64,000 nt of DNA from Saccharomycopsis phalli. Lineage: Eukaryota; Ascomycota; Saccharomycetes; Ascoideales; Saccharomycopsidaceae. Below, piece by piece: positions 1 through 64,000 of this stretch. The stretch's first letter is position 1. Each line of letters opens with the position of its first letter. The notes beneath the pieces were generated by a model, which was not told the DNA's origin, ran no database searches, and saw nothing but the letters and a program-made list of their open reading frames with translations. Both the position numbers and the translations under genes were made by a program. Location of the stretch: assembly GCA_020342235.1 (NCBI GenBank), contig CP073213.1, positions 598,501 through 662,500 of the forward strand. Direction: 5' to 3'.

Positions 1-600
1 CTCAACTTGACTACCAACATTGACCACATCAAATCTCTTGTGATATGCTTCAAGGATAAGCAAACTTTCACGGTATCTCGGCTTGACAACACTAATGTGC
101 ACACCATTGAAAAAAGTAAGCATATCAAGAAGCTATGGCTCTTGGAATCCGAAACTGGAATCACCAGCATTAATGTCCCAAAATTTTACTCAGGCGGCAG
201 CATATATGCCATTTCTTGTAAAAATGCGACAATCATTAAATGCACCCTGCATTATGGATACAGCAGTTTCTCGATTTTCAATAAGGACAATGCGAATATC
301 GAGTACAAATGGTTGTCTAATTCCAAGTACTTGGAAAAGATCAATTCCGAGAATATTGATCCTGTTCAAAAGAAACCCATCCATCAACGTATAGCCGTGG
401 GGCTTGGTACCAGCGAAAAGTCCCGAAGCTACAATTTTCAAATAATATACAATGCCAATGAAATAGACGAGCATGATTTGACAGTGATGGCATTTATATC
501 GATACTTTGCTGCTGGGGAAAATCAAAAACCGATCCTGGGTTGCAGCGGAAGTTGAAAGCCTGGAACTTTCAGGTTGCTAGACCGCAAGACGGTGGATGA
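1..600 (+). CDS. Unrecognised protein, 3' part (5' end outside window)
   Basis: The reading frame is open from base 1 to a TGA at 598-600. The first codons (CTC AAC TTG) contain no ATG, so the true start lies before the window and at least 199 residues are seen. I do not recognise the family. The visible part is rich in beta-type hydrophobic alternation, with a short hydrophobic, Cys-containing stretch (MAFISILCCW) near the C-terminus. The overall look is distantly reminiscent of tubby/scramblase-like single-domain proteins, but this is only an impression. It runs convergently into AIM21 with 105 bp between the stops, and the sequence is not low-complexity, so a real gene is likely. Confidence 0.55.
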   Translation, partial: LNLTTNIDHIKSLVICFKDKQTFTVSRLDNTNVHTIEKSKHIKKLWLLESETGITSINVPKFYSGGSIYAISCKNATIIKCTLHYGYSSFSIFNKDNANIEYKWLSNSKYLEKINSENIDPVQKKPIHQRIAVGLGTSEKSRSYNFQIIYNANEIDEHDLTVMAFISILCCWGKSKTDPGLQRKLKAWNFQVARPQDGG

Positions 601-705
601 GGTGTTGTAGGAACCCAATTGGAAAAATTTAAGACCTATCGTGTATTATTTATTGAATTGAGTAAATGTGTGGTACCACAAAATAACATGTACTGTATAT
701 AGTGA

Positions 706-2532
706 TTAGTCTGAGTCATGTACATGGGCATGTTCAGTAGGTTCACTAGACATGTCAGTCTCAAAGTCGAATTCCTTGTAAGTAGGTTCAGAATCTTTGT
801 GACTGGTTTTGGAAATTTGAGGTTCAATATGATTCTCAGGTTCAATGTGATTCTTAGGCTCAATGTGATTCTTAGGCTCAATATGATTCTTAGGCTCAAT
901 ATGATCCTTTGGCTCAAAGAGTTCATCCTTTGGTTGATGATTCTCATCCTCAAGTTCCATGGAGTCTGCAAATTTCTCTTCCGTAGACAGTTCCATTATA
1001 TCTTTGGAATTTTCCAACTCCTTCAGATTTCCTCGTCCAAGTGCTTCATCTTCTGACCGACTGTCTTGAGGCTTATGCTCAAGTTCAGGCACGCTCTTTG
1101 GCTTCTGAGCTTTGATTTCCCAAAGATCAGCCACATAAATTCCCAACTTCTTTTCTTGAACCTCCACCTTTTCAGTAACAGACTTTGGCAAGCGTCTCCC
1201 CTTTAAACCCCTGGCACGACCTCGTCTAACATCAGTTAACTTTTCAGGTTCTTCCTCCTTGTTTTCTTCCTCGTTAGTAGAGCTTCGGCTCAATTTTGCT
1301 GGAAACCCACCATGGCCCATACCTGGAAGAGCTATGCCAATCATGCCGTTTAAATTCTTTCCAAACTCTGTCCGGCCCAACTTTTTGACTGCTCCGTCAT
1401 CTTCGTCTGGTTTTGTTTCACTGCGCATGGATTTTGCTTCAAACTGGTTCTGTTGCTGGCTGAGCATGTTCTGAAAGGCAAGGATCTTGGATGAAGGTTT
1501 TTTTGGTACTGGAGGTTTCTTTTTTGGCACGGGTGGGTCCCTTTTGAGCTGATCAGCCATGGTAGGTTCCACCAATGACTCCTTGGACGTTTTGATGGAG
1601 TCTTTAGAAACGTCACCGGATACTCTTGAATCTTTAGAAGTTTCTCTGGACAATTTGGAATCTCTGGAAGCTTCTCTGGACAATTTGGAATCTCTGGAAG
1701 CTTCTCTGGACAATTTGGAATCTCCATGAACATCGCTAGATACTTTGGAATCTCCAGGAACTTCATTGGACACTTTGGAGTCGTTAGACACTTCAATTGA
1801 CTCCTTGGACTTTGGTTTTGGGCGAGAAGGAACAACTGGCCGTGGTTTAGATTCCACCACGGAATCAAACGAAGAGACGGGGGTGATTCTCTTTGGTATA
1901 GCCGGAGGAGTTTTCTTGGAAATGTCTGAATTTGTCCGTGACGGGTTCTTGAACGAGACGTCAGAATTTGTCCGTGATGGGTTAAACGAAACGTCAGAGT
2001 TTGTCCGTGATGGGTTAAACGAGACGTCTGAATTTGTCCGTGATGGGTTTTTGAATGAAACGTCAGAGTTTGTTCGCGAGACGGTTTCATTTACCAGAGA
2101 GGATTCAGGATATAACTCGACAGAATGGTCTGTAGGTACTTTTGAAAGTTTAGCCAAATCCGGTGTGGTTTGATGGTCCAGAGTCTGTGGCATTTCTGGT
2201 TCCTCTTGCAAAGCATTGGAAGGCTTGATTGGCTCGTTGTGCAAGTCATGGGTTGATTCTTGGTCCATTTCTTGATCCATATCTGTACCAGCGGCATTTT
2301 CCATATCTGTACCAGTGGCCTTGTCCATTTCTTGATCCACATCTGTACCAGTTGCCTTGTCCATTTCTTGATCCACATCTGTACCAGTTGCTTTGTCCAT
2401 TTCTTGATCCATCTCTTCACCAGTGGATTTTCCCTCCTCTTTATTCACCCCTTCTTCAATCCCCCGGTCATCTTGCTTCTTCTTTGGCCGCTTTGGAACC
2501 GGTGGCAACTTCTTTTTGTTATCTTCACTCAT
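706..2532 (-). CDS. AIM21: AIM21-like actin-patch adaptor, proline-rich, 608 aa
   Basis: Likely orthologue of S. cerevisiae Aim21, a cortical actin-patch protein that binds SH3 proteins and regulates barbed-end assembly. Diagnostic blocks are PPVPKKPSSKILAFQ at about residues 340-354 and RRGRARGLKGRRLPK at 436-450, both close to the yeast protein. Between them is NLNGMIGIALPGM (393-405). SH3-ligand style motifs also occur at 9-16 (LPPVPKRP) and 208-215. The rest is disordered and repeat-built: DQEMDKATGTDV units (about 42-90), five SRTNSDVSF units (152-204), DSKLSREASR units (251-302) and HIEPKN units (544-570). The ATG lies 85 bp from the divergent MAP1 start, with a CACGTG between them. Identity rests on the two conserved blocks; the function is transferred from the yeast family. 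Confidence 0.8.
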   Translation of the reverse strand: MSEDNKKKLPPVPKRPKKKQDDRGIEEGVNKEEGKSTGEEMDQEMDKATGTDVDQEMDKATGTDVDQEMDKATGTDMENAAGTDMDQEMDQESTHDLHNEPIKPSNALQEEPEMPQTLDHQTTPDLAKLSKVPTDHSVELYPESSLVNETVSRTNSDVSFKNPSRTNSDVSFNPSRTNSDVSFNPSRTNSDVSFKNPSRTNSDISKKTPPAIPKRITPVSSFDSVVESKPRPVVPSRPKPKSKESIEVSNDSKVSNEVPGDSKVSSDVHGDSKLSREASRDSKLSREASRDSKLSRETSKDSRVSGDVSKDSIKTSKESLVEPTMADQLKRDPPVPKKKPPVPKKPSSKILAFQNMLSQQQNQFEAKSMRSETKPDEDDGAVKKLGRTEFGKNLNGMIGIALPGMGHGGFPAKLSRSSTNEEENKEEEPEKLTDVRRGRARGLKGRRLPKSVTEKVEVQEKKLGIYVADLWEIKAQKPKSVPELEHKPQDSRSEDEALGRGNLKELENSKDIMELSTEEKFADSMELEDENHQPKDELFEPKDHIEPKNHIEPKNHIEPKNHIEPENHIEPQISKTSHKDSEPTYKEFDFETDMSSEPTEHAHVHDSD

Positions 2533-2617
2533 GGTCTGCTGGCCGATTGCGCCCAGCCATAAGCCCGCTACACGTGACCACAGCTCGATGAATAATTTTT
2601 AAACTTGACAAAGTTAC
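2533..2617. promoter_or_regulatory. Short divergent promoter AIM21 / MAP1
   Basis: Only 85 bp separate the two start codons. A CACGTG E-box (Cbf1/Tye7/Pho4-type) lies at 2571-2576 as part of ACACGTGACC. An AT-rich stretch (TAATTTTTAAA) sits just before the MAP1 ATG. Confidence 0.55.
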
Positions 2618-3730
2618 ATGTCCAAGATATTTTGTGCTGGTGCCACATGTGGCAAGGAAACCGAGTCGACGCTCCGCTGTCCGGTGTGTCTTAAGCAGGG
2701 GATCACGTCTGTTTTCTGTGACAAGACATGTTTCAAGGAGAATTGGGACAAACATAAAGCCATCCACGCGAAGCCGGACCAAGAGTCGTATGACCCATTC
2801 CCTTCTTACGACTACACAGGCCCACTCCGGCCGGCCTATCCGCTCACTCCGCGACGGGAGGTCCCCGATTCGATCAAGAAGCCAGACTATGCTGCTACCG
2901 GGTATCCAGAAAGCGAGGCCAAGGAAGGTCGGTCGCTGAGAGTCGAGCCACTCAATGACAAGGAAACAAAGAAGTATCGGACGATATGCAAGCTTGGCCG
3001 GGAGGTACTTGATGCGGCTGCGGCTGCAATCAAGCCGGGTATCACCACGGACGAATTGGACGAGATTGTGCACCGTGAGACGATCAAGCGCAAGGCGTAT
3101 CCGTCGCCATTGAACTACTACAACTTCCCCAAGAGCGTGTGCACGTCTGTAAATGAGATCATCTGTCATGGGATCCCGGACAAGCGGCCGTTGGAAGACG
3201 GCGACATTGTGAACTTGGACATTTCGTTGTACAAGGACGGGTTTCACACTGACTTGAACGAGACGTATTATGTTGGCGACAAGGCAAAGGCAAACCGGGA
3301 GTTGGTGAACTTGGTGGAGACCACGCGTGAGTGTTTGCAAATGGCCATTGACCTGGTTAAGCCTGGAGTGCCGTTCCGGACGTTTGGCAACATCATTGAG
3401 AAGCATGCTACGGAAAAGGGCTGCCAAGTGGTGCGGACGTACTGTGGTCACGGGACCGGACGGTACTTCCACTGCAATCCTGATATTCCGCACTATGCCA
3501 AGAACAAGGCGAGCGGATTATGCAAGCCGGGGGTGGTGTTTACAATTGAGCCGATGATCACTCTTGGGACGTTTCGGGACGTCCGATGGCCGGACGACTG
3601 GACTGCTGCCACTGCGGATGGAAAAGCGACGGCGCAGTTTGAGCATACGTTGATAGTGACTGAGGATGGGTGCGAGGTGTTGACTGCACGATTCAAGTCT
3701 TCTCCGGGCGGGAAGGTGGCCAGATTATGA
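2618..3730 (+). CDS. MAP1: Methionine aminopeptidase 1, 370 aa
   Basis: Removes the initiator methionine from nascent cytosolic proteins on the ribosome. An N-terminal zinc-binding MYND-like/RING-like module supplies C6, C11, C21, C24, C34, C38, H46 and H50. The C-terminal pita-bread peptidase domain carries all five metal ligands: D201 (LDISLY), D212, H278 (YCGHGTG), E311 (FTIEPM) and E342 (FEHTL). H184 (IICHG) is the substrate histidine. The length is normal for fungal type 1 enzymes. The ATG at 2618 gives the conserved MSKIFCAG start. The gene is intact and intronless. Confidence 0.97.
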   Translation: MSKIFCAGATCGKETESTLRCPVCLKQGITSVFCDKTCFKENWDKHKAIHAKPDQESYDPFPSYDYTGPLRPAYPLTPRREVPDSIKKPDYAATGYPESEAKEGRSLRVEPLNDKETKKYRTICKLGREVLDAAAAAIKPGITTDELDEIVHRETIKRKAYPSPLNYYNFPKSVCTSVNEIICHGIPDKRPLEDGDIVNLDISLYKDGFHTDLNETYYVGDKAKANRELVNLVETTRECLQMAIDLVKPGVPFRTFGNIIEKHATEKGCQVVRTYCGHGTGRYFHCNPDIPHYAKNKASGLCKPGVVFTIEPMITLGTFRDVRWPDDWTAATADGKATAQFEHTLIVTEDGCEVLTARFKSSPGGKVARL

Positions 3731-3759
3731 GTGGGGTGAAGATTCCATATAAAGTGCTG

Positions 3760-3960
3760 GTGATGATTGTAAACTCCAAAGTACGGATGATTGTAAACTT
3801 GAAAGTGTGATGTATGTAGACTTTATACAAAGTGTGGTGATGATGTAAATTCAAAGTGCGATGATGTAAATTCAAAGTGCGATGATGTAAATTCAAAGTG
3901 CGATGATGTAGATTCAAAGTACGGATTGTAAACTTGAAAGTGTGATATGTAGACTGTACC
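3760..3960. repeat. Tandem array, 21-bp unit, 3' of MAP1
   Basis: About four near-identical units of GATGATGTAAATTCAAAGTG plus one base at 3838-3920 are flanked by diverged versions (GTAAACTTGAAAGTGTGATG). The array starts about 30 bp after the MAP1 stop. No gene is seen. Confidence 0.9.
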
Positions 3961-4289
3961 AATATCAGCATTCTTTACTAGAGATCATTTAAAGACGTTT
4001 CCTCAAGAATCAATCAGAGGCCGGAACTAATTCAAGATCAGACTGACTGGATACTCCACGCTACAAACGGCCCGCTGAAACAATTCAATCCTGATTGTGA
4101 TCCAAAGTGCCCTAGGTGCGACAATCCCTCCCCAACAATATTTCATGACCTATCATGCCCATGTTTAGAGGTATTCCGAACTCAGGAAACAATCGGCAAA
4201 GGCCTCACAAACAGAGCGCAGATTCGCCGCCTCTTTACAGACGCAAAATCAGTTCATTCTCTTGTAGGTTTCTACACGTTAGTGCTGGA

Positions 4290-4545
4290 TGGGTAGATTC
4301 CTTTTCTTTTTACAGCACAAGAAGGGTGGCCGGGCAGGTAGTCATAGGAGTGAGACCCCACAGCTCCTTCTAAGTCATCTCCCGTCAGTTTCTTACAGAT
4401 TAAGTCAAAAGTTTTTATCCCCATTCAAAGGGTTTTCTCTTGAGTCCAAAATTAGCGGCGCCGTCCTTGGTTTTTTAGACGGTGAAATATCAGTCTCGGC
4501 CTTTGGGGGAGTCTAGTATAGCTATAGAAGTAAATAAACATGTTA
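4290..4545 (+). repeat. Dispersed repeat R2, copy a
   Basis: This copy aligns over about 190 bp with the reverse complement of 15370-15570, and its first half aligns with 13180-13280. Shared blocks are GAGACCCCACAG, CAGTTTCTTA, CCCATTCAA.GGGTTTTCTC, TCCAAAATTAG, the hairpin GCCGTC...GACGGTG, GAAATATCA and the tail AGTATAGCTATAG. There is no credible ORF. It may be a solo LTR or another non-autonomous element; the ends were not resolved. Confidence 0.7.
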
Positions 4546-4639
4546 TTATTATAAAAGAGGCTACTCAGAAAAGGTAACCAATGGAACAACTCATTGGAGT
4601 CAATGAGATCAGACTACCGACTCATTACACGACGCTACG

Positions 4640-4890
4640 CCAAGGCAAAGCTTAAATGTATCAAATTCTACCGTCTGTGCTGAACTGGTGGGTTTCCTTT
4701 TACTACATGACGACTAGGAAATCACACTACCACCAATGGCTATTTCTCTACATATACACCACTAGTGGCAGTTTTATTGTTGCAGAGTTTCACTTGATAT
4801 CAGCACCATCAGTCGTAGACGGCAGGTATAAATCTCTGCTATATCTCTGCTATATCTCTGCTATATAAATCTCTGCCATTGCTATATCCT
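4640..4890 (+). repeat. Dispersed repeat R1, copy a
   Basis: This copy is collinear with 13370-13660 from AAGCTTAAA..TATCAAATTCTACC (shared start) to GACGGCAGGTATAAAT. It carries the family hallmarks: CTATTTCTCTACATATACAC, TTGCAGAGTTT, CACC[G/A]TCAGTCGTAGACGG, then TATAAATCTCTG. The tail is locally triplicated (TATATCTCTGC units, 4838-4875). It lies about 300 bp upstream of the LisH gene. Confidence 0.75.
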
Positions 4891-4907
4891 GGTGAATATC
4901 ATGTAGT

Positions 4908-4992
4908 CACGTGTTGCGACACTCATGAATACACGTGACCGTGTGTACATTAGAGTACACGTGACAGCGGTAGCGAGTGCCGTGAGCACGTG
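4908..4992. promoter_or_regulatory. Cluster of four CACGTG boxes upstream of the LisH gene
   Basis: CACGTG occurs at 4908-4913, 4932-4937, 4958-4963 and 4987-4992, three of them as (A/T)CACGTG(A/T)-type sites. They lie 200-280 bp before the ATG at 5191, a density far above chance. Candidate binders are the yeast bHLH factors Cbf1, Tye7 and Pho4; which one is unknown. Confidence 0.6.
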
Positions 4993-5190
4993 CTTTCCCC
5001 GGGTAACTGAAATATGCCAGCGGTTTGTCCAAAGCAAGCTGGACAAGAGTGAGGATCACTAGACCCTAAATTTGCTGCGAGAAAAAAAAGCACTTGGCAG
5101 TATACACAAAGACAAAGAGCCAGACAAAGTGTCTCCTGAGTACCCCGCGCGGCATTTTCCCTGTTGTTTTTTGTTGACTTGTCCAGCACC

Positions 5191-6699
5191 ATGAGTGGCA
5201 CCACAAGCTCCGGCATCGACAACAACGGCCCTTTGGAGCCTGGAGCCGACATGCCCGACGCAAAACTGTTCAGAGACCATGGCGTTCTTGTCACAGACAC
5301 CGTCTCCAGCATACCTGACCAGCTCTTGAACGCCTACATCTACGACTACTTGGTCAAGGCCGGACTCAACTCCAGCGCCCGGGCGTTTTTCCAGGAAGCC
5401 AGCATCCCCATGAGCCGCAATGGCCAGGCTATAGGCAAGGGAAGCGTCCCTGTGTCGCTGAACCCGAAATTGGCGCTTTCCATGGACTCGCCCCAGGGCT
5501 TCCTCCTCGAGTGGTGGGAGATTTTCTGGGATATGTTCAACGCCAAAAGCGGCCAGCCTGCCAGCCAGCGCGCCCAGTTCTACTACGGCATGCACCACCC
5601 GCGCCCGGGCCCGCAGCGCTACCCGCTCAAGGCAAAGGGCCCGCGCATGCGCCTGTTCAACGGCGACGCAGGGCCGCCCAGCCCCATGACCCCTGGGCCG
5701 GTCCCTGGGCAGGGCGTGCCGGCAGGCGGCCCGTACAACATGCAGGAGGTCCAGATAAGGAACATGCGGCGGTACGCCAAGCCGGCTAAGGCGCCGGGCA
5801 TTGATCCGGTGGCGTCTCCGTCGACGATTCCGCTCATGCCGCAAAATGTGCCGCAAAATGTGCCTTCAAACATGCCTTCAAACATGCCCCAAAACATGCC
5901 GCAAAACATGCCCCAAAACAGCATCTCGCCAAATAGCATCTCGCCAAATAATATCCCTCCAAGCAACATCTCGCCCAGCAACATGCCGCCAAACGGCATG
6001 GCGTCACAGCGGCTCAACGGCAAATACTACGAGCAGGAAAAGGACAAAATCCCCGACGACAAAAAGAGCTTGGAGCGCAGCGGTCAGTTCCTGGACAACA
6101 ACATCAGCATCCTACGTGACTATCAGTTACAGTTGATTATCCTCGAGAAACAAAACAAGAAAAATTTGGAAATCTTCCGCACCGACAACGAAGACGACAA
6201 GAAAATCACCACCATCGAAAACGTCCTGGACCCACTGGCATTCCCCGAAATAAAGGACGAGCCGCCGCAAGCTGACAAGAAACAGCCCCTGCAAGATGAC
6301 GGCCGCCGAAGGAAGAACCAGCGCAAGAAGAAACCCGGCTCAGAGCCCCTGTCCCCTGATCAGCAGGCGCCTCTGTTTGTAGGCAAGCGCAAGGCTCCAG
6401 CAACCGGCAGCAGCAAAAAGAAAAAGGTCAAGGACGAAAGACCACACGGCGAGCTTGAAGACAAGCAAAATGGACGACACAATTCAATAATGAAGACCGA
6501 CTTTAAGCAGAGCGCAAACTTTAAGCCAACCCCAGACTTTAAACCAAACGCAGACTTCAAGCCAACCCCAGACTTTAAACCAAACGCAGACTTCAAGCCA
6601 GACACAATGTTGGACTTTGGCAACCCAGACAATGGCTTTGACATCAACTTCTACTTGGACACTACCGACTGGCTGAATCAGGACATGGGCAACCAGTAG
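5191..6699 (+). CDS. LisH/LUFS-domain transcription regulator (FLO8/SomA/SSDP type), 502 aa
   Basis: Probable nuclear co-regulator of the LUG-Flo8-SSDP group. In fungi these act in filamentation and adhesion programmes, often with Mss11- or Mfg1-like partners. A LisH motif spans about residues 42-75 (LLNAYIYDYLVKAGL..SARAFFQEA) and is followed by the diagnostic GFLLEWWEIFWDMFNA at 103-118. The remainder is low-complexity: Asn/Pro/Met repeats (NMPQNMPQ, about 210-270), a basic NLS-like patch (RRRKNQRKKK, SSKKKKVK) and FKPNADFKPTPD repeats (about 430-470). It ends with an acidic/aromatic tail (FDINFYLDTTDWLN) that could be an activation segment. I chose the ATG at 5191, since upstream in-frame codons are TTG only. 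Flo8 versus Mss11 orthology cannot be settled here. Confidence 0.75.
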   Translation: MSGTTSSGIDNNGPLEPGADMPDAKLFRDHGVLVTDTVSSIPDQLLNAYIYDYLVKAGLNSSARAFFQEASIPMSRNGQAIGKGSVPVSLNPKLALSMDSPQGFLLEWWEIFWDMFNAKSGQPASQRAQFYYGMHHPRPGPQRYPLKAKGPRMRLFNGDAGPPSPMTPGPVPGQGVPAGGPYNMQEVQIRNMRRYAKPAKAPGIDPVASPSTIPLMPQNVPQNVPSNMPSNMPQNMPQNMPQNSISPNSISPNNIPPSNISPSNMPPNGMASQRLNGKYYEQEKDKIPDDKKSLERSGQFLDNNISILRDYQLQLIILEKQNKKNLEIFRTDNEDDKKITTIENVLDPLAFPEIKDEPPQADKKQPLQDDGRRRKNQRKKKPGSEPLSPDQQAPLFVGKRKAPATGSSKKKKVKDERPHGELEDKQNGRHNSIMKTDFKQSANFKPTPDFKPNADFKPTPDFKPNADFKPDTMLDFGNPDNGFDINFYLDTTDWLNQDMGNQ

Positions 6700-7674
6700 A
6701 CGTTACCCCAAACTCATTTTTTTGCTATTATGGATGGTGTTTCGGATTATATAAAGGTTTTTTTTCCCTGGTTTCAAGGATTGTGGGTCATGTGTAGGGT
6801 ATACCAACAAGCTCTGCCGAGCAAAACGTCATGTCATGCCCTTTCCTGTTGTGTTATTTTACGCTTAATTGTTAATGTATATGTGGGACCTGTTTATTTA
6901 AATAATCGTCTCACTTTCATGCCGTAACACTTTTTGTTTGCACATTCCCCCTATGTTTGATTGTCATTAACCGTACAGCTTAGAGCGACTCATGCTTGCA
7001 CCATACGTTTGGTTTATAATTTCTGATTGCAGGACTAGGCAATTTAGGCAATTTATCTCAATTGACTTTTCAATTGACTTTTCAATCGACTTTCAATCGA
7101 CTTTCAATCGACCTTTCAATTGACTTTCACAATTTCTTGCTGCTTCATCCTGCTATTGTTTTCATCTACTTGGCTTGGATAAACATCATAACTTCACCCC
7201 ATGTCTATCAATCTAACAAGACAATGTAGTTGGACAATATGCAAGATCGACTCGAGCTAATGCTGCTTGAGGCAACATCTCAGGCAGATTACCACTAGCT
7301 GGTTAGTTTATGCTTATTGCCGGGTCGGTGGACGGAAGCATCCCGGAAGCGAATATTTGCTTCAAACATAACCATACTCTTGATATACTTTGATATTAGC
7401 TACAATCTCAATTGACTCAAATGCAATTCGCCATTTTGCCATGCCTGGCCAAACTCTGCATGTAAGATATTCCTTTCATGCCACTTGGTTAGCCCAGGCC
7501 CATCTGCAATGACAAAGGATTACACTTGAATTTCTATAGTGGATCACGTCATTAAAATGATGACATTTTTATGTGCTGAGCCTGTTTCACCAGCTGGATT
7601 TACCTTCGTAGAATGTACGCTATAAACATGTAATAAAGAGATGATTTACCATCTCCTTAATCACTATAACCTTA

Positions 7675-7860
7675 ATTGTCATTCTTTGAGTTCCATTTGG
7701 AGAATTGGGGCTTTCCTTTCTGGCCCTTGATTGGATCGCCCCAACTGGCGCACCTCAGATTACCAAAGTGTGAACTTTTTTTCAAGTAGCCGGAATATTC
7801 GCTTGACTATTCACATAATATTCCGGCTAATTTACCATCTCGTATGGTATTCTACAATTC
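7675..7860 (+). repeat. Dispersed repeat R3, copy a, with perfect 13-bp hairpin
   Basis: Resembles 12055-12260 and 21960-22170. Shared features are TTTGGAGAAT, a CTGGCG..CACCTC block and a core with a CTATTC / GCGAATAT arrangement. In this copy TAGCCGGAATATT and AATATTCCGGCTA form a perfect 13-bp inverted repeat around a 17-nt loop (about 7788-7830). No ORF. Confidence 0.5.
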
Positions 7861-8624
7861 TATTGCTTGTTGGTGATTGTATAACCGTATAAGTGGGCAA
7901 ACGTTTGAATTTAAACCCCCATTATATTAAAATACAGCCCTTGATTTAGTTGTAATAATGCCGTGACCCAGTACTTTATTGGCAGTGTAGTTCTAAGGTA
8001 GTTGTCAAGTGGTTTCAGTCGTGTGTTTAGCTATTGTATATATATCGAGTCTAAAATGCAATGACGCATGGAAGGTGTGTCACGTGCTCAACGGCTGCCC
8101 CATGAATCATCGACGTCATGGTATTAATGGTTGTCTAAAAAAAAGTTGGCAAATGCAGAAAAATACGAATCGCCAAGCAGGCTGAGCAATACGTAGTTAG
8201 CGGCCAAACGTATGGGGTCTAAATCTGCGTATATACTAAATCACTGAGGTGTAAGATTTGCCAATCCGCATTGAAACAAATGCGGCACGGCTAAACATGA
8301 CGACAATGTATAGAATTTGGATTGAGAGAAGAGTCAAATGGCAATATGGGTGTGATTTTAAGCTGAGACGCGAAATACAAGCCATGGAGAGAATATTTGA
8401 TTTCCGTTTGGAGCTATGAGAAGTTGATGTATTGGATGTAAATCTGCGACTAGAGTTGAAGGTTATAGCCAAGGGATACCAATGCATGCTTTGACACTGC
8501 CAATGAGGCTTGTATTGGGTTGCCGTTGGATTTAGTCTGGCGGTGTGCAGCAAGTGGGGGATTTAATCACCAGACTGAGTTTGTATGCATTTCAGAAGGT
8601 ATTTCATGGCACAGGCACGTTTAA

Positions 8625-9025
8625 GAGAGGTTGTTTAAAGAGGTTGTTTAAAGAGGTTGTTTAAAGAGGTTGTTTAAAGAGGTTGTTTAAAGTGTAGGTT
8701 GTTCTATGAACAAGTTATTCTATAGAGCAAGTTATTCTATAGAGCAAGTTATTCCATAGAACAAAGACATTTCATTGCACATGGTCATTCATTACAAGAT
8801 CATTCCATAGAAGGTTATTTCATAGAACAAGATTATTCATCACCGATTATTCATCACAAGAACATTCTATAGAATAAGAACATTCATTACAGATCGTTCT
8901 ATAGAACAAAGTCATTCTAATCAAGTCACATAATCAAGTCATTCTATCAAGCCACATAATCAAGTCATTCTATCAAGCCACATAATCAAGCCATTCTATC
9001 AAGCCACATAATCAAGCCATTCTAA
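8625..9025. repeat. Tandem arrays 3' of the CLC gene
   Basis: First, five units of GAGGTTGTTTAAA (8627-8695). Next come diverged GTTATTCTATAGAACAA units (8700-8920). Last are about four units of a CACATAATCAAGTCATTCTATCAAG type (8930-9025), ending within 10 bp of the CLC stop codon. Confidence 0.85.
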
Positions 9026-9032
9026 TCATGTC

Positions 9033-11501
9033 TTATTCAGGTAGGGTGGATAAAAGGCCAACTGAACTCTCGTCCACCGGCAGTACATGAGAAATTGTGT
9101 CTCGAGAACTGCCTAAATGTACGTCTTGAGACCCACCCTCTGACCCCGCAACTTCATATCCCAACCCTCCTTCTGATCTCACAACTTCATACGCCTCTTG
9201 GTCCAGGGCCTCAACCAACCCCACGACCGTTGGCTTGTCAATCATGCCCTCAAACCTGCCGTATACATCGACAAACAACATGTAGTTGTAGTTTAACTTG
9301 TACATTAGCTCGCTGACGATGAATACGGACAATGTTGACTTGAACACTGGCAAGGAGTCGCAAGGCTCGACCAAATGGCCCAATGACAATGTGTGGGAGT
9401 TGGTGTCAGCCAGAAGGTCAATTGGTAGGTTGGAGCTTGATAAGTTGCTTGGTAAGTTGGAACCTTCTAGAAAGCTAATTTGCACATCCTCATCAAAGCC
9501 CAGCACCAACTGGAGCCGCTGGAGCTCGGCATGGAGCTCCTTACAAGGCACCCAACCGACAAGCGTAGGATTCGAGCGGGACTGGAGCACGGGAAAGCCG
9601 TTGGGAGAGCGCAAACTACACACACGACCAAACGTCTGGAGGTCGCTGAGAAAAAGCACAGGCACAGACCGGGCAATGTACTTGTCGACCAGACAGTTTG
9701 GCAAGGTCGACGAGTCCTTGAGATTGACGTCCAAGGTGGCATATCCCGCGAAACGGAGCCAGGAGTCGTAAAAGTTTTTCCTAGCAAGACTGTCGCTGAC
9801 GATTTTGGCAATCAAGACGGCGATCATAATGGGCAAGACATATGTCAAGGCGCCAGTCAACTCGAACAAGATGACCACGACCGAGAGCGTCATTTTTGTG
9901 GCGCCAGTGAGGAACGAGGCGGCGCCAATGACGCCATAGACGCCGGTGGAGATGCAGCCGCTGGTTGCGTGGTGTTCGGGCGACGCGTAGGCGGGGCAGG
10001 CGGCGAAGAACGCCCAGTGCGGGTGGGTGCGCTGCACGTGGTCGATGGCGAGTCCCAATGCGCGGCCGAAGCAGGCGCCGATGGCAAGCGAGGGCATCAA
10101 GATGCCGCCCGGGATGAGCAAGCCGAAGGTGTAGGCGAGGAGGAAGAAGCCCTGGGTGCCGGTGAGCAAGAGCATGAGCACGGGCCGGGCCGGGAAGCTG
10201 CTGCCGCCGCGGCAGAGGCCGCCCATGATCGCCGGGTCGTCGGCGGCACAGTCGCGGAAGAGCCGGGTGATGAGGAGCGGGAGCGGGAGGCGGCCAAACA
10301 CAAGCGGGAAGGTGAGCGAGGATGTGGCGCATGCGAGCCCGGCGATTTCAAGGACCCGCGCCCGGGGCGTGGTCACGTGACGTTCGCGTTTGGCGACGAG
10401 CCAGAGGTTCAAGCGCGTGAGCAGCGGGCCGTAGACGCCGCCCAAGATGCCAAGCACCATGAACGGGAGCATTTCCACCGGCAGCCAATCGCGGTTGTCA
10501 GACACGGTGAAGAGCACCGAGTCGCTTGAGTGGAGCGTCTGGAGAACAACAACCGCGACGGTGGCGCAGATGAAGGACCGCCACATGACGTTGCTAGTCC
10601 GCAAGTTTGCGTAGCCTTGTTCGAGGATGTACAAGACGCCGCCAATGGGGGCGTTGAACGCAACTGCGATGCCCGCGGCGACCGCGGCTGCAAGCAACTC
10701 CCGGCGCATTGCCTCGCTGCCGGAGCCAGGAACCGTGTCCCAGACCCAGCTGACTATGCAGCTGGCCACGTGCACCAACGGGCCCTCTTTCCCGACCCAG
10801 AGACCCGCGCCAACGACTAGAACCAAGCTCGCCAGCTTCGACACAAGCACCGGCACGCGCAAATACTCGTCCATGGTGAGCCCCGAGATCAACGCCTTCA
10901 TCTCCGAGATCCCCGACCGCGCCGCCAGCGGCACGCGGCACGTGATCGCGAGCCCGCCTACCCCGAGAAGCACGCTTGTCGACACGTAGAGCGCAAAATG
11001 CGCAGCGTACCCTGCGCCGCCGCGGTTCCACTCATGCCAGCTGTCGCACCCCTGTCCCTCGGTCGTGTCGCTGCAGCACCGCTGCTTCGACCGCAACACC
11101 TGGCTCCGGCAATACCCGACGCGAAGATCGTTCACCCACACACTGCTGCTGTCGATGCCCAGCACAACAACTCCAATGGCTAAAGCAGCGACGATAATCA
11201 CCACCCATGGCCGGCTGTAGTACGCCATCCGGTCGATGTTCCCATGCCAGCCTCGCTGCGTCGCCAACCGCTTCGTCGCGGCCCGCTGCGTCTTGTATTC
11301 GTACAACCAGTCAATCTCCTCATGCTCGGTGTAGCTGTGCTTGTGTTCAAGGACCTCCAGTGCCTCGATGGCCGCATGGAGACTTGCGTGTTTCGGCCTG
11401 AAGGTGATAATGCCCATGGTGAGTGGTTTGTGTGAGTGGCTATGTAGGGGCGTTACCCTGCCTACGCCAAGCGAGGCTGAAGGCCAAGCGAGGCGAGGCA
11501 T
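9033..11501 (-). CDS. CLC-family chloride channel / Cl-/H+ exchanger, 822 aa
   Basis: Endomembrane chloride transporter of the Gef1/ClC-3-type family, expected to serve anion balance and acidification of Golgi or vacuolar compartments. About residues 90-120 form the first membrane helix. WVNDLRVGYC resembles the eukaryotic CLC luminal segment. The selectivity loop reads RSGISE (195-200; yeast Gef1 has GSGISE), and GKEGPLVH carries the gating glutamate (about 239). The helix N region (TGVYGVIGAASFLTGATKMTLS) and ELTG are conserved. Two C-terminal CBS-like segments follow (GFPVLQS and FVDVYGRFEGMIDK). I use the first ATG at 11501; MGIITF at 11417 is an alternative. The first Gly of the GSGI(P/S)E motif is Arg. 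GEF1 itself or a paralogue is possible. Confidence 0.88.
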   Translation of the reverse strand: MPRLAWPSASLGVGRVTPLHSHSHKPLTMGIITFRPKHASLHAAIEALEVLEHKHSYTEHEEIDWLYEYKTQRAATKRLATQRGWHGNIDRMAYYSRPWVVIIVAALAIGVVVLGIDSSSVWVNDLRVGYCRSQVLRSKQRCCSDTTEGQGCDSWHEWNRGGAGYAAHFALYVSTSVLLGVGGLAITCRVPLAARSGISEMKALISGLTMDEYLRVPVLVSKLASLVLVVGAGLWVGKEGPLVHVASCIVSWVWDTVPGSGSEAMRRELLAAAVAAGIAVAFNAPIGGVLYILEQGYANLRTSNVMWRSFICATVAVVVLQTLHSSDSVLFTVSDNRDWLPVEMLPFMVLGILGGVYGPLLTRLNLWLVAKRERHVTTPRARVLEIAGLACATSSLTFPLVFGRLPLPLLITRLFRDCAADDPAIMGGLCRGGSSFPARPVLMLLLTGTQGFFLLAYTFGLLIPGGILMPSLAIGACFGRALGLAIDHVQRTHPHWAFFAACPAYASPEHHATSGCISTGVYGVIGAASFLTGATKMTLSVVVILFELTGALTYVLPIMIAVLIAKIVSDSLARKNFYDSWLRFAGYATLDVNLKDSSTLPNCLVDKYIARSVPVLFLSDLQTFGRVCSLRSPNGFPVLQSRSNPTLVGWVPCKELHAELQRLQLVLGFDEDVQISFLEGSNLPSNLSSSNLPIDLLADTNSHTLSLGHLVEPCDSLPVFKSTLSVFIVSELMYKLNYNYMLFVDVYGRFEGMIDKPTVVGLVEALDQEAYEVVRSEGGLGYEVAGSEGGSQDVHLGSSRDTISHVLPVDESSVGLLSTLPE

Positions 11502-11589
11502 CTGACGGAGCAATGGTATTATAATAATAATAATTATTATTATTATTAGTTAAGGCTATAGCTATGCTAGGCTCCCGCGGCGCAATGAT

Positions 11590-12030
11590 ATTGTCAGTAG
11601 TGTATTGCTGTGTATTGCTGTGTATTTCTCTGTGTTGTATTGCTGTGTATTTGGCTCTATTGTATTGCTGTGCATCTAGCTGTATTGTATTAGCTGTATT
11701 GTATTGCTGTGTATTTAGCTCTATTGTATCGACTGTATTGTATTAGCTGTGTATTTCGCAGTGTATTTAGCCATTTGTATTAGTTGTATTGGCTACATTG
11801 TCTAGCTGCGTATCGAGATGTATTGTATTACCTGTGTATTACCTGTGTGTTGCTGTATTGTCTCCAACTATTTGTATTAGCTGTGTATCTAGCTATTTGT
11901 ATTGGCTACATTTATCTAGCTATTTGTATCGGCTACATTGTATTAGCTGTGTATTCCGCTGCATATTTCGCCATTTGTATTAGCCGTGTCTTTCGCCATT
12001 TGTATTAGCTGTATATGTCGTGTACTTCAC
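11590..12030. repeat. Degenerate tandem array (GTATTGTATTAGCTGT type)
   Basis: About 440 bp of short units combining TGTATTGCTGTGTAT, TGTATTAGCTGT and TATTTAGCT, increasingly diverged toward 12030. It starts about 90 bp upstream of the CLC start codon, so this array is on the promoter side of its gene. Confidence 0.85.
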
Positions 12031-12054
12031 TGTAACAAAAACGTTGACCATTTT

Positions 12055-12260
12055 AAAACTCACAGTCATTGAATCCCTTTGGAGAATCAACACTTGCTTT
12101 TGTCTTTTCCTGCCTGACTAGTAATGTGCCCAGCTGGCGTCTTCACCTCCGCCATGCAATTGCCGTTGCCCATAAATAGTCAGACTTTTCTTTGAATAGT
12201 CGAGCAAATATATTAGCAATTCGCAAACTCGTATTCTAGTCATTATTTCCATGCGCGATA
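12055..12260 (+). repeat. Dispersed repeat R3, copy b
   Basis: Best matched to 22075-22170: ATAAATAGTCAGACT, TTCT.TGAATAGTC, AGC.AATATAT, TTAGC.ATT and CTAGT.A.TAT occur in the same order. The upstream part (TTTGGAGAATCAACACTTGC, CAGCTGGCGTCTTCACCTCC) resembles 7690-7760. Confidence 0.6.
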
Positions 12261-12283
12261 TTGTATTTCGCTATATTTTACAA

Positions 12284-12490
12284 GGCTATGGCTATATGGC
12301 TCCAGAGATTTATACTTGCCGTCTACGACTGACGGTGCCGCTATGTAGTTGTCAAAAGAAAACTCTGCAACAAATGGCCATTGTCTAGTGATTGTGTAAA
12401 TGTAGAGAAATAGGCATTAAAGGCAGTGTGCTTTTCCTAGTTGTGGGTGACTTGAGCCACTCACCAGGGTACTAGCACGGTCCTCCTATA
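12284..12490 (-). repeat. Dispersed repeat R1, copy c (inverted)
   Basis: Its reverse complement reads CTAGTACCCTGG, GGCTCAAGTCACC, AACTAGG, CCTATTTCTCTACATTTACAC, TTGCAGAGTTTTCTTT, CACCGTCAGTCGTAGACGG and TATAAATCTCTGGAGCCATA, then the ATAGCCATAGCC tail. The orientation is opposite to copy b, 0.9 kb away. Confidence 0.8.
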
Positions 12491-13179
12491 ATTGAACCAG
12501 CCTTGATTTTGCCATCAAAGTGTCTGCTAATGACAATAATATTATTTTTATATTTGGTTGCTTGGGATTAAAAACTTTGCAGTTGTCGATTCCCAGTACT
12601 CAAGGTTTGTAAGCCTGGTACCTTGGCAAGTTTGACGGGGAATTTCGCATCTTTGCACTTTGGGTCACTATTGCCAATAGTTTGAATACGTGCCATCTGT
12701 GAGGGTTTTCACTGAGTATTGTGATGCTTCAGCTGATACAAGCCCGTGATCCGCATAGAGTTTTGTAGTGGGCCGTATCCATCAACCTTTGTAATTCTTG
12801 GTTATTTCATAACTCCTTTTATTTCGTAATTCCTGTCGTCAGCCTCAACATGCCAAGTGCTCTTTTCAACATGCCAAGTGCTTTTTTCAACATGCCAAGT
12901 GCTCTTTTCAAAACGCATTGTAGTATACTCGGTAGTTTCAATTTGAGATTTTGTAAATATATAGAAAATTTCTAGACCATAGGATGAGGATATTCATTTG
13001 TATTTAGCTACACCTCTAGAATGGACTTGGCTCAATGCCATATGGCAGAAGATTAGGTCTAAAATGGAGTAAAACAACCACTCACATTGCATATTAATGG
13101 GAAACCTCTTGCATTTCAGGATGCTGCCAAATAGCTTGAGCTGTCTGTGGTTTCACTGACGATTGGGATATAGTTGAGG

Positions 13180-13285
13180 ATTACCGGGCGAGACCCCACA
13201 GTTGAGTCGTCTCTTGAACAGTTTCTTAAAGAGCAAGTCAGGTGTTTTATCCCCATTACAAGACTCCAAGGCTAGGTTCAAGTGA
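13180..13285 (+). repeat. Dispersed repeat R2, copy b (5' half)
   Basis: GGGCGAGACCCCACAG, GTCGTCTCTTGAACAGTTTC, TTAAAGAGCAAGTC and TTATCCCCATTACAAGACTCC match R2 copies a and c, but the hairpin/TATA half is missing. Like copy a, it sits just upstream of an R1 copy in the same orientation. Confidence 0.6.
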
Positions 13286-13369
13286 CTAGTAAAGAGTTGA
13301 AATTACATTCAAAAGCCCAAGAACAGATTCATCAAGGAATCACTGCATCAAGCCCGCGTCTTCTCAGAC

Positions 13370-13660
13370 AAGACAAAGCTTAAACATATCAAATTCTACC
13401 GTCTGTGCTGGTAGTTTCTCTTTTGCTACATTACCTACGACTAGGAAGTCACACTGCCTCCAATGCCTATTTCTCTACATATACACCATAACTAGGAAAT
13501 CACACTGCCTCCAATGCCTATTTCTCTACATATACACCATAACTAGTGGGAAGTTTCATTGTTGCAGAGTTTTCACTCGACAACATAACAGCACCGTCAG
13601 TCGTAAACGGCAGGTATAAATATCCGGGCCATATAGCTATAGCCTTAAATAAATATTAAT
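13370..13660 (+). repeat. Dispersed repeat R1, copy b
   Basis: Collinear with copy a, with an internal duplication of about 60 bp (GACTAGGAAGTCACACTGCC...ATACACCATA twice, 13437-13545). It ends CACCGTCAGTCGTAAACGG, GGTATAAATATCC, CCATATAGCTATAGCC. The tail lies about 110 bp upstream of the GLE2 ATG, so its TATAAAT may serve that promoter. Confidence 0.75.
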
Positions 13661-13773
13661 TAAAAAAAAATATCATCTCCATATATGGTACACCAAACCC
13701 ACCTCATAACCACTCCACACTCTCCACTCCGGGTAACCCCCAATATATATTTTCAAATTCGCACAATACCTCC

Positions 13774-14841
13774 ATGACATCGTTTGGCAGATCCATAAGC
13801 ACAGGCACGGGAACCGGGTTGGAAAATGACGTGACGTTGGTGAATCCGCCCGAGGACTGTGTGTCGGACGTTGCGTTTTCGTCCCAGGGAGACTTTCTCG
13901 CGGTTTCGTCGTGGGACAATAAGGTGCGAATCTACGAAATACAAGCCAATGGCATGAACCAAGGGCGGGCAATGTACGAGCATCAGGGCCCGGTGTTGAG
14001 CACACGATGGACGGCCGACGGTACCAAAGTGATTAGCGGAGGATGTGATCGTGAGGTCAAGTTGTACGATGTGGCATCGGGCCAAAGCATGCAGATTGGA
14101 GCCCATGATGCTCCGGTACGAGTGGTGAGGTTTGCCGAATGTGGGCCGAGCAACACGCCTGTGGTGGTGAGCGGGTCGTGGGACAAGACATTGCGATACT
14201 GGGACATGCGGAGTCCGAATCCCGTCGGCACAGTTGAGTTGCCGGAACGAGTCTATGCCATGGACAGCTGTCAGAAGTTGCTAGTGGCCGGCACTGCGGA
14301 CAAGAAGTTTGTGATCATCAATCTCGACAGTCCGACGGTGAAATTCAAGGAAACCACGTCGCCACTCCGTTGGCAGACGCGTCTGATTTGCTGCTTTGTC
14401 CAAGGCGACGGGTACGCCGTGGGGTCGATTGAGGGCCGGTGCGCGATCCAATATGTCACCGACGAGGATCAGAAGGCCAAGGGCTTTTCGTTCAAGTGCC
14501 ATCGTGAGCTGAAGACCGTGGGTGGACGCCAGGAGAACAAGATCTTCTCGCTCAACGCAATCTGCTTCCACCCTGGTCAGGGCACGTTTGCGACGTGTGG
14601 CAACGACGGCACCATCACCACGTGGGACAAGGACACCCGTCACCGCTTGAAGGCGTTTACAGGTATCAACGGGTGTATCAGCGCCGCAAACTTCAACAAA
14701 AACGGCACGGTGCTTGCCTATGCCAAGTCCTACGACTGGTCCAAGGGATATAGCTTCAACAAGCCAGACAATGTTGTGGAAATCAAGTTGCATCCGGTCA
14801 AGGACGAGGAGGTCCAGAAGAAGAAGCCTGCGGGTAGGTAG
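13774..14841 (+). CDS. GLE2: GLE2/RAE1 mRNA-export WD40 protein, 355 aa
   Basis: Seven-bladed beta-propeller of the nuclear pore that docks on the Nup116/Nup98 GLEBS motif and supports mRNA export. It follows the yeast protein almost throughout: SSWDNKVRIYE, GGCDREVKLYD, CGPSNTPVVVSGSWDKTLRY (about 127-146), GSIEGRCAIQYV, FSFKCHRE (about 238-245), FHPGQGTFATCGNDGTITTW (about 269-288) and YAKSYDWSKGY near the C-terminus. The length is normal and there is no intron. A CTG codon at 14509-14511 (residue 246) falls at a variable polar position. It is divergent from the CLC gene. Confidence 0.95.
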   Translation: MTSFGRSISTGTGTGLENDVTLVNPPEDCVSDVAFSSQGDFLAVSSWDNKVRIYEIQANGMNQGRAMYEHQGPVLSTRWTADGTKVISGGCDREVKLYDVASGQSMQIGAHDAPVRVVRFAECGPSNTPVVVSGSWDKTLRYWDMRSPNPVGTVELPERVYAMDSCQKLLVAGTADKKFVIINLDSPTVKFKETTSPLRWQTRLICCFVQGDGYAVGSIEGRCAIQYVTDEDQKAKGFSFKCHRELKTVGGRQENKIFSLNAICFHPGQGTFATCGNDGTITTWDKDTRHRLKAFTGINGCISAANFNKNGTVLAYAKSYDWSKGYSFNKPDNVVEIKLHPVKDEEVQKKKPAGR

Positions 14842-15109
14842 GCGTGTCTGTCACGGGCTAGGTGACGCAATAAATCAGTGGTGGGTGATTTATCATCATG
14901 TAAATGATGTGTGTTGCCCTGCGGCAATGCCACTTGGCTCTTGAAGGTCTTGTTGGTTTATACCTGTGCTATATATTCTTGTACCTTTGGTGTATGCTTT
15001 TGCAATTTTTGTTTTGTAGAGGGTAATGGAGGAATTATCATTGAGCATTTATTGCAATGGTGTTTTATTGATTGTACTCGGTTGTCTAGAGTAATTGATT
15101 AGTTATTAT

Positions 15110-15360
15110 TTCACTGATTTTACCAACTGTTTGATTGATTGTTTTACCAACTATTTCATTTTGATTATTTCATTTTGATTAATTCACCAACTGTTTCATT
15201 TTAATTATTTCACTGATTAATTCACTGATTATTTCATTGATTAGCCCACTGATTATTTCATTTATTATTTCATTTATTATTTCATTGATTATTTCATTTA
15301 TTATTTCATTGATTATTTCATTTTATTTATTTCATTTTAATCATTTCACTGACTTTCATT
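15110..15360. repeat. Tandem array of TTTCATTGATTATTTCATT type
   Basis: Around 250 bp built of ATTATTTCATTGATT, TTTTAATTATTTCACTGATT and related units, downstream of GLE2. Confidence 0.85.
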
Positions 15361-15369
15361 TTATTACGT

Positions 15370-15570
15370 CTACTACTTCTATAGCTATACTACACTCCCC
15401 AGAGATGTGATTGATATTTCACCGTCCAAAAAATCAAGGACACCACTAATTTTGGAGTCGAGAAAACCCTTGAATGGGCATACAAACTTTCAACTTGGTC
15501 TTTAAGAAACTGTCAATGAGAAATGACTCAGAGCTGTGGGTCTCGCCCCGAAAGAACTACCTGCCCAGTT
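15370..15570 (-). repeat. Dispersed repeat R2, copy c (inverted)
   Basis: The reverse complement matches copy a nearly end to end, including the GGTGTCC...GGACGGT hairpin, GAAATATCA, TCTCTGGGGAGTGTAGTA and TAGCTATAGAAGTA. Confidence 0.75.
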
Positions 15571-15939
15571 GCCCTTCTATTTCACTTTAATCATTCAATC
15601 CAAATCATTTTACTGCCAATTCACTTTAATTCCATTTTAATCATTTCACTGCCAATTCACCCTAATCATTTCATTACATCTTATTCCGTACAACTCACGA
15701 GCTTAATTTTAAACCACAAAACTCCATAACCAGTGGCATAATATTTGCTGTTTAAAATAATATTTTCAATCATCATTTATACTTCCTAGTTTACAACCGT
15801 CGCGACTCCAAATCTTGTCTTTGGACAATGATGTTTGCCAATTGATTCACATTAATGCCTAGCATTACGAATATTAAAAGGTAATGGTTCAATTAATCAA
15901 TTGACTACCGTAAATTTAAATTGTACTACAAATCTAGAT

Positions 15940-16135
15940 TGTCATCCAGATTGTCATCCAGATTACCATCCAGATTGCCATCTCGTTACCATCCAGATTG
16001 CCATCTCGTTACCATCCAGATTGTCATCCAGATTACCATCCAGATTGCCATCTCGTTACCATCCAGATTGCCATCTCGTTACCATCCAGATTGTCATCTC
16101 GTTACCATCCAGATTGTCATCTCGTTACCAAATCC
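15940..16135. repeat. Tandem array of CCAGATTGCCATCTCGTTA type
   Basis: Alternating units (ATCCAGATTGTC, ATCCAGATTACC, ATCTCGTTACC) in a higher-order arrangement over about 195 bp. It ends about 175 bp beyond the 3' end of the H2B gene. Confidence 0.85.
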
Positions 16136-16311
16136 AATAAAACCAGTCAAATTCAAATCGCAACCCAAACAAAAAACTCAGTAGATCCCACAATCACCAA
16201 CTCAACCTCACCAACTTTATCATCATCTCTTACCAATACGCATACAACACTCACCATCCACAATCTACATTTTCATAACCCATAATATTATACATATATA
16301 ACCGTCCCAAA

Positions 16312-16704
16312 CTAAGCAGAAGAAGAGTACTTGGTAACAGCACGAGTACCTTCAGAAACAGCGTGCTTGGCAAGTTCACCAGGCAAAATCAACCGAACAG
16401 CAGTTTGAATCTCTCTAGCAGAGATGGTAGACTTCTTGTTGTAAGCAGCCAACTTGGAAGACTCGGTGGCAATTCTCTCAAAGATATCACTCACAAACGA
16501 GTTCATGATAGAGATGGCCTTCTTGGAAATACCAGTGTCCGGGTGGGTCTGCTTCAACACCTTGTAGATGTACGTGTTGTAGGTCTCCTTTCTGGACTTT
16601 CCTCTCTTCTTTCCATCGGCTGGAGCAGAAGTGGTCTTCTTAGCAGCAGGCTTCTTAGCAGCTGGAGCTTTCGAGGCAGGTTTTTTTTCAGCTTTTGGTG
16701 ACAT
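16312..16704 (-). CDS. HTB1: Histone H2B, 130 aa
   Basis: Core nucleosomal histone. A Lys/Ala/Pro-rich acetylatable tail ([14 protein letters not shown]...) is followed by the canonical histone fold ([60 protein letters not shown]) and the C-terminal helix [16 protein letters not shown]. That helix carries the lysine (AVTK) ubiquitylated by Rad6-Bre1 in yeast. No CTG codon was seen among its leucines. Transcribed divergently from H2A. Confidence 0.99.
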
Positions 16705-16978
16705 TGTGTATTACATTTCCCTGGAGGCGCCTCTAGCTTTATATACAAATAGTATATGCATACTGACTTCCGTTTTGGGAAATGCCCGTCCTGGGCACAC
16801 AAATTCTGCAGTGCAATTATAACTCAACCATTGATGCAAATTGAGGAAAAACAGCACCGGTTCTGCCGTGCCAGAAACTACGCATGCTGTCCGTGGCACG
16901 CATGAACAGCCCCCTGAAACATAACTCAATATATAACCTCGCGTTCCCGCAAAAAAAAATTGCCAACACAAATTTATC
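16705..16978. promoter_or_regulatory. Divergent histone H2B-H2A promoter
   Basis: 274 bp between the two ATGs. TATA-like sequences occur near each gene: CTTTATATACAAAT at about 16735 for H2B, and CAATATATAACC at about 16927 for H2A. Internal repeats include GTCC[T/G].GGCAC at about 16790 and 16890, and CACGCATG/TACGCATG. ATGCAAAT occurs at about 16834, identical to the metazoan octamer though possibly by chance. Coordinated S-phase expression is expected from known yeast histone pairs. Confidence 0.7.
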
Positions 16979-17374
16979 ATGTCCGGAGGAAAAGGAGGAA
17001 AAGCTAGTTCTGCTGCTAAGGCTTCGCAAACCAGATCTGCCAAGGCTGGTTTGACTTTCCCAGTGGGAAGAGTTCACAGATTGCTTAGAAAGGGTAACTA
17101 CGCCCAGAGAGTTGGTTCTGGAGCCCCAGTTTACTTGACTGCGGTTTTGGAGTATTTGGCAGCTGAAATCTTGGAATTGGCTGGTAATGCTGCCAGAGAC
17201 AACAAGAAGACGAGAATTATCCCAAGACACTTGCAATTGGCCATCAGAAACGATGAGGAATTGAATAAGTTGTTGGGACACGTTACTATTGCTGAGGGTG
17301 GTGTTTTGCCAAACATTCACCAGACATTGTTGCCAAAGAAGACTTCCAAGCCAAAGGAGTCGCAAGAGTTGTAA
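16979..17374 (+). CDS. HTA1: Histone H2A, 131 aa
   Basis: Canonical H2A with N-tail [20 protein letters not shown], histone fold [20 protein letters not shown], acidic-patch segment [10 protein letters not shown] and docking domain. It ends KESQEL, so the SQE/D-Phi DNA-damage phosphorylation site (Mec1/Tel1 gamma-H2A) is present. It is replication-type rather than H2A.Z (no extended L1/M6 changes). Confidence 0.99.
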
Positions 17375-17533
17375 GCAAGACTTTAGTTTATGTATATTAG
17401 GGTAATGGATGATTTATGATGACTGTAAATCCATGTGACTGGATGTAAGGATGTCGCACCCAAATGGGTAAAAGATAAACATACAACACAGACATAAATA
17501 AAGTACATTTGCTGGAGTTTGGTAGGAATAAGC

Positions 17534-18372
17534 ATGTCACTTTTCCATAATTTGTAAGTGAATTATAAATATGTTTGATTGTAAATGTATTTGAAAGCAG
17601 TGTATTATAAACGCAGAATGCGATTATAATATTGTGGATTGCCGTTGCTAACTCTAGACATCTTAATAATGTTCCAACAATGAGAACGACCAGAGCATTT
17701 AAACGAGCAAACAACACGACGCTAGAGGCTGGGCAGCTTGATAAGAACTTCTACTATCCTCAAGAGACGCCTAGTAACCCTGTGACGTCGCACAAGGATA
17801 TTCGGAACTTTGCCGAGGCGACATTGGGGTCAGGGTCGGCACTAGCACAAGCGGTGAAGCTTCCACAGGACGAGGATTTGAATGAGTGGTTGGCAGTGCA
17901 TTTGGTGGACTTTTACAACCAGATCAACATGTTATATGGGGCGATTACCGAGTTTTGTTCGCCAAAGAGCTGTCCGAAGATGATTGCCACGAATGAATAT
18001 GAGTACTTGTGGCAGGACCCAAGCCTGAGAAAGCCAATCAGTGTGTCTGCGCCACAGTATGTTGAGAATCTCATGAACTGGATCCAGGGATTTCTTGACG
18101 ATGAGGCGGTGTTTCCGGTGAAGTTGAACGGGACGTTTCCAAGCAAGTTTGTGCCGTTGGTGAAGACGATAATGAAGCGGATGTTCCGAATATACGCGCA
18201 TATATACTGCCATCATTTTGAGGAGATTACGGAGTTGGGGCTCCAGACGCACTTGAATACGAGCTTGAAGCATTTTGTGTTGTTTTCAAAGGAGTTTGAT
18301 TTGATTACCAGTAAGGATTTTGGGCCGTTGGAGGAGTTGGTGAATGTTATGGTGCAAGAAGAGAGAAAGTAG
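17534..18372 (+). CDS. MOB1: MOB1, mitotic exit kinase activator; two exons (17534-17553, 17658-18372), 244 aa
   Basis: Mob1 binds and activates the NDR/LATS-type kinase Dbf2 in the mitotic exit network at spindle poles and bud neck. The body matches yeast Mob1 closely (LNEWLAVHLVDFYNQINMLY, ITEFCSP..CPKMIATNEYEYLW, RIYAHIYCHHFEEI). The zinc-binding Cys2-His2 set comes from C..C in TEFCSPKSCP and the HIYCHH region. The uninterrupted frame has its first ATG only at 17680. An upstream exon ATGTCACTTTTCCATAATTT spliced by GTAAGT (17554) to a TAG acceptor (17657) gives MSLFHNLHLNNVPTMRTTRAFK. This aligns gap-free with the yeast N-terminus as I remember it (MSFLQNFHISPG...RSTRGFK). The C-terminal codons run into an 18-bp tandem array. 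Confidence 0.88.
17554..17657 (+). other. MOB1: MOB1 intron, 104 nt
   Basis: Donor GTAAGT, branch motif GCTAAC at 17647-17652, acceptor TCTAG. Only 5 nt separate the branch motif from the junction. The spliced frame restores the conserved MOB1 N-terminus. Confidence 0.8.
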
Positions 18373-18445
18373 ATGAGCAAGAGAAGGTAGATGAGCAAGA
18401 GAAGGTAGATGAGCAAGAGAAAGTAGATGAGCAAGAGAAAGTAGG
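18355..18445. repeat. 18-bp array starting in the last MOB1 codons
   Basis: The end of the MOB1 coding sequence (AAGAGAGAAAG-TAG) continues as four units of ATGAGCAAGAGAAAGTAG or its G variant, each repeating the stop codon in register. Confidence 0.85.
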
Positions 18446-18539
18446 GGGATGGATATTGGGAAGGTAAGTAGATGGTGTGAGAAGCGAATGTATTTGATTT
18501 CAATGGTGTAGTAGAATGGAGGGAGGACGGTATCGACCA

Positions 18540-19110
18540 ACTGAATGACCAGCCAACTAAGCCAATGTAATTAATCAAGCCAGTTAACCAGCCAAGTCAG
18601 TTAACCAACCAAGCTAGTTCACCAACTAAGGCAATGTAATTAATCAAGCCAGTTAACTAACCAACTAGTGTATTTAACCAAGCCAGTGTAATGTACCAAG
18701 CTAGTGTAATGTACCAAGCCAGTTAACCAGCCATACCAGTATAACCAAACAAATCAGTATAATTAGCCAACCAAGTTAGTATAGTTGAATAACCAAACAA
18801 ACCACTATAACCAAACAAACCAGTATAATTAACCAACCAAACAAACCAGTATAATTAGCCAACCAACCAAGTTAGTATAGTTGACTAACCAACCAAGTCC
18901 CTACAATTAACCAACCAAACCAACCAGAATAACCAACCAAACAGTACAATTGACCAACTGCCCAATTAAACAAGACATATTAACAAGACATATTAACCAA
19001 TCAATAATCAATTGACCAATTAAACCAGCCCAATTGGCCAACCAATTAATCAATTGACCAATTACCAGTCAATTACCAACCAATTAACAAGACAATACCA
19101 TCTACATAGA
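18540..19110. repeat. Degenerate AACCAACCAAGCCAGTATAA-type array
   Basis: About 570 bp of CCAGTTAACCAACC, CCAGTATAATTAACC and CAATTGACCAATTA units between MOB1 and the YBR137W-like gene. No ORF on either strand is convincing. Confidence 0.8.
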
Positions 19111-19174
19111 CTAACCCGGAGCAAATGCACTAATCCCAGCAGCATCGCATAATTTCGCTTCCTCGACCTTGCAT

Positions 19175-19305
19175 TTCTCCCACTGCTTTCTCTTTATTTT
19201 TCCTACTGCTCTCTTATTTTTCCTACTGCTCTCTTTATTTTTCCTACTGCTCTCTTTATTTTTCCTACTGCTCTCTTATTTTTCCTACTGCTTTCTCTTT
19301 CTTTT
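19175..19305 (+). repeat. Pyrimidine-rich array in the 5' leader of the YBR137W-like gene
   Basis: Six to seven units of TTTTTCCTACTGCTCTCTTA type end about 10 bp before the ATG at 19315, so they lie in the promoter or 5' UTR. Confidence 0.85.
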
Positions 19306-19314
19306 CCCTTCAAC

Positions 19315-19833
19315 ATGCCAATTGTACACGCTTCATCCCTTTTCGATGCCTCGTTGCCAGAGCTCGAACACTTTGAAACCTCAGGAACCCAGCTTGCGCA
19401 ATTCAGCGCCAACATCGCGTGGGAACTAGGCCTGTTTGTCCGCGAAAGCATCTTGGCAGAGTTCCCTGACGAATCGGTTGCCATTGATATTTCCACTGCG
19501 TCTGGGCAGGTATTGTTCCGGAGCGTTGTGAACCCTGGATCGACGGTGGACAACGACGAATGGATCCGGCGGAAGCGCAACACGGTTTTCCGGTTTGGCC
19601 GCTCGAGTTTCTACATGGGCAGCTTGATGAGAAGCAAGGGCAAGACGCTTGAGGAGGCCCGGTTTGTGTCGCCGCAGGACTACGTGGACCACGGCGGGTC
19701 AGTCCCGTTGCGGATGCAAGGGTGCGACATTGTGCTTGGGGCACTCACCATTAGCGGGCTCACGCAGGACCAGGACCATTTTCTTGCAGTGACGGGGGTG
19801 CGCGGGTTCGTGGCGCACGGTCATGCACGCTGA
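19315..19833 (+). CDS. YBR137W-like protein (UPF0303 / HbpS-GlcG-like fold), 172 aa
   Basis: Matches S. cerevisiae Ybr137w along most of its length: ESVAIDIST..GQVLFRSV (about 61-80), DNDEWIRRKRNTVFRFGRSS (about 82-101), FYMGS, and GALTISGLTQDQDHFLAVTG near the C-terminus. Family members are small oligomeric cytosolic proteins. Yeast Ybr137w has been linked to the GET/Sgt2 tail-anchored-protein system, but its biochemical role is unclear. Codon 40 is CTG (19432-19434) at a position that is Thr in the yeast protein and often Ser in bacterial relatives (ELG-S/T). Confidence 0.85.
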   Translation: MPIVHASSLFDASLPELEHFETSGTQLAQFSANIAWELGLFVRESILAEFPDESVAIDISTASGQVLFRSVVNPGSTVDNDEWIRRKRNTVFRFGRSSFYMGSLMRSKGKTLEEARFVSPQDYVDHGGSVPLRMQGCDIVLGALTISGLTQDQDHFLAVTGVRGFVAHGHAR

Positions 19834-19871
19834 TATTTGTATAGCCAAGGCACACTATCAATTCTTGTAGC

Positions 19872-21476
19872 ATGAAGTTGGGCCGACGCAAGCCTCCGTC
19901 GTACAAGACCCCCGTGCGGACGGCGCCGCTGCTTCCCGAAGTACCGGCCAGGAAACTCCCCGAGGTTCCACTCAAACAGCAGCTCTTGGCCGAGTTCGAC
20001 GACCTCCGCCCCTTGCAAGGCATCCATGCTTCCAGTCCGTCACTCATGGACAGCATTGCCAGTCCCAAGAAGAAGGCCTTTATTGGCGAGTCGCTTACGG
20101 ACTCCGACGACTCCGACACGGGATTGCAGTTTCTTCGTCAGGATAATCCAAACTTGCGCGACCACGGTACTAAAGACTCGCACACTGTGCTCTATCCGTC
20201 GGTGCTGGAGATGGCGTCCCGCCGCTCAGACAAGTCCGTGTCCCAGACAGACATCACCAACACGACGCTGACGTACGCACAGGACCTTGTCCGGCCGCGA
20301 TTCGCTGTCCGGGCCAAGCGGTTCAGCCAGTTGGCCGACACCAGAATCCAGAACTTGGGCCGTCATCGGCACACGCGCAGCACAATCGAGCACTCGGACA
20401 TTGACGCCAGCATCGAGGAGTACATCCAGTCGCTTCCACCGAGCCTCAGAGTCAGCTCCAGCATGCTCCAGCTGCAGTATCGGCAGTCCTTTGTCAAGTA
20501 CCACATTGTATCCTATTCCTCCACCTCCATGTCCTTGTCCACGAACCCAGGCGAGAAGCACACGTACTGCAAGTACGCAACCGCATACACCGTCGATATC
20601 CAGCTCCCAAAGTACCACGACGAAAAGTTCCTGTTCCTCCACTCCGACCCACATACTCGGCCGCTGGACTATGGGTTCCGGCTCGTGTTTACAGAAAAGT
20701 ACCACCAGGGGAAACCCTCGATTGTCGTGACAAAACGCAGTGCCCTCAAGGGCAACGGCTACGCCATCTGGCTCTTGAAACGCACTGCGCTCCTCAAGAA
20801 CCAGTACGACTCGCTTGAAGACGCCAGCACAGAATACTGGCATGGCGACCTCCATCCAATGACACCGGCCCAGGCCTTTGGCCACGACGCCAGCGAGATC
20901 CAACGGGCCGATCTGCGCCGGATCATGAACCGGTACGCGGCACGCGACTTCAACCATGAGTCCTGGTCTGTGGGGTCGATCCCCAAGTTGAAGCACAACC
21001 CCATGTCGCGGCTCAAAAAGGACTTGTTTGACGACCTGGGCAAGATCCTGCACAAGTACAACGTCTACTTCTTTGCGGCTCAGGACCGTGGCCTCAAGGT
21101 ACGTATTCCCGAAGGCATCAAGTATTCCAGCACTGAGAACCAGGTTCTTGCGGTATTCCGTCCTCACGAGGTGAAGTTGCGCAAGAAGCTTGTCAAGGAC
21201 ATGAAACGTTTGAAGAATAAGAACAACGAGCGGTTCTATGTTAACGACGAGTACAATTATACTTCCATGGACGCGGTCGAGGAGCAGCAGGTGACGTTTT
21301 TCCAGCCGGGCGACGGGATCATTGATAAAAACACGCCGGACGACGATCCGAATGATGCCAAGTTGGGTTGGTTGACGATATACAACGAGCTGTGTCTTGG
21401 TGTGCCGGGGATGTTTGAGTATGTTCTTGGCATGACCTTGGGGGTGGGGTATGAGCGGATTATCAATATGAAGTAG
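19872..21476 (+). CDS. Conserved-looking protein of unknown function, 534 aa
   Basis: I do not recognise a domain. The N-terminal third is basic, Pro/Ser-rich and probably disordered (MKLGRRKPPSYKTP; several SP/TP sites; SDSDDSDTG). From about residue 190 onward it looks globular, with aromatic-rich beta segments (SFVKYHIVSYSSTSMSLS, DYGFRLVFTEKYHQGKPSIV). Late in the protein comes a charged helix (EVKLRKKLVKDMKRLKNKNN), then WLTIYNELCLGVPGMFEYVL. There is no signal peptide and no clear membrane helix. It follows the YBR137W-like gene by only 38 bp on the same strand. In S. cerevisiae the gene next to YBR137W is YBR138C, an uncharacterised protein of similar size; orthology is a guess. The last codons are echoed in the downstream array. 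Confidence 0.75.
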   Translation: MKLGRRKPPSYKTPVRTAPLLPEVPARKLPEVPLKQQLLAEFDDLRPLQGIHASSPSLMDSIASPKKKAFIGESLTDSDDSDTGLQFLRQDNPNLRDHGTKDSHTVLYPSVLEMASRRSDKSVSQTDITNTTLTYAQDLVRPRFAVRAKRFSQLADTRIQNLGRHRHTRSTIEHSDIDASIEEYIQSLPPSLRVSSSMLQLQYRQSFVKYHIVSYSSTSMSLSTNPGEKHTYCKYATAYTVDIQLPKYHDEKFLFLHSDPHTRPLDYGFRLVFTEKYHQGKPSIVVTKRSALKGNGYAIWLLKRTALLKNQYDSLEDASTEYWHGDLHPMTPAQAFGHDASEIQRADLRRIMNRYAARDFNHESWSVGSIPKLKHNPMSRLKKDLFDDLGKILHKYNVYFFAAQDRGLKVRIPEGIKYSSTENQVLAVFRPHEVKLRKKLVKDMKRLKNKNNERFYVNDEYNYTSMDAVEEQQVTFFQPGDGIIDKNTPDDDPNDAKLGWLTIYNELCLGVPGMFEYVLGMTLGVGYERIINMK

Positions 21477-21770
21477 GATGTGAGAGTGGGTTGAGTGGTT
21501 GAGTGGTTGAGTGGTTGAGTGGTTGAGTGGTTGAGTGGTTGAGTGGTTGAGTGGTTGAGTGATTGAGTGGATTGAGTGATTGAGTGGATTGAGTGATTGA
21601 GTAATTGAGTGGATTGAGTGGATTGAGTGATTGAGTGATTGAGTGATTGAGTGATTGAGTGATTGAGTGGATTAAGAGGAGGTTGTAATGAGTGGATGAT
21701 CATTATAAAGTAGAATGTGTGAGAGTGGATCAATATGAAGTAGGTTGTATGTGAGAGTGGATTAAAGTGG
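21477..21770. repeat. GTGGTTGA-type array after the 534-aa gene
   Basis: Eight-bp GAGTGGTT and GAGTGATT units fill 21485-21670. At 21725-21765 a segment reading ATCAATATGAAGTAGG..GTGAGAGTGG repeats the last codons, stop and early 3' flank of the gene (21462-21490). A third, diverged version is at about 21693-21720. Confidence 0.85.
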
Positions 21771-21959
21771 GAAGTTGTAGTTTGCTGCTCGAGTCCTCGG
21801 AAACATCGATTCACTTTCACCACTAAATAAAACGTCATTGCATATACTGGATATTTGGCGTTCCGTTGAATAATACACAAGAATACGAGTTTGCTATACA
21901 GGTTTGCTCATGCATGTAATGAAGATGAAAGGTGTAATGAAAATGAAAGGTTACCTCAA

Positions 21960-22170
21960 AGATTTATTCACCGTCTTTTTGGTTCTTAGGAAATGGTCTA
22001 GCCAGTCCATTTCATCTACACAATAACACCGTCCTTCTCATGACCTCCAATCATTGTCAAGGTCTTCATTGCTCTCCAGATATAAATAGTCAGACTATTC
22101 TCTGAATAGTCAAGCGAATATATGTTAGCTATTTTACAAACATCGTATCCTAGTTACTATATTACAATGC
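21960..22170 (+). repeat. Dispersed repeat R3, copy c
   Basis: CACCTCC/GACCTCC, ATAAATAGTCAGACTATTCT, TGAATAGTCAAGCGAATATA and TTAGCTATT are shared in order with copy b. It is followed 160 bp later by R1 copy d, and copy b is likewise next to an R1. Confidence 0.6.
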
Positions 22171-22278
22171 ACATTCTATATAGATACCATTGACATGAGC
22201 TCAAGATCAAAAGCCAACATGGAATGTAGGTGCTACAATGCCAATGGAATGAATTTTTCATCAACCTGGTACAATTGT

Positions 22279-22294
22279 TTTAGGACGTCCTAAA
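22279..22294. repeat. 16-bp perfect palindrome
   Basis: TTTAGGACGTCCTAAA, isolated between R3 copy c and R1 copy d. It could be a dimeric factor site or chance. Confidence 0.5.
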
Positions 22295-22324
22295 TCAATA
22301 CGCCAAGTGATGTAGATACATACC

Positions 22325-22555
22325 TTTATACAACTATGATTAATCAAGTCACCTCTAAAGATCTAGGCAAAAGCTCATTGCCCCTCCAATGCTCATTACA
22401 CACATTTACAAGCTCTAGTCAAAAGTTTATCTCTGTTGAAGAGTTTTCTTTCGGCAACTACATAGCAGCACCGTCATTAGTCGTAGACGGCAAGTATAAA
22501 TCTCTGGAGCCATATAGCCATAGCCTTGTATGAATATTATTATTAAATAAAAAAG
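22325..22555 (+). repeat. Dispersed repeat R1, copy d
   Basis: Nearly identical over 150 bp to 26535-26690 (CAAGTCACCTCTAAAGATCT, AGCTCATTG.CCCTCCAATG, GTCGTAGACGGCAA). It ends TATAAATCTCTGGAGCCATA, then TAGCCATAGCC. Confidence 0.85.
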
Positions 22556-22559
22556 ATTA

Positions 22560-22800
22560 ATCAAGGCATTAAGACATAATCGATACATAATCAAGACATA
22601 ATCAATACACTAATCAATACATTAATCAATACACTAATCAATACATTAATCAAGACATTATCAAGGGATTATCAAGACAGTATCAAGGGATTATCAAGAC
22701 ATTATCAAAAGATTATCAAGACATTATCAAAGGATTATCAAGACATTATCAAAGGATTATCAAGACATTAAGGCATTATCAATACACACCAAGACATCAA
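22560..22800. repeat. ATCAATACATTA / AAGACATTATCA array, 3' side of LSM4
   Basis: Two nested unit types: AATCAATACACT/ATTA units, then AAGACATTATCAAAGGATT units. It immediately follows R1 copy d and ends about 150 bp from the LSM4 stop. Confidence 0.85.
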
Positions 22801-22952
22801 GACATCCCAAACACCCCATTCTATCCGAAATCAATACAATACCACCTACATACCTCAGTCCAACCACACCATTTACACATTTCATGCAATCCGCCATTCT
22901 AATCAGCTTATACACACCTCCCAACTACACCTATCGTACATTCACCAACCCA

Positions 22953-23426
22953 TTAATATGCCACATCGTCCTTCACCTCGTGATGGTGGTTTCTATATCT
23001 TCTGTTCCCTTGGTTGTATCCGCCCTGGTTGTATCCGCCCTGGTTGTTGAAATTCCGCGGGTTTCTGTTCCCCCGATTGTTGCGGAAATTGCCCCGCCCT
23101 TCTTTCCGGTTATTGTGCTGCCGTTGGTTCTCGAGAGACTGCATACGCGCGGCTTCCATGACCTCATTCGGCAAGCGCAAGTACTTGATGTGGTTACCTC
23201 GGACATATGCCTCTGGGATTTTCAAGAATTCTTCGCCGTCTGACGAGGTTTGGATTGCGTTTGACAACGTGAGGTTCATCCATGAGTCGCAGTTGACTAG
23301 CAACCCATTAAGAGTCTCGCCGCTTTTAAGCTCAACTAAAATAGGCTGGTTCTTTGCCGACGTCAATAAATATAGCGGAAGCTACCCGTTAGTATTTGCC
23401 TCGGTGTTTCCCATTGCACTTACCAT
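22953..23426 (-). CDS. LSM4: LSM4, U6 snRNP / mRNA-decay Lsm ring subunit; exons 23424-23426 and 22953-23381, 143 aa
   Basis: Lsm4 joins the Lsm2-8 ring on U6 snRNA and the Lsm1-7 ring that promotes decapping. Sm1 motif: [20 protein letters not shown] and WMNLTL. Sm2 motif: [12 protein letters not shown]. The C-terminal tail is the RGG/Asn-rich P-body segment ([26 protein letters not shown]). The uninterrupted frame starts without an ATG. Splicing an ATG-only exon (23424-23426) across a 42-nt intron gives [14 protein letters not shown], which matches the yeast start MLPLYLLTNAKGQQ. A CACGTG lies 45 bp upstream (23471-23476). Confidence 0.92.
23382..23423 (-). other. LSM4: LSM4 intron, 42 nt, directly after the ATG
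   Basis: On the minus strand: ATG|GTAAGT ... TACTAAC GGGTAG|CTTCCG. Both the branch site and the donor are consensus. The branch motif ends 6 nt before the junction. Confidence 0.88.
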
Positions 23427-23479
23427 GTCGTTGGAAAACCCCATGCCACTTTTGCTTTTTATATAAAAGTCACGTGGTG

Positions 23480-23885
23480 TATAGTCAGTGTAAAGGCTAA
23501 TCAGCTAGTCAGCTACAATTATTAGATATAATTTATTAGATATAATTAATTAGATATAATTAATTAGATACAATTAATTAGTTATAACTAATTAGGTACA
23601 ACTAATCACAACTAATCAGCTACAACTAATCAGCTATTTAAGATCTAACCAGATATTCAAGACCTAGTTCAACTACACAAAGCTTAGTTCACCTAATCAA
23701 GATCTAATTTCAATTATTCAAGACTATTCCAATATTCAAGACTATTCCAATATTCAAGACTATCCACTATTCAAGACTATTCCAATATTCAAGACTATTC
23801 CAATATTCAAGATCTAATTTCAGTTATTCAAGGCTATCCAATATTCAAGATCATTCCAATATTCAAGACTATCCACTATTCAAGA
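23480..23885. repeat. TATTCAAGACTATTCCAA array between LSM4 and CUE1
   Basis: TTAGATATAATTAA units (23515-23580) pass into AACTAATCAGCTAC units, then about ten TATTCAAGACTATTCC units that end within 10 bp of the CUE1 stop. The LSM4 promoter must be confined to roughly 23427-23500. Confidence 0.85.
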
Positions 23886-23889
23886 CCTA

Positions 23890-24426
23890 CTACTCAACTT
23901 TCAGCTTGTCCAAATGCCGTTTTCGCGCCCGTAGTATCATGTCAATCTTCTTTTGCAGCAAATTCTGACTTCTCTCCTCTACAGACTCACCCCACCCTTT
24001 TACTTCCACATCGCCCAAAACCGATCCGCTGTCCACGTATTTTTCAAACGCAGTCTTCTCCTCTTGCGCCTTCTCCCCGGATTCGCCTCCTGTCCCCGTC
24101 AGCACCCTTGATTCGCCTCCTACCGTCTCACCTTCTGGAAAAGGCAAGCCGCCTTCTTGCAAGTACCGCTCCACGGTATCTTCCACCGAGCCAGTCCGCT
24201 CCAAATCCAAACGTATCTGACCCACCGTCAAGTCCGGCGCCAACGTCTGAACAATTTCCACCATGTCGCTGGTGACCGCTCGGCGATGACGCGGCACTTG
24301 CCGTCGGGAAGTTTGTCTGGACCGTGTGTTTTTCATTGGCGGCAAATCAGGCGTGATGAACCACCGCAAGAATAAAAACGCCACGACCAACGTGACGGCA
24401 AATGTAATTGTTGAGTTGTCGACCAT
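23890..24426 (-). CDS. CUE1: CUE1, ER membrane recruiter of Ubc7, 178 aa
   Basis: Anchors the E2 Ubc7 at the ER for ERAD. An N-terminal membrane segment (about 7-24, [18 protein letters not shown]) is followed by a basic linker. The CUE domain spans about 53-93 ([33 protein letters not shown]). A C-terminal Ubc7-binding helix is likely ([20 protein letters not shown]). Order and spacing follow the yeast protein, though the linker before the U7BR is shorter. Confidence 0.9.
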
Positions 24427-24659
24427 GTTGCAATGACAAGTGAAACTGATGATGTTTTACCGCATGGTGCTAGAGGCACTACATTGCGGCACGGTATTGC
24501 GGCACTGCATTGCTAACGGCACGCCATACAACATCACACACAACATCACACACAACATCACAGCATGATAATCATAAGCACTTGCCATATCGTACTACAC
24601 AATTCTCAAATCATTCTGTATACACCTATAGCTACTTGTGCATCACAACAACCTGCTTA

Positions 24660-25813
<1,154 letters not shown>

Positions 25814-26479
25814 TCAACATTGCGTGATATACAGAGTGGTCATGTGATGCGGGTAAGTAGTGGTGGTTCCTTTTACACGATTCCAATGGGTGTAAGGCTT
25901 GGTTGTAGCGTGCCAGGATCTTTGTCTGTATTGGGGTTAAAATTGTCAGTAAGTTGTCTATAACGGAGAGCTATTCTACCTTGGAATGTACTCACGGAAC
26001 GGCACAATAGGCACAATGTGCAGTTGTAAGGTAATGTAAAACTCATGACTATAGGAACTTATGAGGGATACCTCTCCTATAAGGGAGATATTTCCGTAGA
26101 TTAAAACAAGTAAAATTCAATTCAATCACCATTATCGTTTTGATTATTCCATTGCAAAAGAACAAAACTCGTCTGTAGTTGAGTAGTTATCTGAGCATAG
26201 TCTGGTAGTCACCAATTCATGTTGACGGGAATCAGGAAATGTATTGATCAGGAAATTTATTGATCCAGGGAACGTCTTGTTTAGAAAGTAGTTGAATCTT
26301 CATAAAGAGTTGAAAATTTAAAGCATGGATTGTCCTCGGCCATTGGAATGCAGCTTTCAAAACCATGATTCTGGATACAGATTTATACCATTGTTAAATC
26401 TATAAAATTGTCACGTATTCCAGTACAACAAGACCAAGTCAATGGGCAAACTATATCGATTTACACTACCAAACTCAGT

Positions 26480-26690
26480 TGTACAGTTAAGAGGGCTACT
26501 GTTCTAGTACACTGGGAAGGAGGTGACTCAAGTCACCTCTAAAGATCTAGGCAAAAGCTCATTGACCCTCCAATGCTCATTACACACATTTACAAGCTCT
26601 AGTCAATAGTTTATCTCAGTTGCAGAGTTTACTTTCGACGACTACATAGCAGCACCGTTCTTAGTCGTAGACGGCAAAGTATAAATCTTT
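26480..26690 (+). repeat. Dispersed repeat R1, copy e
   Basis: CTAGTACACTGGG, GACTCAAGTCACCTCTAAAG, CAATGCTCATTACACACATT, TTGCAGAGTTTACTTTCGAC and CTTAGTCGTAGACGGCAAAG match copies c and d. The TATAAAT tail then becomes the 23-bp array. Confidence 0.85.
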
Positions 26691-26990
26691 CTGGGAGCCT
26701 AGTATAAATCTTTCTGGGAGCCTAGTATAAATCTTTCTGGGAGCCTAGTATAAATCTTTCTGGGAGCCTAGTATAAATCTTTCTGGGAGCCTAGTATAAA
26801 TCTTTCTGGGAGCCTAGTATAAATCTTTCTGGGAGCCTAGTATAAATCTTTCTGGGAGCCTAGTATAAATCTTTCTGGGAGCCTAGTATAAATCTTTCTG
26901 GGAGCCTAGTATAAATCTTTCTGGGAACCTAGTATAAATCTTTCTGGGAGCCTAGTATAAATCTCCTCCGGAAACCTAATATAGCTACAC
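26680..26990 (+). repeat. 23-bp TATA-containing array upstream of YCS4
   Basis: Twelve near-perfect units (TATAAATCTTTCTGGGAGCC + TAG) and one diverged unit, followed by the usual R1 ending (TATAGCTACACCCTTGAATA). It is clearly an amplification of the R1 tail. Each unit holds TATAAAT. The array ends about 135 bp before the YCS4 ATG. Confidence 0.9.
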
Positions 26991-27059
26991 CCTTGAATAA
27001 ATATCATCAATAATAAACCACTTGTACCGAGGTACACTTTCGACCGTTGCCAGCACATA

Positions 27060-27085
27060 CACGTGACCCACTGCTGTATCACGTG
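27060..27085. promoter_or_regulatory. Paired CACGTG boxes in the YCS4 promoter
   Basis: CACGTG at 27060-27065 (TACACGTGACC) and 27080-27085 (ATCACGTGAGA), 37-62 bp before the ATG. Confidence 0.5.
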
Positions 27086-27121
27086 AGAATATTTAATGTT
27101 TGTTTACCCTAGACAAGAAGC

Positions 27122-30100
27122 ATGGTGTTTGAATTAAGCGAGCTTGTCAGCACGTTTCAGGAGATTAGCAAGGAACATCATGACGTGTCTGATGCGGAAG
27201 AGAAGATCGCACAGGTGACAGAGCGTCTTGCCATGGCACCAGACGCGGTTATTACCGAGGAAGTGTTTGACCCGTTGAACGACTTGTGCTTGGCGTATTT
27301 GACGATTGATCCGGCAGCACAGAAGCAGCTTGTGTACATTGTGTGTGCCTCGGCTGGCGTCCAATGCGAGAACACGGCGCACGTGTTGGAAGTGTCAGAC
27401 ATTGAGCAGTTTGCGCTGCAGAAACAGGTGCTCGAAGTGTATGGGTACTTGTTGCACGTGCTTCTCACCTATCTTGGCCAGGAGGATCTTTCAGAGTATG
27501 CGACTACAGGGAATCGCAAGCCGCTGAGCGGGGCAGTGGAACGGTTCAAAAACAACTGCAAGGAGATTGAGACGTGTCTTGAGGCATGTTGCGAGGTGTT
27601 ACAGTTGAAGTTGGGTCGATTGTTTGAAACCACGCCGGAGTTGGACGGGCTTGTGCAGCTTTTCACCCGGCCTGTTTATCTGATGATGGAGTACGAGCCA
27701 CGGGTGAAAGTCCAGGGTGTGCGGATGCATATGATCCAAGTGATTTGTCTTGCGGTGAAGTATCATGGCCATGGGTCGAGTGCACAGGCTGCGATTGTAC
27801 AGAATTTGACGTATTTCACCCATCTCACGGGGATGATGGCCGAGTTGTTGCACAAATTGGCGACACAGTACGACCATGTGGCTGTTTTGGACGAGACGTT
27901 GCAGGAAGTGAGCAATAAGCAGTTCAATGCCAACGACAACAATGGACCAAAGTCGATTTCGCTGTTCATCATCCGGCTCTCTGAGTTGTCTGCGAGCCTT
28001 GTGCTCAAGCAGATGTCGAACATTTCCAAGTTGTTGGACAACAACAGCTACACGTTGCGTTGTTCGGTGGTGGAGGCATGTGGGAACATTATCATGGAGA
28101 TTTGCAACCAGGAGAGCGAGTTGAACCGGCAGGCGCAGACTGAGAAGTTGCTTGACCTTGTGCAGCAGCGGTTTCTTGACCAGAACCCGTTTGTGCGGAC
28201 AAAAGCCGTACAGGCGTTGATCAAGGTCTGCGAGCTTCCTGTGAAGTTTATCAGCCGGCGACAGGTGTTTGTGGACTTGGCGGTGCGGAACTTGGACGAC
28301 AAGAGTTCCTTGGTGAGGCGGAACTGTATCAAGTTGATGAGCAAGTTGATTATGACGCATCCGTTTGGGATGTTGCATGGCACGTCTTTGCGGAGAGATG
28401 CTTGGGAAAAGCGATTGGCTAGAGCGGAGGAGGAGGAAAGGGAGATGGAGGGAAGGAGGGAGGGGAGGGAGGAAATGGAAAATGGAGAGCAAAGAATGGA
28501 TGTGGATGGCGAGAGTGAAAGTGATGAAAGCAAAGAGCAAGACGAAAAGGAAGGGGAAAAGAAAGGGGAAAGTGACGGAGAAAGAGACGGAGAAAGCAAT
28601 GGAGAAAGAGACGGAGAAAGCAATGGAGAAAGAGACGGAGAAAGCAACGGAGAAAGCGAAGGGGAAATTGAAAGCATCAATCCTTCTGAAAACTCACAAA
28701 CCCCAGCTACACCCAGCTCAGCCATCAAACTAAAACTCACCATCCAGTACTACAAAGAAGCACTCCTCTTCATCAAATCCGTCGAGGCAGGTACCTTGGT
28801 GGTGGCTAAACTTCTCTACTCACGAAACAAAAACGAAGTCCTCGAAGCCATGGAGTACTTTGTGCTAGCAGATGCGTACGATATCCAGCAGTCAAAGTTG
28901 GGCATCAAGAAGATGATCCACCTCATCTGGATGAAGGGAACCAACGATGAGGGCACCAGCATCGCAAACCATTTGCTCTTGTGCTACAAGAACTTGTTTC
29001 TCACCTGTCCCCAAGGCGCACGTGCCCTTGAGGCAGCAGCATATGTCGCACGGAACCTCATTTCGCTAACATATCAAACGTCAATGAGCGACCTTGCGTC
29101 GTTGGAAAAGTTGATCAGCAGCATGTACGAGGAGAAGTTGATTGACAACACAGTGGTCAAGATCTTGTGGCAGATCTACAACGACAGCATGCCCAAGAAG
29201 TTGTCCGTCAGACAGCGCCGCGGAGCAGTGATTATCCTTGGCATGGTGTCGTTGGCAAACCACGAAATTGCGTCCAAGGGTCTTGATTCGCTTCTTGGCG
29301 TTGGATTGGCAACCGAAGACCTTGTCTTGGCCAAATACTCCTGTGTGGTGTTGCAACGCATCCAGGCAAATGAATCCTTCAGAGGGCCCAAAGAGAATGA
29401 GGTCATTGCAAAGTTGTCCGAGTGCCTTTTGCGATACACCGACGATCCAGAGTGGTACCCTACGGCGGAACAGATTCTCAATGCCATCTACATTCTCTCG
29501 TCACATCCAGACGAGGTGTGCAGCGAGGTGCTCAGAAAAAAGAACGACGAGATATTCCATCAGGAGGGGCCTCACAAGACGGCAAAACTCTCTCAGTTGT
29601 TGTTCATGGTGGGACACATTGCCATCAAGACGATCATCTACTTGGAAAAGTGCGAGGCCGAGTTCAAGAAGAAGAAGATCCAGATGGAAACCGACAATGC
29701 GCACAAGAAAAAGAAGGAAAAGGACGAGTTGGAAATGATTGGTGGAACCACGGAAGACGATTTTGCCGACGCGGTTGTCTACATCAAGGAACGGGAGCTT
29801 CTTTACGGAGATCACTCGCTTCTCAGCAAGTTTGGCACGTTGTGCAAGGAGATCTGCGCCAACAACGTCAAGTACAACAACACTCAGTTGCAGCGGAATT
29901 CGGTGCTCTGTATGTCGAAGTTGATGTGTGTGTCGTCACGCTACTGCGAGGAGTCTCTTCCCTTGTTGATCACCCTCATGGAAAAGTCGCCCGACCCGAT
30001 TATTCGATCAAACGCAGTGCTTGGCCTAGGAGACATGGCCGTATGTTTCAACAACTTGGTGGACGAGAATACAGACTACTTGTATCGCCGCTTGAACGAT

Positions 30101-30553
30101 ACCGACATCATGGTCCAGCGCACATGTCTCATGACCGTGACGTTTCTCATTCTTGCTGGCCAGGTCAAGGTCAAGGGCCAGCTTGCCACCATGGCCAAGT
30201 GCTTGGAGAATTCCGACCATGGAATCAGTGACATGTGCCGTTTGTTCTTCACCGAATTGGCTAGCAAGGACAATGCGATCTACAATGGGTTTATTGACAT
30301 CTTTTCTGGCTTGTCGCACGACAAGGACTTGTCCAAGGACAGCATGAAGCGCATTCTTCGGTTCTTGATTGGGTTTATTGACAAGGAACGTCAGCAGAAG
30401 CAGTTGAGTGACAAGTTGCTTGTCCGTCTTGGCAAGAGCAATAACGAGGAGGAATGGAAGGACGTGGCTTTTGTGTTGCAGACATTGCCTTATAAGAGTG
30501 AAAAGGTGACTCAGGCACTTGCTGACGGCTACAAAATGGTCTCTGGGAGGTAG
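27122..30553 (+). CDS. YCS4: Condensin HEAT subunit Ycs4/CND1, 1143 aa
   Basis: Non-SMC subunit of condensin (CAP-D2 type) needed for mitotic chromosome compaction and rDNA segregation. The N-terminal Cnd1 region is present (RPVYLMMEYEPRVKVQGVRM, ICLAVKYHGHGSSAQAAIVQ). The hallmark is at about residues 305-435: SYTLRCSVVEACGNIIMEIC, FVRTKAVQALIKVCELPVKF, LVRRNCIKLMSKLIMTHPFG, MLHGTSLRRD. C-terminal HEAT repeats (NNVKYNNTQLQRNSVLCMSK, PIIRSNAVLGLGDMAVCFNN, DTDIMVQRTCLMTVTFLILA) are also typical. An inserted acidic stretch (about 430-520) is built from DGESNGER repeats. The length is close to the yeast protein's. The gene is intact. Confidence 0.95.
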   Translation: MVFELSELVSTFQEISKEHHDVSDAEEKIAQVTERLAMAPDAVITEEVFDPLNDLCLAYLTIDPAAQKQLVYIVCASAGVQCENTAHVLEVSDIEQFALQKQVLEVYGYLLHVLLTYLGQEDLSEYATTGNRKPLSGAVERFKNNCKEIETCLEACCEVLQLKLGRLFETTPELDGLVQLFTRPVYLMMEYEPRVKVQGVRMHMIQVICLAVKYHGHGSSAQAAIVQNLTYFTHLTGMMAELLHKLATQYDHVAVLDETLQEVSNKQFNANDNNGPKSISLFIIRLSELSASLVLKQMSNISKLLDNNSYTLRCSVVEACGNIIMEICNQESELNRQAQTEKLLDLVQQRFLDQNPFVRTKAVQALIKVCELPVKFISRRQVFVDLAVRNLDDKSSLVRRNCIKLMSKLIMTHPFGMLHGTSLRRDAWEKRLARAEEEEREMEGRREGREEMENGEQRMDVDGESESDESKEQDEKEGEKKGESDGERDGESNGERDGESNGERDGESNGESEGEIESINPSENSQTPATPSSAIKLKLTIQYYKEALLFIKSVEAGTLVVAKLLYSRNKNEVLEAMEYFVLADAYDIQQSKLGIKKMIHLIWMKGTNDEGTSIANHLLLCYKNLFLTCPQGARALEAAAYVARNLISLTYQTSMSDLASLEKLISSMYEEKLIDNTVVKILWQIYNDSMPKKLSVRQRRGAVIILGMVSLANHEIASKGLDSLLGVGLATEDLVLAKYSCVVLQRIQANESFRGPKENEVIAKLSECLLRYTDDPEWYPTAEQILNAIYILSSHPDEVCSEVLRKKNDEIFHQEGPHKTAKLSQLLFMVGHIAIKTIIYLEKCEAEFKKKKIQMETDNAHKKKKEKDELEMIGGTTEDDFADAVVYIKERELLYGDHSLLSKFGTLCKEICANNVKYNNTQLQRNSVLCMSKLMCVSSRYCEESLPLLITLMEKSPDPIIRSNAVLGLGDMAVCFNNLVDENTDYLYRRLNDTDIMVQRTCLMTVTFLILAGQVKVKGQLATMAKCLENSDHGISDMCRLFFTELASKDNAIYNGFIDIFSGLSHDKDLSKDSMKRILRFLIGFIDKERQQKQLSDKLLVRLGKSNNEEEWKDVAFVLQTLPYKSEKVTQALADGYKMVSGR

Positions 30554-30689
30554 GAGCGTGTTGCATTAGTCATGGGCCATGTGTATTGATGTATTAGTCA
30601 AGGATGTATTATAAGAATGGTGTTGGCGCAGATATAGTGGCTTGATAAGATTTTCAGTAAAAGTCTGTTGATATGGCTGATTTTGTCTT

Positions 30690-30915
30690 GATGTAGATAA
30701 GGTGTTGATGTAGATAAGGTGTTGATGTAGATAAGGTGTTGATATGTTGATTTAAAAGTGTTGATGTAGATTAAAGTGTTGATGTAGATTTAAAGTGTTA
30801 ATGTGTAGATTTAAAGTATTAATGTGTAGATTTAATGTGTTAATGTGTAGATTTAATGTGTTAATGTGTAGATTTAAAGTATTAATGTGTAGATTTAAAG
30901 TGTTAATATGTAAGT
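30690..30915. repeat. GTGTAGATTTAAAGTGTTAAT array 3' of YCS4
   Basis: Three GTTGATGTAGATAAGGT units, then about eight units alternating GTAGATTTAAAGTGTTAATG and GTAGATTTAATGTGTTAATG. The rest of the 640-bp convergent gap to the SNG1-like gene is AT-rich and shows nothing else. Confidence 0.85.
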
Positions 30916-31195
30916 AGCCTATATGTACCCTAGTCCAGTATGCAGATTTCAAACATTGCAGATTTGCTTGATAATATTTGCCAGTCCTTGCTAAATATCG
31001 TTACGTGGCCTTTGCAATCCCACACTATCCAACCAATCCTACAATAATAAACTGTACAAAATAATATACTTTTAAAATTCCCTTGAAATGCATTTTTAAC
31101 GTGTCATGGGAAAATACAATCGGTATTCTCCAACATAACTTATATAATACCATGCAATGATGAAAAACTCTCCACCAGATTAGCATAAATCTCAC

Positions 31196-32731
31196 TTAGT
31201 CCGTCATCTTTAGAGCCATACGGCGAGAAAAAAACCGAATAGTAAATGGGAATAAAATATTGTTAAACATCACCCACGCTGCCAAAATCAAGATATTTCG
31301 GTGCAACTCGCCCTTCCAGGAATCCAAAACAATCACCTTGATGCATTCCAAGTAATTATATATCGGGAGCCCATAGCCGTAGCGATACACCAGGGGTAAG
31401 GTATCAATGAGATTCAAACTCGGCGAAATGTTCACAATCACCCAGAAAACCAACCAAAACCCATGTAATGGAGGGTATGTCACAAACAAGATCAAGGCCA
31501 TGTTTTCATTAACACCTCCCACTGCACTGAGGGCCAAATAAGTGAGGGCCCAGTATGCGAAAAAGCTGGACTTTTCCTTGCTGAAAATGTAAAACAAGGC
31601 GGTGAATCCAAGCCCCAAGAACAAATACGAGACTTGTGACGAGATCAAGCGAAAGTAGATGTAATGCCGTCGCTGGATCTTAGCAGCCACGAGGTTGTGC
31701 ACCGGCATGAAGAAGTTGAACTGGAAAAACGACACAATGATCATCATAATGAGCCCAACTGTCATTGGTGCAACAAGTACCGAGTCACTGAACGGATTCA
31801 AGTCGTGGTACGTGAACTTGACCTGACTAAATAGAAGATCCTTGTGGTGTTTCACCAAATCAATTTGGTCGGATTCATCGAGCCATTCGCTGACTAGCGG
31901 CACCAAAACTCGGGCCGAGAACGATTCTTGGTAGTCGTGCTCGATTTGCCGCAAAACCGGGAGCAAATACCCTCTGACGATCTTGACGTCTCTGGAGCTC
32001 TGGAAGTACACCTGCATGACATTGCTGTCAAATTTCAAATCCCCCGAGGGATTCTTCAACACGTCAAATAGCACATGGCTGCTGTTGGAGATGTGTAAAT
32101 ATGCCCAGCCTTTTTTCTCCAAGACGTTTTTCTTGAGAATGTCGTGGATTGTGGCGTTTGTGTCTTGTAGCTGGGTGGAGAAGTCGGCACTGGAGCCGTG
32201 CAAAAACGTGACCATGGAGTTGAGCAGTTTATCATTTCTTGTCACAAATTCGAGCTTGCTTCCAATCAATGGCGGGATCAAGCCAATGGGCTTGTCGTCG
32301 TTGATAATGTGCACAGTGAGGCTTTGCTGTAAGTACAGCTGACGATGGAACAAGGTGCCGTAGAAAATCGAGCCGATGATAATGATCAAGAAGATCATGA
32401 GGGAGTATATCAAGACAAACGATTTGAGGATCTGCTTCATGTCGGTCTTGAACTTGGAGCTGAAGAAGCTCATTTTTCCAATGCGGAACCCCTGGTCGTC
32501 TTCCTGCTGGGTTTCAAACGGATTCAATGGCACTGTCTGGGTGTTTTCATCGTCAATGACAAATTTATTTGCGGACAAGTCCTGTAGCTCGTGAGAGTCC
32601 AATGGTGGATCATTTATACCGAGGGATTCCTGGTTGACGAGCTGCTCGTATTTGTACATGTTGGCGTCGTACATGTTTGTGTCGTCGCCTTGCTCTGCGA
32701 GTCCCTTGAGTTTTGATTTGAATCTTTCCAT
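31196..32731 (-). CDS. SNG1: SNG1-like multipass membrane protein (DUF3533 family), 511 aa
   Basis: Related to the yeast nitrosoguanidine-resistance protein Sng1, a plasma-membrane protein that influences phospholipid asymmetry and drug resistance. Topology fits the ABC2/DUF3533 fold. A cytosolic N-terminus of about 100 aa precedes TM1 (about 102-124, ILKSFVLIYSLMIFLIIIIG). A large extracytosolic loop with several N-glycosylation sequons (DTNATI, ISNSSH) follows. Then a cluster of helices runs from about 318 onward (VLVAPMTVGLIMMIIVSFFQ, LGLGFTALFYIFSK, GFWLVFWVIVNISP). YGYGLPIYNYLECIKVI before the last helix resembles the Sng1 RYGYAMP signature. SNG1 versus a close paralogue cannot be separated here. 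Confidence 0.82.
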   Translation of the reverse strand: MERFKSKLKGLAEQGDDTNMYDANMYKYEQLVNQESLGINDPPLDSHELQDLSANKFVIDDENTQTVPLNPFETQQEDDQGFRIGKMSFFSSKFKTDMKQILKSFVLIYSLMIFLIIIIGSIFYGTLFHRQLYLQQSLTVHIINDDKPIGLIPPLIGSKLEFVTRNDKLLNSMVTFLHGSSADFSTQLQDTNATIHDILKKNVLEKKGWAYLHISNSSHVLFDVLKNPSGDLKFDSNVMQVYFQSSRDVKIVRGYLLPVLRQIEHDYQESFSARVLVPLVSEWLDESDQIDLVKHHKDLLFSQVKFTYHDLNPFSDSVLVAPMTVGLIMMIIVSFFQFNFFMPVHNLVAAKIQRRHYIYFRLISSQVSYLFLGLGFTALFYIFSKEKSSFFAYWALTYLALSAVGGVNENMALILFVTYPPLHGFWLVFWVIVNISPSLNLIDTLPLVYRYGYGLPIYNYLECIKVIVLDSWKGELHRNILILAAWVMFNNILFPFTIRFFSRRMALKMTD

Positions 32732-32853
32732 CGGGGAGACGGTGGGAATTTGCCAAGGAGCAAATATCGCTGCTTATATTATAGTGTGAAATGCATGAGG
32801 GTGTGCATATACCTGCAGGAGAAGATGAAAAAATTCGGGCAGTACAAAAGACA

Positions 32854-34278
32854 ATGTCGTTGTTTGAAGTAAAGGGATGGAAGCTTGATGCTGAGATTGC
32901 CAAGGAGGGCAAGGAGGGCAAAAAGGATGGCAAGGGAAAAGGGAAGGATAAGAAGCGGAAGAGGGATGTGACTGAGGGGGAGGCTGAGAAGCATGTGAAG
33001 AAGCCAAAGGGAAAGCGAGAGGCTATGGACGAGGCAAGTTCTGAAAGGGATACAGAAAAGGGTAAAGAAAAGGGTAAAGAAAAGGGCAAAGGGAAGGATA
33101 AAGAAGAGTATAGTGTGAAGGGCAAAGAAAAGGGCAAAGGGAAGGACAGAGAAAATGCCAAAGGGAAGGACAGAGAAAATGCCAAAGGAAAAGGCAAAGA
33201 AAAGGGCAAAGAAAAGGGCAAAGAAAAGGACAAAGAAAAGGGCAAAGAAAAGGACAAAGGGAAAGCCATAGAGGAAACCAAGGAGAATGCAAAAGACAAT
33301 GCAAAAGACAATGTCAAAGAGAATGCAAATGCAAATGCCAAAGACAATGCAAAAATGCAACCAGCCAGCAAATTGACACCTTTGCAACAAAAAATGATGG
33401 CCAAACTAAGCGGCTCGCGGTTCAGATGGATCAACGAGCAATTGTACACCACCACGTCCCAGGAAGCACTTGAACTAATCCGCAAACAGCCAGAGCTCTT
33501 TGAAGCGTATCATGACGGATTCCGTCTGCAGGTGCAAGGCTGGCCCCAAAATCCCGTTGACGAGTTTGTCAAGGAGTTCAAGGACCGATCAAGTCGGCCG
33601 GTGAATGCTCCTGGTGGAATTCCCGGGGTGGAGCGAGACGGCAGCAAAACCGTGGTAGTTGCCGACATGGGCTGTGGCGAAGCACAGCTATCAAAGGATC
33701 TTGCGGAGTTGCAAGCGGAGTTCAACCGGACGTTGGGCAAAAAGGGCAGCAAGAAGAACAAGTACAACAAGCTCAAGCCGTTGGACATTGAGGTGCACAG
33801 CTTTGACTTGAAGAAGGTGAACGAGCGGATTACTGTCGCAGATATAAGGAACGTGCCGTTGGAAGATGGGCTGTGTTCTGTGGTGATCTTCTGTCTTGCG
33901 CTCATGGGCACGAATTTCATTGACTTCATCAACGAGGCCTACAGAATCTTACAGCCGCGTGGAGAGCTCTGGATCGCGGAGATCAAGTCGCGGTTCAACG
34001 ACGAGAAACGGCCAAACGAGGACGCGGGAAAAGAGTTTGTCAATGCGTTGAAATTGCTCGGGTTCTTCCATAAGCGCACCGACGACTCCAACAAGATGTT
34101 TACCCGGTTTGAGTTCTTCAAGCCACCCAAGGATATCATCGACGAGCGGAAACAGAAGTTGGAGCGTCGCAAGAAGTTCATCGAGGTCGAGTCCGAGAAG
34201 GAGGAGTTGTTGAACAAGCGCAAAAAAGTCCCCGAGGGTAAATGGTTGTTGAAGCCGTGCATCTACAAACGACGGTAA
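32854..34278 (+). CDS. RRP8: RRP8, 25S rRNA m1A methyltransferase, about 474 aa
   Basis: Nucleolar SAM-dependent enzyme that makes m1A in helix 25.1 of 25S rRNA and is needed for A2 cleavage. The C-terminal domain is almost colinear with yeast Rrp8: PLQQKMMAKLSGSRFRWINE, EAYHDGFRLQVQGWP, PVNAPGGIPG, SAM motif VVADMGCGEAQLSK, EVHSFDLKK, FCLALMGTNFIDFINEAYRI, GELWIAEIKSRF and KWLLKPCIYKRR. I start at ATG 32854 because MSLFEVKGWKLD matches yeast MALFNVEGWSI. An in-frame ATG at 32791 would add 21 unconserved residues and leave only 59 bp to the SNG1-like start. The linker (about 30-180) is an expanded Lys/Glu/Gly array (GKEKGKEKGKEKDKEKGKEK), much longer than in yeast. Confidence 0.93.
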   Translation: MSLFEVKGWKLDAEIAKEGKEGKKDGKGKGKDKKRKRDVTEGEAEKHVKKPKGKREAMDEASSERDTEKGKEKGKEKGKGKDKEEYSVKGKEKGKGKDRENAKGKDRENAKGKGKEKGKEKGKEKDKEKGKEKDKGKAIEETKENAKDNAKDNVKENANANAKDNAKMQPASKLTPLQQKMMAKLSGSRFRWINEQLYTTTSQEALELIRKQPELFEAYHDGFRLQVQGWPQNPVDEFVKEFKDRSSRPVNAPGGIPGVERDGSKTVVVADMGCGEAQLSKDLAELQAEFNRTLGKKGSKKNKYNKLKPLDIEVHSFDLKKVNERITVADIRNVPLEDGLCSVVIFCLALMGTNFIDFINEAYRILQPRGELWIAEIKSRFNDEKRPNEDAGKEFVNALKLLGFFHKRTDDSNKMFTRFEFFKPPKDIIDERKQKLERRKKFIEVESEKEELLNKRKKVPEGKWLLKPCIYKRR

Positions 34279-34501
34279 CTCCAAAGACAATGGTCGTATC
34301 ACGATGAAACATGCACCGGGCAAATCAGCCGGCTCTTGTATTTCTAAATATATAATTTTTTTTTCCTCCCTCGTACGAGCATCACTCCTGCATCCGTTGG
34401 CGCAGCTGGTACCCTGGTCCATTGCCATGGATCCGTGATCACAAGCAATGACGCACCTCTTGGTATAAATTCCCACATGATCCCACTGGCAAAATATCAC
34501 A

Positions 34502-35047
34502 ATGTCAGCAAACGAATTTTACGGTAGCGGAAACCACGAGCAATACAACCACCAACAAAACCAGTCGGGCCAATACTACGACCCAAACGTGCCTCAGGAC
34601 GGCGACAGAGGTATCTTGGGTGCCACCGTCGGCGGCCTTGGCGGCGCGATTGCCACGTACAAATACACAAACGGGTCCTTGTGGAAATCCGCCGCCGGCG
34701 CCGTGGCCGGCGGCATTGCGTTGAGCAAAATCGAAGACGGCTGGAAGGAAAAAAGACTGCAGAAAAAACACCAGCAACAGCAAGCACCTCCTGCTGGTTA
34801 CGGCGGCTACGACAACCGGGCCGGCGATTATAATTCCCGAGGAATCGACGACAACTACCCGGCGCCTCTGCCAAGCGACTTGAACCCCGGCTACGGTGGC
34901 TACGGCCAGCAGGGTTACGGCGGCTACAACCAGCCGGGATACGGCCAGCCGGGCTACGGCGCGCCGCTTCCTCCTCAGCAGCAGCAGTTCTATCCAAATC
35001 AGGGGGGCTCATACGGCGGACCTCCTGACAAGTACAACAACTGGTAG
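34502..35047 (+). CDS. Glycine-zipper protein with Gly/Tyr/Gln-rich tail, 181 aa
   Basis: I do not assign a name. An N-terminal Asn/Gln-rich segment is followed by a glycine-zipper double helix at about 36-82 (GILGATVGGLGGAIATYKYT, SAAGAVAGGIALSKIEDGWK), reminiscent of 2TM glycine-zipper proteins. A charged KEKRLQKKHQQQQ stretch comes next. The tail is low-complexity and prion-like with GYGGY / QPGYGQPGYG repeats (about 97-181), ending DKYNNW. Membrane insertion or self-assembly is plausible. There is no signal peptide. It lies 223 bp downstream of RRP8 on the same strand, with a TATA-like TTGGTATAAATTCCC at about 34460. Confidence 0.75.
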   Translation: MSANEFYGSGNHEQYNHQQNQSGQYYDPNVPQDGDRGILGATVGGLGGAIATYKYTNGSLWKSAAGAVAGGIALSKIEDGWKEKRLQKKHQQQQAPPAGYGGYDNRAGDYNSRGIDDNYPAPLPSDLNPGYGGYGQQGYGGYNQPGYGQPGYGAPLPPQQQQFYPNQGGSYGGPPDKYNNW

Positions 35048-36361
35048 ACAGTACCCTTTTTTATATTGTATACTAGGAATAGGGATGAGTATTGACTACA
35101 GTGTAGTGACGTTGTGTTTTATTGCGCAAATTAGTAGCCCCTTGATCGCCATATGATTGATGGCATGAAAAAAAAAATGCCTTTGCAAGAATGGGTCTAT
35201 AAAGCCACTATCGATTGTGGCTGCTTGCCCCATCAGCCTTTTGACCGTCGATTATAGAATTCGCAGAAAAATAGCGGGCCAATCTTGCCGTCGTGTTGTA
35301 GCCATGGCCATATGCCCCCAGAGACTTGCTGATGTTTGCACAGTGTAGTGCCAATTAACCGCCCACAGATAAATTAATTGAATGGTTCTTGGGTCTAAGA
35401 ATATGCTTGTGTATTTTGTATATTTGAAGACGATGAAATGGGGGACTTTGCCCTCCTTTTATAATGTTTAATGCGTCGATGCTGCGTCAACTACCATCTG
35501 CACTCACTACAATAGGAAGTTAAAGAGCATCAGTAACTAGTCAAGCGATGGAAACCAATGGAAACCAGTGGATAGTCAGTGGATAGAAGCCTGTGGATAG
35601 AAGCCTGTGGATAGAAGCCTGTGGATATGAAACAATGGACGTGTAACAGTGGATATGGAAACCAAGCAGATCGAAACCGGTGGATATAATCAATGGATAT
35701 ATAGTCAATGGATATGTAACAGTGATATGTAGCAGTGGATACGGTAACCAAGTATATTGAAACCAGTGGATGTAAAGTCAGTGGAAATGAAATAGTGTAT
35801 GTGATAGCTAAGTAGATAGAAACCAGTGAACATGAAATCAGTGGATACGAAATAGTGGACAAGAAGTCAGTAAATATGTAACGGTGAATATGGTAACCAA
35901 ATAGATAGAAACCAGTAGATATATAGTCAGTGAGTAATAGTCAGTGTATATAAAGTCAGTGTATATAAAATAGCGGACATGAAATAGTGAGTATGGTAAC
36001 CAAGTAGATAGAAACCAGTGGATATAAGGTCGGTGGATATGAAATAGTAAACATGCAATAGTGAATATAGTCAGTGATATCGTCAGTGATATAGTCAGCG
36101 AACGTGGATAGCTATTCCAGCCATTGATTCATACTTGGACAAAATTTCACAACTGAAACTACAACTAAATACTCGGAAATGAAATAAACAAGCCCAGAGA
36201 TAATTGGACAACCCTGGACGGCAATTAACCAACGCACACTACAAGATAATCCCTGAAACAATATTAAACAGTCTGGAACGACGCCCTCAAGTACAATTGT
36301 AAACTCAACCCCCAAACAGCCTGGTACCAATGCAAACGACAAAGCCTCAACCAGCCCAACT
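35048..36361. other. 1.3-kb convergent gap with repeats
   Basis: An R1-like tail fragment lies on the minus strand at about 35290-35350 (reverse complement AAGTCTCTGGGGGCATATGG, CCATGGCTAC). Then 35540-36100 is a degenerate array (GTGGATAGAAGCCT; GAAACCAGTGGATAT; AGTCAGTGGATATG units). No gene recognised. Confidence 0.65.
35540..36100. repeat. GAAACCAGTGGATATAT-type degenerate array
   Basis: Over 550 bp of short related units (ATAGAAACCAGTGGATAT, AAGTCAGTGGATAT, GAAATAGTG) between the glycine-zipper gene and SWD1. Confidence 0.8.
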
Positions 36362-37609
36362 CTAATCATCATCCGAATCGTCATCGGGCTCAATGACCCT
36401 TTCAATCTCCACATCAATCACAAAACTCTCCTCCTGTCTCATGCCACGGGCATCCACCTCGTCCTTGGTGACAATATCCACTTTTTCATCCTCGATATCC
36501 ATCTGCCTCTGATTGTCTTCCTCGTCCTGCATATCAAACTCGTCTTCCCGCTCGTCATACTCGATGTTCTCATCAATCTCGGCAAAGTCCGGTGCCAACG
36601 CACTCCATTTTTGCGGGATGACGTTGGTCCACAAGTAAATACAGCCACTGTCAAGCCCGTTGGCAGCAATGCAGCATCGCTTGTGGTTCCAGTCAATGTC
36701 ATACAACTCCTCCTTCGGCCCTTCGAGCACTTTGATAAGCAGACCCATGGTGGTTTCCCACATGTACACGTCGTGCGCACCCGAACCATATGTGGAGGCA
36801 ATCAAATAGTCTCCATTGTGGTTGGTGTAGATGGAGTTCCATTGGAGCCGGTTGACCATGTCCTGATACTTGTGCTCGACCTCGAATTCCTCATCGGTTT
36901 TCGCCCATTCACGGCAGTCTATGGCGAAATCCTCGGGGATGGACAACTGGCGGATCACTCTGTCGGAGGAATTGACAAACAACTTGAGGTTTGACCGCGA
37001 GACCAAAATCTGCTTGACGTGGGACGCGCATATCTTCTGTTTGTAGACGGTCTCCAAGCTCAGGGAGTCAATCACCGATAACCATCCCTTGCTGGTGCCA
37101 ATGAACACCAACCGGCCGTCGAAGCCATAGGTGATGCAGAGACACACTCCGTCATCAGCGCTGATGGTGATCTTGGCGGACTTTTCGTGGTCGCGCCAGT
37201 CGCAAAACACCGGCTCCTCATGAAACACGCTGGCAACAAACTGGTACGGGTCCAGCGGGTTCATTTCTGCGTACCAGACTGGGCTTTCGAACATGGCCTC
37301 GCGGATTTTTTTCTGGATCTGCAAGTCCCAGAGGATAACTTTGCCGTCACCAGCGGCCAGGAGAATGAATCTGCCGCATTTGCTCCACTGGATCGACTGG
37401 ATCACGGCGGTATGGCCTTTTAGGGTACACACGACCTGGTTTGTGTCGTAGTCGAACACGGCGATGGTGCCATTGAGCAAGCCCGAGGCCAAGTAATCGC
37501 CGTTGCGATTGAACTTGACGTAGCGGGAATGGGAGAACTGAAGGGTGGAGGTGAGGGTCTCTGGGTACTCCTTTGCTACCGAGAATGGGTCCAAGAGCAA
37601 CAAGTTCAT
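36362..37609 (-). CDS. SWD1: SWD1, COMPASS/Set1 complex WD40 subunit, 415 aa
   Basis: RbBP5-type beta-propeller of the H3K4 methyltransferase complex. It is colinear with yeast Swd1: MNLLLLDPFSVAKEYPE (yeast MNILLQDPFAV), NGDYLASGLLNGTIAVFD, GTSKGWLSV, HKYQDMVNRLQWN, YLIASTYGSGAHDVYMWETT, KEELYDIDWN and PQKWSALAPDFAEIDENIEY, then an acidic tail. I choose ATG 37609. An in-frame ATG at 37717 would overlap the YOS9 start and add an unconserved, Cys-rich leader. Codon 84 (37358-37360) is CTG in FIL-x-AAGD, where yeast Swd1 has Thr. Confidence 0.94.
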   Translation of the reverse strand: MNLLLLDPFSVAKEYPETLTSTLQFSHSRYVKFNRNGDYLASGLLNGTIAVFDYDTNQVVCTLKGHTAVIQSIQWSKCGRFILLAAGDGKVILWDLQIQKKIREAMFESPVWYAEMNPLDPYQFVASVFHEEPVFCDWRDHEKSAKITISADDGVCLCITYGFDGRLVFIGTSKGWLSVIDSLSLETVYKQKICASHVKQILVSRSNLKLFVNSSDRVIRQLSIPEDFAIDCREWAKTDEEFEVEHKYQDMVNRLQWNSIYTNHNGDYLIASTYGSGAHDVYMWETTMGLLIKVLEGPKEELYDIDWNHKRCCIAANGLDSGCIYLWTNVIPQKWSALAPDFAEIDENIEYDEREDEFDMQDEEDNQRQMDIEDEKVDIVTKDEVDARGMRQEESFVIDVEIERVIEPDDDSDDD

Positions 37610-37629
37610 GGAGGAACCAAATGAAATAT

Positions 37630-37696
37630 CACGTGAACAACAACAACGACGATTCATGGTTACGCCTGATGTCACGTGCACAACGTGACACACGTG
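37630..37696. promoter_or_regulatory. Three CACGTG boxes in the SWD1/YOS9 divergent promoter
   Basis: CACGTG at 37630-37635, 37673-37678 and 37691-37696, within the 106 bp separating the two start codons. Confidence 0.55.
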
Positions 37697-37715
37697 CACA
37701 ATCAATCGCGGGCGC

Positions 37716-39437
37716 ATGGCCAACACTCCAATGAGAATACTTGCACCGGCGATTATTGGACTTGCTGCTGGGCTCAGTGCATATGACGATAACTATGCGC
37801 AGCCAAAGTACCGGGTGAGATACTTTGACGACTTGCCCGTGTCGCGAGACGTGTTGTTTGGCGAGAATCGCACAGAGTATGCTTTCATCACCAAGGAGTC
37901 GCGCAGGTATGCGTGCCATATTCCGGTACCGGAGGTGGAGATTTTGCAGGACGAGCAAATCAACAAGACAGAGTTGTTTGCAGCTGCACAGCAGGCGATT
38001 GCCCGCTCGTTTGAGCATGAAAAGGATCGGTGCGTACGAAAAACCATTGACTACTGGACGTACGAGTTTTGCCACGGACAGGGAATACGGCAGTTTCACC
38101 TTGAGGCAGATCTGGACACAACCAGCAAAGAAGTCGCGCTGTACTACCTCTCATCGTTTGCCGGCGAGTACTCGAACTTGTCGGTGGACGAATCGGGCGC
38201 GTACCAGATTATCCAGCGGCTTGGAGGCGGCGAGGCATGTGACCTCACCGAGGTGCCACGGACGGTGGCGGTGCACTACGAGTGTGGCGAGCGGCAGGGG
38301 GTGCTGATCAACAAGGTGGACGAGTACCAGACGTGCTGCTATCAGATGTTTATTGGCATTCCTGGGTTGTGCGACTTGCCAGGGTTTGACGGCGTGGATA
38401 TGTCAGTGCAAAACGAGATTGTGTGTCGTCCTGTGGACGATGGGAACTTTGCCCGGTACCGTGAGTGGCTTGCGCGGCACACGAGCCCAGGTCACGTGGA
38501 CCGGGTGCTCCAGCAGAGTGTGCTCAAGTACAAGGTGAATGTGCAAGATTACCATTTGACGGCGATTGGCATGGGGTATTTTTTCGGGCAAGCCAAGGAG
38601 TCTACGAGCGAGGATGTGCTGCACTACCAGATGGTTTTTAGCTCGAACTACCGGCTGACGAGCTTTGAGTCGCCTGAGTTTAACGTGCGGGAGCTTGGAT
38701 TGGTGTTGATGAATGCGCTTCTGCGGAGCGGCGGCGACTTTGTTCCGGGGCGCGAGGAGTATTTCCGGGTGCACAATTTCCGGGGCGAGTTTATGTGCGA
38801 CATGGTGGTCACGACCCTGGACGAAATGATGATGAAGGTGTATGTGGGTCCTGGGCAGGACTATTTTGAGGAGCCGATTGACAAGAAGCTCCAGGGGATG
38901 TTGCGGGTGATGCGGAGGTTGAGGGAGGCGAATGGGTGGGGGATGGTGGAGGCGAGTAATGGGTGGGAGGAGTTGGTGCGGGAGATTGATGAGGAGGTTG
39001 AAGGGGGAAGTGAAGGGATTTTGGATGATTTGATGAAGATGGAGGGAGATGAACGGAGTGAAGAGAGTGAGAAAGATGGTGAGAAGGAGAGTGAGAAAAT
39101 AGAGGGAGAGAAGGAGAATGAGAGAGACAAAGTACAGGGTAAAGAAGCGAGTGAAGAGGAGAGTGAAGAGGAGAGTGAAGAAGCGAGTGAAGAGAGTGAA
39201 GAAGCGAGTGAAGAGAGTGAAGAAGCGAGTGAAGAGAGTGAAGTAGCGAGAGAAGAGAGTGAAGTAGCGAGAGAAGAGAGTAAAGAGAGTGAAAAATTGC
39301 AATTTGCCAACCAAGCTAGGGAAAGTAGCTTGGATGGCCGAGAAAAAATAATTGCTACGGAAGAAAGTGAGCACGTCAAAGCGACAAATGCTGATGCTGC
39401 AGACGTGAGACACGGTCATTTGCATGATGAATTATAG
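37716..39437 (+). CDS. YOS9: YOS9, ERAD lectin (OS-9 family), 573 aa, HDEL-terminated
   Basis: ER-luminal lectin that presents misfolded glycoproteins with trimmed mannose to the Hrd1 ligase. The N-terminal signal peptide is MRILAPAIIGLAAGLSA; ATG 37716 is the first, 37731 is equally good. The MRH domain spans about 105-222: DRCVRKTIDYWTYEFC, IRQFH, CDLTEVPRTVAVHYEC, KVDEYQTCCYQMFI. It has the expected Gln, Arg, Glu and Tyr mannose contacts and paired cysteines. The C-terminus is HDEL, as in yeast Yos9. An expanded Glu/Ser tract (about 450-530, repeats of EEASEESEEASEESE type) separates the globular part from the retrieval signal. With CUE1 this is the second ERAD component here. Confidence 0.93.
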   Translation: MANTPMRILAPAIIGLAAGLSAYDDNYAQPKYRVRYFDDLPVSRDVLFGENRTEYAFITKESRRYACHIPVPEVEILQDEQINKTELFAAAQQAIARSFEHEKDRCVRKTIDYWTYEFCHGQGIRQFHLEADLDTTSKEVALYYLSSFAGEYSNLSVDESGAYQIIQRLGGGEACDLTEVPRTVAVHYECGERQGVLINKVDEYQTCCYQMFIGIPGLCDLPGFDGVDMSVQNEIVCRPVDDGNFARYREWLARHTSPGHVDRVLQQSVLKYKVNVQDYHLTAIGMGYFFGQAKESTSEDVLHYQMVFSSNYRLTSFESPEFNVRELGLVLMNALLRSGGDFVPGREEYFRVHNFRGEFMCDMVVTTLDEMMMKVYVGPGQDYFEEPIDKKLQGMLRVMRRLREANGWGMVEASNGWEELVREIDEEVEGGSEGILDDLMKMEGDERSEESEKDGEKESEKIEGEKENERDKVQGKEASEEESEEESEEASEESEEASEESEEASEESEVAREESEVAREESKESEKLQFANQARESSLDGREKIIATEESEHVKATNADAADVRHGHLHDEL

Positions 39438-40811
39438 TATATTTAGCGGTTTACACGTGACTTGTATAGTGGCCTGATATCGGTGTATTGATAGTTGACC
39501 ATTACTAGTAGAGTTAATAATCACGCGACAGAGTTTAAATCACGCAGCATAAAGTCTATAATCACGAACATAGAGTCTATAACACGAACATAGAGTCTAT
39601 AACACGAACATAGAGTCTATAACACGAACATAGAGTCTATAACACGAACATAGAGTCTACAACACGAACATAGTAGAGTATAAATCATTGCTAACCACTA
39701 GTAGATTTTATCAACACTGAACCACACACCTCTATTAACCAATTAGAAGTATATTTTATCAACACTGAACCACACACCTCTATTAACCAATTAGAAGTAT
39801 ATTTTATCAACACTGAACCACGCACCACACACCACTACTCATACTCTGCTCAACTCCATAACCTAGTACCTTAGCAACCTCTAGCTTGATCCCTTGCTAG
39901 TACCTTAGCAACCTCTAGCTTGATCCCTCGCTAGTACCTTGATAGCCCCTTGCTAGTGCCAACATCCACTAACTAGCATAATCATGGATTCGCCCAGTTA
40001 GACACTGCATGATGGTGCTGTACTGGCCCATTGACAAATCAGGACTCGAGTGCGATTTCCATGACTACGCTTTCCATGGATTCACTTTCCAATTCACTTC
40101 CATGGATTTACTTTCCAATTTACTTCCATGGATTTACTTTCCAATTTACTTCCATGGACTCACTTCCATGACTTACTCTTGGTGGCCCCATACTCCAATT
40201 CACCTAGCTATCAACACTACCTACGTGACGCGTTGGTGTGGTATAAACCCGCGGCGGATGTCGGTGACAAGCTGCAGCCCGTGCGCCAGCGCGGGATAAT
40301 TGGGCGATAGTCGGGGGAGATGTGGCTATCGGTGACGTGTCCAGGCGGAGTTTGGGCGATCGGACGGAGAGGGAATTGAGGCGGCGGCCCCATTTTGGGA
40401 CGAGCCAAGCCCATGTTGGAGGGCTTCGCTGCCGGGTGCGGCACATGGACGCATTGTGCGGCAACTAAACCGAAGACGCACGTAACGTCTTTCACTGGGC
40501 CATGGGATTGCAAATGAATAGCGAGAGGCAAGAGGCACGGGCATAAGAAAAAGACGAGGGATGCAAATGGAGCGGGAATAAGCGGGCGAGGAGGTTTTGG
40601 CGGCGGGCGGGCTGTTGTGGTGCTCGGGTGTTGTACATCCGAGCACCACTAAGGTACATTAGTAGATTAATGTTTGCATTTCCCAAAAAAACCAGGTTGC
40701 GTGTCAGTATTCAAAAAACACACTTGACAATATTTCACGAGAGTCCCACGCCCGATACTTTGGAACCGTTGCTGTCGCCCGAAATAATACCCGCGACACG
40801 TCCAGCACAAG
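39438..40811. other. 1.4-kb gap YOS9 / BEM2 with three arrays
   Basis: ACGAACATAGAGTCTATAAC units (20 bp, about six; 39555-39675), a 47-bp unit repeated about 2.5 times (39703-39825; contains TTTATCAACACTGAACCACA), short CTAGTACCTTAGCAACCTCT duplications (39860-39945), and TTCCATGGATTTACTTTCCA units (40060-40170). 40200-40560 is relatively GC-rich with one ACGCGT (about 40228) and is probably the distal BEM2 promoter. No gene recognised. Confidence 0.7.
39555..39825. repeat. Two tandem arrays 3' of YOS9 (20-bp and 47-bp units)
   Basis: The 20-bp ACGAACATAGAGTCTATAAC unit occurs about six times. The 47-bp unit (TTTATCAACACTGAACCACA ... ATTAACCAATTAGAAGTATA) occurs about two and a half times. 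Confidence 0.9.
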
Positions 40812-43800
40812 ATGAAGAAAATGCGATGGACCTCTAGAAGCAAGCGAAAGTCTGTCAACGACAAGGTGAGCGTCAAGTCGTCCAGCAGATCCGGCAGCCG
40901 GTTGGGAAACGGCAGGCTGTTGTTCGAGAACCGCGCCGCAAACAAGCTGATTGACAGTGATATCCACAGCATCTCCAACGACTCACAAAACACCCCGTCC
41001 TTTGCCCGGCTGCATCCATACAACTCGCTTCCAAAGTCTCAGCGCAGTAACAAGGCCTCCAGCGCATATATCGAGGGGTCGCGCAAGAGCGTTGGTCTGT
41101 ATGACAACGTGTCTGAGTACTCGCACCCGGACAATGCCAGTGTGCTTACTGGAGATGAGCAAAATCCGCCGTTTGACGACCGGGCCAGTGTGCAACCTGG
41201 CGAAGCTGAGTCGGAAGCCACGCCCTCGAGTCCAGGAGAAGGACATGGAGCTGTGGTTCATGGAAATGCACATGCAACTCATGGAAATACTCTTGCAACT
41301 CATGGAAATACTCTTGCAGTTCCCCAAACGACCCACGGAGGTTCTCAAACAGTTGTTTCCGCAAACCAAGCTCCAGCAAACCACAGCTCACTTGCAGGCA
41401 CTAATACCAACACGCTTGCCGTGCCAAATGCTGCAAATTCCAACGTCGGAGTCAATGCTACGGTAAATGCCACTTCCGCCTCCAAACCAAGCTCCAACAC
41501 CGGATCGCCGCCGACACAAACACCATCCAGCCAGGGCACAATCAACGTCCTGGCCCCGTCGTTTGCCTCCAGCCTGTCGCTGACTCCATCGCTCCTTAAG
41601 GACTTGGAGAGTGACGACACCACGCTCCTCTCCAAGGCAAGCAGCAAGCCAACACGCAAGTTGACTGCCAGCAACTACGACACGTCGGTATTTAAAGTTG
41701 GCTGGGTCAACAAGGGCTCCAACATGACGTCCTGGTCGTCATCCGTCACCAGTGACACCTGGAAGTTGTACCGGGCCGAGCTCAAGGGCCCAAACTTGTG
41801 CCTCTACCGGCCGCCAAACGACCTCGGAATCAAGTACTTTGAGCCAGTGTCCCAGGAACATCACAGTCCGGTGCCGACAATCACCGAGCACGTGGTGCCA
41901 GAGTCTGATGACGACGAAACAGAGCCCTGGCCGCTTCCCCAGTTGGGCTCACAGCTCCAGTCGAACCCCGAGATCTCATATGTATCGGAGGTGTATCCTC
42001 ATCCAGATTTGCAGTTTGAGGAGAACCAGACCGTGGCCAATGGGTCGCTTGAATCCATCTGCCACACGGTGTTGTTCAACACATCAGAGGACAACCGGCT
42101 CTCTTCGCAGTTGATTGCCGTGATCCCGTTGTTTGGCGACACCAAGATTGCAATCGGGTACTTTGTGCAGTACGCAATTGTGTTTATGAGCGACGCCTCG
42201 TTCTTGCTGTTCAAGGAGAAGGCAATCCACTTCCGATTCCCGCTTGCGCCGTCGGACTTCACCAAGAAGAACATCGTCATCAGCGAGACCACAGACAACA
42301 TCATCACCAACCGGTTGGCACTTGTGGTGTCAATCATCCAGGAGCAGTTCCCAGGCATGCTTCTCGACCAGACAATCTTCGAGAAGTTGTTGAAGTTGTT
42401 GGAGCTCATTTCGGTGCACAACGAGCAGTTGTCGCTCGACTTGAACGCCCGTGTCATTGCCAAGCAGCAGAAGATGACTGAATTGTTGTTCTTTGAGAGC
42501 AAGCCCACCCCAAACTTGGCCAAGGACGAAATGCTGCTCAGTGCCGACCGCTTCTTGAAGATGAATTTGCAGGACTTGTCCAGCCAGATCAACCTCGTGG
42601 ACTTGAAGTTTAACCGTGAGTGGAACCCAAAGACCGACGCGTCGCTTCTCTATGAAACGGGCTACACATACTCTCGCTACAACCCGTTGATCTTCGATCC
42701 TGTCTCCAACATCCACTATCTTGGCCGGCTCTTGGTCAGCCATTTGTTTGAGGATGACGAGTCACGTCGCAACATCCACTTCCGGGCAAAACTCATCCAG
42801 AAGTGGGTCGAGCTTGGTGCAGTGTTTGACAAAAAGGGCGACATGGTCAGCTGGTTGGCCATTGCCACCATCATCTGCTCGATTCCGATCCTCCGCCTCA
42901 AGAAAACATGGTCTGTTGTCGATTCAAAGACCCTCAAGATCGTGCTGACTGAATGGGGACAGGTTGTGTTTGAGCTTGACCGCAGAAACATGACCAGCGA
43001 TACTGCCCACAAGAGCCTGTACCACGTCATTGCGCCCCAGGGAATCGGCGAAAGCTACAGCAAGTTTTGCGTCGTGCCATACTTTGGCGATTTGACCGTC
43101 AAGTTGGCCGCCAACATCACCCTCAAGCAGTGCGAGAAACGTGTCCAGCGCGTGAAAATATCCTTCAATCGCTGGGACGAGTACTTGGCTCTTGTCAAGG
43201 AGGCCCAGGACTTTGGTGATCTTCCACAGCCGGTGCCAAAGACCCAACGGCTCTTGTACCACTTGCTCAGCATCCACGTGTCCTTGCCGCGTCTCAGGCT
43301 TGACGACGTCATGGCACAATCCTTGGCAGTTGAGCCATCCACCAGCACGTCGTTGTACCAATATTATCACGATAGCGATCACACCCGGCCACCAGTGACA
43401 CTTGGCAGTTACTTCCCGATCTTGTTCACCGATGTGGTCTCAGGGTACCGTCTCTTCCCGAAAAACGTGCTTATTGACGTTGCCAGTGGAGGATCGCGAC
43501 GTGGTGGCGACAAAACTACAGGAGTAACTGGCGTTGAGCCGTTGGACGCGGCAACTGTGCTGCGTCATATCGACTGGCGCTCAAGCGGGGTTTTGGGAGA
43601 CTCAGTACACGATTTGTTGAACATTGGCTGCGATTTTTTCCATGTGGGTGAGGACTTGATCTTCAAGGCCGTCGGCAAAGTGTCGGAGGTGGAGGAAGAT
43701 AAGCCGATTGTCGTCAATGTTGTGGCCAAGGCGTCGTCATTTGAGAAGTTGATTGACATTTTGGTGTTGACCCCAAACATCTTCAACCGGCACATTGATC

Positions 43801-46505
43801 AGGAAGACGTCCAGAAGTACTTGGCCAAGCACAATCTTCCGCCAACAAGCAGCATCAAGTTGGAGATGGACATCAGTGTATACACCGAGACGTTCCTTGC
43901 TTGCTACAAGAGCTTCTGCAGCCTCACGACCTTGATCGAGGGCTTGGGCCGCCGGTTTATTGGGGCAAAGTCCGCGGCAGTGCTGATCAAGAAGATGAAG
44001 GAGCAGCGTGCCGATGATGACGGCAAACCGTTCCCTGATTGGGACTTGCCGATTGACAGCAGCGACGCCGACGTGAATTGGAAATACGTGGCGCAGATTG
44101 AGGCTGGGATCTTGGAAGCGTTGTATGCGCTCATCTCGGAGTTCTATGTCGACTTCACCGACGAGTTGCAGACAAAACAGTGCTTTGTTGACATTTTGAA
44201 GATCATTGACCAGGAAATCACCAACGAGTGGAAGCTGATTCTCAAGCAGTTGAGCGACGGCCAGGACGAGTTGTTTGAGTTGTACGAAAACTTGCAGTTG
44301 CTCTACAAGAAGATCCGCAAGTTCTACATCAAGCGCTCCTACCGCCCATTGGACAACTACCTCAATCCGCACACCTTCAGCTCCGTGATCGACTTCCCAC
44401 CAGAGTATGCTCTTCTTCCTGGCTCGTCCCAGTTCATTGAGATCCAGAACTTGATTGAGAAGTTGGACATTATTGTCTTTGACTTGTTCAAGCAAACGTC
44501 GCTTGGCGACTGGATGACGGTCTTGGACTTGTTTGAGATGCAGTCCTCCCGCTATCTCTTGGGCATTTTCTCCTACAAGCAGCTGTCGCCAGCCATTTCT
44601 GAAGAGGACTTGAAGATCTTCAATGTCTTTACCTGGCTCGAGAGCTTGTATATCGAACACCAGGACGTCAAGATTTTGAGCAAGTTCCCTTCGTCGATCC
44701 GCGCATTGTACGGACTTCATGGCAAGATCATGCTGTACTTCCTCAACCAGATAATCGAGCCTCGATTGCCGTTGAACAAGCGTCGCAACCGCATGACCAC
44801 GATTCTCCAGATGTTGGCAATCATCAAGTGTCGTATGAAGCGAGCGACAATCTACAGCAACGGAGCAACTCGCATTCCTGCGTTCCTTGAATCGTGTATT
44901 GCCATGGCAGTTTGTGCGCCGGAATCACGATGGTTTGTCAACGACTGGATCTACTCGTCAATCAAGCTCCAGACCAAGGACAACTTACTCAAATGGGACA
45001 GTCTCGACGACTTGGTGCCGGAATTTGACGCAAAGATCTTGATCAAGGACTGCGCTGCGCCATTGACTCCGTGCTTTGGCTGGTTGTCGGAACGATTGTT
45101 GGAGGTCGGCTGCTATCTTCCAAACGTGTCGATTGAGAACCTGCTGCTCCTCAACTTTGACAAGCAGAGGTACGTGTACCGATTGATTACCCTGGTGACA
45201 AGCGTGCGGCAAGAGTCGCTGATTTACTCCGCCGATGACATTGCTGAGATCAAAAAGAAGTTTGAGTTCTTGTACAACATCAAGCGGAGCGTGTATGATC
45301 TCCGGGACATCCGCGAAGCAGCAAGACGGGAAAATAAGGACTACAGCCGCAATGAGCAGAAGAACAAGTTGTTTTCGCGCATGGTCGACGAGGAGTTTGA
45401 GAAACTTAAGCGTGACGTAAGGAAGAAAGAGGTGTTGGAGCAGCAGGACCGCCAGCATCGGGGCTCGCAGCACGTGCGTCGTGAAGAGACCAGAATGGAG
45501 AAACCGGTTCCAGTGGCTACTCCAGTGTCGACAACAACAACGACAACAACAACAGTGGCTTCTTCTTCTTCTTCCCACAAGGGCGGTCGGTTGCGTGGAT
45601 TTTTCAAAGCAGTGCGACCGTTTTCCATCAATGTGTCCAACAGTTGGGCAGCCCAGGAAAAAGTAGTCAGTGTCCATGAGCTTCCGGACGTGACGATCTC
45701 AGACCGTGCTAAGCCGTCATTCCAGTTCAAGGTGAACAACGTCAAGCCATTGATCATCCACTCATCGGACATTGAGGGCTTCTTCAAGTTGATTGGCAGC
45801 GAGGGCGAAGAATACTGCTTCCAGGCCATAAACGACGGAGATGCACAGGACTGGGTCACAAATGTCAACGAGGCTAGACGGTATAGCTACTTGTCGAAGG
45901 AGTCGCGTGACCAGTACGGCTCACGGGTGTTTGGTGTGCCAATCCAGGATGTCTGTGAGCGTGAGGGTAAGCTTGTTCCTTATGTTGTCGAGCGGCTATT
46001 GGACGAGATTGAGAACCGTGGGCTCAACGAGGTGGGGCTCTACCGAGTTCCGGGTGCTGTCGCCAACATCCAGTCGTTGAAGCAGAAGTTTGACGAGACC
46101 TCGGAAATCGATTTGAACGACCTGCGCTGGTTGGAGGTCAACACCTTGGCCGGGTGTTTCAAGATGTATTTGCGTGAACTTCCAGAGTCGTTGTTGACCT
46201 CAGAGCTCCTTCCGTTGTTTATAAACGCCACAAAGTCCGACAGCGTCGTCGATAACGTCGGCGATTTGATCAATAAGTTGCCAACGTACAACTACTACTT
46301 GCTCAAGCGAATTGTCGAGCATTTGAAGCTGGTTACCGAGAATTCCACCAAGAACCGCATGGATGCCTCCAATTTGGCCATGGTATTTTCCATGAGTTTC
46401 TTGTCTTCGTCTGAGAACGATTTTGCCCGCAGCTTGGGGTCCTTGCAGCTGATTCTTCACATGATGATCCAGGATCCAGATGGGTTCTTTAAAAAGCCTA
46501 CTTAG
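40812..46505 (+). CDS. BEM2: BEM2-like Rho GTPase-activating protein, 1897 aa
   Basis: Large RhoGAP for Cdc42/Rho1 that controls bud emergence, septin organisation and wall integrity. The first 270 residues are Ser/Asn/His-rich and disordered (with HGNTLATHGNTLA repeats). A PH-like segment follows at about 295-345 (VFKVGWVNKGSNMTSWSS, WKLYRAELKGPNLCLY). A RasGEF-N-like region is at about 975-1050, followed by a long degenerate RasGEF-like helical region, as in yeast Bem2. A PH domain lies at about 1635-1695 (FQFKVNNVKPLIIHSSD), and RhoGAP at about 1710-1890. The arginine finger is R1745 in EVGLYRVPG, and the partner motif is AGCFKMYLRELPESLL. The length is close to the yeast protein's. One uninterrupted frame. 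Confidence 0.93.
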   Translation: MKKMRWTSRSKRKSVNDKVSVKSSSRSGSRLGNGRLLFENRAANKLIDSDIHSISNDSQNTPSFARLHPYNSLPKSQRSNKASSAYIEGSRKSVGLYDNVSEYSHPDNASVLTGDEQNPPFDDRASVQPGEAESEATPSSPGEGHGAVVHGNAHATHGNTLATHGNTLAVPQTTHGGSQTVVSANQAPANHSSLAGTNTNTLAVPNAANSNVGVNATVNATSASKPSSNTGSPPTQTPSSQGTINVLAPSFASSLSLTPSLLKDLESDDTTLLSKASSKPTRKLTASNYDTSVFKVGWVNKGSNMTSWSSSVTSDTWKLYRAELKGPNLCLYRPPNDLGIKYFEPVSQEHHSPVPTITEHVVPESDDDETEPWPLPQLGSQLQSNPEISYVSEVYPHPDLQFEENQTVANGSLESICHTVLFNTSEDNRLSSQLIAVIPLFGDTKIAIGYFVQYAIVFMSDASFLLFKEKAIHFRFPLAPSDFTKKNIVISETTDNIITNRLALVVSIIQEQFPGMLLDQTIFEKLLKLLELISVHNEQLSLDLNARVIAKQQKMTELLFFESKPTPNLAKDEMLLSADRFLKMNLQDLSSQINLVDLKFNREWNPKTDASLLYETGYTYSRYNPLIFDPVSNIHYLGRLLVSHLFEDDESRRNIHFRAKLIQKWVELGAVFDKKGDMVSWLAIATIICSIPILRLKKTWSVVDSKTLKIVLTEWGQVVFELDRRNMTSDTAHKSLYHVIAPQGIGESYSKFCVVPYFGDLTVKLAANITLKQCEKRVQRVKISFNRWDEYLALVKEAQDFGDLPQPVPKTQRLLYHLLSIHVSLPRLRLDDVMAQSLAVEPSTSTSLYQYYHDSDHTRPPVTLGSYFPILFTDVVSGYRLFPKNVLIDVASGGSRRGGDKTTGVTGVEPLDAATVLRHIDWRSSGVLGDSVHDLLNIGCDFFHVGEDLIFKAVGKVSEVEEDKPIVVNVVAKASSFEKLIDILVLTPNIFNRHIDQEDVQKYLAKHNLPPTSSIKLEMDISVYTETFLACYKSFCSLTTLIEGLGRRFIGAKSAAVLIKKMKEQRADDDGKPFPDWDLPIDSSDADVNWKYVAQIEAGILEALYALISEFYVDFTDELQTKQCFVDILKIIDQEITNEWKLILKQLSDGQDELFELYENLQLLYKKIRKFYIKRSYRPLDNYLNPHTFSSVIDFPPEYALLPGSSQFIEIQNLIEKLDIIVFDLFKQTSLGDWMTVLDLFEMQSSRYLLGIFSYKQLSPAISEEDLKIFNVFTWLESLYIEHQDVKILSKFPSSIRALYGLHGKIMLYFLNQIIEPRLPLNKRRNRMTTILQMLAIIKCRMKRATIYSNGATRIPAFLESCIAMAVCAPESRWFVNDWIYSSIKLQTKDNLLKWDSLDDLVPEFDAKILIKDCAAPLTPCFGWLSERLLEVGCYLPNVSIENLLLLNFDKQRYVYRLITLVTSVRQESLIYSADDIAEIKKKFEFLYNIKRSVYDLRDIREAARRENKDYSRNEQKNKLFSRMVDEEFEKLKRDVRKKEVLEQQDRQHRGSQHVRREETRMEKPVPVATPVSTTTTTTTTVASSSSSHKGGRLRGFFKAVRPFSINVSNSWAAQEKVVSVHELPDVTISDRAKPSFQFKVNNVKPLIIHSSDIEGFFKLIGSEGEEYCFQAINDGDAQDWVTNVNEARRYSYLSKESRDQYGSRVFGVPIQDVCEREGKLVPYVVERLLDEIENRGLNEVGLYRVPGAVANIQSLKQKFDETSEIDLNDLRWLEVNTLAGCFKMYLRELPESLLTSELLPLFINATKSDSVVDNVGDLINKLPTYNYYLLKRIVEHLKLVTENSTKNRMDASNLAMVFSMSFLSSSENDFARSLGSLQLILHMMIQDPDGFFKKPT

Positions 46506-46869
46506 TGTTAATTTAATTATATATTTTTTGTTATAAATTTGGTTTACTTCTGTAGCGATACCGAGGTATTGGTGACATATGATTAGCCAGAATTTCACAA
46601 CCGGAACGGCTGGGTAGGAGTTTCAATGACTGGGCCTGCTCAAAAGTTACGTCATGTTTCATGCATGGTTTATCAAAGAATACGCTCTGTCGCTTGGAAT
46701 CTGGGCTATTGCAATTCGGTGTTGCTGAGCGAGGTGGTTTGTAGTTGATAAAATGAGTTTAGAATGTTCTTTTACATTTGGAAAATGTGATGGAGTTGTC
46801 TTGTCCAGGAACTATCGGTGATTTTGATGCGCTAATCATAAGTATGACGCAATGAAGCATGTCGTATAT

Positions 46870-47095
46870 AACATTTATAAAAACATTCAACATTCAAACA
46901 CATTCAGCAACACTCAAACATTCAGCAACATTTATTAACACTAACAGGACTAAATACATTCAGTGACACTCAAACATTCAGTGACACTCAAACATTCAGT
47001 GACACTCAAACATTCAGTGACACTCAAACATTCAGTGACACTCAAACATTCAGTGACACTCAAACATTCAGTGACACTCAAACATTCAGCAATAC
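46870..47095. repeat. 18-bp array ATTCAGTGACACTCAAAC
   Basis: Seven near-perfect units at 46957-47085, preceded and followed by diverged CATTCAGCAACACTC units. Confidence 0.92.
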
Positions 47096-47604
47096 TCATT
47101 AACACTCAGTGGACTTTGCGAATCATCGAGACAATTGTAAATTGCAAAATCTTTTATTCTCAAGGCAAACAAATCTCCAATAGACAATGACAAAATTACC
47201 GACTTCTTTAGCTTAAAGAAATCAAATTCGACGACAGTGGCTTTAATATCATGCGTATCTTCATGGATCTAGAGCATGGACCAAATTACCATGCTGGGAT
47301 CCAAGTGTCTGGCATTTGCATCAAGAATTTGATGAAACACGGCATTCACCTGGCTTTATAGGTTTATCTATTTTGTATGCAAAGAGTAATAACATGTCTC
47401 GCATGGACTGCTACGATTTGAATTTTAAATTGCAACGGAGGAATCCATTTCCCCAGAGGACATGCAACAGACGAATCCATTTCCCCAGAGGACATGCAAC
47501 AGACGGGCAATTTACCTAGAAAATGGAAGATTGTATAGTGAAATAGAAGGTGCCGAAATCATCTACCAGCTGACAGATTTATTGTAATCGCCAACATTGT
47601 ACTC

Positions 47605-47755
47605 TTTATTTTACCATACCACAGAGACTGGCAAATTACCTTATTTCACCATACTACGCACTCGACCCATCACCTTATTTCACTATACCACACACTCGAC
47701 CAATCACCTTATTTCACCATACCACACACTCGACCAATCTACCTCATTACAAGAG
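47605..47755. repeat. Array 3' of OXA1 (CACACTCGACCAATCACCTT type)
   Basis: About four units of 30-34 bp combining TTATTTCACCATACCACACA and CTCGACCAATCACC. It ends about 20 bp from the OXA1 stop codon. Confidence 0.88.
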
Positions 47756-47773
47756 ATTTATTCACTATGTACA

Positions 47774-48919
47774 CTATTTCTTCTTGTATGCATTCTTAAA
47801 CGCAGTCTTGCCAACGACCTTGCCGTCAATGTCAAGACGCTGGGACCGTTTCAACTCCTTCTCCTCCAGCTTCTGCTGAGCCTCTGCGCGGATCTTGGCG
47901 TCGAGCTTTGCATTCTCCCACTTCTTCATCAAGCCCTCGTCCTTGACCGACCCGTCTGGGTTCTTTGGCGGTGGAACAATGTCGGCCATGGAGAAGTATG
48001 CCCGGAACGCCTTGTTGGTGAGCAACCTGGTCTGGATGATGGAGAACAACGAGTTTACGGCAAAGTACCACACCACAGCTGCGGACAAGTTCATGGTGAA
48101 CGGGATCGATAGCACAGGCAACACCGTGAAGACCTTCTGCATGGTTGGTGACAATTGCTGGGCTCCGGTTTCACCTCCAAGGCGCATAAACGCCATGAAA
48201 CTACCGGCGGTGATGATCTGCAATCCAAGATACGGGTCTGTGGCGCTCAAGTCGGTGAACCACCATAGACCCTGGTCAAGGAACCCAGACACTGGGTACG
48301 CCGACATGTGTCTGAGAGCACCAAACATGGCCAAGGCAAACGGAATCTGCACAAACGGGGTCATCAAGTAGCGGAGCTTCACGCCCTGTGACTGGAAGAG
48401 CGCCTTTTTGGCCCTAGCGGCCCGTTGCTGGAGCTGCATGTCTGCCGGATTGGCCCGCACAGACTCCTCGATCTCGGTGATTTGCGGCCGGATCTGCGAC
48501 ATCTGGCCACTGGTGTGCGACGACTTTATATATAGCGGGAAAAGAAGTGCTCTAGTGGTGACAGTGACGAGGGCAATCGTGGCCCACCAAGGGAGCCCGG
48601 TGTAGACATGGGTTACTTCCAAGACTCTGGCGATAATATCAGCGGGCCACCACCAGGAATCGACAATGCCGGCCTCGGAGAGATATCCCACGTGGTCACA
48701 GGTTAAATTTGACGTTTCTGGCACGGGAATGTCGTTGAAGTCGACCAATTTGTCCGTGATCTGGGAGTTGTCCGTGATCTGGGAGTTGTGGCGGACGAAT
48801 CCGACCAGAGCAAGTGCCCGAGGAAGTTTGTGCGGGAGACCAGGGCGAAGGAGGCTCGGTGAGCCGAGCACTACGCGAGAACGGGTGACGTTCTTGAGCA
48901 ATGCGGTGCGTGGAAACAT
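47774..48919 (-). CDS. OXA1: OXA1, mitochondrial inner-membrane insertase, 381 aa
   Basis: YidC/Oxa1/Alb3-family insertase that docks mitoribosomes and inserts mitochondrially encoded respiratory subunits. The basic presequence MFPRTALLKNVTRSRVVLGS fits matrix targeting. Helix 1 and the conserved groove: LPWWATIALVTVTTRALLFP (about 109-128) with the family Arg. Next come the coiled hairpin (QITEIEESVRANPADMQLQQ), then RYLMTPFVQIPFALAMFGAL, GLQIITAGSFMAFM, and VWYFAVNSLFSIIQTRLL. The C-terminal Lys-rich tail (AEAQQKLEEKELKRSQRLDI..YKKK) is the ribosome-binding extension typical of Oxa1 rather than Cox18. Confidence 0.94.
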   Translation of the reverse strand: MFPRTALLKNVTRSRVVLGSPSLLRPGLPHKLPRALALVGFVRHNSQITDNSQITDKLVDFNDIPVPETSNLTCDHVGYLSEAGIVDSWWWPADIIARVLEVTHVYTGLPWWATIALVTVTTRALLFPLYIKSSHTSGQMSQIRPQITEIEESVRANPADMQLQQRAARAKKALFQSQGVKLRYLMTPFVQIPFALAMFGALRHMSAYPVSGFLDQGLWWFTDLSATDPYLGLQIITAGSFMAFMRLGGETGAQQLSPTMQKVFTVLPVLSIPFTMNLSAAVVWYFAVNSLFSIIQTRLLTNKAFRAYFSMADIVPPPKNPDGSVKDEGLMKKWENAKLDAKIRAEAQQKLEEKELKRSQRLDIDGKVVGKTAFKNAYKKK

Positions 48920-48969
48920 TGTTGAGTGGTGAAAAATTGGAGTGAAAACACAGCCGGTTATGTAAGGCA

Positions 48970-49165
48970 GCTGAAATGTTATGTAAGATATTGTGAAATG
49001 TTATGTAAGATATTGTAGATTGTTATGTAAGATATCATGATTGTTATGTAATATATGTGAATTGTTACGTAAAATATGTGAATTATTATGTAAGATACTG
49101 TAAATTATTACATAATATATGCATGCTGTTACATAAGATATACGAATTATTACATAATCAGAAAT
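48970..49165. repeat. TTATGTAAGATATTGTGAA array in the OXA1 divergent promoter
   Basis: Nine or more units of 20-24 bp (TGTTATGTAAGATATTGTGA and variants with ACATAATATA) occupy half of the 413-bp divergent region. It is one of the few arrays on the promoter side of both flanking genes. Confidence 0.85.
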
Positions 49166-49332
49166 AGTTGCACACCACATTTGCTCCACAATACTCACTC
49201 TCGGCGTCCTTCCTTCCGCCGGTAATATCCAGTTTGTGTGGTTTTCTCCCAGTCTTGAATTCGACAGTCTCAGGCAGTCTCAATTTGTCTCAAGACACTG
49301 GGCTCTGGTGAAAAATAGCTTACCATAATACC

Positions 49333-50550
49333 ATGCTCCGGCTAACAAGATGCCTCTGGCACCCACTACGACGCACAAGCACCTTTTCCCTCGGCGATAT
49401 TCCTCCGTTGAAGTCGCTTGAATGCGTCCACACGCTTCTCGAGTCGTACAACCAGCACGCGGTCACCGATCAAACGGTGCACCATGCCATGGAAGACGTG
49501 TTGCTGCTGGCGATCCAGCAGAACCAGCGAAGCATTGCTGACGCAGACACGTTGCTGGTGCTCCTTGGAAACCTCTATGCCAACAGCAGCAATCTCGGCA
49601 CAAAACACATGTACTTGAATGTGCTCATCCGGTACTATCTTCTCATGGGTAAGCATCTCGACAGCTACACCTTGGTGATTCTCAACTGGGCCGCAGTGTC
49701 AAACACCACACTTGAGTTGGTGGTTCTCAACCTCGTGAGGAACTGCTACATCGAGCCGGTCATTGAGCTTCTCACCACGTTGCACCGTCGCCGGATGGTC
49801 ACGCTGCGAATATATCACACCGTATTCCAGCATGCGCTTCTGACGGCCGACGTGTCTGAGAAGCTGCTAATCAACTTGTGGAACGTCGCAGTGTACCACG
49901 GCCAGCACGCATATTTGTCGTACGGCGAGTTGCTCCAGTTGTCGCTCCGGGTCTCTGACGAAAAAACCATTCGGGACATTAGCTGGTACGCCAGATACAA
50001 GGACCAGCACCGCTTTGAGCCCCAGGGAATCCACCACCGGTTGTCGTACTACAATTCGGTCATGTCCACCAGCAACCACTGGCGACTTTTCAACAAGATG
50101 GTCACGGACTTTGACGACTACATCTATCCGGAAATGGACAGCGCAGGCTACCGTGTGTGTGCTCGCGACTTCCCAGCAGTGGTTGACCAGCTTCGACGGT
50201 TGAACCGTCCGTTCGACTCGGTGTTCTCCAACACCCTTTCCGAGACAAACTTGAGCTTTCTTCGGACTCGCTACAGGTTTCTCAACACGTTGTACTTCAA
50301 CATCTACCTCTACTCGCTTGTAGGCTCCAAAGTTTCAGTCGAGCAGTTGTTGTCCAACACTCAGTTCTTGGTGGACGAGATTGGCCTCCAGTTGAACTTG
50401 GAGTCGTTCCAGTGTCTCTTCAGGCTCAGCGACGGGCACAGCTGCCAGAAGGACATCTACAAGTTTTATAAATCCTACGAGGAGTACCATGGTTTTGTGG
50501 GGAAACCCAACTGGTATATACAGAAAGCACTCAATAAATGGGCACCCTGA
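49333..50550 (+). CDS. Probable mitochondrial helical-repeat protein, unknown, 405 aa
   Basis: Not recognised by name. The N-terminus (MLRLTRCLWHPLRRTSTFSL) is a typical amphipathic, Arg-rich, acid-free mitochondrial presequence. The rest is all-helical with repeating 30-40 residue modules (YLNVLIRYYLLMGKHLDSYT, LVILNWAAVSNTTLELVVLN, RIYHTVFQHALLTADVSEKL). This looks like the PPR-like or Aep/Cbp-type factors that govern mitochondrial mRNA stability and translation in yeast. It is divergent from OXA1, and its stop is 12 bp before the first VPS9 ATG. Function is inferred from composition only. Confidence 0.75.
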   Translation: MLRLTRCLWHPLRRTSTFSLGDIPPLKSLECVHTLLESYNQHAVTDQTVHHAMEDVLLLAIQQNQRSIADADTLLVLLGNLYANSSNLGTKHMYLNVLIRYYLLMGKHLDSYTLVILNWAAVSNTTLELVVLNLVRNCYIEPVIELLTTLHRRRMVTLRIYHTVFQHALLTADVSEKLLINLWNVAVYHGQHAYLSYGELLQLSLRVSDEKTIRDISWYARYKDQHRFEPQGIHHRLSYYNSVMSTSNHWRLFNKMVTDFDDYIYPEMDSAGYRVCARDFPAVVDQLRRLNRPFDSVFSNTLSETNLSFLRTRYRFLNTLYFNIYLYSLVGSKVSVEQLLSNTQFLVDEIGLQLNLESFQCLFRLSDGHSCQKDIYKFYKSYEEYHGFVGKPNWYIQKALNKWAP

Positions 50551-50562
50551 CAATGTAGGCCC

Positions 50563-52635
50563 ATGGCACATAACCAATATATAGCGCGCGAGTCTGGCAA
50601 ATCAGCCATGAGCGAGGACAAGGGCGTACCACAGCTAGTGTTTACAGGGAGTATTTCCGGGTCGTCATCTGCTGTCAGCAAGCCGACTGTCCAGGGGAGT
50701 TTTGTCAACCATGAGAATTTGACCTCCTTGTCGGGGATTACTTATTCTGACGGCAATGTTTTGGGCAACGACAGTGATAGTGAGTCGGATGGGGAGTCGA
50801 ATGAGAAGGGAAATGGGAAGGAACGAGAAGAGGTGGCGGGAGCGAAGGTGTTGGAAACTAAGGAGTTGGAAACTAAGGAGTTGGAAACTAAAGAGTTGCC
50901 GGAGTTGCCGAAGGAGTGTAGTTTGGGTGGTTCCGATGGTCCAGTGAGTGATGATATACCAAGGGATGTATTGAATGAATCAGGGAATTTGTTGAATGAA
51001 TCAGGGAATGTTTTGAATGCATCCAAGGATATTCCGAATATATCCAAGGACATTCCGAATATACCCAAGGATATTCCAACTATATCCAAGGACTTTCTGA
51101 ATATACCCAAGGATATTCTTATTGAACCAAGCAATTCATCAACCGACTCGCCAATCAATTCATCAACCATCTCACCAAACAATCCACCACAGATTATCCA
51201 AGACACAGAAATCAATCCAGACTTGCCTGGGCCCCTGGAACTCGCACATTCCAAAAATATGCCATTGGCCCCCACAGAAAAGTCTGATAAACCAGTCATA
51301 ACCTCCGAGAGCAAGGACCGAATCATCAACCGTGTCCAGACCCCCGTCAAGTCGATGCTGGACCTTAAGCGACAGGAACAGAAGTTGAAGCAGTTGGAGA
51401 GCGGTCGGCAGCAGCACAAACAGGACCCGAACAACATGCCGTTTGACTTCCAGCGGTTCCTTTTGTACCTCAAGGCCAAGAGCGCTGATTCGGTTGTGCG
51501 ATACTTGAAGTCGTTCTTGATTGCCTTCTCCAAGAAAAACTGGACCGTGAGCGAGCAGGTCAAGTTGATTAGCGATTTCAAGAACTTCATTTACGACCGG
51601 ATGTTGTCAGTGCCTCCATTCAGCAAAATGAACCAGACAGAGTTCATCAACTGCCAGGAGGGCATGGAGAAGCTTATCATGAACCGGCTCTATGACCAGG
51701 TGTTTTCGCCCGTGATCCTGCTGGCGAAATTGAACAAGTCTCACAAGCAGGATATCCTCAAGGACGAGTTGCTCAAGAACCAGATCCTCCGCTTCTCGTG
51801 GGTGACACACGTGCATCTTGACCTAGATGCCGCGATTGTGACCAAAGGCGAGTCGTTCCTTTCGTTGGCAATTGCCGAACTCATCAAGCTCAACAACTAC
51901 CGTTCGCCTCGAGACAAGATCATCTGTATCTTAAACTGCTGCAAAGTGATCTTTGCCATGCTCAAGAACTCGTCGCTCCAGACAAATGCCGACTCCTTCA
52001 TTCCGTCGTTGATCTATGTCGTGCTCAAGACCGACGAGGACCTCCGCTTGAACTCAAACATCAGCTATATTGAGCGGTTCCGCAACGAAGACGGACTCTC
52101 TGGTGAGGTCAGCTATTACGTTAGCAGTCTCTGGGCGGTGATTGGGTTCATTGAGAATCTCAACAAGGACAGCTTGACCATCACTGAGGAAGAGTGGGAT
52201 CGCTACATGAAGCCATATGAGGAGACCAAGGATGGGCCTGTCGATGTAATCATTGAGCATCCGACCAGTGAGACAAGCGAGCCGAATCATTTCTCGCCAC
52301 TTCTGTCGCTTCAGTCGTTCTTTCAGTCGGGGTTGGCCGGAATTGAAAACTACAAGTTGCTAGACGATGATAAGGGGACTGTCACCACCCAGACTCTTGT
52401 GGCACCGCAGCAGGATTCCGAGATCTTGACGACGCCGACGATTCTCAAGTTTAACCGGAACAAGGCAGAGAAGTTGGGTCTGCAGGCGTTTGAGCAGGAC
52501 AAGGCGCAGCTTATTGAGATGTTGGCGACGATGTTTCCTACGTTGGACAGGGAGATAATATCTGAGGTTGTTGTGGCGAACAATGCGCGGGAAAATGTGT
52601 GTGTTGACAGTTGTTTGAAGTTGATGGGCGAGTGA
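50563..52635 (+). CDS. VPS9: VPS9-like Rab5 guanine-nucleotide exchange factor, 690 aa
   Basis: GEF for the Rab5 GTPase Vps21 in endosomal/vacuolar transport. The N-terminal 240 residues are repeat-built and disordered (ETKELETKEL units; NISKDIPNIPKDIP units). A helical bundle starts at about 288 (FDFQRFLLYLKAKSADSVVR). The VPS9 core spans about 360-560: VFSPVILLAKL, LRFSWVTHVHLDLD, KIICILNCCKVIF. TNADSFIPSLIYVVLK (about 474-489) carries the catalytic Asp. The C-terminal CUE domain (about 645-690, LIEMLATMFPTLDREIISEV) binds ubiquitin. A second in-frame ATG at 50608 (MSEDKGVPQLVF) may be the true start, because the first leaves only 12 bp after the upstream gene. Confidence 0.9.
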   Translation: MAHNQYIARESGKSAMSEDKGVPQLVFTGSISGSSSAVSKPTVQGSFVNHENLTSLSGITYSDGNVLGNDSDSESDGESNEKGNGKEREEVAGAKVLETKELETKELETKELPELPKECSLGGSDGPVSDDIPRDVLNESGNLLNESGNVLNASKDIPNISKDIPNIPKDIPTISKDFLNIPKDILIEPSNSSTDSPINSSTISPNNPPQIIQDTEINPDLPGPLELAHSKNMPLAPTEKSDKPVITSESKDRIINRVQTPVKSMLDLKRQEQKLKQLESGRQQHKQDPNNMPFDFQRFLLYLKAKSADSVVRYLKSFLIAFSKKNWTVSEQVKLISDFKNFIYDRMLSVPPFSKMNQTEFINCQEGMEKLIMNRLYDQVFSPVILLAKLNKSHKQDILKDELLKNQILRFSWVTHVHLDLDAAIVTKGESFLSLAIAELIKLNNYRSPRDKIICILNCCKVIFAMLKNSSLQTNADSFIPSLIYVVLKTDEDLRLNSNISYIERFRNEDGLSGEVSYYVSSLWAVIGFIENLNKDSLTITEEEWDRYMKPYEETKDGPVDVIIEHPTSETSEPNHFSPLLSLQSFFQSGLAGIENYKLLDDDKGTVTTQTLVAPQQDSEILTTPTILKFNRNKAEKLGLQAFEQDKAQLIEMLATMFPTLDREIISEVVVANNARENVCVDSCLKLMGE

Positions 52636-52740
52636 AGTGAGGAGAGGACGTGAAGTGAGGGGAGGAGGGGGAGGACGTGAAGTGAAAGTGAGTGAGAAAG
52701 TGAAAAGTGAGAAAGTGAAAAGTGAATGACAAATTGCTAA
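52625..52740. repeat. GAAGTGAGGGGAGGA array starting at the VPS9 stop
   Basis: GAGTGAAGTGAGGAGAGGAC then GTGAAGTGAGGGGAGGAG and GAAAGTGA units begin with the last codons (GGC GAG TGA) of VPS9. Confidence 0.75.
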
Positions 52741-52793
52741 TGAGTGACAATGCTTGATCTAAGCTGGCAGTCATGCGACAGTCATATTGCCAT

Positions 52794-53100
52794 ACAAATC
52801 CTACAGTATAATATATCTAATCTCTCTTTAACGATTAGCAACTCGACCAAATCCTACAGTATAACATACCTAATCTCTCTTTAACGATTAGCAACTCGAC
52901 CAAATCCTACAGTATAACATACCTAATCTCTCTTTAACGATTAGCAACTCGACCAAATCCTACAGTATAACATACCTAATCTCTCTTTAACGATTAGCAA
53001 CTCGACCAAATCCTACAGTATAACATACCTAATCTCTCTTTAACGATTAGCAACTCGACCAAATCCTACAGTATAACATACCTAATCTCTCTTTAACGAT
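52794..53100. repeat. 53-bp tandem array including the aminotransferase stop
   Basis: Six copies of a 53-bp unit (contains AAATCCTACAGTATAACATA and CTAATCTCTCTTTAACGATT). The copy next to the gene contains the last seven codons and stop of the aminotransferase (minus strand). The others repeat the same CTAATCTCTCTTTAACGATT segment. Confidence 0.93.
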
Positions 53101-54341
53101 TCTTTAGCAACCTCGCCCCAAATTTTAATACCCTCTAGGAGCCGCTGCTCATCTTCAAAACTCACACTGAGCCGGAAACTGCTGCTGCCCCAGTCACGTG
53201 GGTTACCCGCAACTTCAAAGTTGTCGCCGCCAGCAAGTCTGAGGCCTCGGGCCTTGGCCAAATCAACAATAGCCCTACCATCATATTCAGAAGGAAGCGT
53301 CACCCAGATAAAATACCCGCCATCTCCACCATGATACGTAGTGCCCTTGGGAAGATACTGCTGGATCGCGTCCACCGCTGTTTTGGCACGTGACCCGTAC
53401 ACGGTGCAAAAATCGCAAATCAACGTGTCCAAGTCACCTGACCTGATCATCTCGCCAACAATGTTGGCATTGAGCTGTGATGGGGATCCTCCGGAGACGT
53501 TTGCGCCCCCCTGGGAAAGTTGGAACGCCAATTTATCTGTAGCGGAGATTTGGAATCCTGTTCTGATTCCCGGGGCAATCAATTTTGAAAAGGTGAGGTT
53601 GGTCAAGGTGTTGCCAAAGGTGTTACCCGCCGGCAAGGTTTCGCGGTCCAAAATGTCGAACCGTTTGATTTTCTGGGCGCCGGAATAGTCCAAGAGATCG
53701 TATACGTCGTCGGTGATGATGAGCATGTCGTATTTGCGGGCCAAGTCAATGAGCCTGCGCCGGGTGTGTTCAGGGAGGGTAACGCCTCCCGGGTTGGAGA
53801 AGGTGGGCACGCACCAAAAGACGTAGCGGTACACTTTTTTCTGCGGGGCATGGTCAATTAGGCGGAGGGAGTCGTTGGCCGGGTCACTGTCCTCGTAGCG
53901 TTTGATTTGCAGCTCGAGCCACTGCAAGTCAATGTTGCCGCTGTTTTCGTCCACTGCAGTGATTTTCCCGCCAAACCCTGCGTCGATGAAGCAGTCGTTG
54001 ATCAAGTAGTATGTCGGTGAGACGATAAACGCCTGTCTGGTATAACCTGTGTGTGCGAGCGTGCTCTGGAGCAAGGCATTGAGGATGCCATACGACGCGC
54101 CGCCGGTCAAATTGATGTGTTCTGGCTGGGTGTGGGAGGAGAAAATCCGGTTGGACCAGCGGGCGATTTCCAGACGCACCCAGAGGGCGCCCTGGTCGGA
54201 ACCGTATGTGAGCGGGTGCCTGCTTTGCGGGTCGGCGTCGTAGTCACGGTGTTGTGGCGCGAGGACTGCGTTTGTTGCCTTGAGGATTGCTTGGCGGGGA
54301 AGGAGGGTGTAGGACGGGTGTCCGACGAAAAAGTCAATCAT
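53082..54341 (-). CDS. PLP-dependent class I/II aminotransferase (YER152C-like), 419 aa
   Basis: Fold-type I aminotransferase resembling yeast YER152C and fungal 2-aminoadipate/aromatic aminotransferase-like enzymes. Seen: HINLTGGASYGILNAL (phosphate-side loop), SPTYYLINDCF, N183 in PTFSNPGG, D211 and Y214 in TDDVYDLLDY (cofactor ring contacts), K253 in LTFSKLIAPGIRTG (Schiff-base lysine), and Arg in SSFRLSVSFED (substrate carboxylate). All catalytic residues are present. There is no targeting signal. The substrate is unknown. The C-terminal codons form part of a downstream 53-bp array. Confidence 0.88.
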   Translation of the reverse strand: MIDFFVGHPSYTLLPRQAILKATNAVLAPQHRDYDADPQSRHPLTYGSDQGALWVRLEIARWSNRIFSSHTQPEHINLTGGASYGILNALLQSTLAHTGYTRQAFIVSPTYYLINDCFIDAGFGGKITAVDENSGNIDLQWLELQIKRYEDSDPANDSLRLIDHAPQKKVYRYVFWCVPTFSNPGGVTLPEHTRRRLIDLARKYDMLIITDDVYDLLDYSGAQKIKRFDILDRETLPAGNTFGNTLTNLTFSKLIAPGIRTGFQISATDKLAFQLSQGGANVSGGSPSQLNANIVGEMIRSGDLDTLICDFCTVYGSRAKTAVDAIQQYLPKGTTYHGGDGGYFIWVTLPSEYDGRAIVDLAKARGLRLAGGDNFEVAGNPRDWGSSSFRLSVSFEDEQRLLEGIKIWGEVAKESLKRD

Positions 54342-54724
54342 TGGGGAGAGTGTTTGGGGAGGGGGTATTTATATGGTTAGGAACTGTGGCGCGGCTGACA
54401 AATTACGGGGTGGTATTAATTATGCTAATCGGTCTATATCATTATTCGTCCAAGTAACGTATGTTGCGGCATTGCGGCAAAGGCTGCGGTACTAGTCTGA
54501 TGTGTTGCTCTTGTCTTTTGCCTGTTCTATCTTTGGATTAATTTCTTGTCTTTCTGTCTAATTGTGATTTTAATCATCTTATCTTAATCATCTTAATCAT
54601 CTTCAGCTTCTGTTTAATCTTCTCTCTGTCTAATCTTCTCTCTGTCTAATCTTCTCTTTCCAATCTTCTCTTTCCAATCTTCTCTTTCTAATCTTCTCTG
54701 TCTAATCTTCTCTTTCCAATCTTC
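54342..54724. other. Gap aminotransferase / UBP3
   Basis: 54342-54540 holds the aminotransferase promoter (no clear motifs). 54545-54740 is a CT-rich array that runs into the UBP3 C-terminal codons. Confidence 0.65.
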
Positions 54725-54775
54725 TTAATCCTGTCTAATCTTATCTCTCCTCTCCCTATCCAATCTTTCGTAAAG
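54575..54775. repeat. ATCTTCTCTTTCCA array merging with the UBP3 3' end
   Basis: TAATCTTCTCTCTGTC and CAATCTTCTCTTTC units (14-16 bp) about ten times. The same pattern (CTGTCTAATCTTATCTCTCC) forms the last codons of UBP3. Confidence 0.8.
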
Positions 54776-56203
54776 CAAAATATACGCACTCTTCTCCTGA
54801 CTATCATCATTAATGGCCTCCTCCGGCAGAATCTTCTCCACATTGGTGTCGTCAATGCGGATCCACGTGCCCTGGTCCGGACGGAGCACATCTACAGTAT
54901 AATGTCCAACGTCAGGACTACTTCCATGATGGTACACCACCCCCGTAAGCTTAAACTGGTTCGGGCCGACAACCGACTTGGAGAGACACTGGGCCGGGAT
55001 CTGGAGCACGTGCGGGTAGCTCACGCTCTTTTTGATCTTCTCCACACGCAGGCTGTCGGACGAATACAGGAACCGCTTCAAGTGCACCACGAGCACACGA
55101 GGCAAGCGGTCAATGAAGGTCTGCTTTCTGGCATAGGTGCCCTGTTCGTAGAGAAGCTGCTCGGGCTCGCTGAGCCGCTGGAACGCGACCTCGAGGGAAT
55201 CGGCGCTGCTAATGTCCAACTGCACGTGCTGGAACGGGTCCAACGTCACTGAGCGCAGCAGCAGCTCCAACTCGGAGCGGAACTGTCCGCCGAATATCTG
55301 GGTGATTGGCGTGGCGCGGACCTCGACCACACGCTTGCTGACGCCCCTGTTCTTGCGGCCGACCTCCTGCCACTCCTTGCTGCTCGGCACTGAGATTTCG
55401 TTCTCGGTGGTGGTGGTGGTGCCGTTTATGGTGCCGCTGCTGAACGAGTCGAGCGTGTTGGCGACAAGCGCACGTGCCGTCGGCACCCCGATGCTGCTCA
55501 AGAGCGCGCTGCGGTCGCGCGGCGCAATGTTCCTCAACACCCCCGACAACTCCTCATGAAGTCCGTCGAGGTAGTAACCTAGAAACTCCTCGGCGTCCTC
55601 CTGCTGGCCCCATTGGAGGTGCAGGAACCGCGGGTGGCGCGCGAGCGCCTGGTAGAAGCGCTGCGGGTTGACCGGCGGGCCGATTTCCGGGGCGGCGGCG
55701 GCGGCCGGCCGGAACTCGCTGAAGAGGTCGATCAGGGCGTCCAAGAGCGGGGTGTCGCCACCGGTGCCGGCCAAGGAGCCGCCGGGCGCGCGCAGCTCAA
55801 TGACGCGGAGCATGTTGTACAAGGGCGTGCTGTAGAGCAAGATCTGCATGATTGAGGACATGAAGCAGATGTTGCCGGTGTTGACAAGGCCACGCGGGCG
55901 GATGGTAGGCACGGTGCGCGGCACGTAGTCGGTCTGGTACATGATGCGCACGAGCACCACGGCAAGCGACTCAATGTGCCCCAGCGGCACCACTGGCGGC
56001 TTGGGCGCCACCGGCGCCGGCTTGGGCGCAGCACGGCCCTTTTCCGCCATCGCTGACCACGACATGGCGCTGGGCACTGGCTTGTCCCGTGCAAGCTTGA
56101 GACGGGCTCGAACCTCCCGGGCACGGTCACGGCTCTTACGGAACTCCACCTCGGTAGTGCCGAAGTATATCGGATATCGAAACTCCATCACTTGATTGCT
56201 CAT
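54725..56203 (-). CDS. UBP3: Ubiquitin-specific protease, UBP3/USP10 type, 492 aa
   Basis: Deubiquitinating enzyme; yeast Ubp3 with Bre5 acts on COPII/COPI coat subunits and in ribophagy. Cys box: RPRGLVNTGNICFMSSIMQI (C113, oxyanion N108). QEDAEEFLGYYLDGLHEEL follows. The His box is GVVYHHGSSPDVGHYTVDVL, then WIRIDDTNVEKI. The Ubp3 catalytic-domain approach (SLAVVLVRIMYQTDYV) is recognisable, but the long N-terminal half with the Bre5-binding region is missing, so this is a short version. The start is the first ATG (56203); codons further upstream have none. The catalytic domain holds a low-complexity loop (GTINGTTTTTENE). C-terminal residues are array-derived. Confidence 0.85.
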   Translation of the reverse strand: MSNQVMEFRYPIYFGTTEVEFRKSRDRAREVRARLKLARDKPVPSAMSWSAMAEKGRAAPKPAPVAPKPPVVPLGHIESLAVVLVRIMYQTDYVPRTVPTIRPRGLVNTGNICFMSSIMQILLYSTPLYNMLRVIELRAPGGSLAGTGGDTPLLDALIDLFSEFRPAAAAAPEIGPPVNPQRFYQALARHPRFLHLQWGQQEDAEEFLGYYLDGLHEELSGVLRNIAPRDRSALLSSIGVPTARALVANTLDSFSSGTINGTTTTTENEISVPSSKEWQEVGRKNRGVSKRVVEVRATPITQIFGGQFRSELELLLRSVTLDPFQHVQLDISSADSLEVAFQRLSEPEQLLYEQGTYARKQTFIDRLPRVLVVHLKRFLYSSDSLRVEKIKKSVSYPHVLQIPAQCLSKSVVGPNQFKLTGVVYHHGSSPDVGHYTVDVLRPDQGTWIRIDDTNVEKILPEEAINDDSQEKSAYILLYERLDRERRDKIRQD

Positions 56204-56275
56204 GTCATATGAGTACACTGTTCCATTCACCTATATATTCGCCCAACCTCGCGGAAAATTAGCACGGGCGGGTAA

Positions 56276-56771
56276 CTACAGCTCGGTGCTGAGCTTGAAG
56301 GCCTTGTCTGTCTGGTTAGTACGTCTCCCCAAAAAAAAAAAAAAAACACCCCTTTTGATACTCACCTTCGTGACTCACCGTGTAAATAAAGTTGGCAAGC
56401 ACATCGTTCTCCTTCACATTGTGTGCCAAAAAATGCGCCCGCACTCGCTCAGCCAACTCGGGCTTCGTCACCCGTTGCTGACTCCGCTCACTGTAGCTCT
56501 TCTTCCCTACAACTGACCCTAGCATCATCCCATAGTCCGTCATCCCGTCCGGAACGTCCATGTGATACCGTCGCTTGTACTTGTTCAACACCTCCACAGG
56601 CAAACTCTCAAAGTCCAACGGGTCAATCGGCTCCCGGTCCTGGGGACCGTTGCTGTTGATGTGCCGCGCCAAAAACTCCTCCTGTGCAATCTTCATCAGC
56701 TGCTGCTTCGATTTCGCCGTGCCTCGCACATTTCCATATCCGTTTCGCTCTGGCTCGTTCCGTACAACCAT
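56276..56771 (-). CDS. SAP30: SAP30, Rpd3L histone-deacetylase subunit; exons 56366-56771 and 56276-56307, 145 aa
   Basis: Bridging subunit of the Rpd3L/Sin3 deacetylase. The Sin3-binding region matches yeast: DPLDFESLPVEVLNKYKRRY, DVPDGMTDYGMMLGSVVGKK, KPELAERVRAHFLAHNVKEN. Unspliced, the frame runs into a poly-Phe tail encoded by an intronic T-run. Splicing 56308-56365 out gives ...ANFIYTVSHEDKAFKLSTEL, which aligns residue for residue with the yeast end FIYKVKNQKKKFKMEF. Yeast's long Asn-rich N-terminus is absent. Three CACGTG boxes lie upstream. The stop is 72 bp from the UBP3 ATG on the same strand. Confidence 0.88.
56308..56365 (-). other. SAP30: SAP30 intron, 58 nt
   Basis: Minus strand: GAAG|GTGAGTATC, a 16-T run, TACTAACCAGACAG|ACAAGG. 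A second donor (GTGAGTCAC, 12 nt upstream) paired with the nearer CAG acceptor would also keep a frame, but it removes conserved residues. Confidence 0.82.
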
Positions 56772-56816
56772 GTTGCTCTGCGATTCTCAATTCCCCGAGA
56801 TATGCGTCAAGCGTGT

Positions 56817-56916
56817 CACGTGATGTTTCCTTACGTGTCACGTGTAACCATTTACTCGTGATATTCTTGTCACATGACAAGTCATTTTCATGTATGTGGT
56901 ATCCTTTTGTCACGTG
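56817..56916. promoter_or_regulatory. Three CACGTG boxes upstream of SAP30
   Basis: CACGTG at 56817-56822, 56839-56844 and 56911-56916 (all GTCACGTG), 46-145 bp before the SAP30 ATG on the minus strand. A related GTCACATGAC is at about 56870. Confidence 0.55.
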
Positions 56917-57904
56917 ATGAACAACTTGCATGCTACGGGTTTTATGTATTGTCGTTCCTTATATGGTCGCCTCAGTTTCCTGTACCTAGTCGCGTGACTA
57001 GTGGCATTGATTATGGCCATTTCTTGTATATGGTTCCTTTAATGTCCAGCAGCATCATACGTGATCAGATCTCAAGACTGCTGGAAGTTCTAGGTGGTTT
57101 CTAGGCAACTGTATATAAATGATGGATTCAGTATTGGTTGTATTAATATATGTATAATTGGTGTCAACATTATCCTTCTCTCGTTGTGGTTCATCATCCT
57201 CTCTTTGTTCATCCTCTTTGTTCATCCTCTTTGTTCATCCTCTTTGTTCATCCTCTCTCATTTTTGTTTGTCAAAACAATACTCTAGTCATTCCACATCT
57301 TCATTTCACGCCTAGATATACCACAACAATATCCTGGTTTCACACTACTCAAGATACCTCAGATACAAACTCCTGCAGGTCCCACTTGCTCTACCTGTGC
57401 ATATCATCTGACGTCAGATGTTGACACCATAGACCCATATGGGTGGTACATTTGGATTACGCCTGAGTAATTACAGTACAACTACCAGTAATATAGTAAT
57501 CTTCTTGGTCCGACCGTGATGTATTCTAAGATTATGAGCAGGTTTACATTTCTGCCAGGTCATTATATACCAGCTTCATAACCTAATCAAAGTGAGGTCA
57601 TTTACCAATGCACAATGCATACAATGTAATATTAAGCAAATGGTTAACACTATCCATAAACAACAATGGCGAGCCAATTTTCACTGTAAACTCAAACGGA
57701 CTTGCACAATGTCATTTAGAGGATGGTGCATGAGATTCGCAATGATAAAAATACGAGTTGTCAAGGCCACTTGCATAGATGCTCGTCTCCATTTCCAGAA
57801 CTTCACTTTAACCTTCGCATCAAACTAGTAAAAAAGTCATATAGACCAATCACACTACAAATTAACTGCCTTTGTAATTCATAATATATATCATCACACG
57901 CCAA
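56917..57904. other. 1-kb gap SAP30 / chitin synthase, no gene
   Basis: A 13-bp array TCCTCTTTGTTCA (four units, about 57200-57255) and a short palindromic CATCTGACGTCAGATG (about 57407-57422) are the only structures noticed. The rest is AT-rich unique DNA. Confidence 0.6.
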
Positions 57905-60900
57905 CTAATGTTTCCATGTCAAGATTCTTGACAAAAGATACGACATGGAGCCAATGAATCTCACTGCAGCCAAGACAGCCACCAACCACAAGATCACCGT
58001 CAAATACGTGGTGGCATTCGTCCCACCAGTTGGATCCTTGTCAGAGGCGTCTCTACTGGCTGGAGCACCACCAATGTTCAACACAAGAGCAATCAACACT
58101 CCATTAGTGACACACCAGAAAAGCACAACCATGGACCGCACAAACGCATAGTACTCGTTCTTGTCGTCGGCATTTTGCTTCTTGCGCTCTCTCTCGCGTT
58201 TAGCAATTTCGTCTGGGTCGGTTGGCTCCTCTTCGATCTCAGTACCAGGCACTTTTCCAATTAGAGAGGCCTCCTGCTCAAACAACTTGTCCACCTCCTC
58301 GGCAGTAGTTGGAATATCAAGCACAATACCTTTACCATCATCAGCCTTTTTAACAGAACCCAAGCTAGCCACCGAACCGTCGTCGCCCTTTGTTCCCCAG
58401 GAAATATCGTGGATGTTGCAGAAGGCGTAGATATTGAGGATGTTGATGTACATTGGCGAAAGAAGGAGGTACTGGATGAAGGAAGTGAACATGTGCCATG
58501 GCTGGCCGTAGAGAAACGATGCCAGGAAGTATAGGATGTAAGTTGACCCCATGGAGATGACCAAGTCTCTAAAGTTTCCGTTTTTGGCAAAGTCGACAAA
58601 CGTCGGGGAGTGTCCGCCGGACTTTGCAGTGTTGATGACGGTGCGGATACTCTTGATTGTGAGCCAGATGGCGCAAAACAACATGTAGCCCATCATGAGG
58701 GCATAGAACAAGGTGACGACCCAATAAGCCTTTCTGGCGCCCTTGGGCTTGTTGCCAAAGGCAAAAATAAACACGCTCATGGTGCAGGCAATGTAGATCC
58801 AGAGGAGAATGACGGCAAGCACTTTTCCAGGAGCAAAGTTCATGAAACCGTCATTGGCAGAGACTCCAAGGGTCAAGATGCGAAACACCAAGAAGTAGGA
58901 TCCAACGGAGAACCAGGAGATGATGATGTTGACGGTGTTGTAGACGAACTCGATCTGGAGGGCAAGCTTGCGCAAAAGCGAGTGTCTCAGGCGGTATATC
59001 TTGCCAAAGTGCACCACTGCATAAATGGCTGCAAAAAACGAGCCGTTTAGCCATCTGCGCCGCTGGGAAATGAACTCGGGCAACTCGTCTGGGACGTCTG
59101 TTGCTGCTGCTGCGCTTTTCACGTAGCGCAAGACCCAGTTTGAGTTTTTCTTGGTGACAATCTCAAAGCACAAGATCCGGTCCTCGGCCAAGTACATGTT
59201 GTTTGCAAACAAGTCGTGCTTCTCCTCGGAGTTGTGCAACGTCTCGCCCTTGAAATACGCCTCCAAAGGTCCATGGCCCGTGATCTCGTCGTTCTTGAGT
59301 GCCTCAAAACGGTATGCGGAAAACGCACCAGGCAACACGGAGATGAATCCAAACACGGACTCGGTGGGCTTGTCGAGGATGTTGGACATTTTGTACTCAA
59401 AGTTCTGGCCGGCCACAAGCAATCCCAGGAAGAAACCGTTGTACAAGAACTTGCCCTTTGGACCCAACATGGCCTTGATTTCGCCACAGGCACCTCCTAC
59501 GTTGGGGTTGCGGTGGAACTCGCGCCACAATTCGTAGATGGAACGCTTTGTCGGCTCGGTTCCCGCATCAAAGAGTACGATAATGTCTGGCAGAAGGGCC
59601 GGAGCAAGAGCCTGGAAGCACCAACGATGGGAGTTGATTTTCTTCTGGTTTTTCTCCTTCAAAGCAAACACCAACTGCACCGGGATGATGTCATCATACT
59701 CCAAGTTGACTGTATCAGTCACCGACTTGATGTTGGCAAGCGTGGTGTGCTCATACAAGTGGCACGTGACGTCCTTCTTCAACACCTTGGACTGGGCAAA
59801 ACCTTCTTGGTACACGCCCAAGTTGGCCAAAAGAGCTCTAGCCCGCGGGTTAATTTTCGTGCGGCCGTCACTGACCACGGCAACCACGACTTTTTTCCAT
59901 CCCTCGGGTCCCCAATACTCTTTGTCGCCTTTTGTGCAGAGGTACTTGAGGTTGTCGAAAATGCCCTTGAGGGTGCGGCCAAGCAAGATATCGTCCTCGT
60001 TGTACATGGTGACCACGATCATCATCTCGCAGGGCGACCGTGGGATCTTGAAGAGCTGCTGACGGAGCGTGAACTTGTCAAACAAGAACCGTTCGGGCTC
60101 AGACGTCACTGCGGTGTACTTCATGCGGACAAATTCGGCCGCCTGTCGCGACGGGTCGGTCGAGATCTTGTAGCGGGCCGCAAGCCGGTTTGGGATCGGG
60201 CAGTCGAGCGCAAGATTCCCGAGGAAGAGTGCATCGGCGTTGATCTGCTCCTCGTCGTCGTCTTCCTCTGGCTGGAGAAGTTGTTGCTCGTCAGGAGCCG
60301 TTTGATTCTGTTCAAACTGGCCCTGGATCTGGTTCTGCATGCCCTGATCGATTCCCGAGCCAATGTTCTGCGAGATGAACACGCCCTGGCTGAATGGAGC
60401 TGCGGCGCCGGTCTGGCTCTGAGCCAACGAGAGCGGGTTCATCTGATTGTCGTAGAGTGCAATTGACAGCGAGAGCGGGTTGACATTGTACGAGTCGCCT
60501 GAGATTGGCTGAAAGTCTGGGTTTTCCGGATCGCCCTGGAACAACGACGCGAGGTTGGTGTTGGACGAGTACTGATTGGCCGGGTACTGGTTGGCGTACT
60601 GGTTTAAGCCATGTGCCGGGGGGTCGTACGAGTATCCTGGCGACAAGTGGGAGTCGTTTGCCTGGATTGCGTGCTGGAGAGCAGCGTCGCTTTCTGAGAA
60701 TGGGTCTGCATGGAACGGGTTTTCGTATGAGTAGGAGCTTTCGACAGGTTGGAGATCAAAAGGGTCTGGCAATGGGCGAGCTGCCAGTTGGTCGAGCAGG
60801 GGGTGAGTCTGGTCATTTGGCAGTGGATGAGTGTGTTGATTTGGCAAAGGACGAGAGTGTTGATTTGTCAGTGGATGAGAATATTCATTTGGCAAAGGAC

Positions 60901-61327
60901 GAGTGTCTTCATTTGTCAGTGGATGAGAATACTCATTTGCTGGGTGGGAATACTCATTTTGGGAATACTCATTTGTCAACGGCATTGGTGCAACATTGCT
61001 CAATTCATACAGCTGATTATACCCCTGGCTCCCCTCCCCATGCTGCCGATGCTCATACGGAATATCCGTCCCACCAAACGTCCCCCCGGTGTGGAACGGG
61101 CCGCCTGTAGGCTGGTACGACTGCTGCGAGTGGGCGGTGTAGTGCGGGTCGAGAGGCGCATGGACGTCCTGCGGAGGAGGAGGAGGCGGAGGAGGAGGCT
61201 GGGAGTGGCCGACACGAGGATCATAGGCTTGGGAAGGCGGGTCTGACCCGGGGTTGTGGTGCAACTGCTCCGGCAATTGTGGCAATTCCGGTGCGTCGTC
61301 CAAGCTGGAATATTGTTTTTTGCTCAT
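57905..61327 (-). CDS. Chitin synthase (class I/II, GT2), 1140 aa
   Basis: Plasma-membrane enzyme polymerising GlcNAc from UDP-GlcNAc; yeast class I/II members make repair or septum chitin. The N-terminal 370 residues are disordered (Pro stretch PPPPPPPPP, NEYSHPLTNE repeats). Chitin_synth_1N: RYKISTDPSRQAAEFVRMKY. Catalytic core: MIVVTMYNEDDILLGRTLKG, VVSDGRTKINPRARALL, FDAGTEPTKRSIY, GGACGEIKAM, AEDRILCFEIV and QRRRWLNGSFFA (about 756-767). At least six C-terminal membrane segments follow. The length and N-tail are like yeast Chs1 (1131 aa), so class I is favoured. Downstream neighbour in tandem with another CHS (248 bp apart). Confidence 0.93.
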   Translation of the reverse strand: MSKKQYSSLDDAPELPQLPEQLHHNPGSDPPSQAYDPRVGHSQPPPPPPPPPQDVHAPLDPHYTAHSQQSYQPTGGPFHTGGTFGGTDIPYEHRQHGEGSQGYNQLYELSNVAPMPLTNEYSQNEYSHPANEYSHPLTNEDTRPLPNEYSHPLTNQHSRPLPNQHTHPLPNDQTHPLLDQLAARPLPDPFDLQPVESSYSYENPFHADPFSESDAALQHAIQANDSHLSPGYSYDPPAHGLNQYANQYPANQYSSNTNLASLFQGDPENPDFQPISGDSYNVNPLSLSIALYDNQMNPLSLAQSQTGAAAPFSQGVFISQNIGSGIDQGMQNQIQGQFEQNQTAPDEQQLLQPEEDDDEEQINADALFLGNLALDCPIPNRLAARYKISTDPSRQAAEFVRMKYTAVTSEPERFLFDKFTLRQQLFKIPRSPCEMMIVVTMYNEDDILLGRTLKGIFDNLKYLCTKGDKEYWGPEGWKKVVVAVVSDGRTKINPRARALLANLGVYQEGFAQSKVLKKDVTCHLYEHTTLANIKSVTDTVNLEYDDIIPVQLVFALKEKNQKKINSHRWCFQALAPALLPDIIVLFDAGTEPTKRSIYELWREFHRNPNVGGACGEIKAMLGPKGKFLYNGFFLGLLVAGQNFEYKMSNILDKPTESVFGFISVLPGAFSAYRFEALKNDEITGHGPLEAYFKGETLHNSEEKHDLFANNMYLAEDRILCFEIVTKKNSNWVLRYVKSAAAATDVPDELPEFISQRRRWLNGSFFAAIYAVVHFGKIYRLRHSLLRKLALQIEFVYNTVNIIISWFSVGSYFLVFRILTLGVSANDGFMNFAPGKVLAVILLWIYIACTMSVFIFAFGNKPKGARKAYWVVTLFYALMMGYMLFCAIWLTIKSIRTVINTAKSGGHSPTFVDFAKNGNFRDLVISMGSTYILYFLASFLYGQPWHMFTSFIQYLLLSPMYINILNIYAFCNIHDISWGTKGDDGSVASLGSVKKADDGKGIVLDIPTTAEEVDKLFEQEASLIGKVPGTEIEEEPTDPDEIAKRERERKKQNADDKNEYYAFVRSMVVLFWCVTNGVLIALVLNIGGAPASRDASDKDPTGGTNATTYLTVILWLVAVLAAVRFIGSMSYLLSRILTWKH

Positions 61328-61434
61328 GATGAAAATCGGGCCAGAGGCCAGGTATTAAATGTTGCAAAAAGGGGCTGGACCAAATCCTTGGACGCGGTTT
61401 ACGACACTGTGCAGAAACATGCATTAAGAAAAAA

Positions 61435-61575
61435 AAATATAGCCATCATCGGCCATCGCCATCAGCCACTGGTCAGTGCCATCAGCCATCGCCATCAGCC
61501 ACCACCAGCCACCGCCAATTGCCTGCATCAACAGCAATTACTCGCATCTGCATTCCCGCATCAACATTCCCGCAT
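61435..61575. repeat. CATCAGCCATCGC array between the two chitin synthases
   Basis: GCCATCGCCATCAGCCACC and CATTCCCGCATCAAC units. It ends at the stop codon of the second CHS, whose final codons (on this strand CATCAACGGCCAATGGC) resemble the units. Confidence 0.7.
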
Positions 61576-64000
61576 CAACGGCCAATGGCTCGGAGCAACA
61601 AGTACACTGCACAACCAAACGCCCGGAACGCAGCCATAAACGCAACCGCATACAACACCACCGTCAAGAAAATCTGCTGCTTCCGCGCAGTGTCACCCGT
61701 AGTCAACACAATCGCCACCACCGCCACGTTCAGAATAATCCAGGTAATCACCAACACAGATCGGAACCATGCATAGTAGTACTTGACGTCGTCGGCCTTG
61801 CTCTCCACCTCCGGCGGCGCAGGGGCAACAAGCATGCTGGCCTCCTTCCGGTAACTCAGATCAATCTCCTCGTCCGTGGTTGGAATCTCAATCTCAAAAG
61901 TACCAGCAGCACTCTGCTTCACCACTCCCAAGTCCGTCTTGACCCCGTCGTCTCCCTTGGTACCCCACGAAATATCGTGCACGTTACAAAAGGCATACAC
62001 ATTGAGAATGTTGATGTACGCCGGAGCAAGAAGAAGATACTGCGCAAACGACGTGACCATGTGCCATGGGTCAAGGAAGATGATCAGCGCAATGGTGTAG
62101 AGCGCATACGTCGCCAAGATGGAAATGGTCAAGTTCCGCACATACTCTTGGTTCAACAAGTCCACAAACGTCACCTTCTCGCCCTTTGCCTTTTCCGCGT
62201 CCATGGTTCCCACCACAGTCTTCACAGAAAGAAGAATCGTGGCTAGGAACATGTATGCCATGGTCATGGCGTAGAAGATCGCCAAAATGAGATACGACTT
62301 CCGTGCTCCCTTGGGCGAGTTACCAAACGAAAAGATAAACGTAGTCACCGTGGCAGTGGCATACATCCAAAGAAGCACAACCGCAATGACGTTTCCTGCC
62401 TGGGGGAAGTACATGGTCTTATCACCCAAAGCTTTGGTCAAGATACGGAACACAAGGAAAAACGAGCCGAGAGAGAACCACGATACCAACAAGTTAATGG
62501 CGTTGTAGGCAAACTCAATGAGCAACACCATGAGCCGGAACGGGTTGTGGCCCGAGCGGAACAACTTGTGGAAGTGGAAAATACCATACACTGCCGCGAA
62601 AAACGACCCGTTCAACCATCTTCTTCGCTGGAGAATAAACTCAGGAAGCGTGTCTGGGACATCGGTCTCGGCACACGCACTCTTGACGTACCGCAACACC
62701 CACTTGGAGTCCCGCTTGGTGACAATCTCAAAACACAAGATCCGGTCCTCGGCCAAGTACATGTTCGAGGTGAAGATCCCGGCTCCGGTATCGTGCAACG
62801 TCTCACCCTTGAAGTACGCCTCCAAAGGTCCGTGGCCCGTGATATCGTTCTGCAACGCCTCATACCGATAGGCGGAAAACGCACCAGGCAACACGGTAAT
62901 GAACCCAAACACCGACTCGGTCGGCTTGTCAAGAATGTTGGACAACTTGTACTCAAAGTTCTGTGCGGCAACAAGCGGGTTCACCAACAATTTCCCGCGA
63001 GGACCCAACATGGCCTTGATCTCACCACATGCACCTCCCACGTTCTTTCCACTGTCAAACGTCTTCCAGAGGTAGTACAACGACCGCTTGTACGGCTCGG
63101 TTCCTGCGTCAAGCAAGATCACGATGCGGGGCTGCAAGATCGGGCCAAACGCCTGGAAACACCAACGGTGCGAGTTGATTTTCTTCTGGTTCTTCTCCTT
63201 CAAGCAGAAGAGCAACTGGATTGGACAGGTATCTTCGTTGGTGAGCTTCACCACCCCGTCACGCACAGACGCAATGCCCAAGAGTGTGGTATACTCGTAC
63301 AAGTGCGCAGTCACCGGCTTGTCATTGACCATATTCTTGGCAAACCCATCCTGGTATACTCCCAAACAGGCCAAAAGTGCCCGGGCACGTGGATTGATCT
63401 TGGTCCGGCCATCACTGACAATGACCACCACGATCTTCTTCCAGCCCTCAACACCCCAGACCTTGGACTTTTGCTTGCTGCAGAGGTATTTGATGTTGTC
63501 AAACACACCCTTCAACGTCCGGGCAAGAAGCACGTCGTCCTCGTTGTACATTGTCACCACGACCATCATCTCGCACGGAGCACGAGGTGGCTTGAATAAC
63601 GGCTGACGGAGCGTGAATCGCTGGAGCGAAAAGTTGGTAGGGTCCGACGTCGCAGCAGTGTACCGCATGTAGCAGAACTCACGCTCCTCGTGCTTAACCT
63701 TGTACTGTTTCAACAAGTCATTGGACACGGGACAGTCAAACACCAAATTACCCAAGAAGTCGGCCAATCGCTTCTTGGTGCGGCCCAGCTGGTCCTGCTC
63801 ATCCTCCTTCTCTTCATCATGGATGTATCCGGTGTTGCCAGTGACCATTTGCGAGAGATGCGTGCTTCCAGTGACTTGACCCTCAAATGGGTTGTTCAAG
63901 TCGGTCTGGGACCGGGTCACCGACTGGCCGTCCTCAATAAAGGTGTTGGTCGGGTAGTAGTCACCGTTCACTGGGAGGTTGAGGAACTCTTCATCGGCAA
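61575..64000 (-). CDS. Second chitin synthase, N-terminus cut by window end (at least 807 aa)
   Basis: A paralogue of the preceding gene. Same core in order: MVVVTMYNEDDVLLARTLKG, VIVSDGRTKINPRARALLA, LDAGTEPYKRSLYYLW, GGACGEIKAM, KPTESVFGFITVLPGAFSAY, AEDRILCFEIV, QRRRWLNGSFFAAVYGIFHF, then multiple membrane helices. The acceptor-region insertion is shorter than in the neighbour (GKLLVNPLVAAQNFEY versus GKFLYNGFFLGLLVAGQNFE). The frame is open to base 64000 with no ATG upstream of residue 1 of the visible part, so the gene continues beyond the window. Class I or II cannot be decided without the N-terminus. Confidence 0.93.
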   Translation of the reverse strand, partial: ADEEFLNLPVNGDYYPTNTFIEDGQSVTRSQTDLNNPFEGQVTGSTHLSQMVTGNTGYIHDEEKEDEQDQLGRTKKRLADFLGNLVFDCPVSNDLLKQYKVKHEEREFCYMRYTAATSDPTNFSLQRFTLRQPLFKPPRAPCEMMVVVTMYNEDDVLLARTLKGVFDNIKYLCSKQKSKVWGVEGWKKIVVVIVSDGRTKINPRARALLACLGVYQDGFAKNMVNDKPVTAHLYEYTTLLGIASVRDGVVKLTNEDTCPIQLLFCLKEKNQKKINSHRWCFQAFGPILQPRIVILLDAGTEPYKRSLYYLWKTFDSGKNVGGACGEIKAMLGPRGKLLVNPLVAAQNFEYKLSNILDKPTESVFGFITVLPGAFSAYRYEALQNDITGHGPLEAYFKGETLHDTGAGIFTSNMYLAEDRILCFEIVTKRDSKWVLRYVKSACAETDVPDTLPEFILQRRRWLNGSFFAAVYGIFHFHKLFRSGHNPFRLMVLLIEFAYNAINLLVSWFSLGSFFLVFRILTKALGDKTMYFPQAGNVIAVVLLWMYATATVTTFIFSFGNSPKGARKSYLILAIFYAMTMAYMFLATILLSVKTVVGTMDAEKAKGEKVTFVDLLNQEYVRNLTISILATYALYTIALIIFLDPWHMVTSFAQYLLLAPAYINILNVYAFCNVHDISWGTKGDDGVKTDLGVVKQSAAGTFEIEIPTTDEEIDLSYRKEASMLVAPAPPEVESKADDVKYYYAWFRSVLVITWIILNVAVVAIVLTTGDTARKQQIFLTVVLYAVAFMAAFRAFGCAVYLLLRAIGR

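Follow-up and report, generated by a model that had tools for sequence, protein, structure and literature searches.

Tandem arrays in the window

The window (the whole 64,000-bp stretch of DNA analyzed here) carries 26 listed genes and 67 tandem arrays, the latter identified with Tandem Repeats Finder (TRF; score ≥50, overlapping rows merged) and occupying 8,079 of the 64,000 bases. One mononucleotide shuffle of the window yielded 0 TRF arrays. The arrays make up 27% of the non-coding bases of the window, a density that appears unusually high compared with other yeasts. An independent 200-kb block (C1) was included in the analysis, which gave a sample of 96 ORF-called genes of at least 150 aa (25 from the window and 71 from C1). 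The 228 arrays of the window and C1 have a median period of 21 bp (5th–95th percentile 11–57 bp; longest 99 bp), with periods below 10 bp in 8 cases; they therefore fit the description of minisatellites, i.e. head-to-tail units of roughly 10–100 bp. The features of the window considered below are as follows (arrays adjoining stop or start codons are TRF calls):

8785..9024, minus strand: 26-bp array, 8 bp from the CLC stop
13361..13658, plus strand: second relic of a dispersed element, in a divergent intergene, holding a 51-bp array (13440-13546) that aligns to about positions 146-198 of the element
18362..18444, plus strand: 18-bp array straddling the MOB1 stop (CDS 17680-18372), 11 bp into the CDS
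19173..19309, plus strand: pyrimidine-rich array of 21-bp units, with its end 5 bp before the start codon of a 172-aa HbpS-like gene
21484..21670, plus strand: 8-bp array (GAGTGGTT), 7 bp past the stop of a 534-aa gene
21698..21762, plus strand: 30-bp array, second in the 3′ flank of the 534-aa gene, with a unit resembling the last codons of that gene
23697..23886, minus strand: 35-bp array, separated by 3 bp from the stop codon of a CUE-domain gene (CUE1)
24659..24725, minus strand: 19-bp array across the HEM15 stop, with 31 bp in the CDS, past the aligned ferrochelatase part
26486..27015, plus strand: relic of the dispersed element (about 346 bp long), split by the array 26678-26964, with 84% identity to element positions 86-314 and 81% to 285-346 past the array
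26678..26964, plus strand: 23-bp array (12.5 copies), an expanded element segment that lies in a divergent intergene at 157 bp upstream of Cnd1, the condensin gene
47606..47748, minus strand: 34-bp array, starting 25 bp past the OXA1 stop
52632..52666, plus strand: 18-bp repeat across the VPS9 stop (1.9 copies, 4 bp in the CDS)
52795..53101, minus strand: 53-bp array across the aminotransferase stop, with 20 bp in the CDS
54609..54725, minus strand: 28-bp array touching the stop of a ubiquitin hydrolase (UCH) gene, 1 bp into the CDS, with a unit resembling the tail of that gene
61543..61579, minus strand: 14-bp array across the stop codon of the second chitin synthase, with 5 bp in the CDS

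PDB or Pfam checks were performed on 12 window proteins; the remaining gene names are putative, in part taken from the original prediction. The MOB1 protein matched PDB entry 2hjn, the alignment ending at residue 222 of 230, and the match of HEM15 to yeast ferrochelatase ended at residue 353 of 368, in both cases short of the array. The 534-aa protein had no Pfam match at 1e-5. The gene calls disregard introns.

The original prediction held that the arrays start at, or copy, the 3′ ends of genes, and its array coordinates agree with TRF to within a few tens of bp. The six arrays proposed to contain terminal codons or stops (those of MOB1, HEM15, VPS9, the aminotransferase, the ubiquitin hydrolase gene and the second chitin synthase) do straddle the stops of these genes. 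The arrays of CUE1, OXA1 and CLC, placed within 10–20 bp of the stop, lie 3, 25 and 8 bp from it, respectively. For the 534-aa gene, the expected resemblance to terminal codons was confirmed for the second array, the first beginning past the stop. The genes cited in the prediction represent 10 of the 26 listed window genes; each of the others has its closest 3′ array at a distance of at least 108 bp or lacks one up to the next gene. The start-adjacent array of the 172-aa HbpS-like gene, a counter-example, was missing from that list.

Distribution of arrays around stops and starts

Length-only gene sets were used for most counts: genes of at least 150 aa for straddling and proximity, skew, frame, GC3–array, own-tail and rotation-null analyses, at least 120 aa for distance classes and the placement null, and at least 100 aa for coverage by intergene orientation and random placement on the start side. 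A codon-model set, which misses AT-rich genes (8 found in an AT-rich 50-kb block, C3, versus 20 by the length-only caller), underlies the distance-binned coverage, the coverage of coding and non-coding sequence and the GC3 medians.

In the window and C1, 26 of 96 genes had an array within 50 bp of the stop only and 2 within 50 bp of the start only, and arrays straddled 11 of 96 stops compared to none of 96 starts. The inequality between gene ends implied by the original prediction recurred outside the window: of the 71 genes of C1, 23 had arrays within 100 bp at the stop only, 3 at the start only, 1 at both ends and 44 at neither (p = 8.8e-5), the corresponding values for the window alone being 7 stops versus 1 start in 25 genes (p = 0.07). 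Equal array frequencies at starts, which would have spoken against the prediction, were not observed. The asymmetry was present with both the codon-model and the length-only gene sets. Thirteen arrays lay within 100 bp of a start, against 20.5 expected from random placement (P(≤) 0.007); an array was present within 10 bp of 6 starts, against 2.5 expected, with ORFs of at least 100 aa, and of 2 starts with ORFs of 150 aa or longer.

Coverage by arrays has no maximum at the stop, being 18% at 1–50 bp past stops versus 21–28% at 50 to 500 bp. When positions were classed by distance, arrays in the window covered 14% of the bases up to 200 bp from starts, 39% of those up to 300 bp from stops, 27% of mid-intergenic and 16% of far positions, the values for C1 being 6.5, 20, 13 and 8%, respectively; in both blocks coverage was thus higher near stops than mid-intergenically. 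A placement null applied to 53 intergenes with arrays gave 0.273 versus 0.193 expected within 100 bp of stops (p 0.005) and 0.305 versus 0.250 within 200 bp (p 0.013), and promoter exclusion took away about a third to a half of this stop-side excess. Such nulls, the random placement used for starts included, overstate enrichment at stops, because placed arrays cannot cross gene boundaries and straddling arrays are clipped, which lowers the expected coverage at intergene edges. The placement null was therefore superseded by an edge-free null of modest power, in which the array pattern of each of 65 tandem and convergent intergenes was rotated at random. With rotation there was no excess within 50 bp of stops (0.207 observed, 0.210 expected) or within 100 bp (0.232 versus 0.213, p 0.27). 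Within 300 bp the observed value was 0.257 versus 0.210 expected (p 0.012), or 0.223 expected when the 200 bp upstream of starts were excluded (p 0.048); with the same exclusion, 0.263 was observed versus 0.231 expected within 200 bp (p 0.105). A weak 3′ excess may therefore exist within 200–300 bp of stops. Since rotation gives no excess within 100 bp of stops, the asymmetry is mainly a depletion before starts: arrays are rare just in front of genes and so look gathered behind them.

A process confined to 3′ flanks was not supported, as arrays also cover 14.4% of the bases of divergent intergenes (tandem, 14.9%; convergent, 18.3%) and 5–6% of coding sequence. The 22 convergent intergenes showed no rotation-null excess at any tested distance (within 200 bp of stops, 0.275 versus 0.250 expected, p 0.26).

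Sequence of the repeat units

Units of straddling arrays resembled the tail of their own gene, 8 of 11 matching it in the top 5%. For non-straddling arrays within 300 bp of a stop the figure was 3 of 59, i.e. chance level, and copying of the gene tail as a general seed was rejected for these arrays. The proposed rule thus holds for the stop/start asymmetry and for straddling units, including their terminal codons, and fails for the other units. The three non-straddling matches include the array at 21698..21762, the second one behind the 534-aa gene, whose own-tail alignment score was 25, the 95th percentile for other tails being 17.

Two units were used in exact genome-wide searches and each was confined to its own locus, the two-unit pattern of the 8-bp array at 21484..21670 being one of them; for one of the two searched arrays a homologous array with a different unit exists elsewhere. 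In comparisons between different intergenes, 269 of 11,170 unit pairs (2.4%, with 1% expected) scored above the 99th percentile of shuffled units; within the same intergene 12 of 155 did so. The units are therefore slightly alike without forming one family. A single spreading satellite was rejected, in agreement with the locus specificity originally proposed.

The period was divisible by three in 71 of 77 coding arrays, compared to 46 of 137 intergenic ones, so that arrays inside genes almost always preserve the reading frame. Megasatellites have very long coding units; the coding arrays, with a median period of 24 bp, fall outside this class.

Arrays within relics of a dispersed element

The dispersed element has 40 other genome matches besides the relic at 26486..27015, one of them within the window. 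The segments expanded in the two window arrays located in element relics are single-copy in the other copies read. For the array 26678-26964, AGTATA direct repeats at element positions 285 and 309, 24 bp apart, bracket the segment in both reference copies read. This is the single array for which an unamplified ancestor with bracketing short direct repeats was shown; the ancestral state is known for two arrays, that of the second (13440-13546) through a weak alignment. The remaining window arrays overlap none of the element copies found.

Regional GC3 and strand composition

The median GC3 is 0.67 in both the window and C1, versus 0.32–0.52 per gene in C3, and 6-kb samples of C3 (at 1.2 Mb) and of C5 (at 0.3 Mb) are also AT-rich. 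The C3 block is nearly array-free: of its 19 genes, 0 (score 50) or 1 (score 40) had an array within 100 bp of either end. Arrays covered 7.5–9.6% of the flanks of the 22 genes with GC3 below 0.6, versus 22–26% in the 74 genes above this value. The GC3–flank-array link depends on pooled data and on C3 (within the window, rho 0.11, p 0.59; C1 alone, rho 0.22, p 0.068), and in coding sequence the sign is opposite, with array coverage falling as GC3 rises (rho -0.25, p 0.014). A mixed or hybrid assembly as the source of the GC difference was unsupported, HEM15 and the condensin gene having one genome match each.

Arrays within 50 bp of stops were G-rich on the sense strand in 25 of 27 cases (10/10 in the window, 15/17 in C1; mean skew 0.55), i.e. 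they show the G-rich non-template strand downstream of the gene that is expected of R-loop-prone gene ends. The skew fell to about zero by 200–300 bp past stops. Non-array 3′ flanks have a skew of about 0.2 of their own. When unit-length pieces of such flanks served as the baseline, 26 of 28 stop-proximal arrays were G-positive versus 0.65 (p 0.0009), and in the strongly skewed subset 23 of 24 versus 0.80 (p 0.035). Sense skew was absent from coding arrays (positive in 38 of 77), start-side arrays of tandem intergenes were C-rich (mean -0.42; 2 of 13 positive), and convergent intergenes showed no reversal of the skew at the second stop (positive in 7 of 15). Stop-proximal arrays contained 34 GGG in 3,311 bases. 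No consistent G skew followed the stops of the array-poor C3 block.

Origin of the arrays

The arrays are probably ordinary minisatellites, in a part of a yeast genome rich in such repeats, born widely in GC3-rich regions and filtered by selection. In two GC3-rich blocks they are found in coding sequence and in divergent, tandem and convergent intergenes but are scarce just before starts, a pattern better matched by local repeat birth plus selection than by copying of gene ends. Short direct repeats would seed tandem duplications at many sites, by slippage or unequal repair, and purifying selection would purge arrays disrupting promoters, 5′ UTRs or reading frames, so that the survivors would appear gathered behind genes. 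An ORF entering a non-coding array would soon reach a stop, a geometry that would place arrays touching a gene end at its stop. The bias in strand would track local composition of gene ends (sense-strand G at the stop, C at the start), exaggerated because the units are strand-asymmetric. More recombination or repair in GC3-rich regions might, as a guess, produce more flanking arrays.

The R-loop idea of the original prediction agrees with the sense G skew beside stops, but neither the unskewed coding arrays nor the C-rich start-side arrays follow from it. In its full form, RNA:DNA hybrids over a G-skewed 3′ end would expose the non-template strand to repeated slippage or break repair, generating arrays at gene ends. 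The decay of the skew, the possible weak 3′ excess within 300 bp of stops and the lack of consistent post-stop skew in array-poor C3 are all consistent with this. However, GGG runs are few, the skew is already present in non-array flanks, divergent intergenes commonly hold arrays, and convergent ones show neither a skew flip nor a stop-side excess, so that such coupling to transcription ends appears unlikely. Less likely still is a broader version, in which GC3-rich domains would continually make minisatellites oriented by the transcribed strand, and hybrid-driven sense-G arrays would gradually rewrite 3′ UTRs and last codons, sparing AT-rich domains of the same genome.

The GC3 contrast between the window and C1 and the AT-rich samples might also indicate that the former are introgressed or foreign GC-rich segments with a repeat habit of their own, as in chromosome C of Lachancea kluyveri, a species for which PMC9246145 describes a large introgression. 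The single genome matches of HEM15 and the condensin gene, the old copies of the dispersed element shared by window and C1 with other contigs, and the gene-to-gene variation of GC3 within C1 make this improbable. Positive selection for arrays as functional 3′ UTR or terminator elements would account for the position of some of them and for their consistent sense orientation near stops, but it is very improbable given mostly gene-specific units, 58 of 96 genes with no array within 100 bp of either end, and an AT-rich block that manages without arrays.

In the slippage model, yeast and human minisatellites arise from short direct repeats. The arrays resemble such minisatellites in their tandem units of median 21 bp and in the one single-copy ancestor bracketed by a 6-bp direct repeat, and differ in being scarce just before genes. 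With its array-rich and nearly array-free regions and sense-oriented gene-end arrays, this genome is a natural test bed for minisatellite birth and removal, which would allow the effects of recombination, transcription and selection to be separated. It also provides a few examples of protein C-termini and 3′ flanks made up of tandem repeats.

About 25% of Saccharomyces cerevisiae promoters are said to hold tandem repeats, which are enriched in nucleosome-free promoter regions (Vinces et al., cited in PMC3899988); these are likewise tandem repeats of yeast intergenes, whereas the arrays described here are scarcest just upstream of starts. Candida glabrata also has a genome with many tandem repeats, but its megasatellites are very long (PMC4556013), unlike units of median 21 bp. 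Other budding yeasts also have GC3-rich chromosome domains, with GC3 likewise differing between large regions of one genome (PMC9246145). Tandem repeats derived from transposable elements are a known kind (PMC3389668, PMC6947457), to which the two window arrays inside dispersed-element copies are similar, the other window arrays lying outside the copies found.

Array density in the sampled blocks

The window (C2:598501-662500) was drawn from a genome of 14.15 Mb in eight contigs, and gene content suggests a budding yeast. Independent test DNA came from contigs C1 (200 kb) and C3 (50 kb), with one 6-kb piece each from C3 and C5 as extra samples. Genes were defined as ATG-to-stop ORFs, chosen greedily by length, with a minimum of 150 aa except where noted (window 25, C1 71, C3 19); array coverage was split into coding and non-coding with a codon-model gene set. 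Tandem Repeats Finder (TRF; score of 50 or more, overlapping rows merged) identified 67 arrays in the window (12.6% of bases, 27% of non-coding bases), 161 in C1 (9.1 and 13.0%) and just 10 in C3 (0.9 and 0.6%). After one mononucleotide shuffle of each block the counts were 0, 3 and 0, respectively; the tandem arrays are real. Array coordinates in the original prediction were off by a few tens of bp at most.

Median GC3 was 0.67 in the window and likewise in C1, and per-gene values in C3 were 0.32–0.52. The 22 genes of the two lowest GC3 classes had flank array coverage of 7.5 and 9.6%, versus 22–26% for the 74 genes with GC3 above 0.6. Across the window and C1 together, GC3 correlated with flank arrays at 0.24 (p = 0.019), and at 0.45 once C3 was included, but not significantly within either block alone; coding arrays showed the opposite direction (-0.25, p = 0.014). 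Genes are dense in the C3 block (coding share 70%), yet none of its 19 genes had an array within 100 bp at score 50. Dense minisatellite birth in GC3-rich regions, followed by a selective filter, is the likeliest account of the arrays, and a fairly probable one. GC3 domains are already known from yeasts (PMC9246145), and among the open-access papers listed for minisatellites in yeasts and related topics, no title or opening abstract described such an array pattern.

C3:200001-250000 (L029–L033), together with sequences L036 and L037, is AT-rich (~40% GC, GC3 mostly 0.4–0.5) and nearly array-free, in contrast to the window and C1. A 608-aa ORF at 706-2532 carries five coding arrays; for a gene of the window its GC3 (0.41) is low.

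Arrays at stop and start codons

Among 96 genes, an array lay within 50 bp of the stop only in 26, the start only in two, both in two and neither in 66 (p = 3e-6). Within 100 bp, the stop-only versus start-only counts were 23 versus 3 in C1 (71 genes, p = 8.8e-5) and 7 versus 1 in the window (25 genes, p = 0.07). TRF cut-offs of 40, 80 and 120 left the direction unchanged; for the window alone, p did not reach 0.05 at any cut-off. Arrays straddled 11 of the 96 stops and none of the 96 starts. The asymmetry is real and replicated outside the window.

It consists mainly of arrays missing in front of genes. Moving upstream from starts 50 bp at a time, coverage rose from 2.6% through 4.8 and 8.2% to 11.4%, and was ~20% by 300–500 bp. 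A rotation null, in which the array pattern of each of 65 tandem and convergent intergenes was randomly rotated, without edge effect, gave an expected coverage of 0.210 within 50 bp of stops, against an observed 0.207, and no significant excess within 100 bp (0.232 observed vs 0.213 expected, p = 0.27). The values were 0.263 vs 0.216 within 200 bp (p = 0.028) and 0.257 vs 0.210 within 300 bp (p = 0.012); with the 200 bp before starts excluded, the expected values were 0.231 (p = 0.105) and 0.223 (p = 0.048), respectively. In convergent intergenes, where starts have no role, the excess near stops was absent at 50, 100, 200 and 300 bp (p = 0.94, 0.52, 0.26 and 0.19). An earlier placement null, with arrays barred from crossing gene boundaries, left a larger residue near stops, which we attribute to an edge effect. 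From the rotation and convergent results, a weak 3' excess is therefore possible, with no peak seen at the stop. The main rival account of the arrays, instability coupled to transcription ends, is unlikely.

Arrays occupied 14.4% of bases in divergent, 14.9% in tandem and 18.3% in convergent intergenes. Coding arrays were in frame in 71 of 77 cases, and 46 of 137 intergenic periods were divisible by 3. A general process of array birth, pruned by putative selection, would produce this pattern. At 19173-19309, a 21-bp pyrimidine-rich array ends 5 bp ahead of an HbpS-like gene's start codon, and is possibly a 5' UTR array.

The original prediction held that arrays start at or copy the 3' ends of genes. 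Each unit was compared with the last 93 bases of its gene and ranked against all gene tails. For non-straddling arrays up to 300 bp from the stop, the own-tail match was in the top 5% in 3 of 59 cases, which is chance level; for straddling arrays it was so in 8 of 11, as the geometry of straddling makes unavoidable. Array coverage was 18% at 1–50 bp past the stop versus 21–28% at 50–500 bp, and the straddled share of stops (11.5%) was below even the former. The straddling arrays of HEM15 and MOB1 sit past the portion of each gene that aligns to solved relatives. The asymmetry does not amount to a copying rule for gene ends. The observation was partly confirmed and its interpretation partly supported.

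Strand orientation

Of 27 arrays no more than 50 bp from a stop, 25 were G-rich on the sense strand (window 10/10, C1 15/17; mean skew 0.55), as were 24 of 42 rows farther away, up to 300 bp, where an array between two stops may count twice. Mean sense skew in tandem intergenes, from the stop to the start side, was 0.37, 0.12, 0.13 and -0.42 (n = 36, 15, 22 and 13 arrays). Convergent intergenes had strongly positive skew in the first quarter (9/10) and no negative skew in the last (7/15 positive). Array-free 3' flanks showed the same sign more weakly, falling from 0.24 to 0.01 by 300–400 bp, and coding arrays were without sense skew. Strand asymmetry was 0.48 in units versus 0.33 in random non-coding pieces. 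Local composition and the units' preference for strand asymmetry explain most of the effect; the G-skew excess beyond composition had p = 0.0009 unmatched and 0.035 when matched for strong skew. A role for R-loops, as originally suggested, is possible but not favoured.

Array birth and the dispersed element

A dispersed repeat of ~346 bp has at least 40 other matches genome-wide, across contigs (40 of 275 candidates scored). Its relics and their arrays in the window are:

4260-4552, relic
11531-11576, relic
12273-12370, relic
13361-13658, relic with a 51-bp duplication of a different element segment
22346-22545, relic
26486-27015, relic
26678-26964, array of 12.5 copies of 23 bp, within an old element copy

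In two other element copies that were read, the segment of the 26678-26964 array is single, with AGTATA on both sides 24 bp apart; a homologous array in C1 contains this segment, with a 17-bp unit. The 13361-13658 unit scores 38–42, where the best of 200 shuffles scored 36, so birth from an element segment would be a weaker case here than at 26678-26964, but the entire relic aligns in order. Both array-bearing relics (2 of 6 in the window) lie in divergent intergenes, none in a 3' flank.

Element copies L038 and L039, from outside the window, align along ~348 bp, one with a (TTA)n-like tail at its end; the element may be SINE-like, LTR or of another class. Five adjacent arrays (35579-36098) share one convergent intergene, with units related in several pairs, as though a single seed had diversified on the spot.
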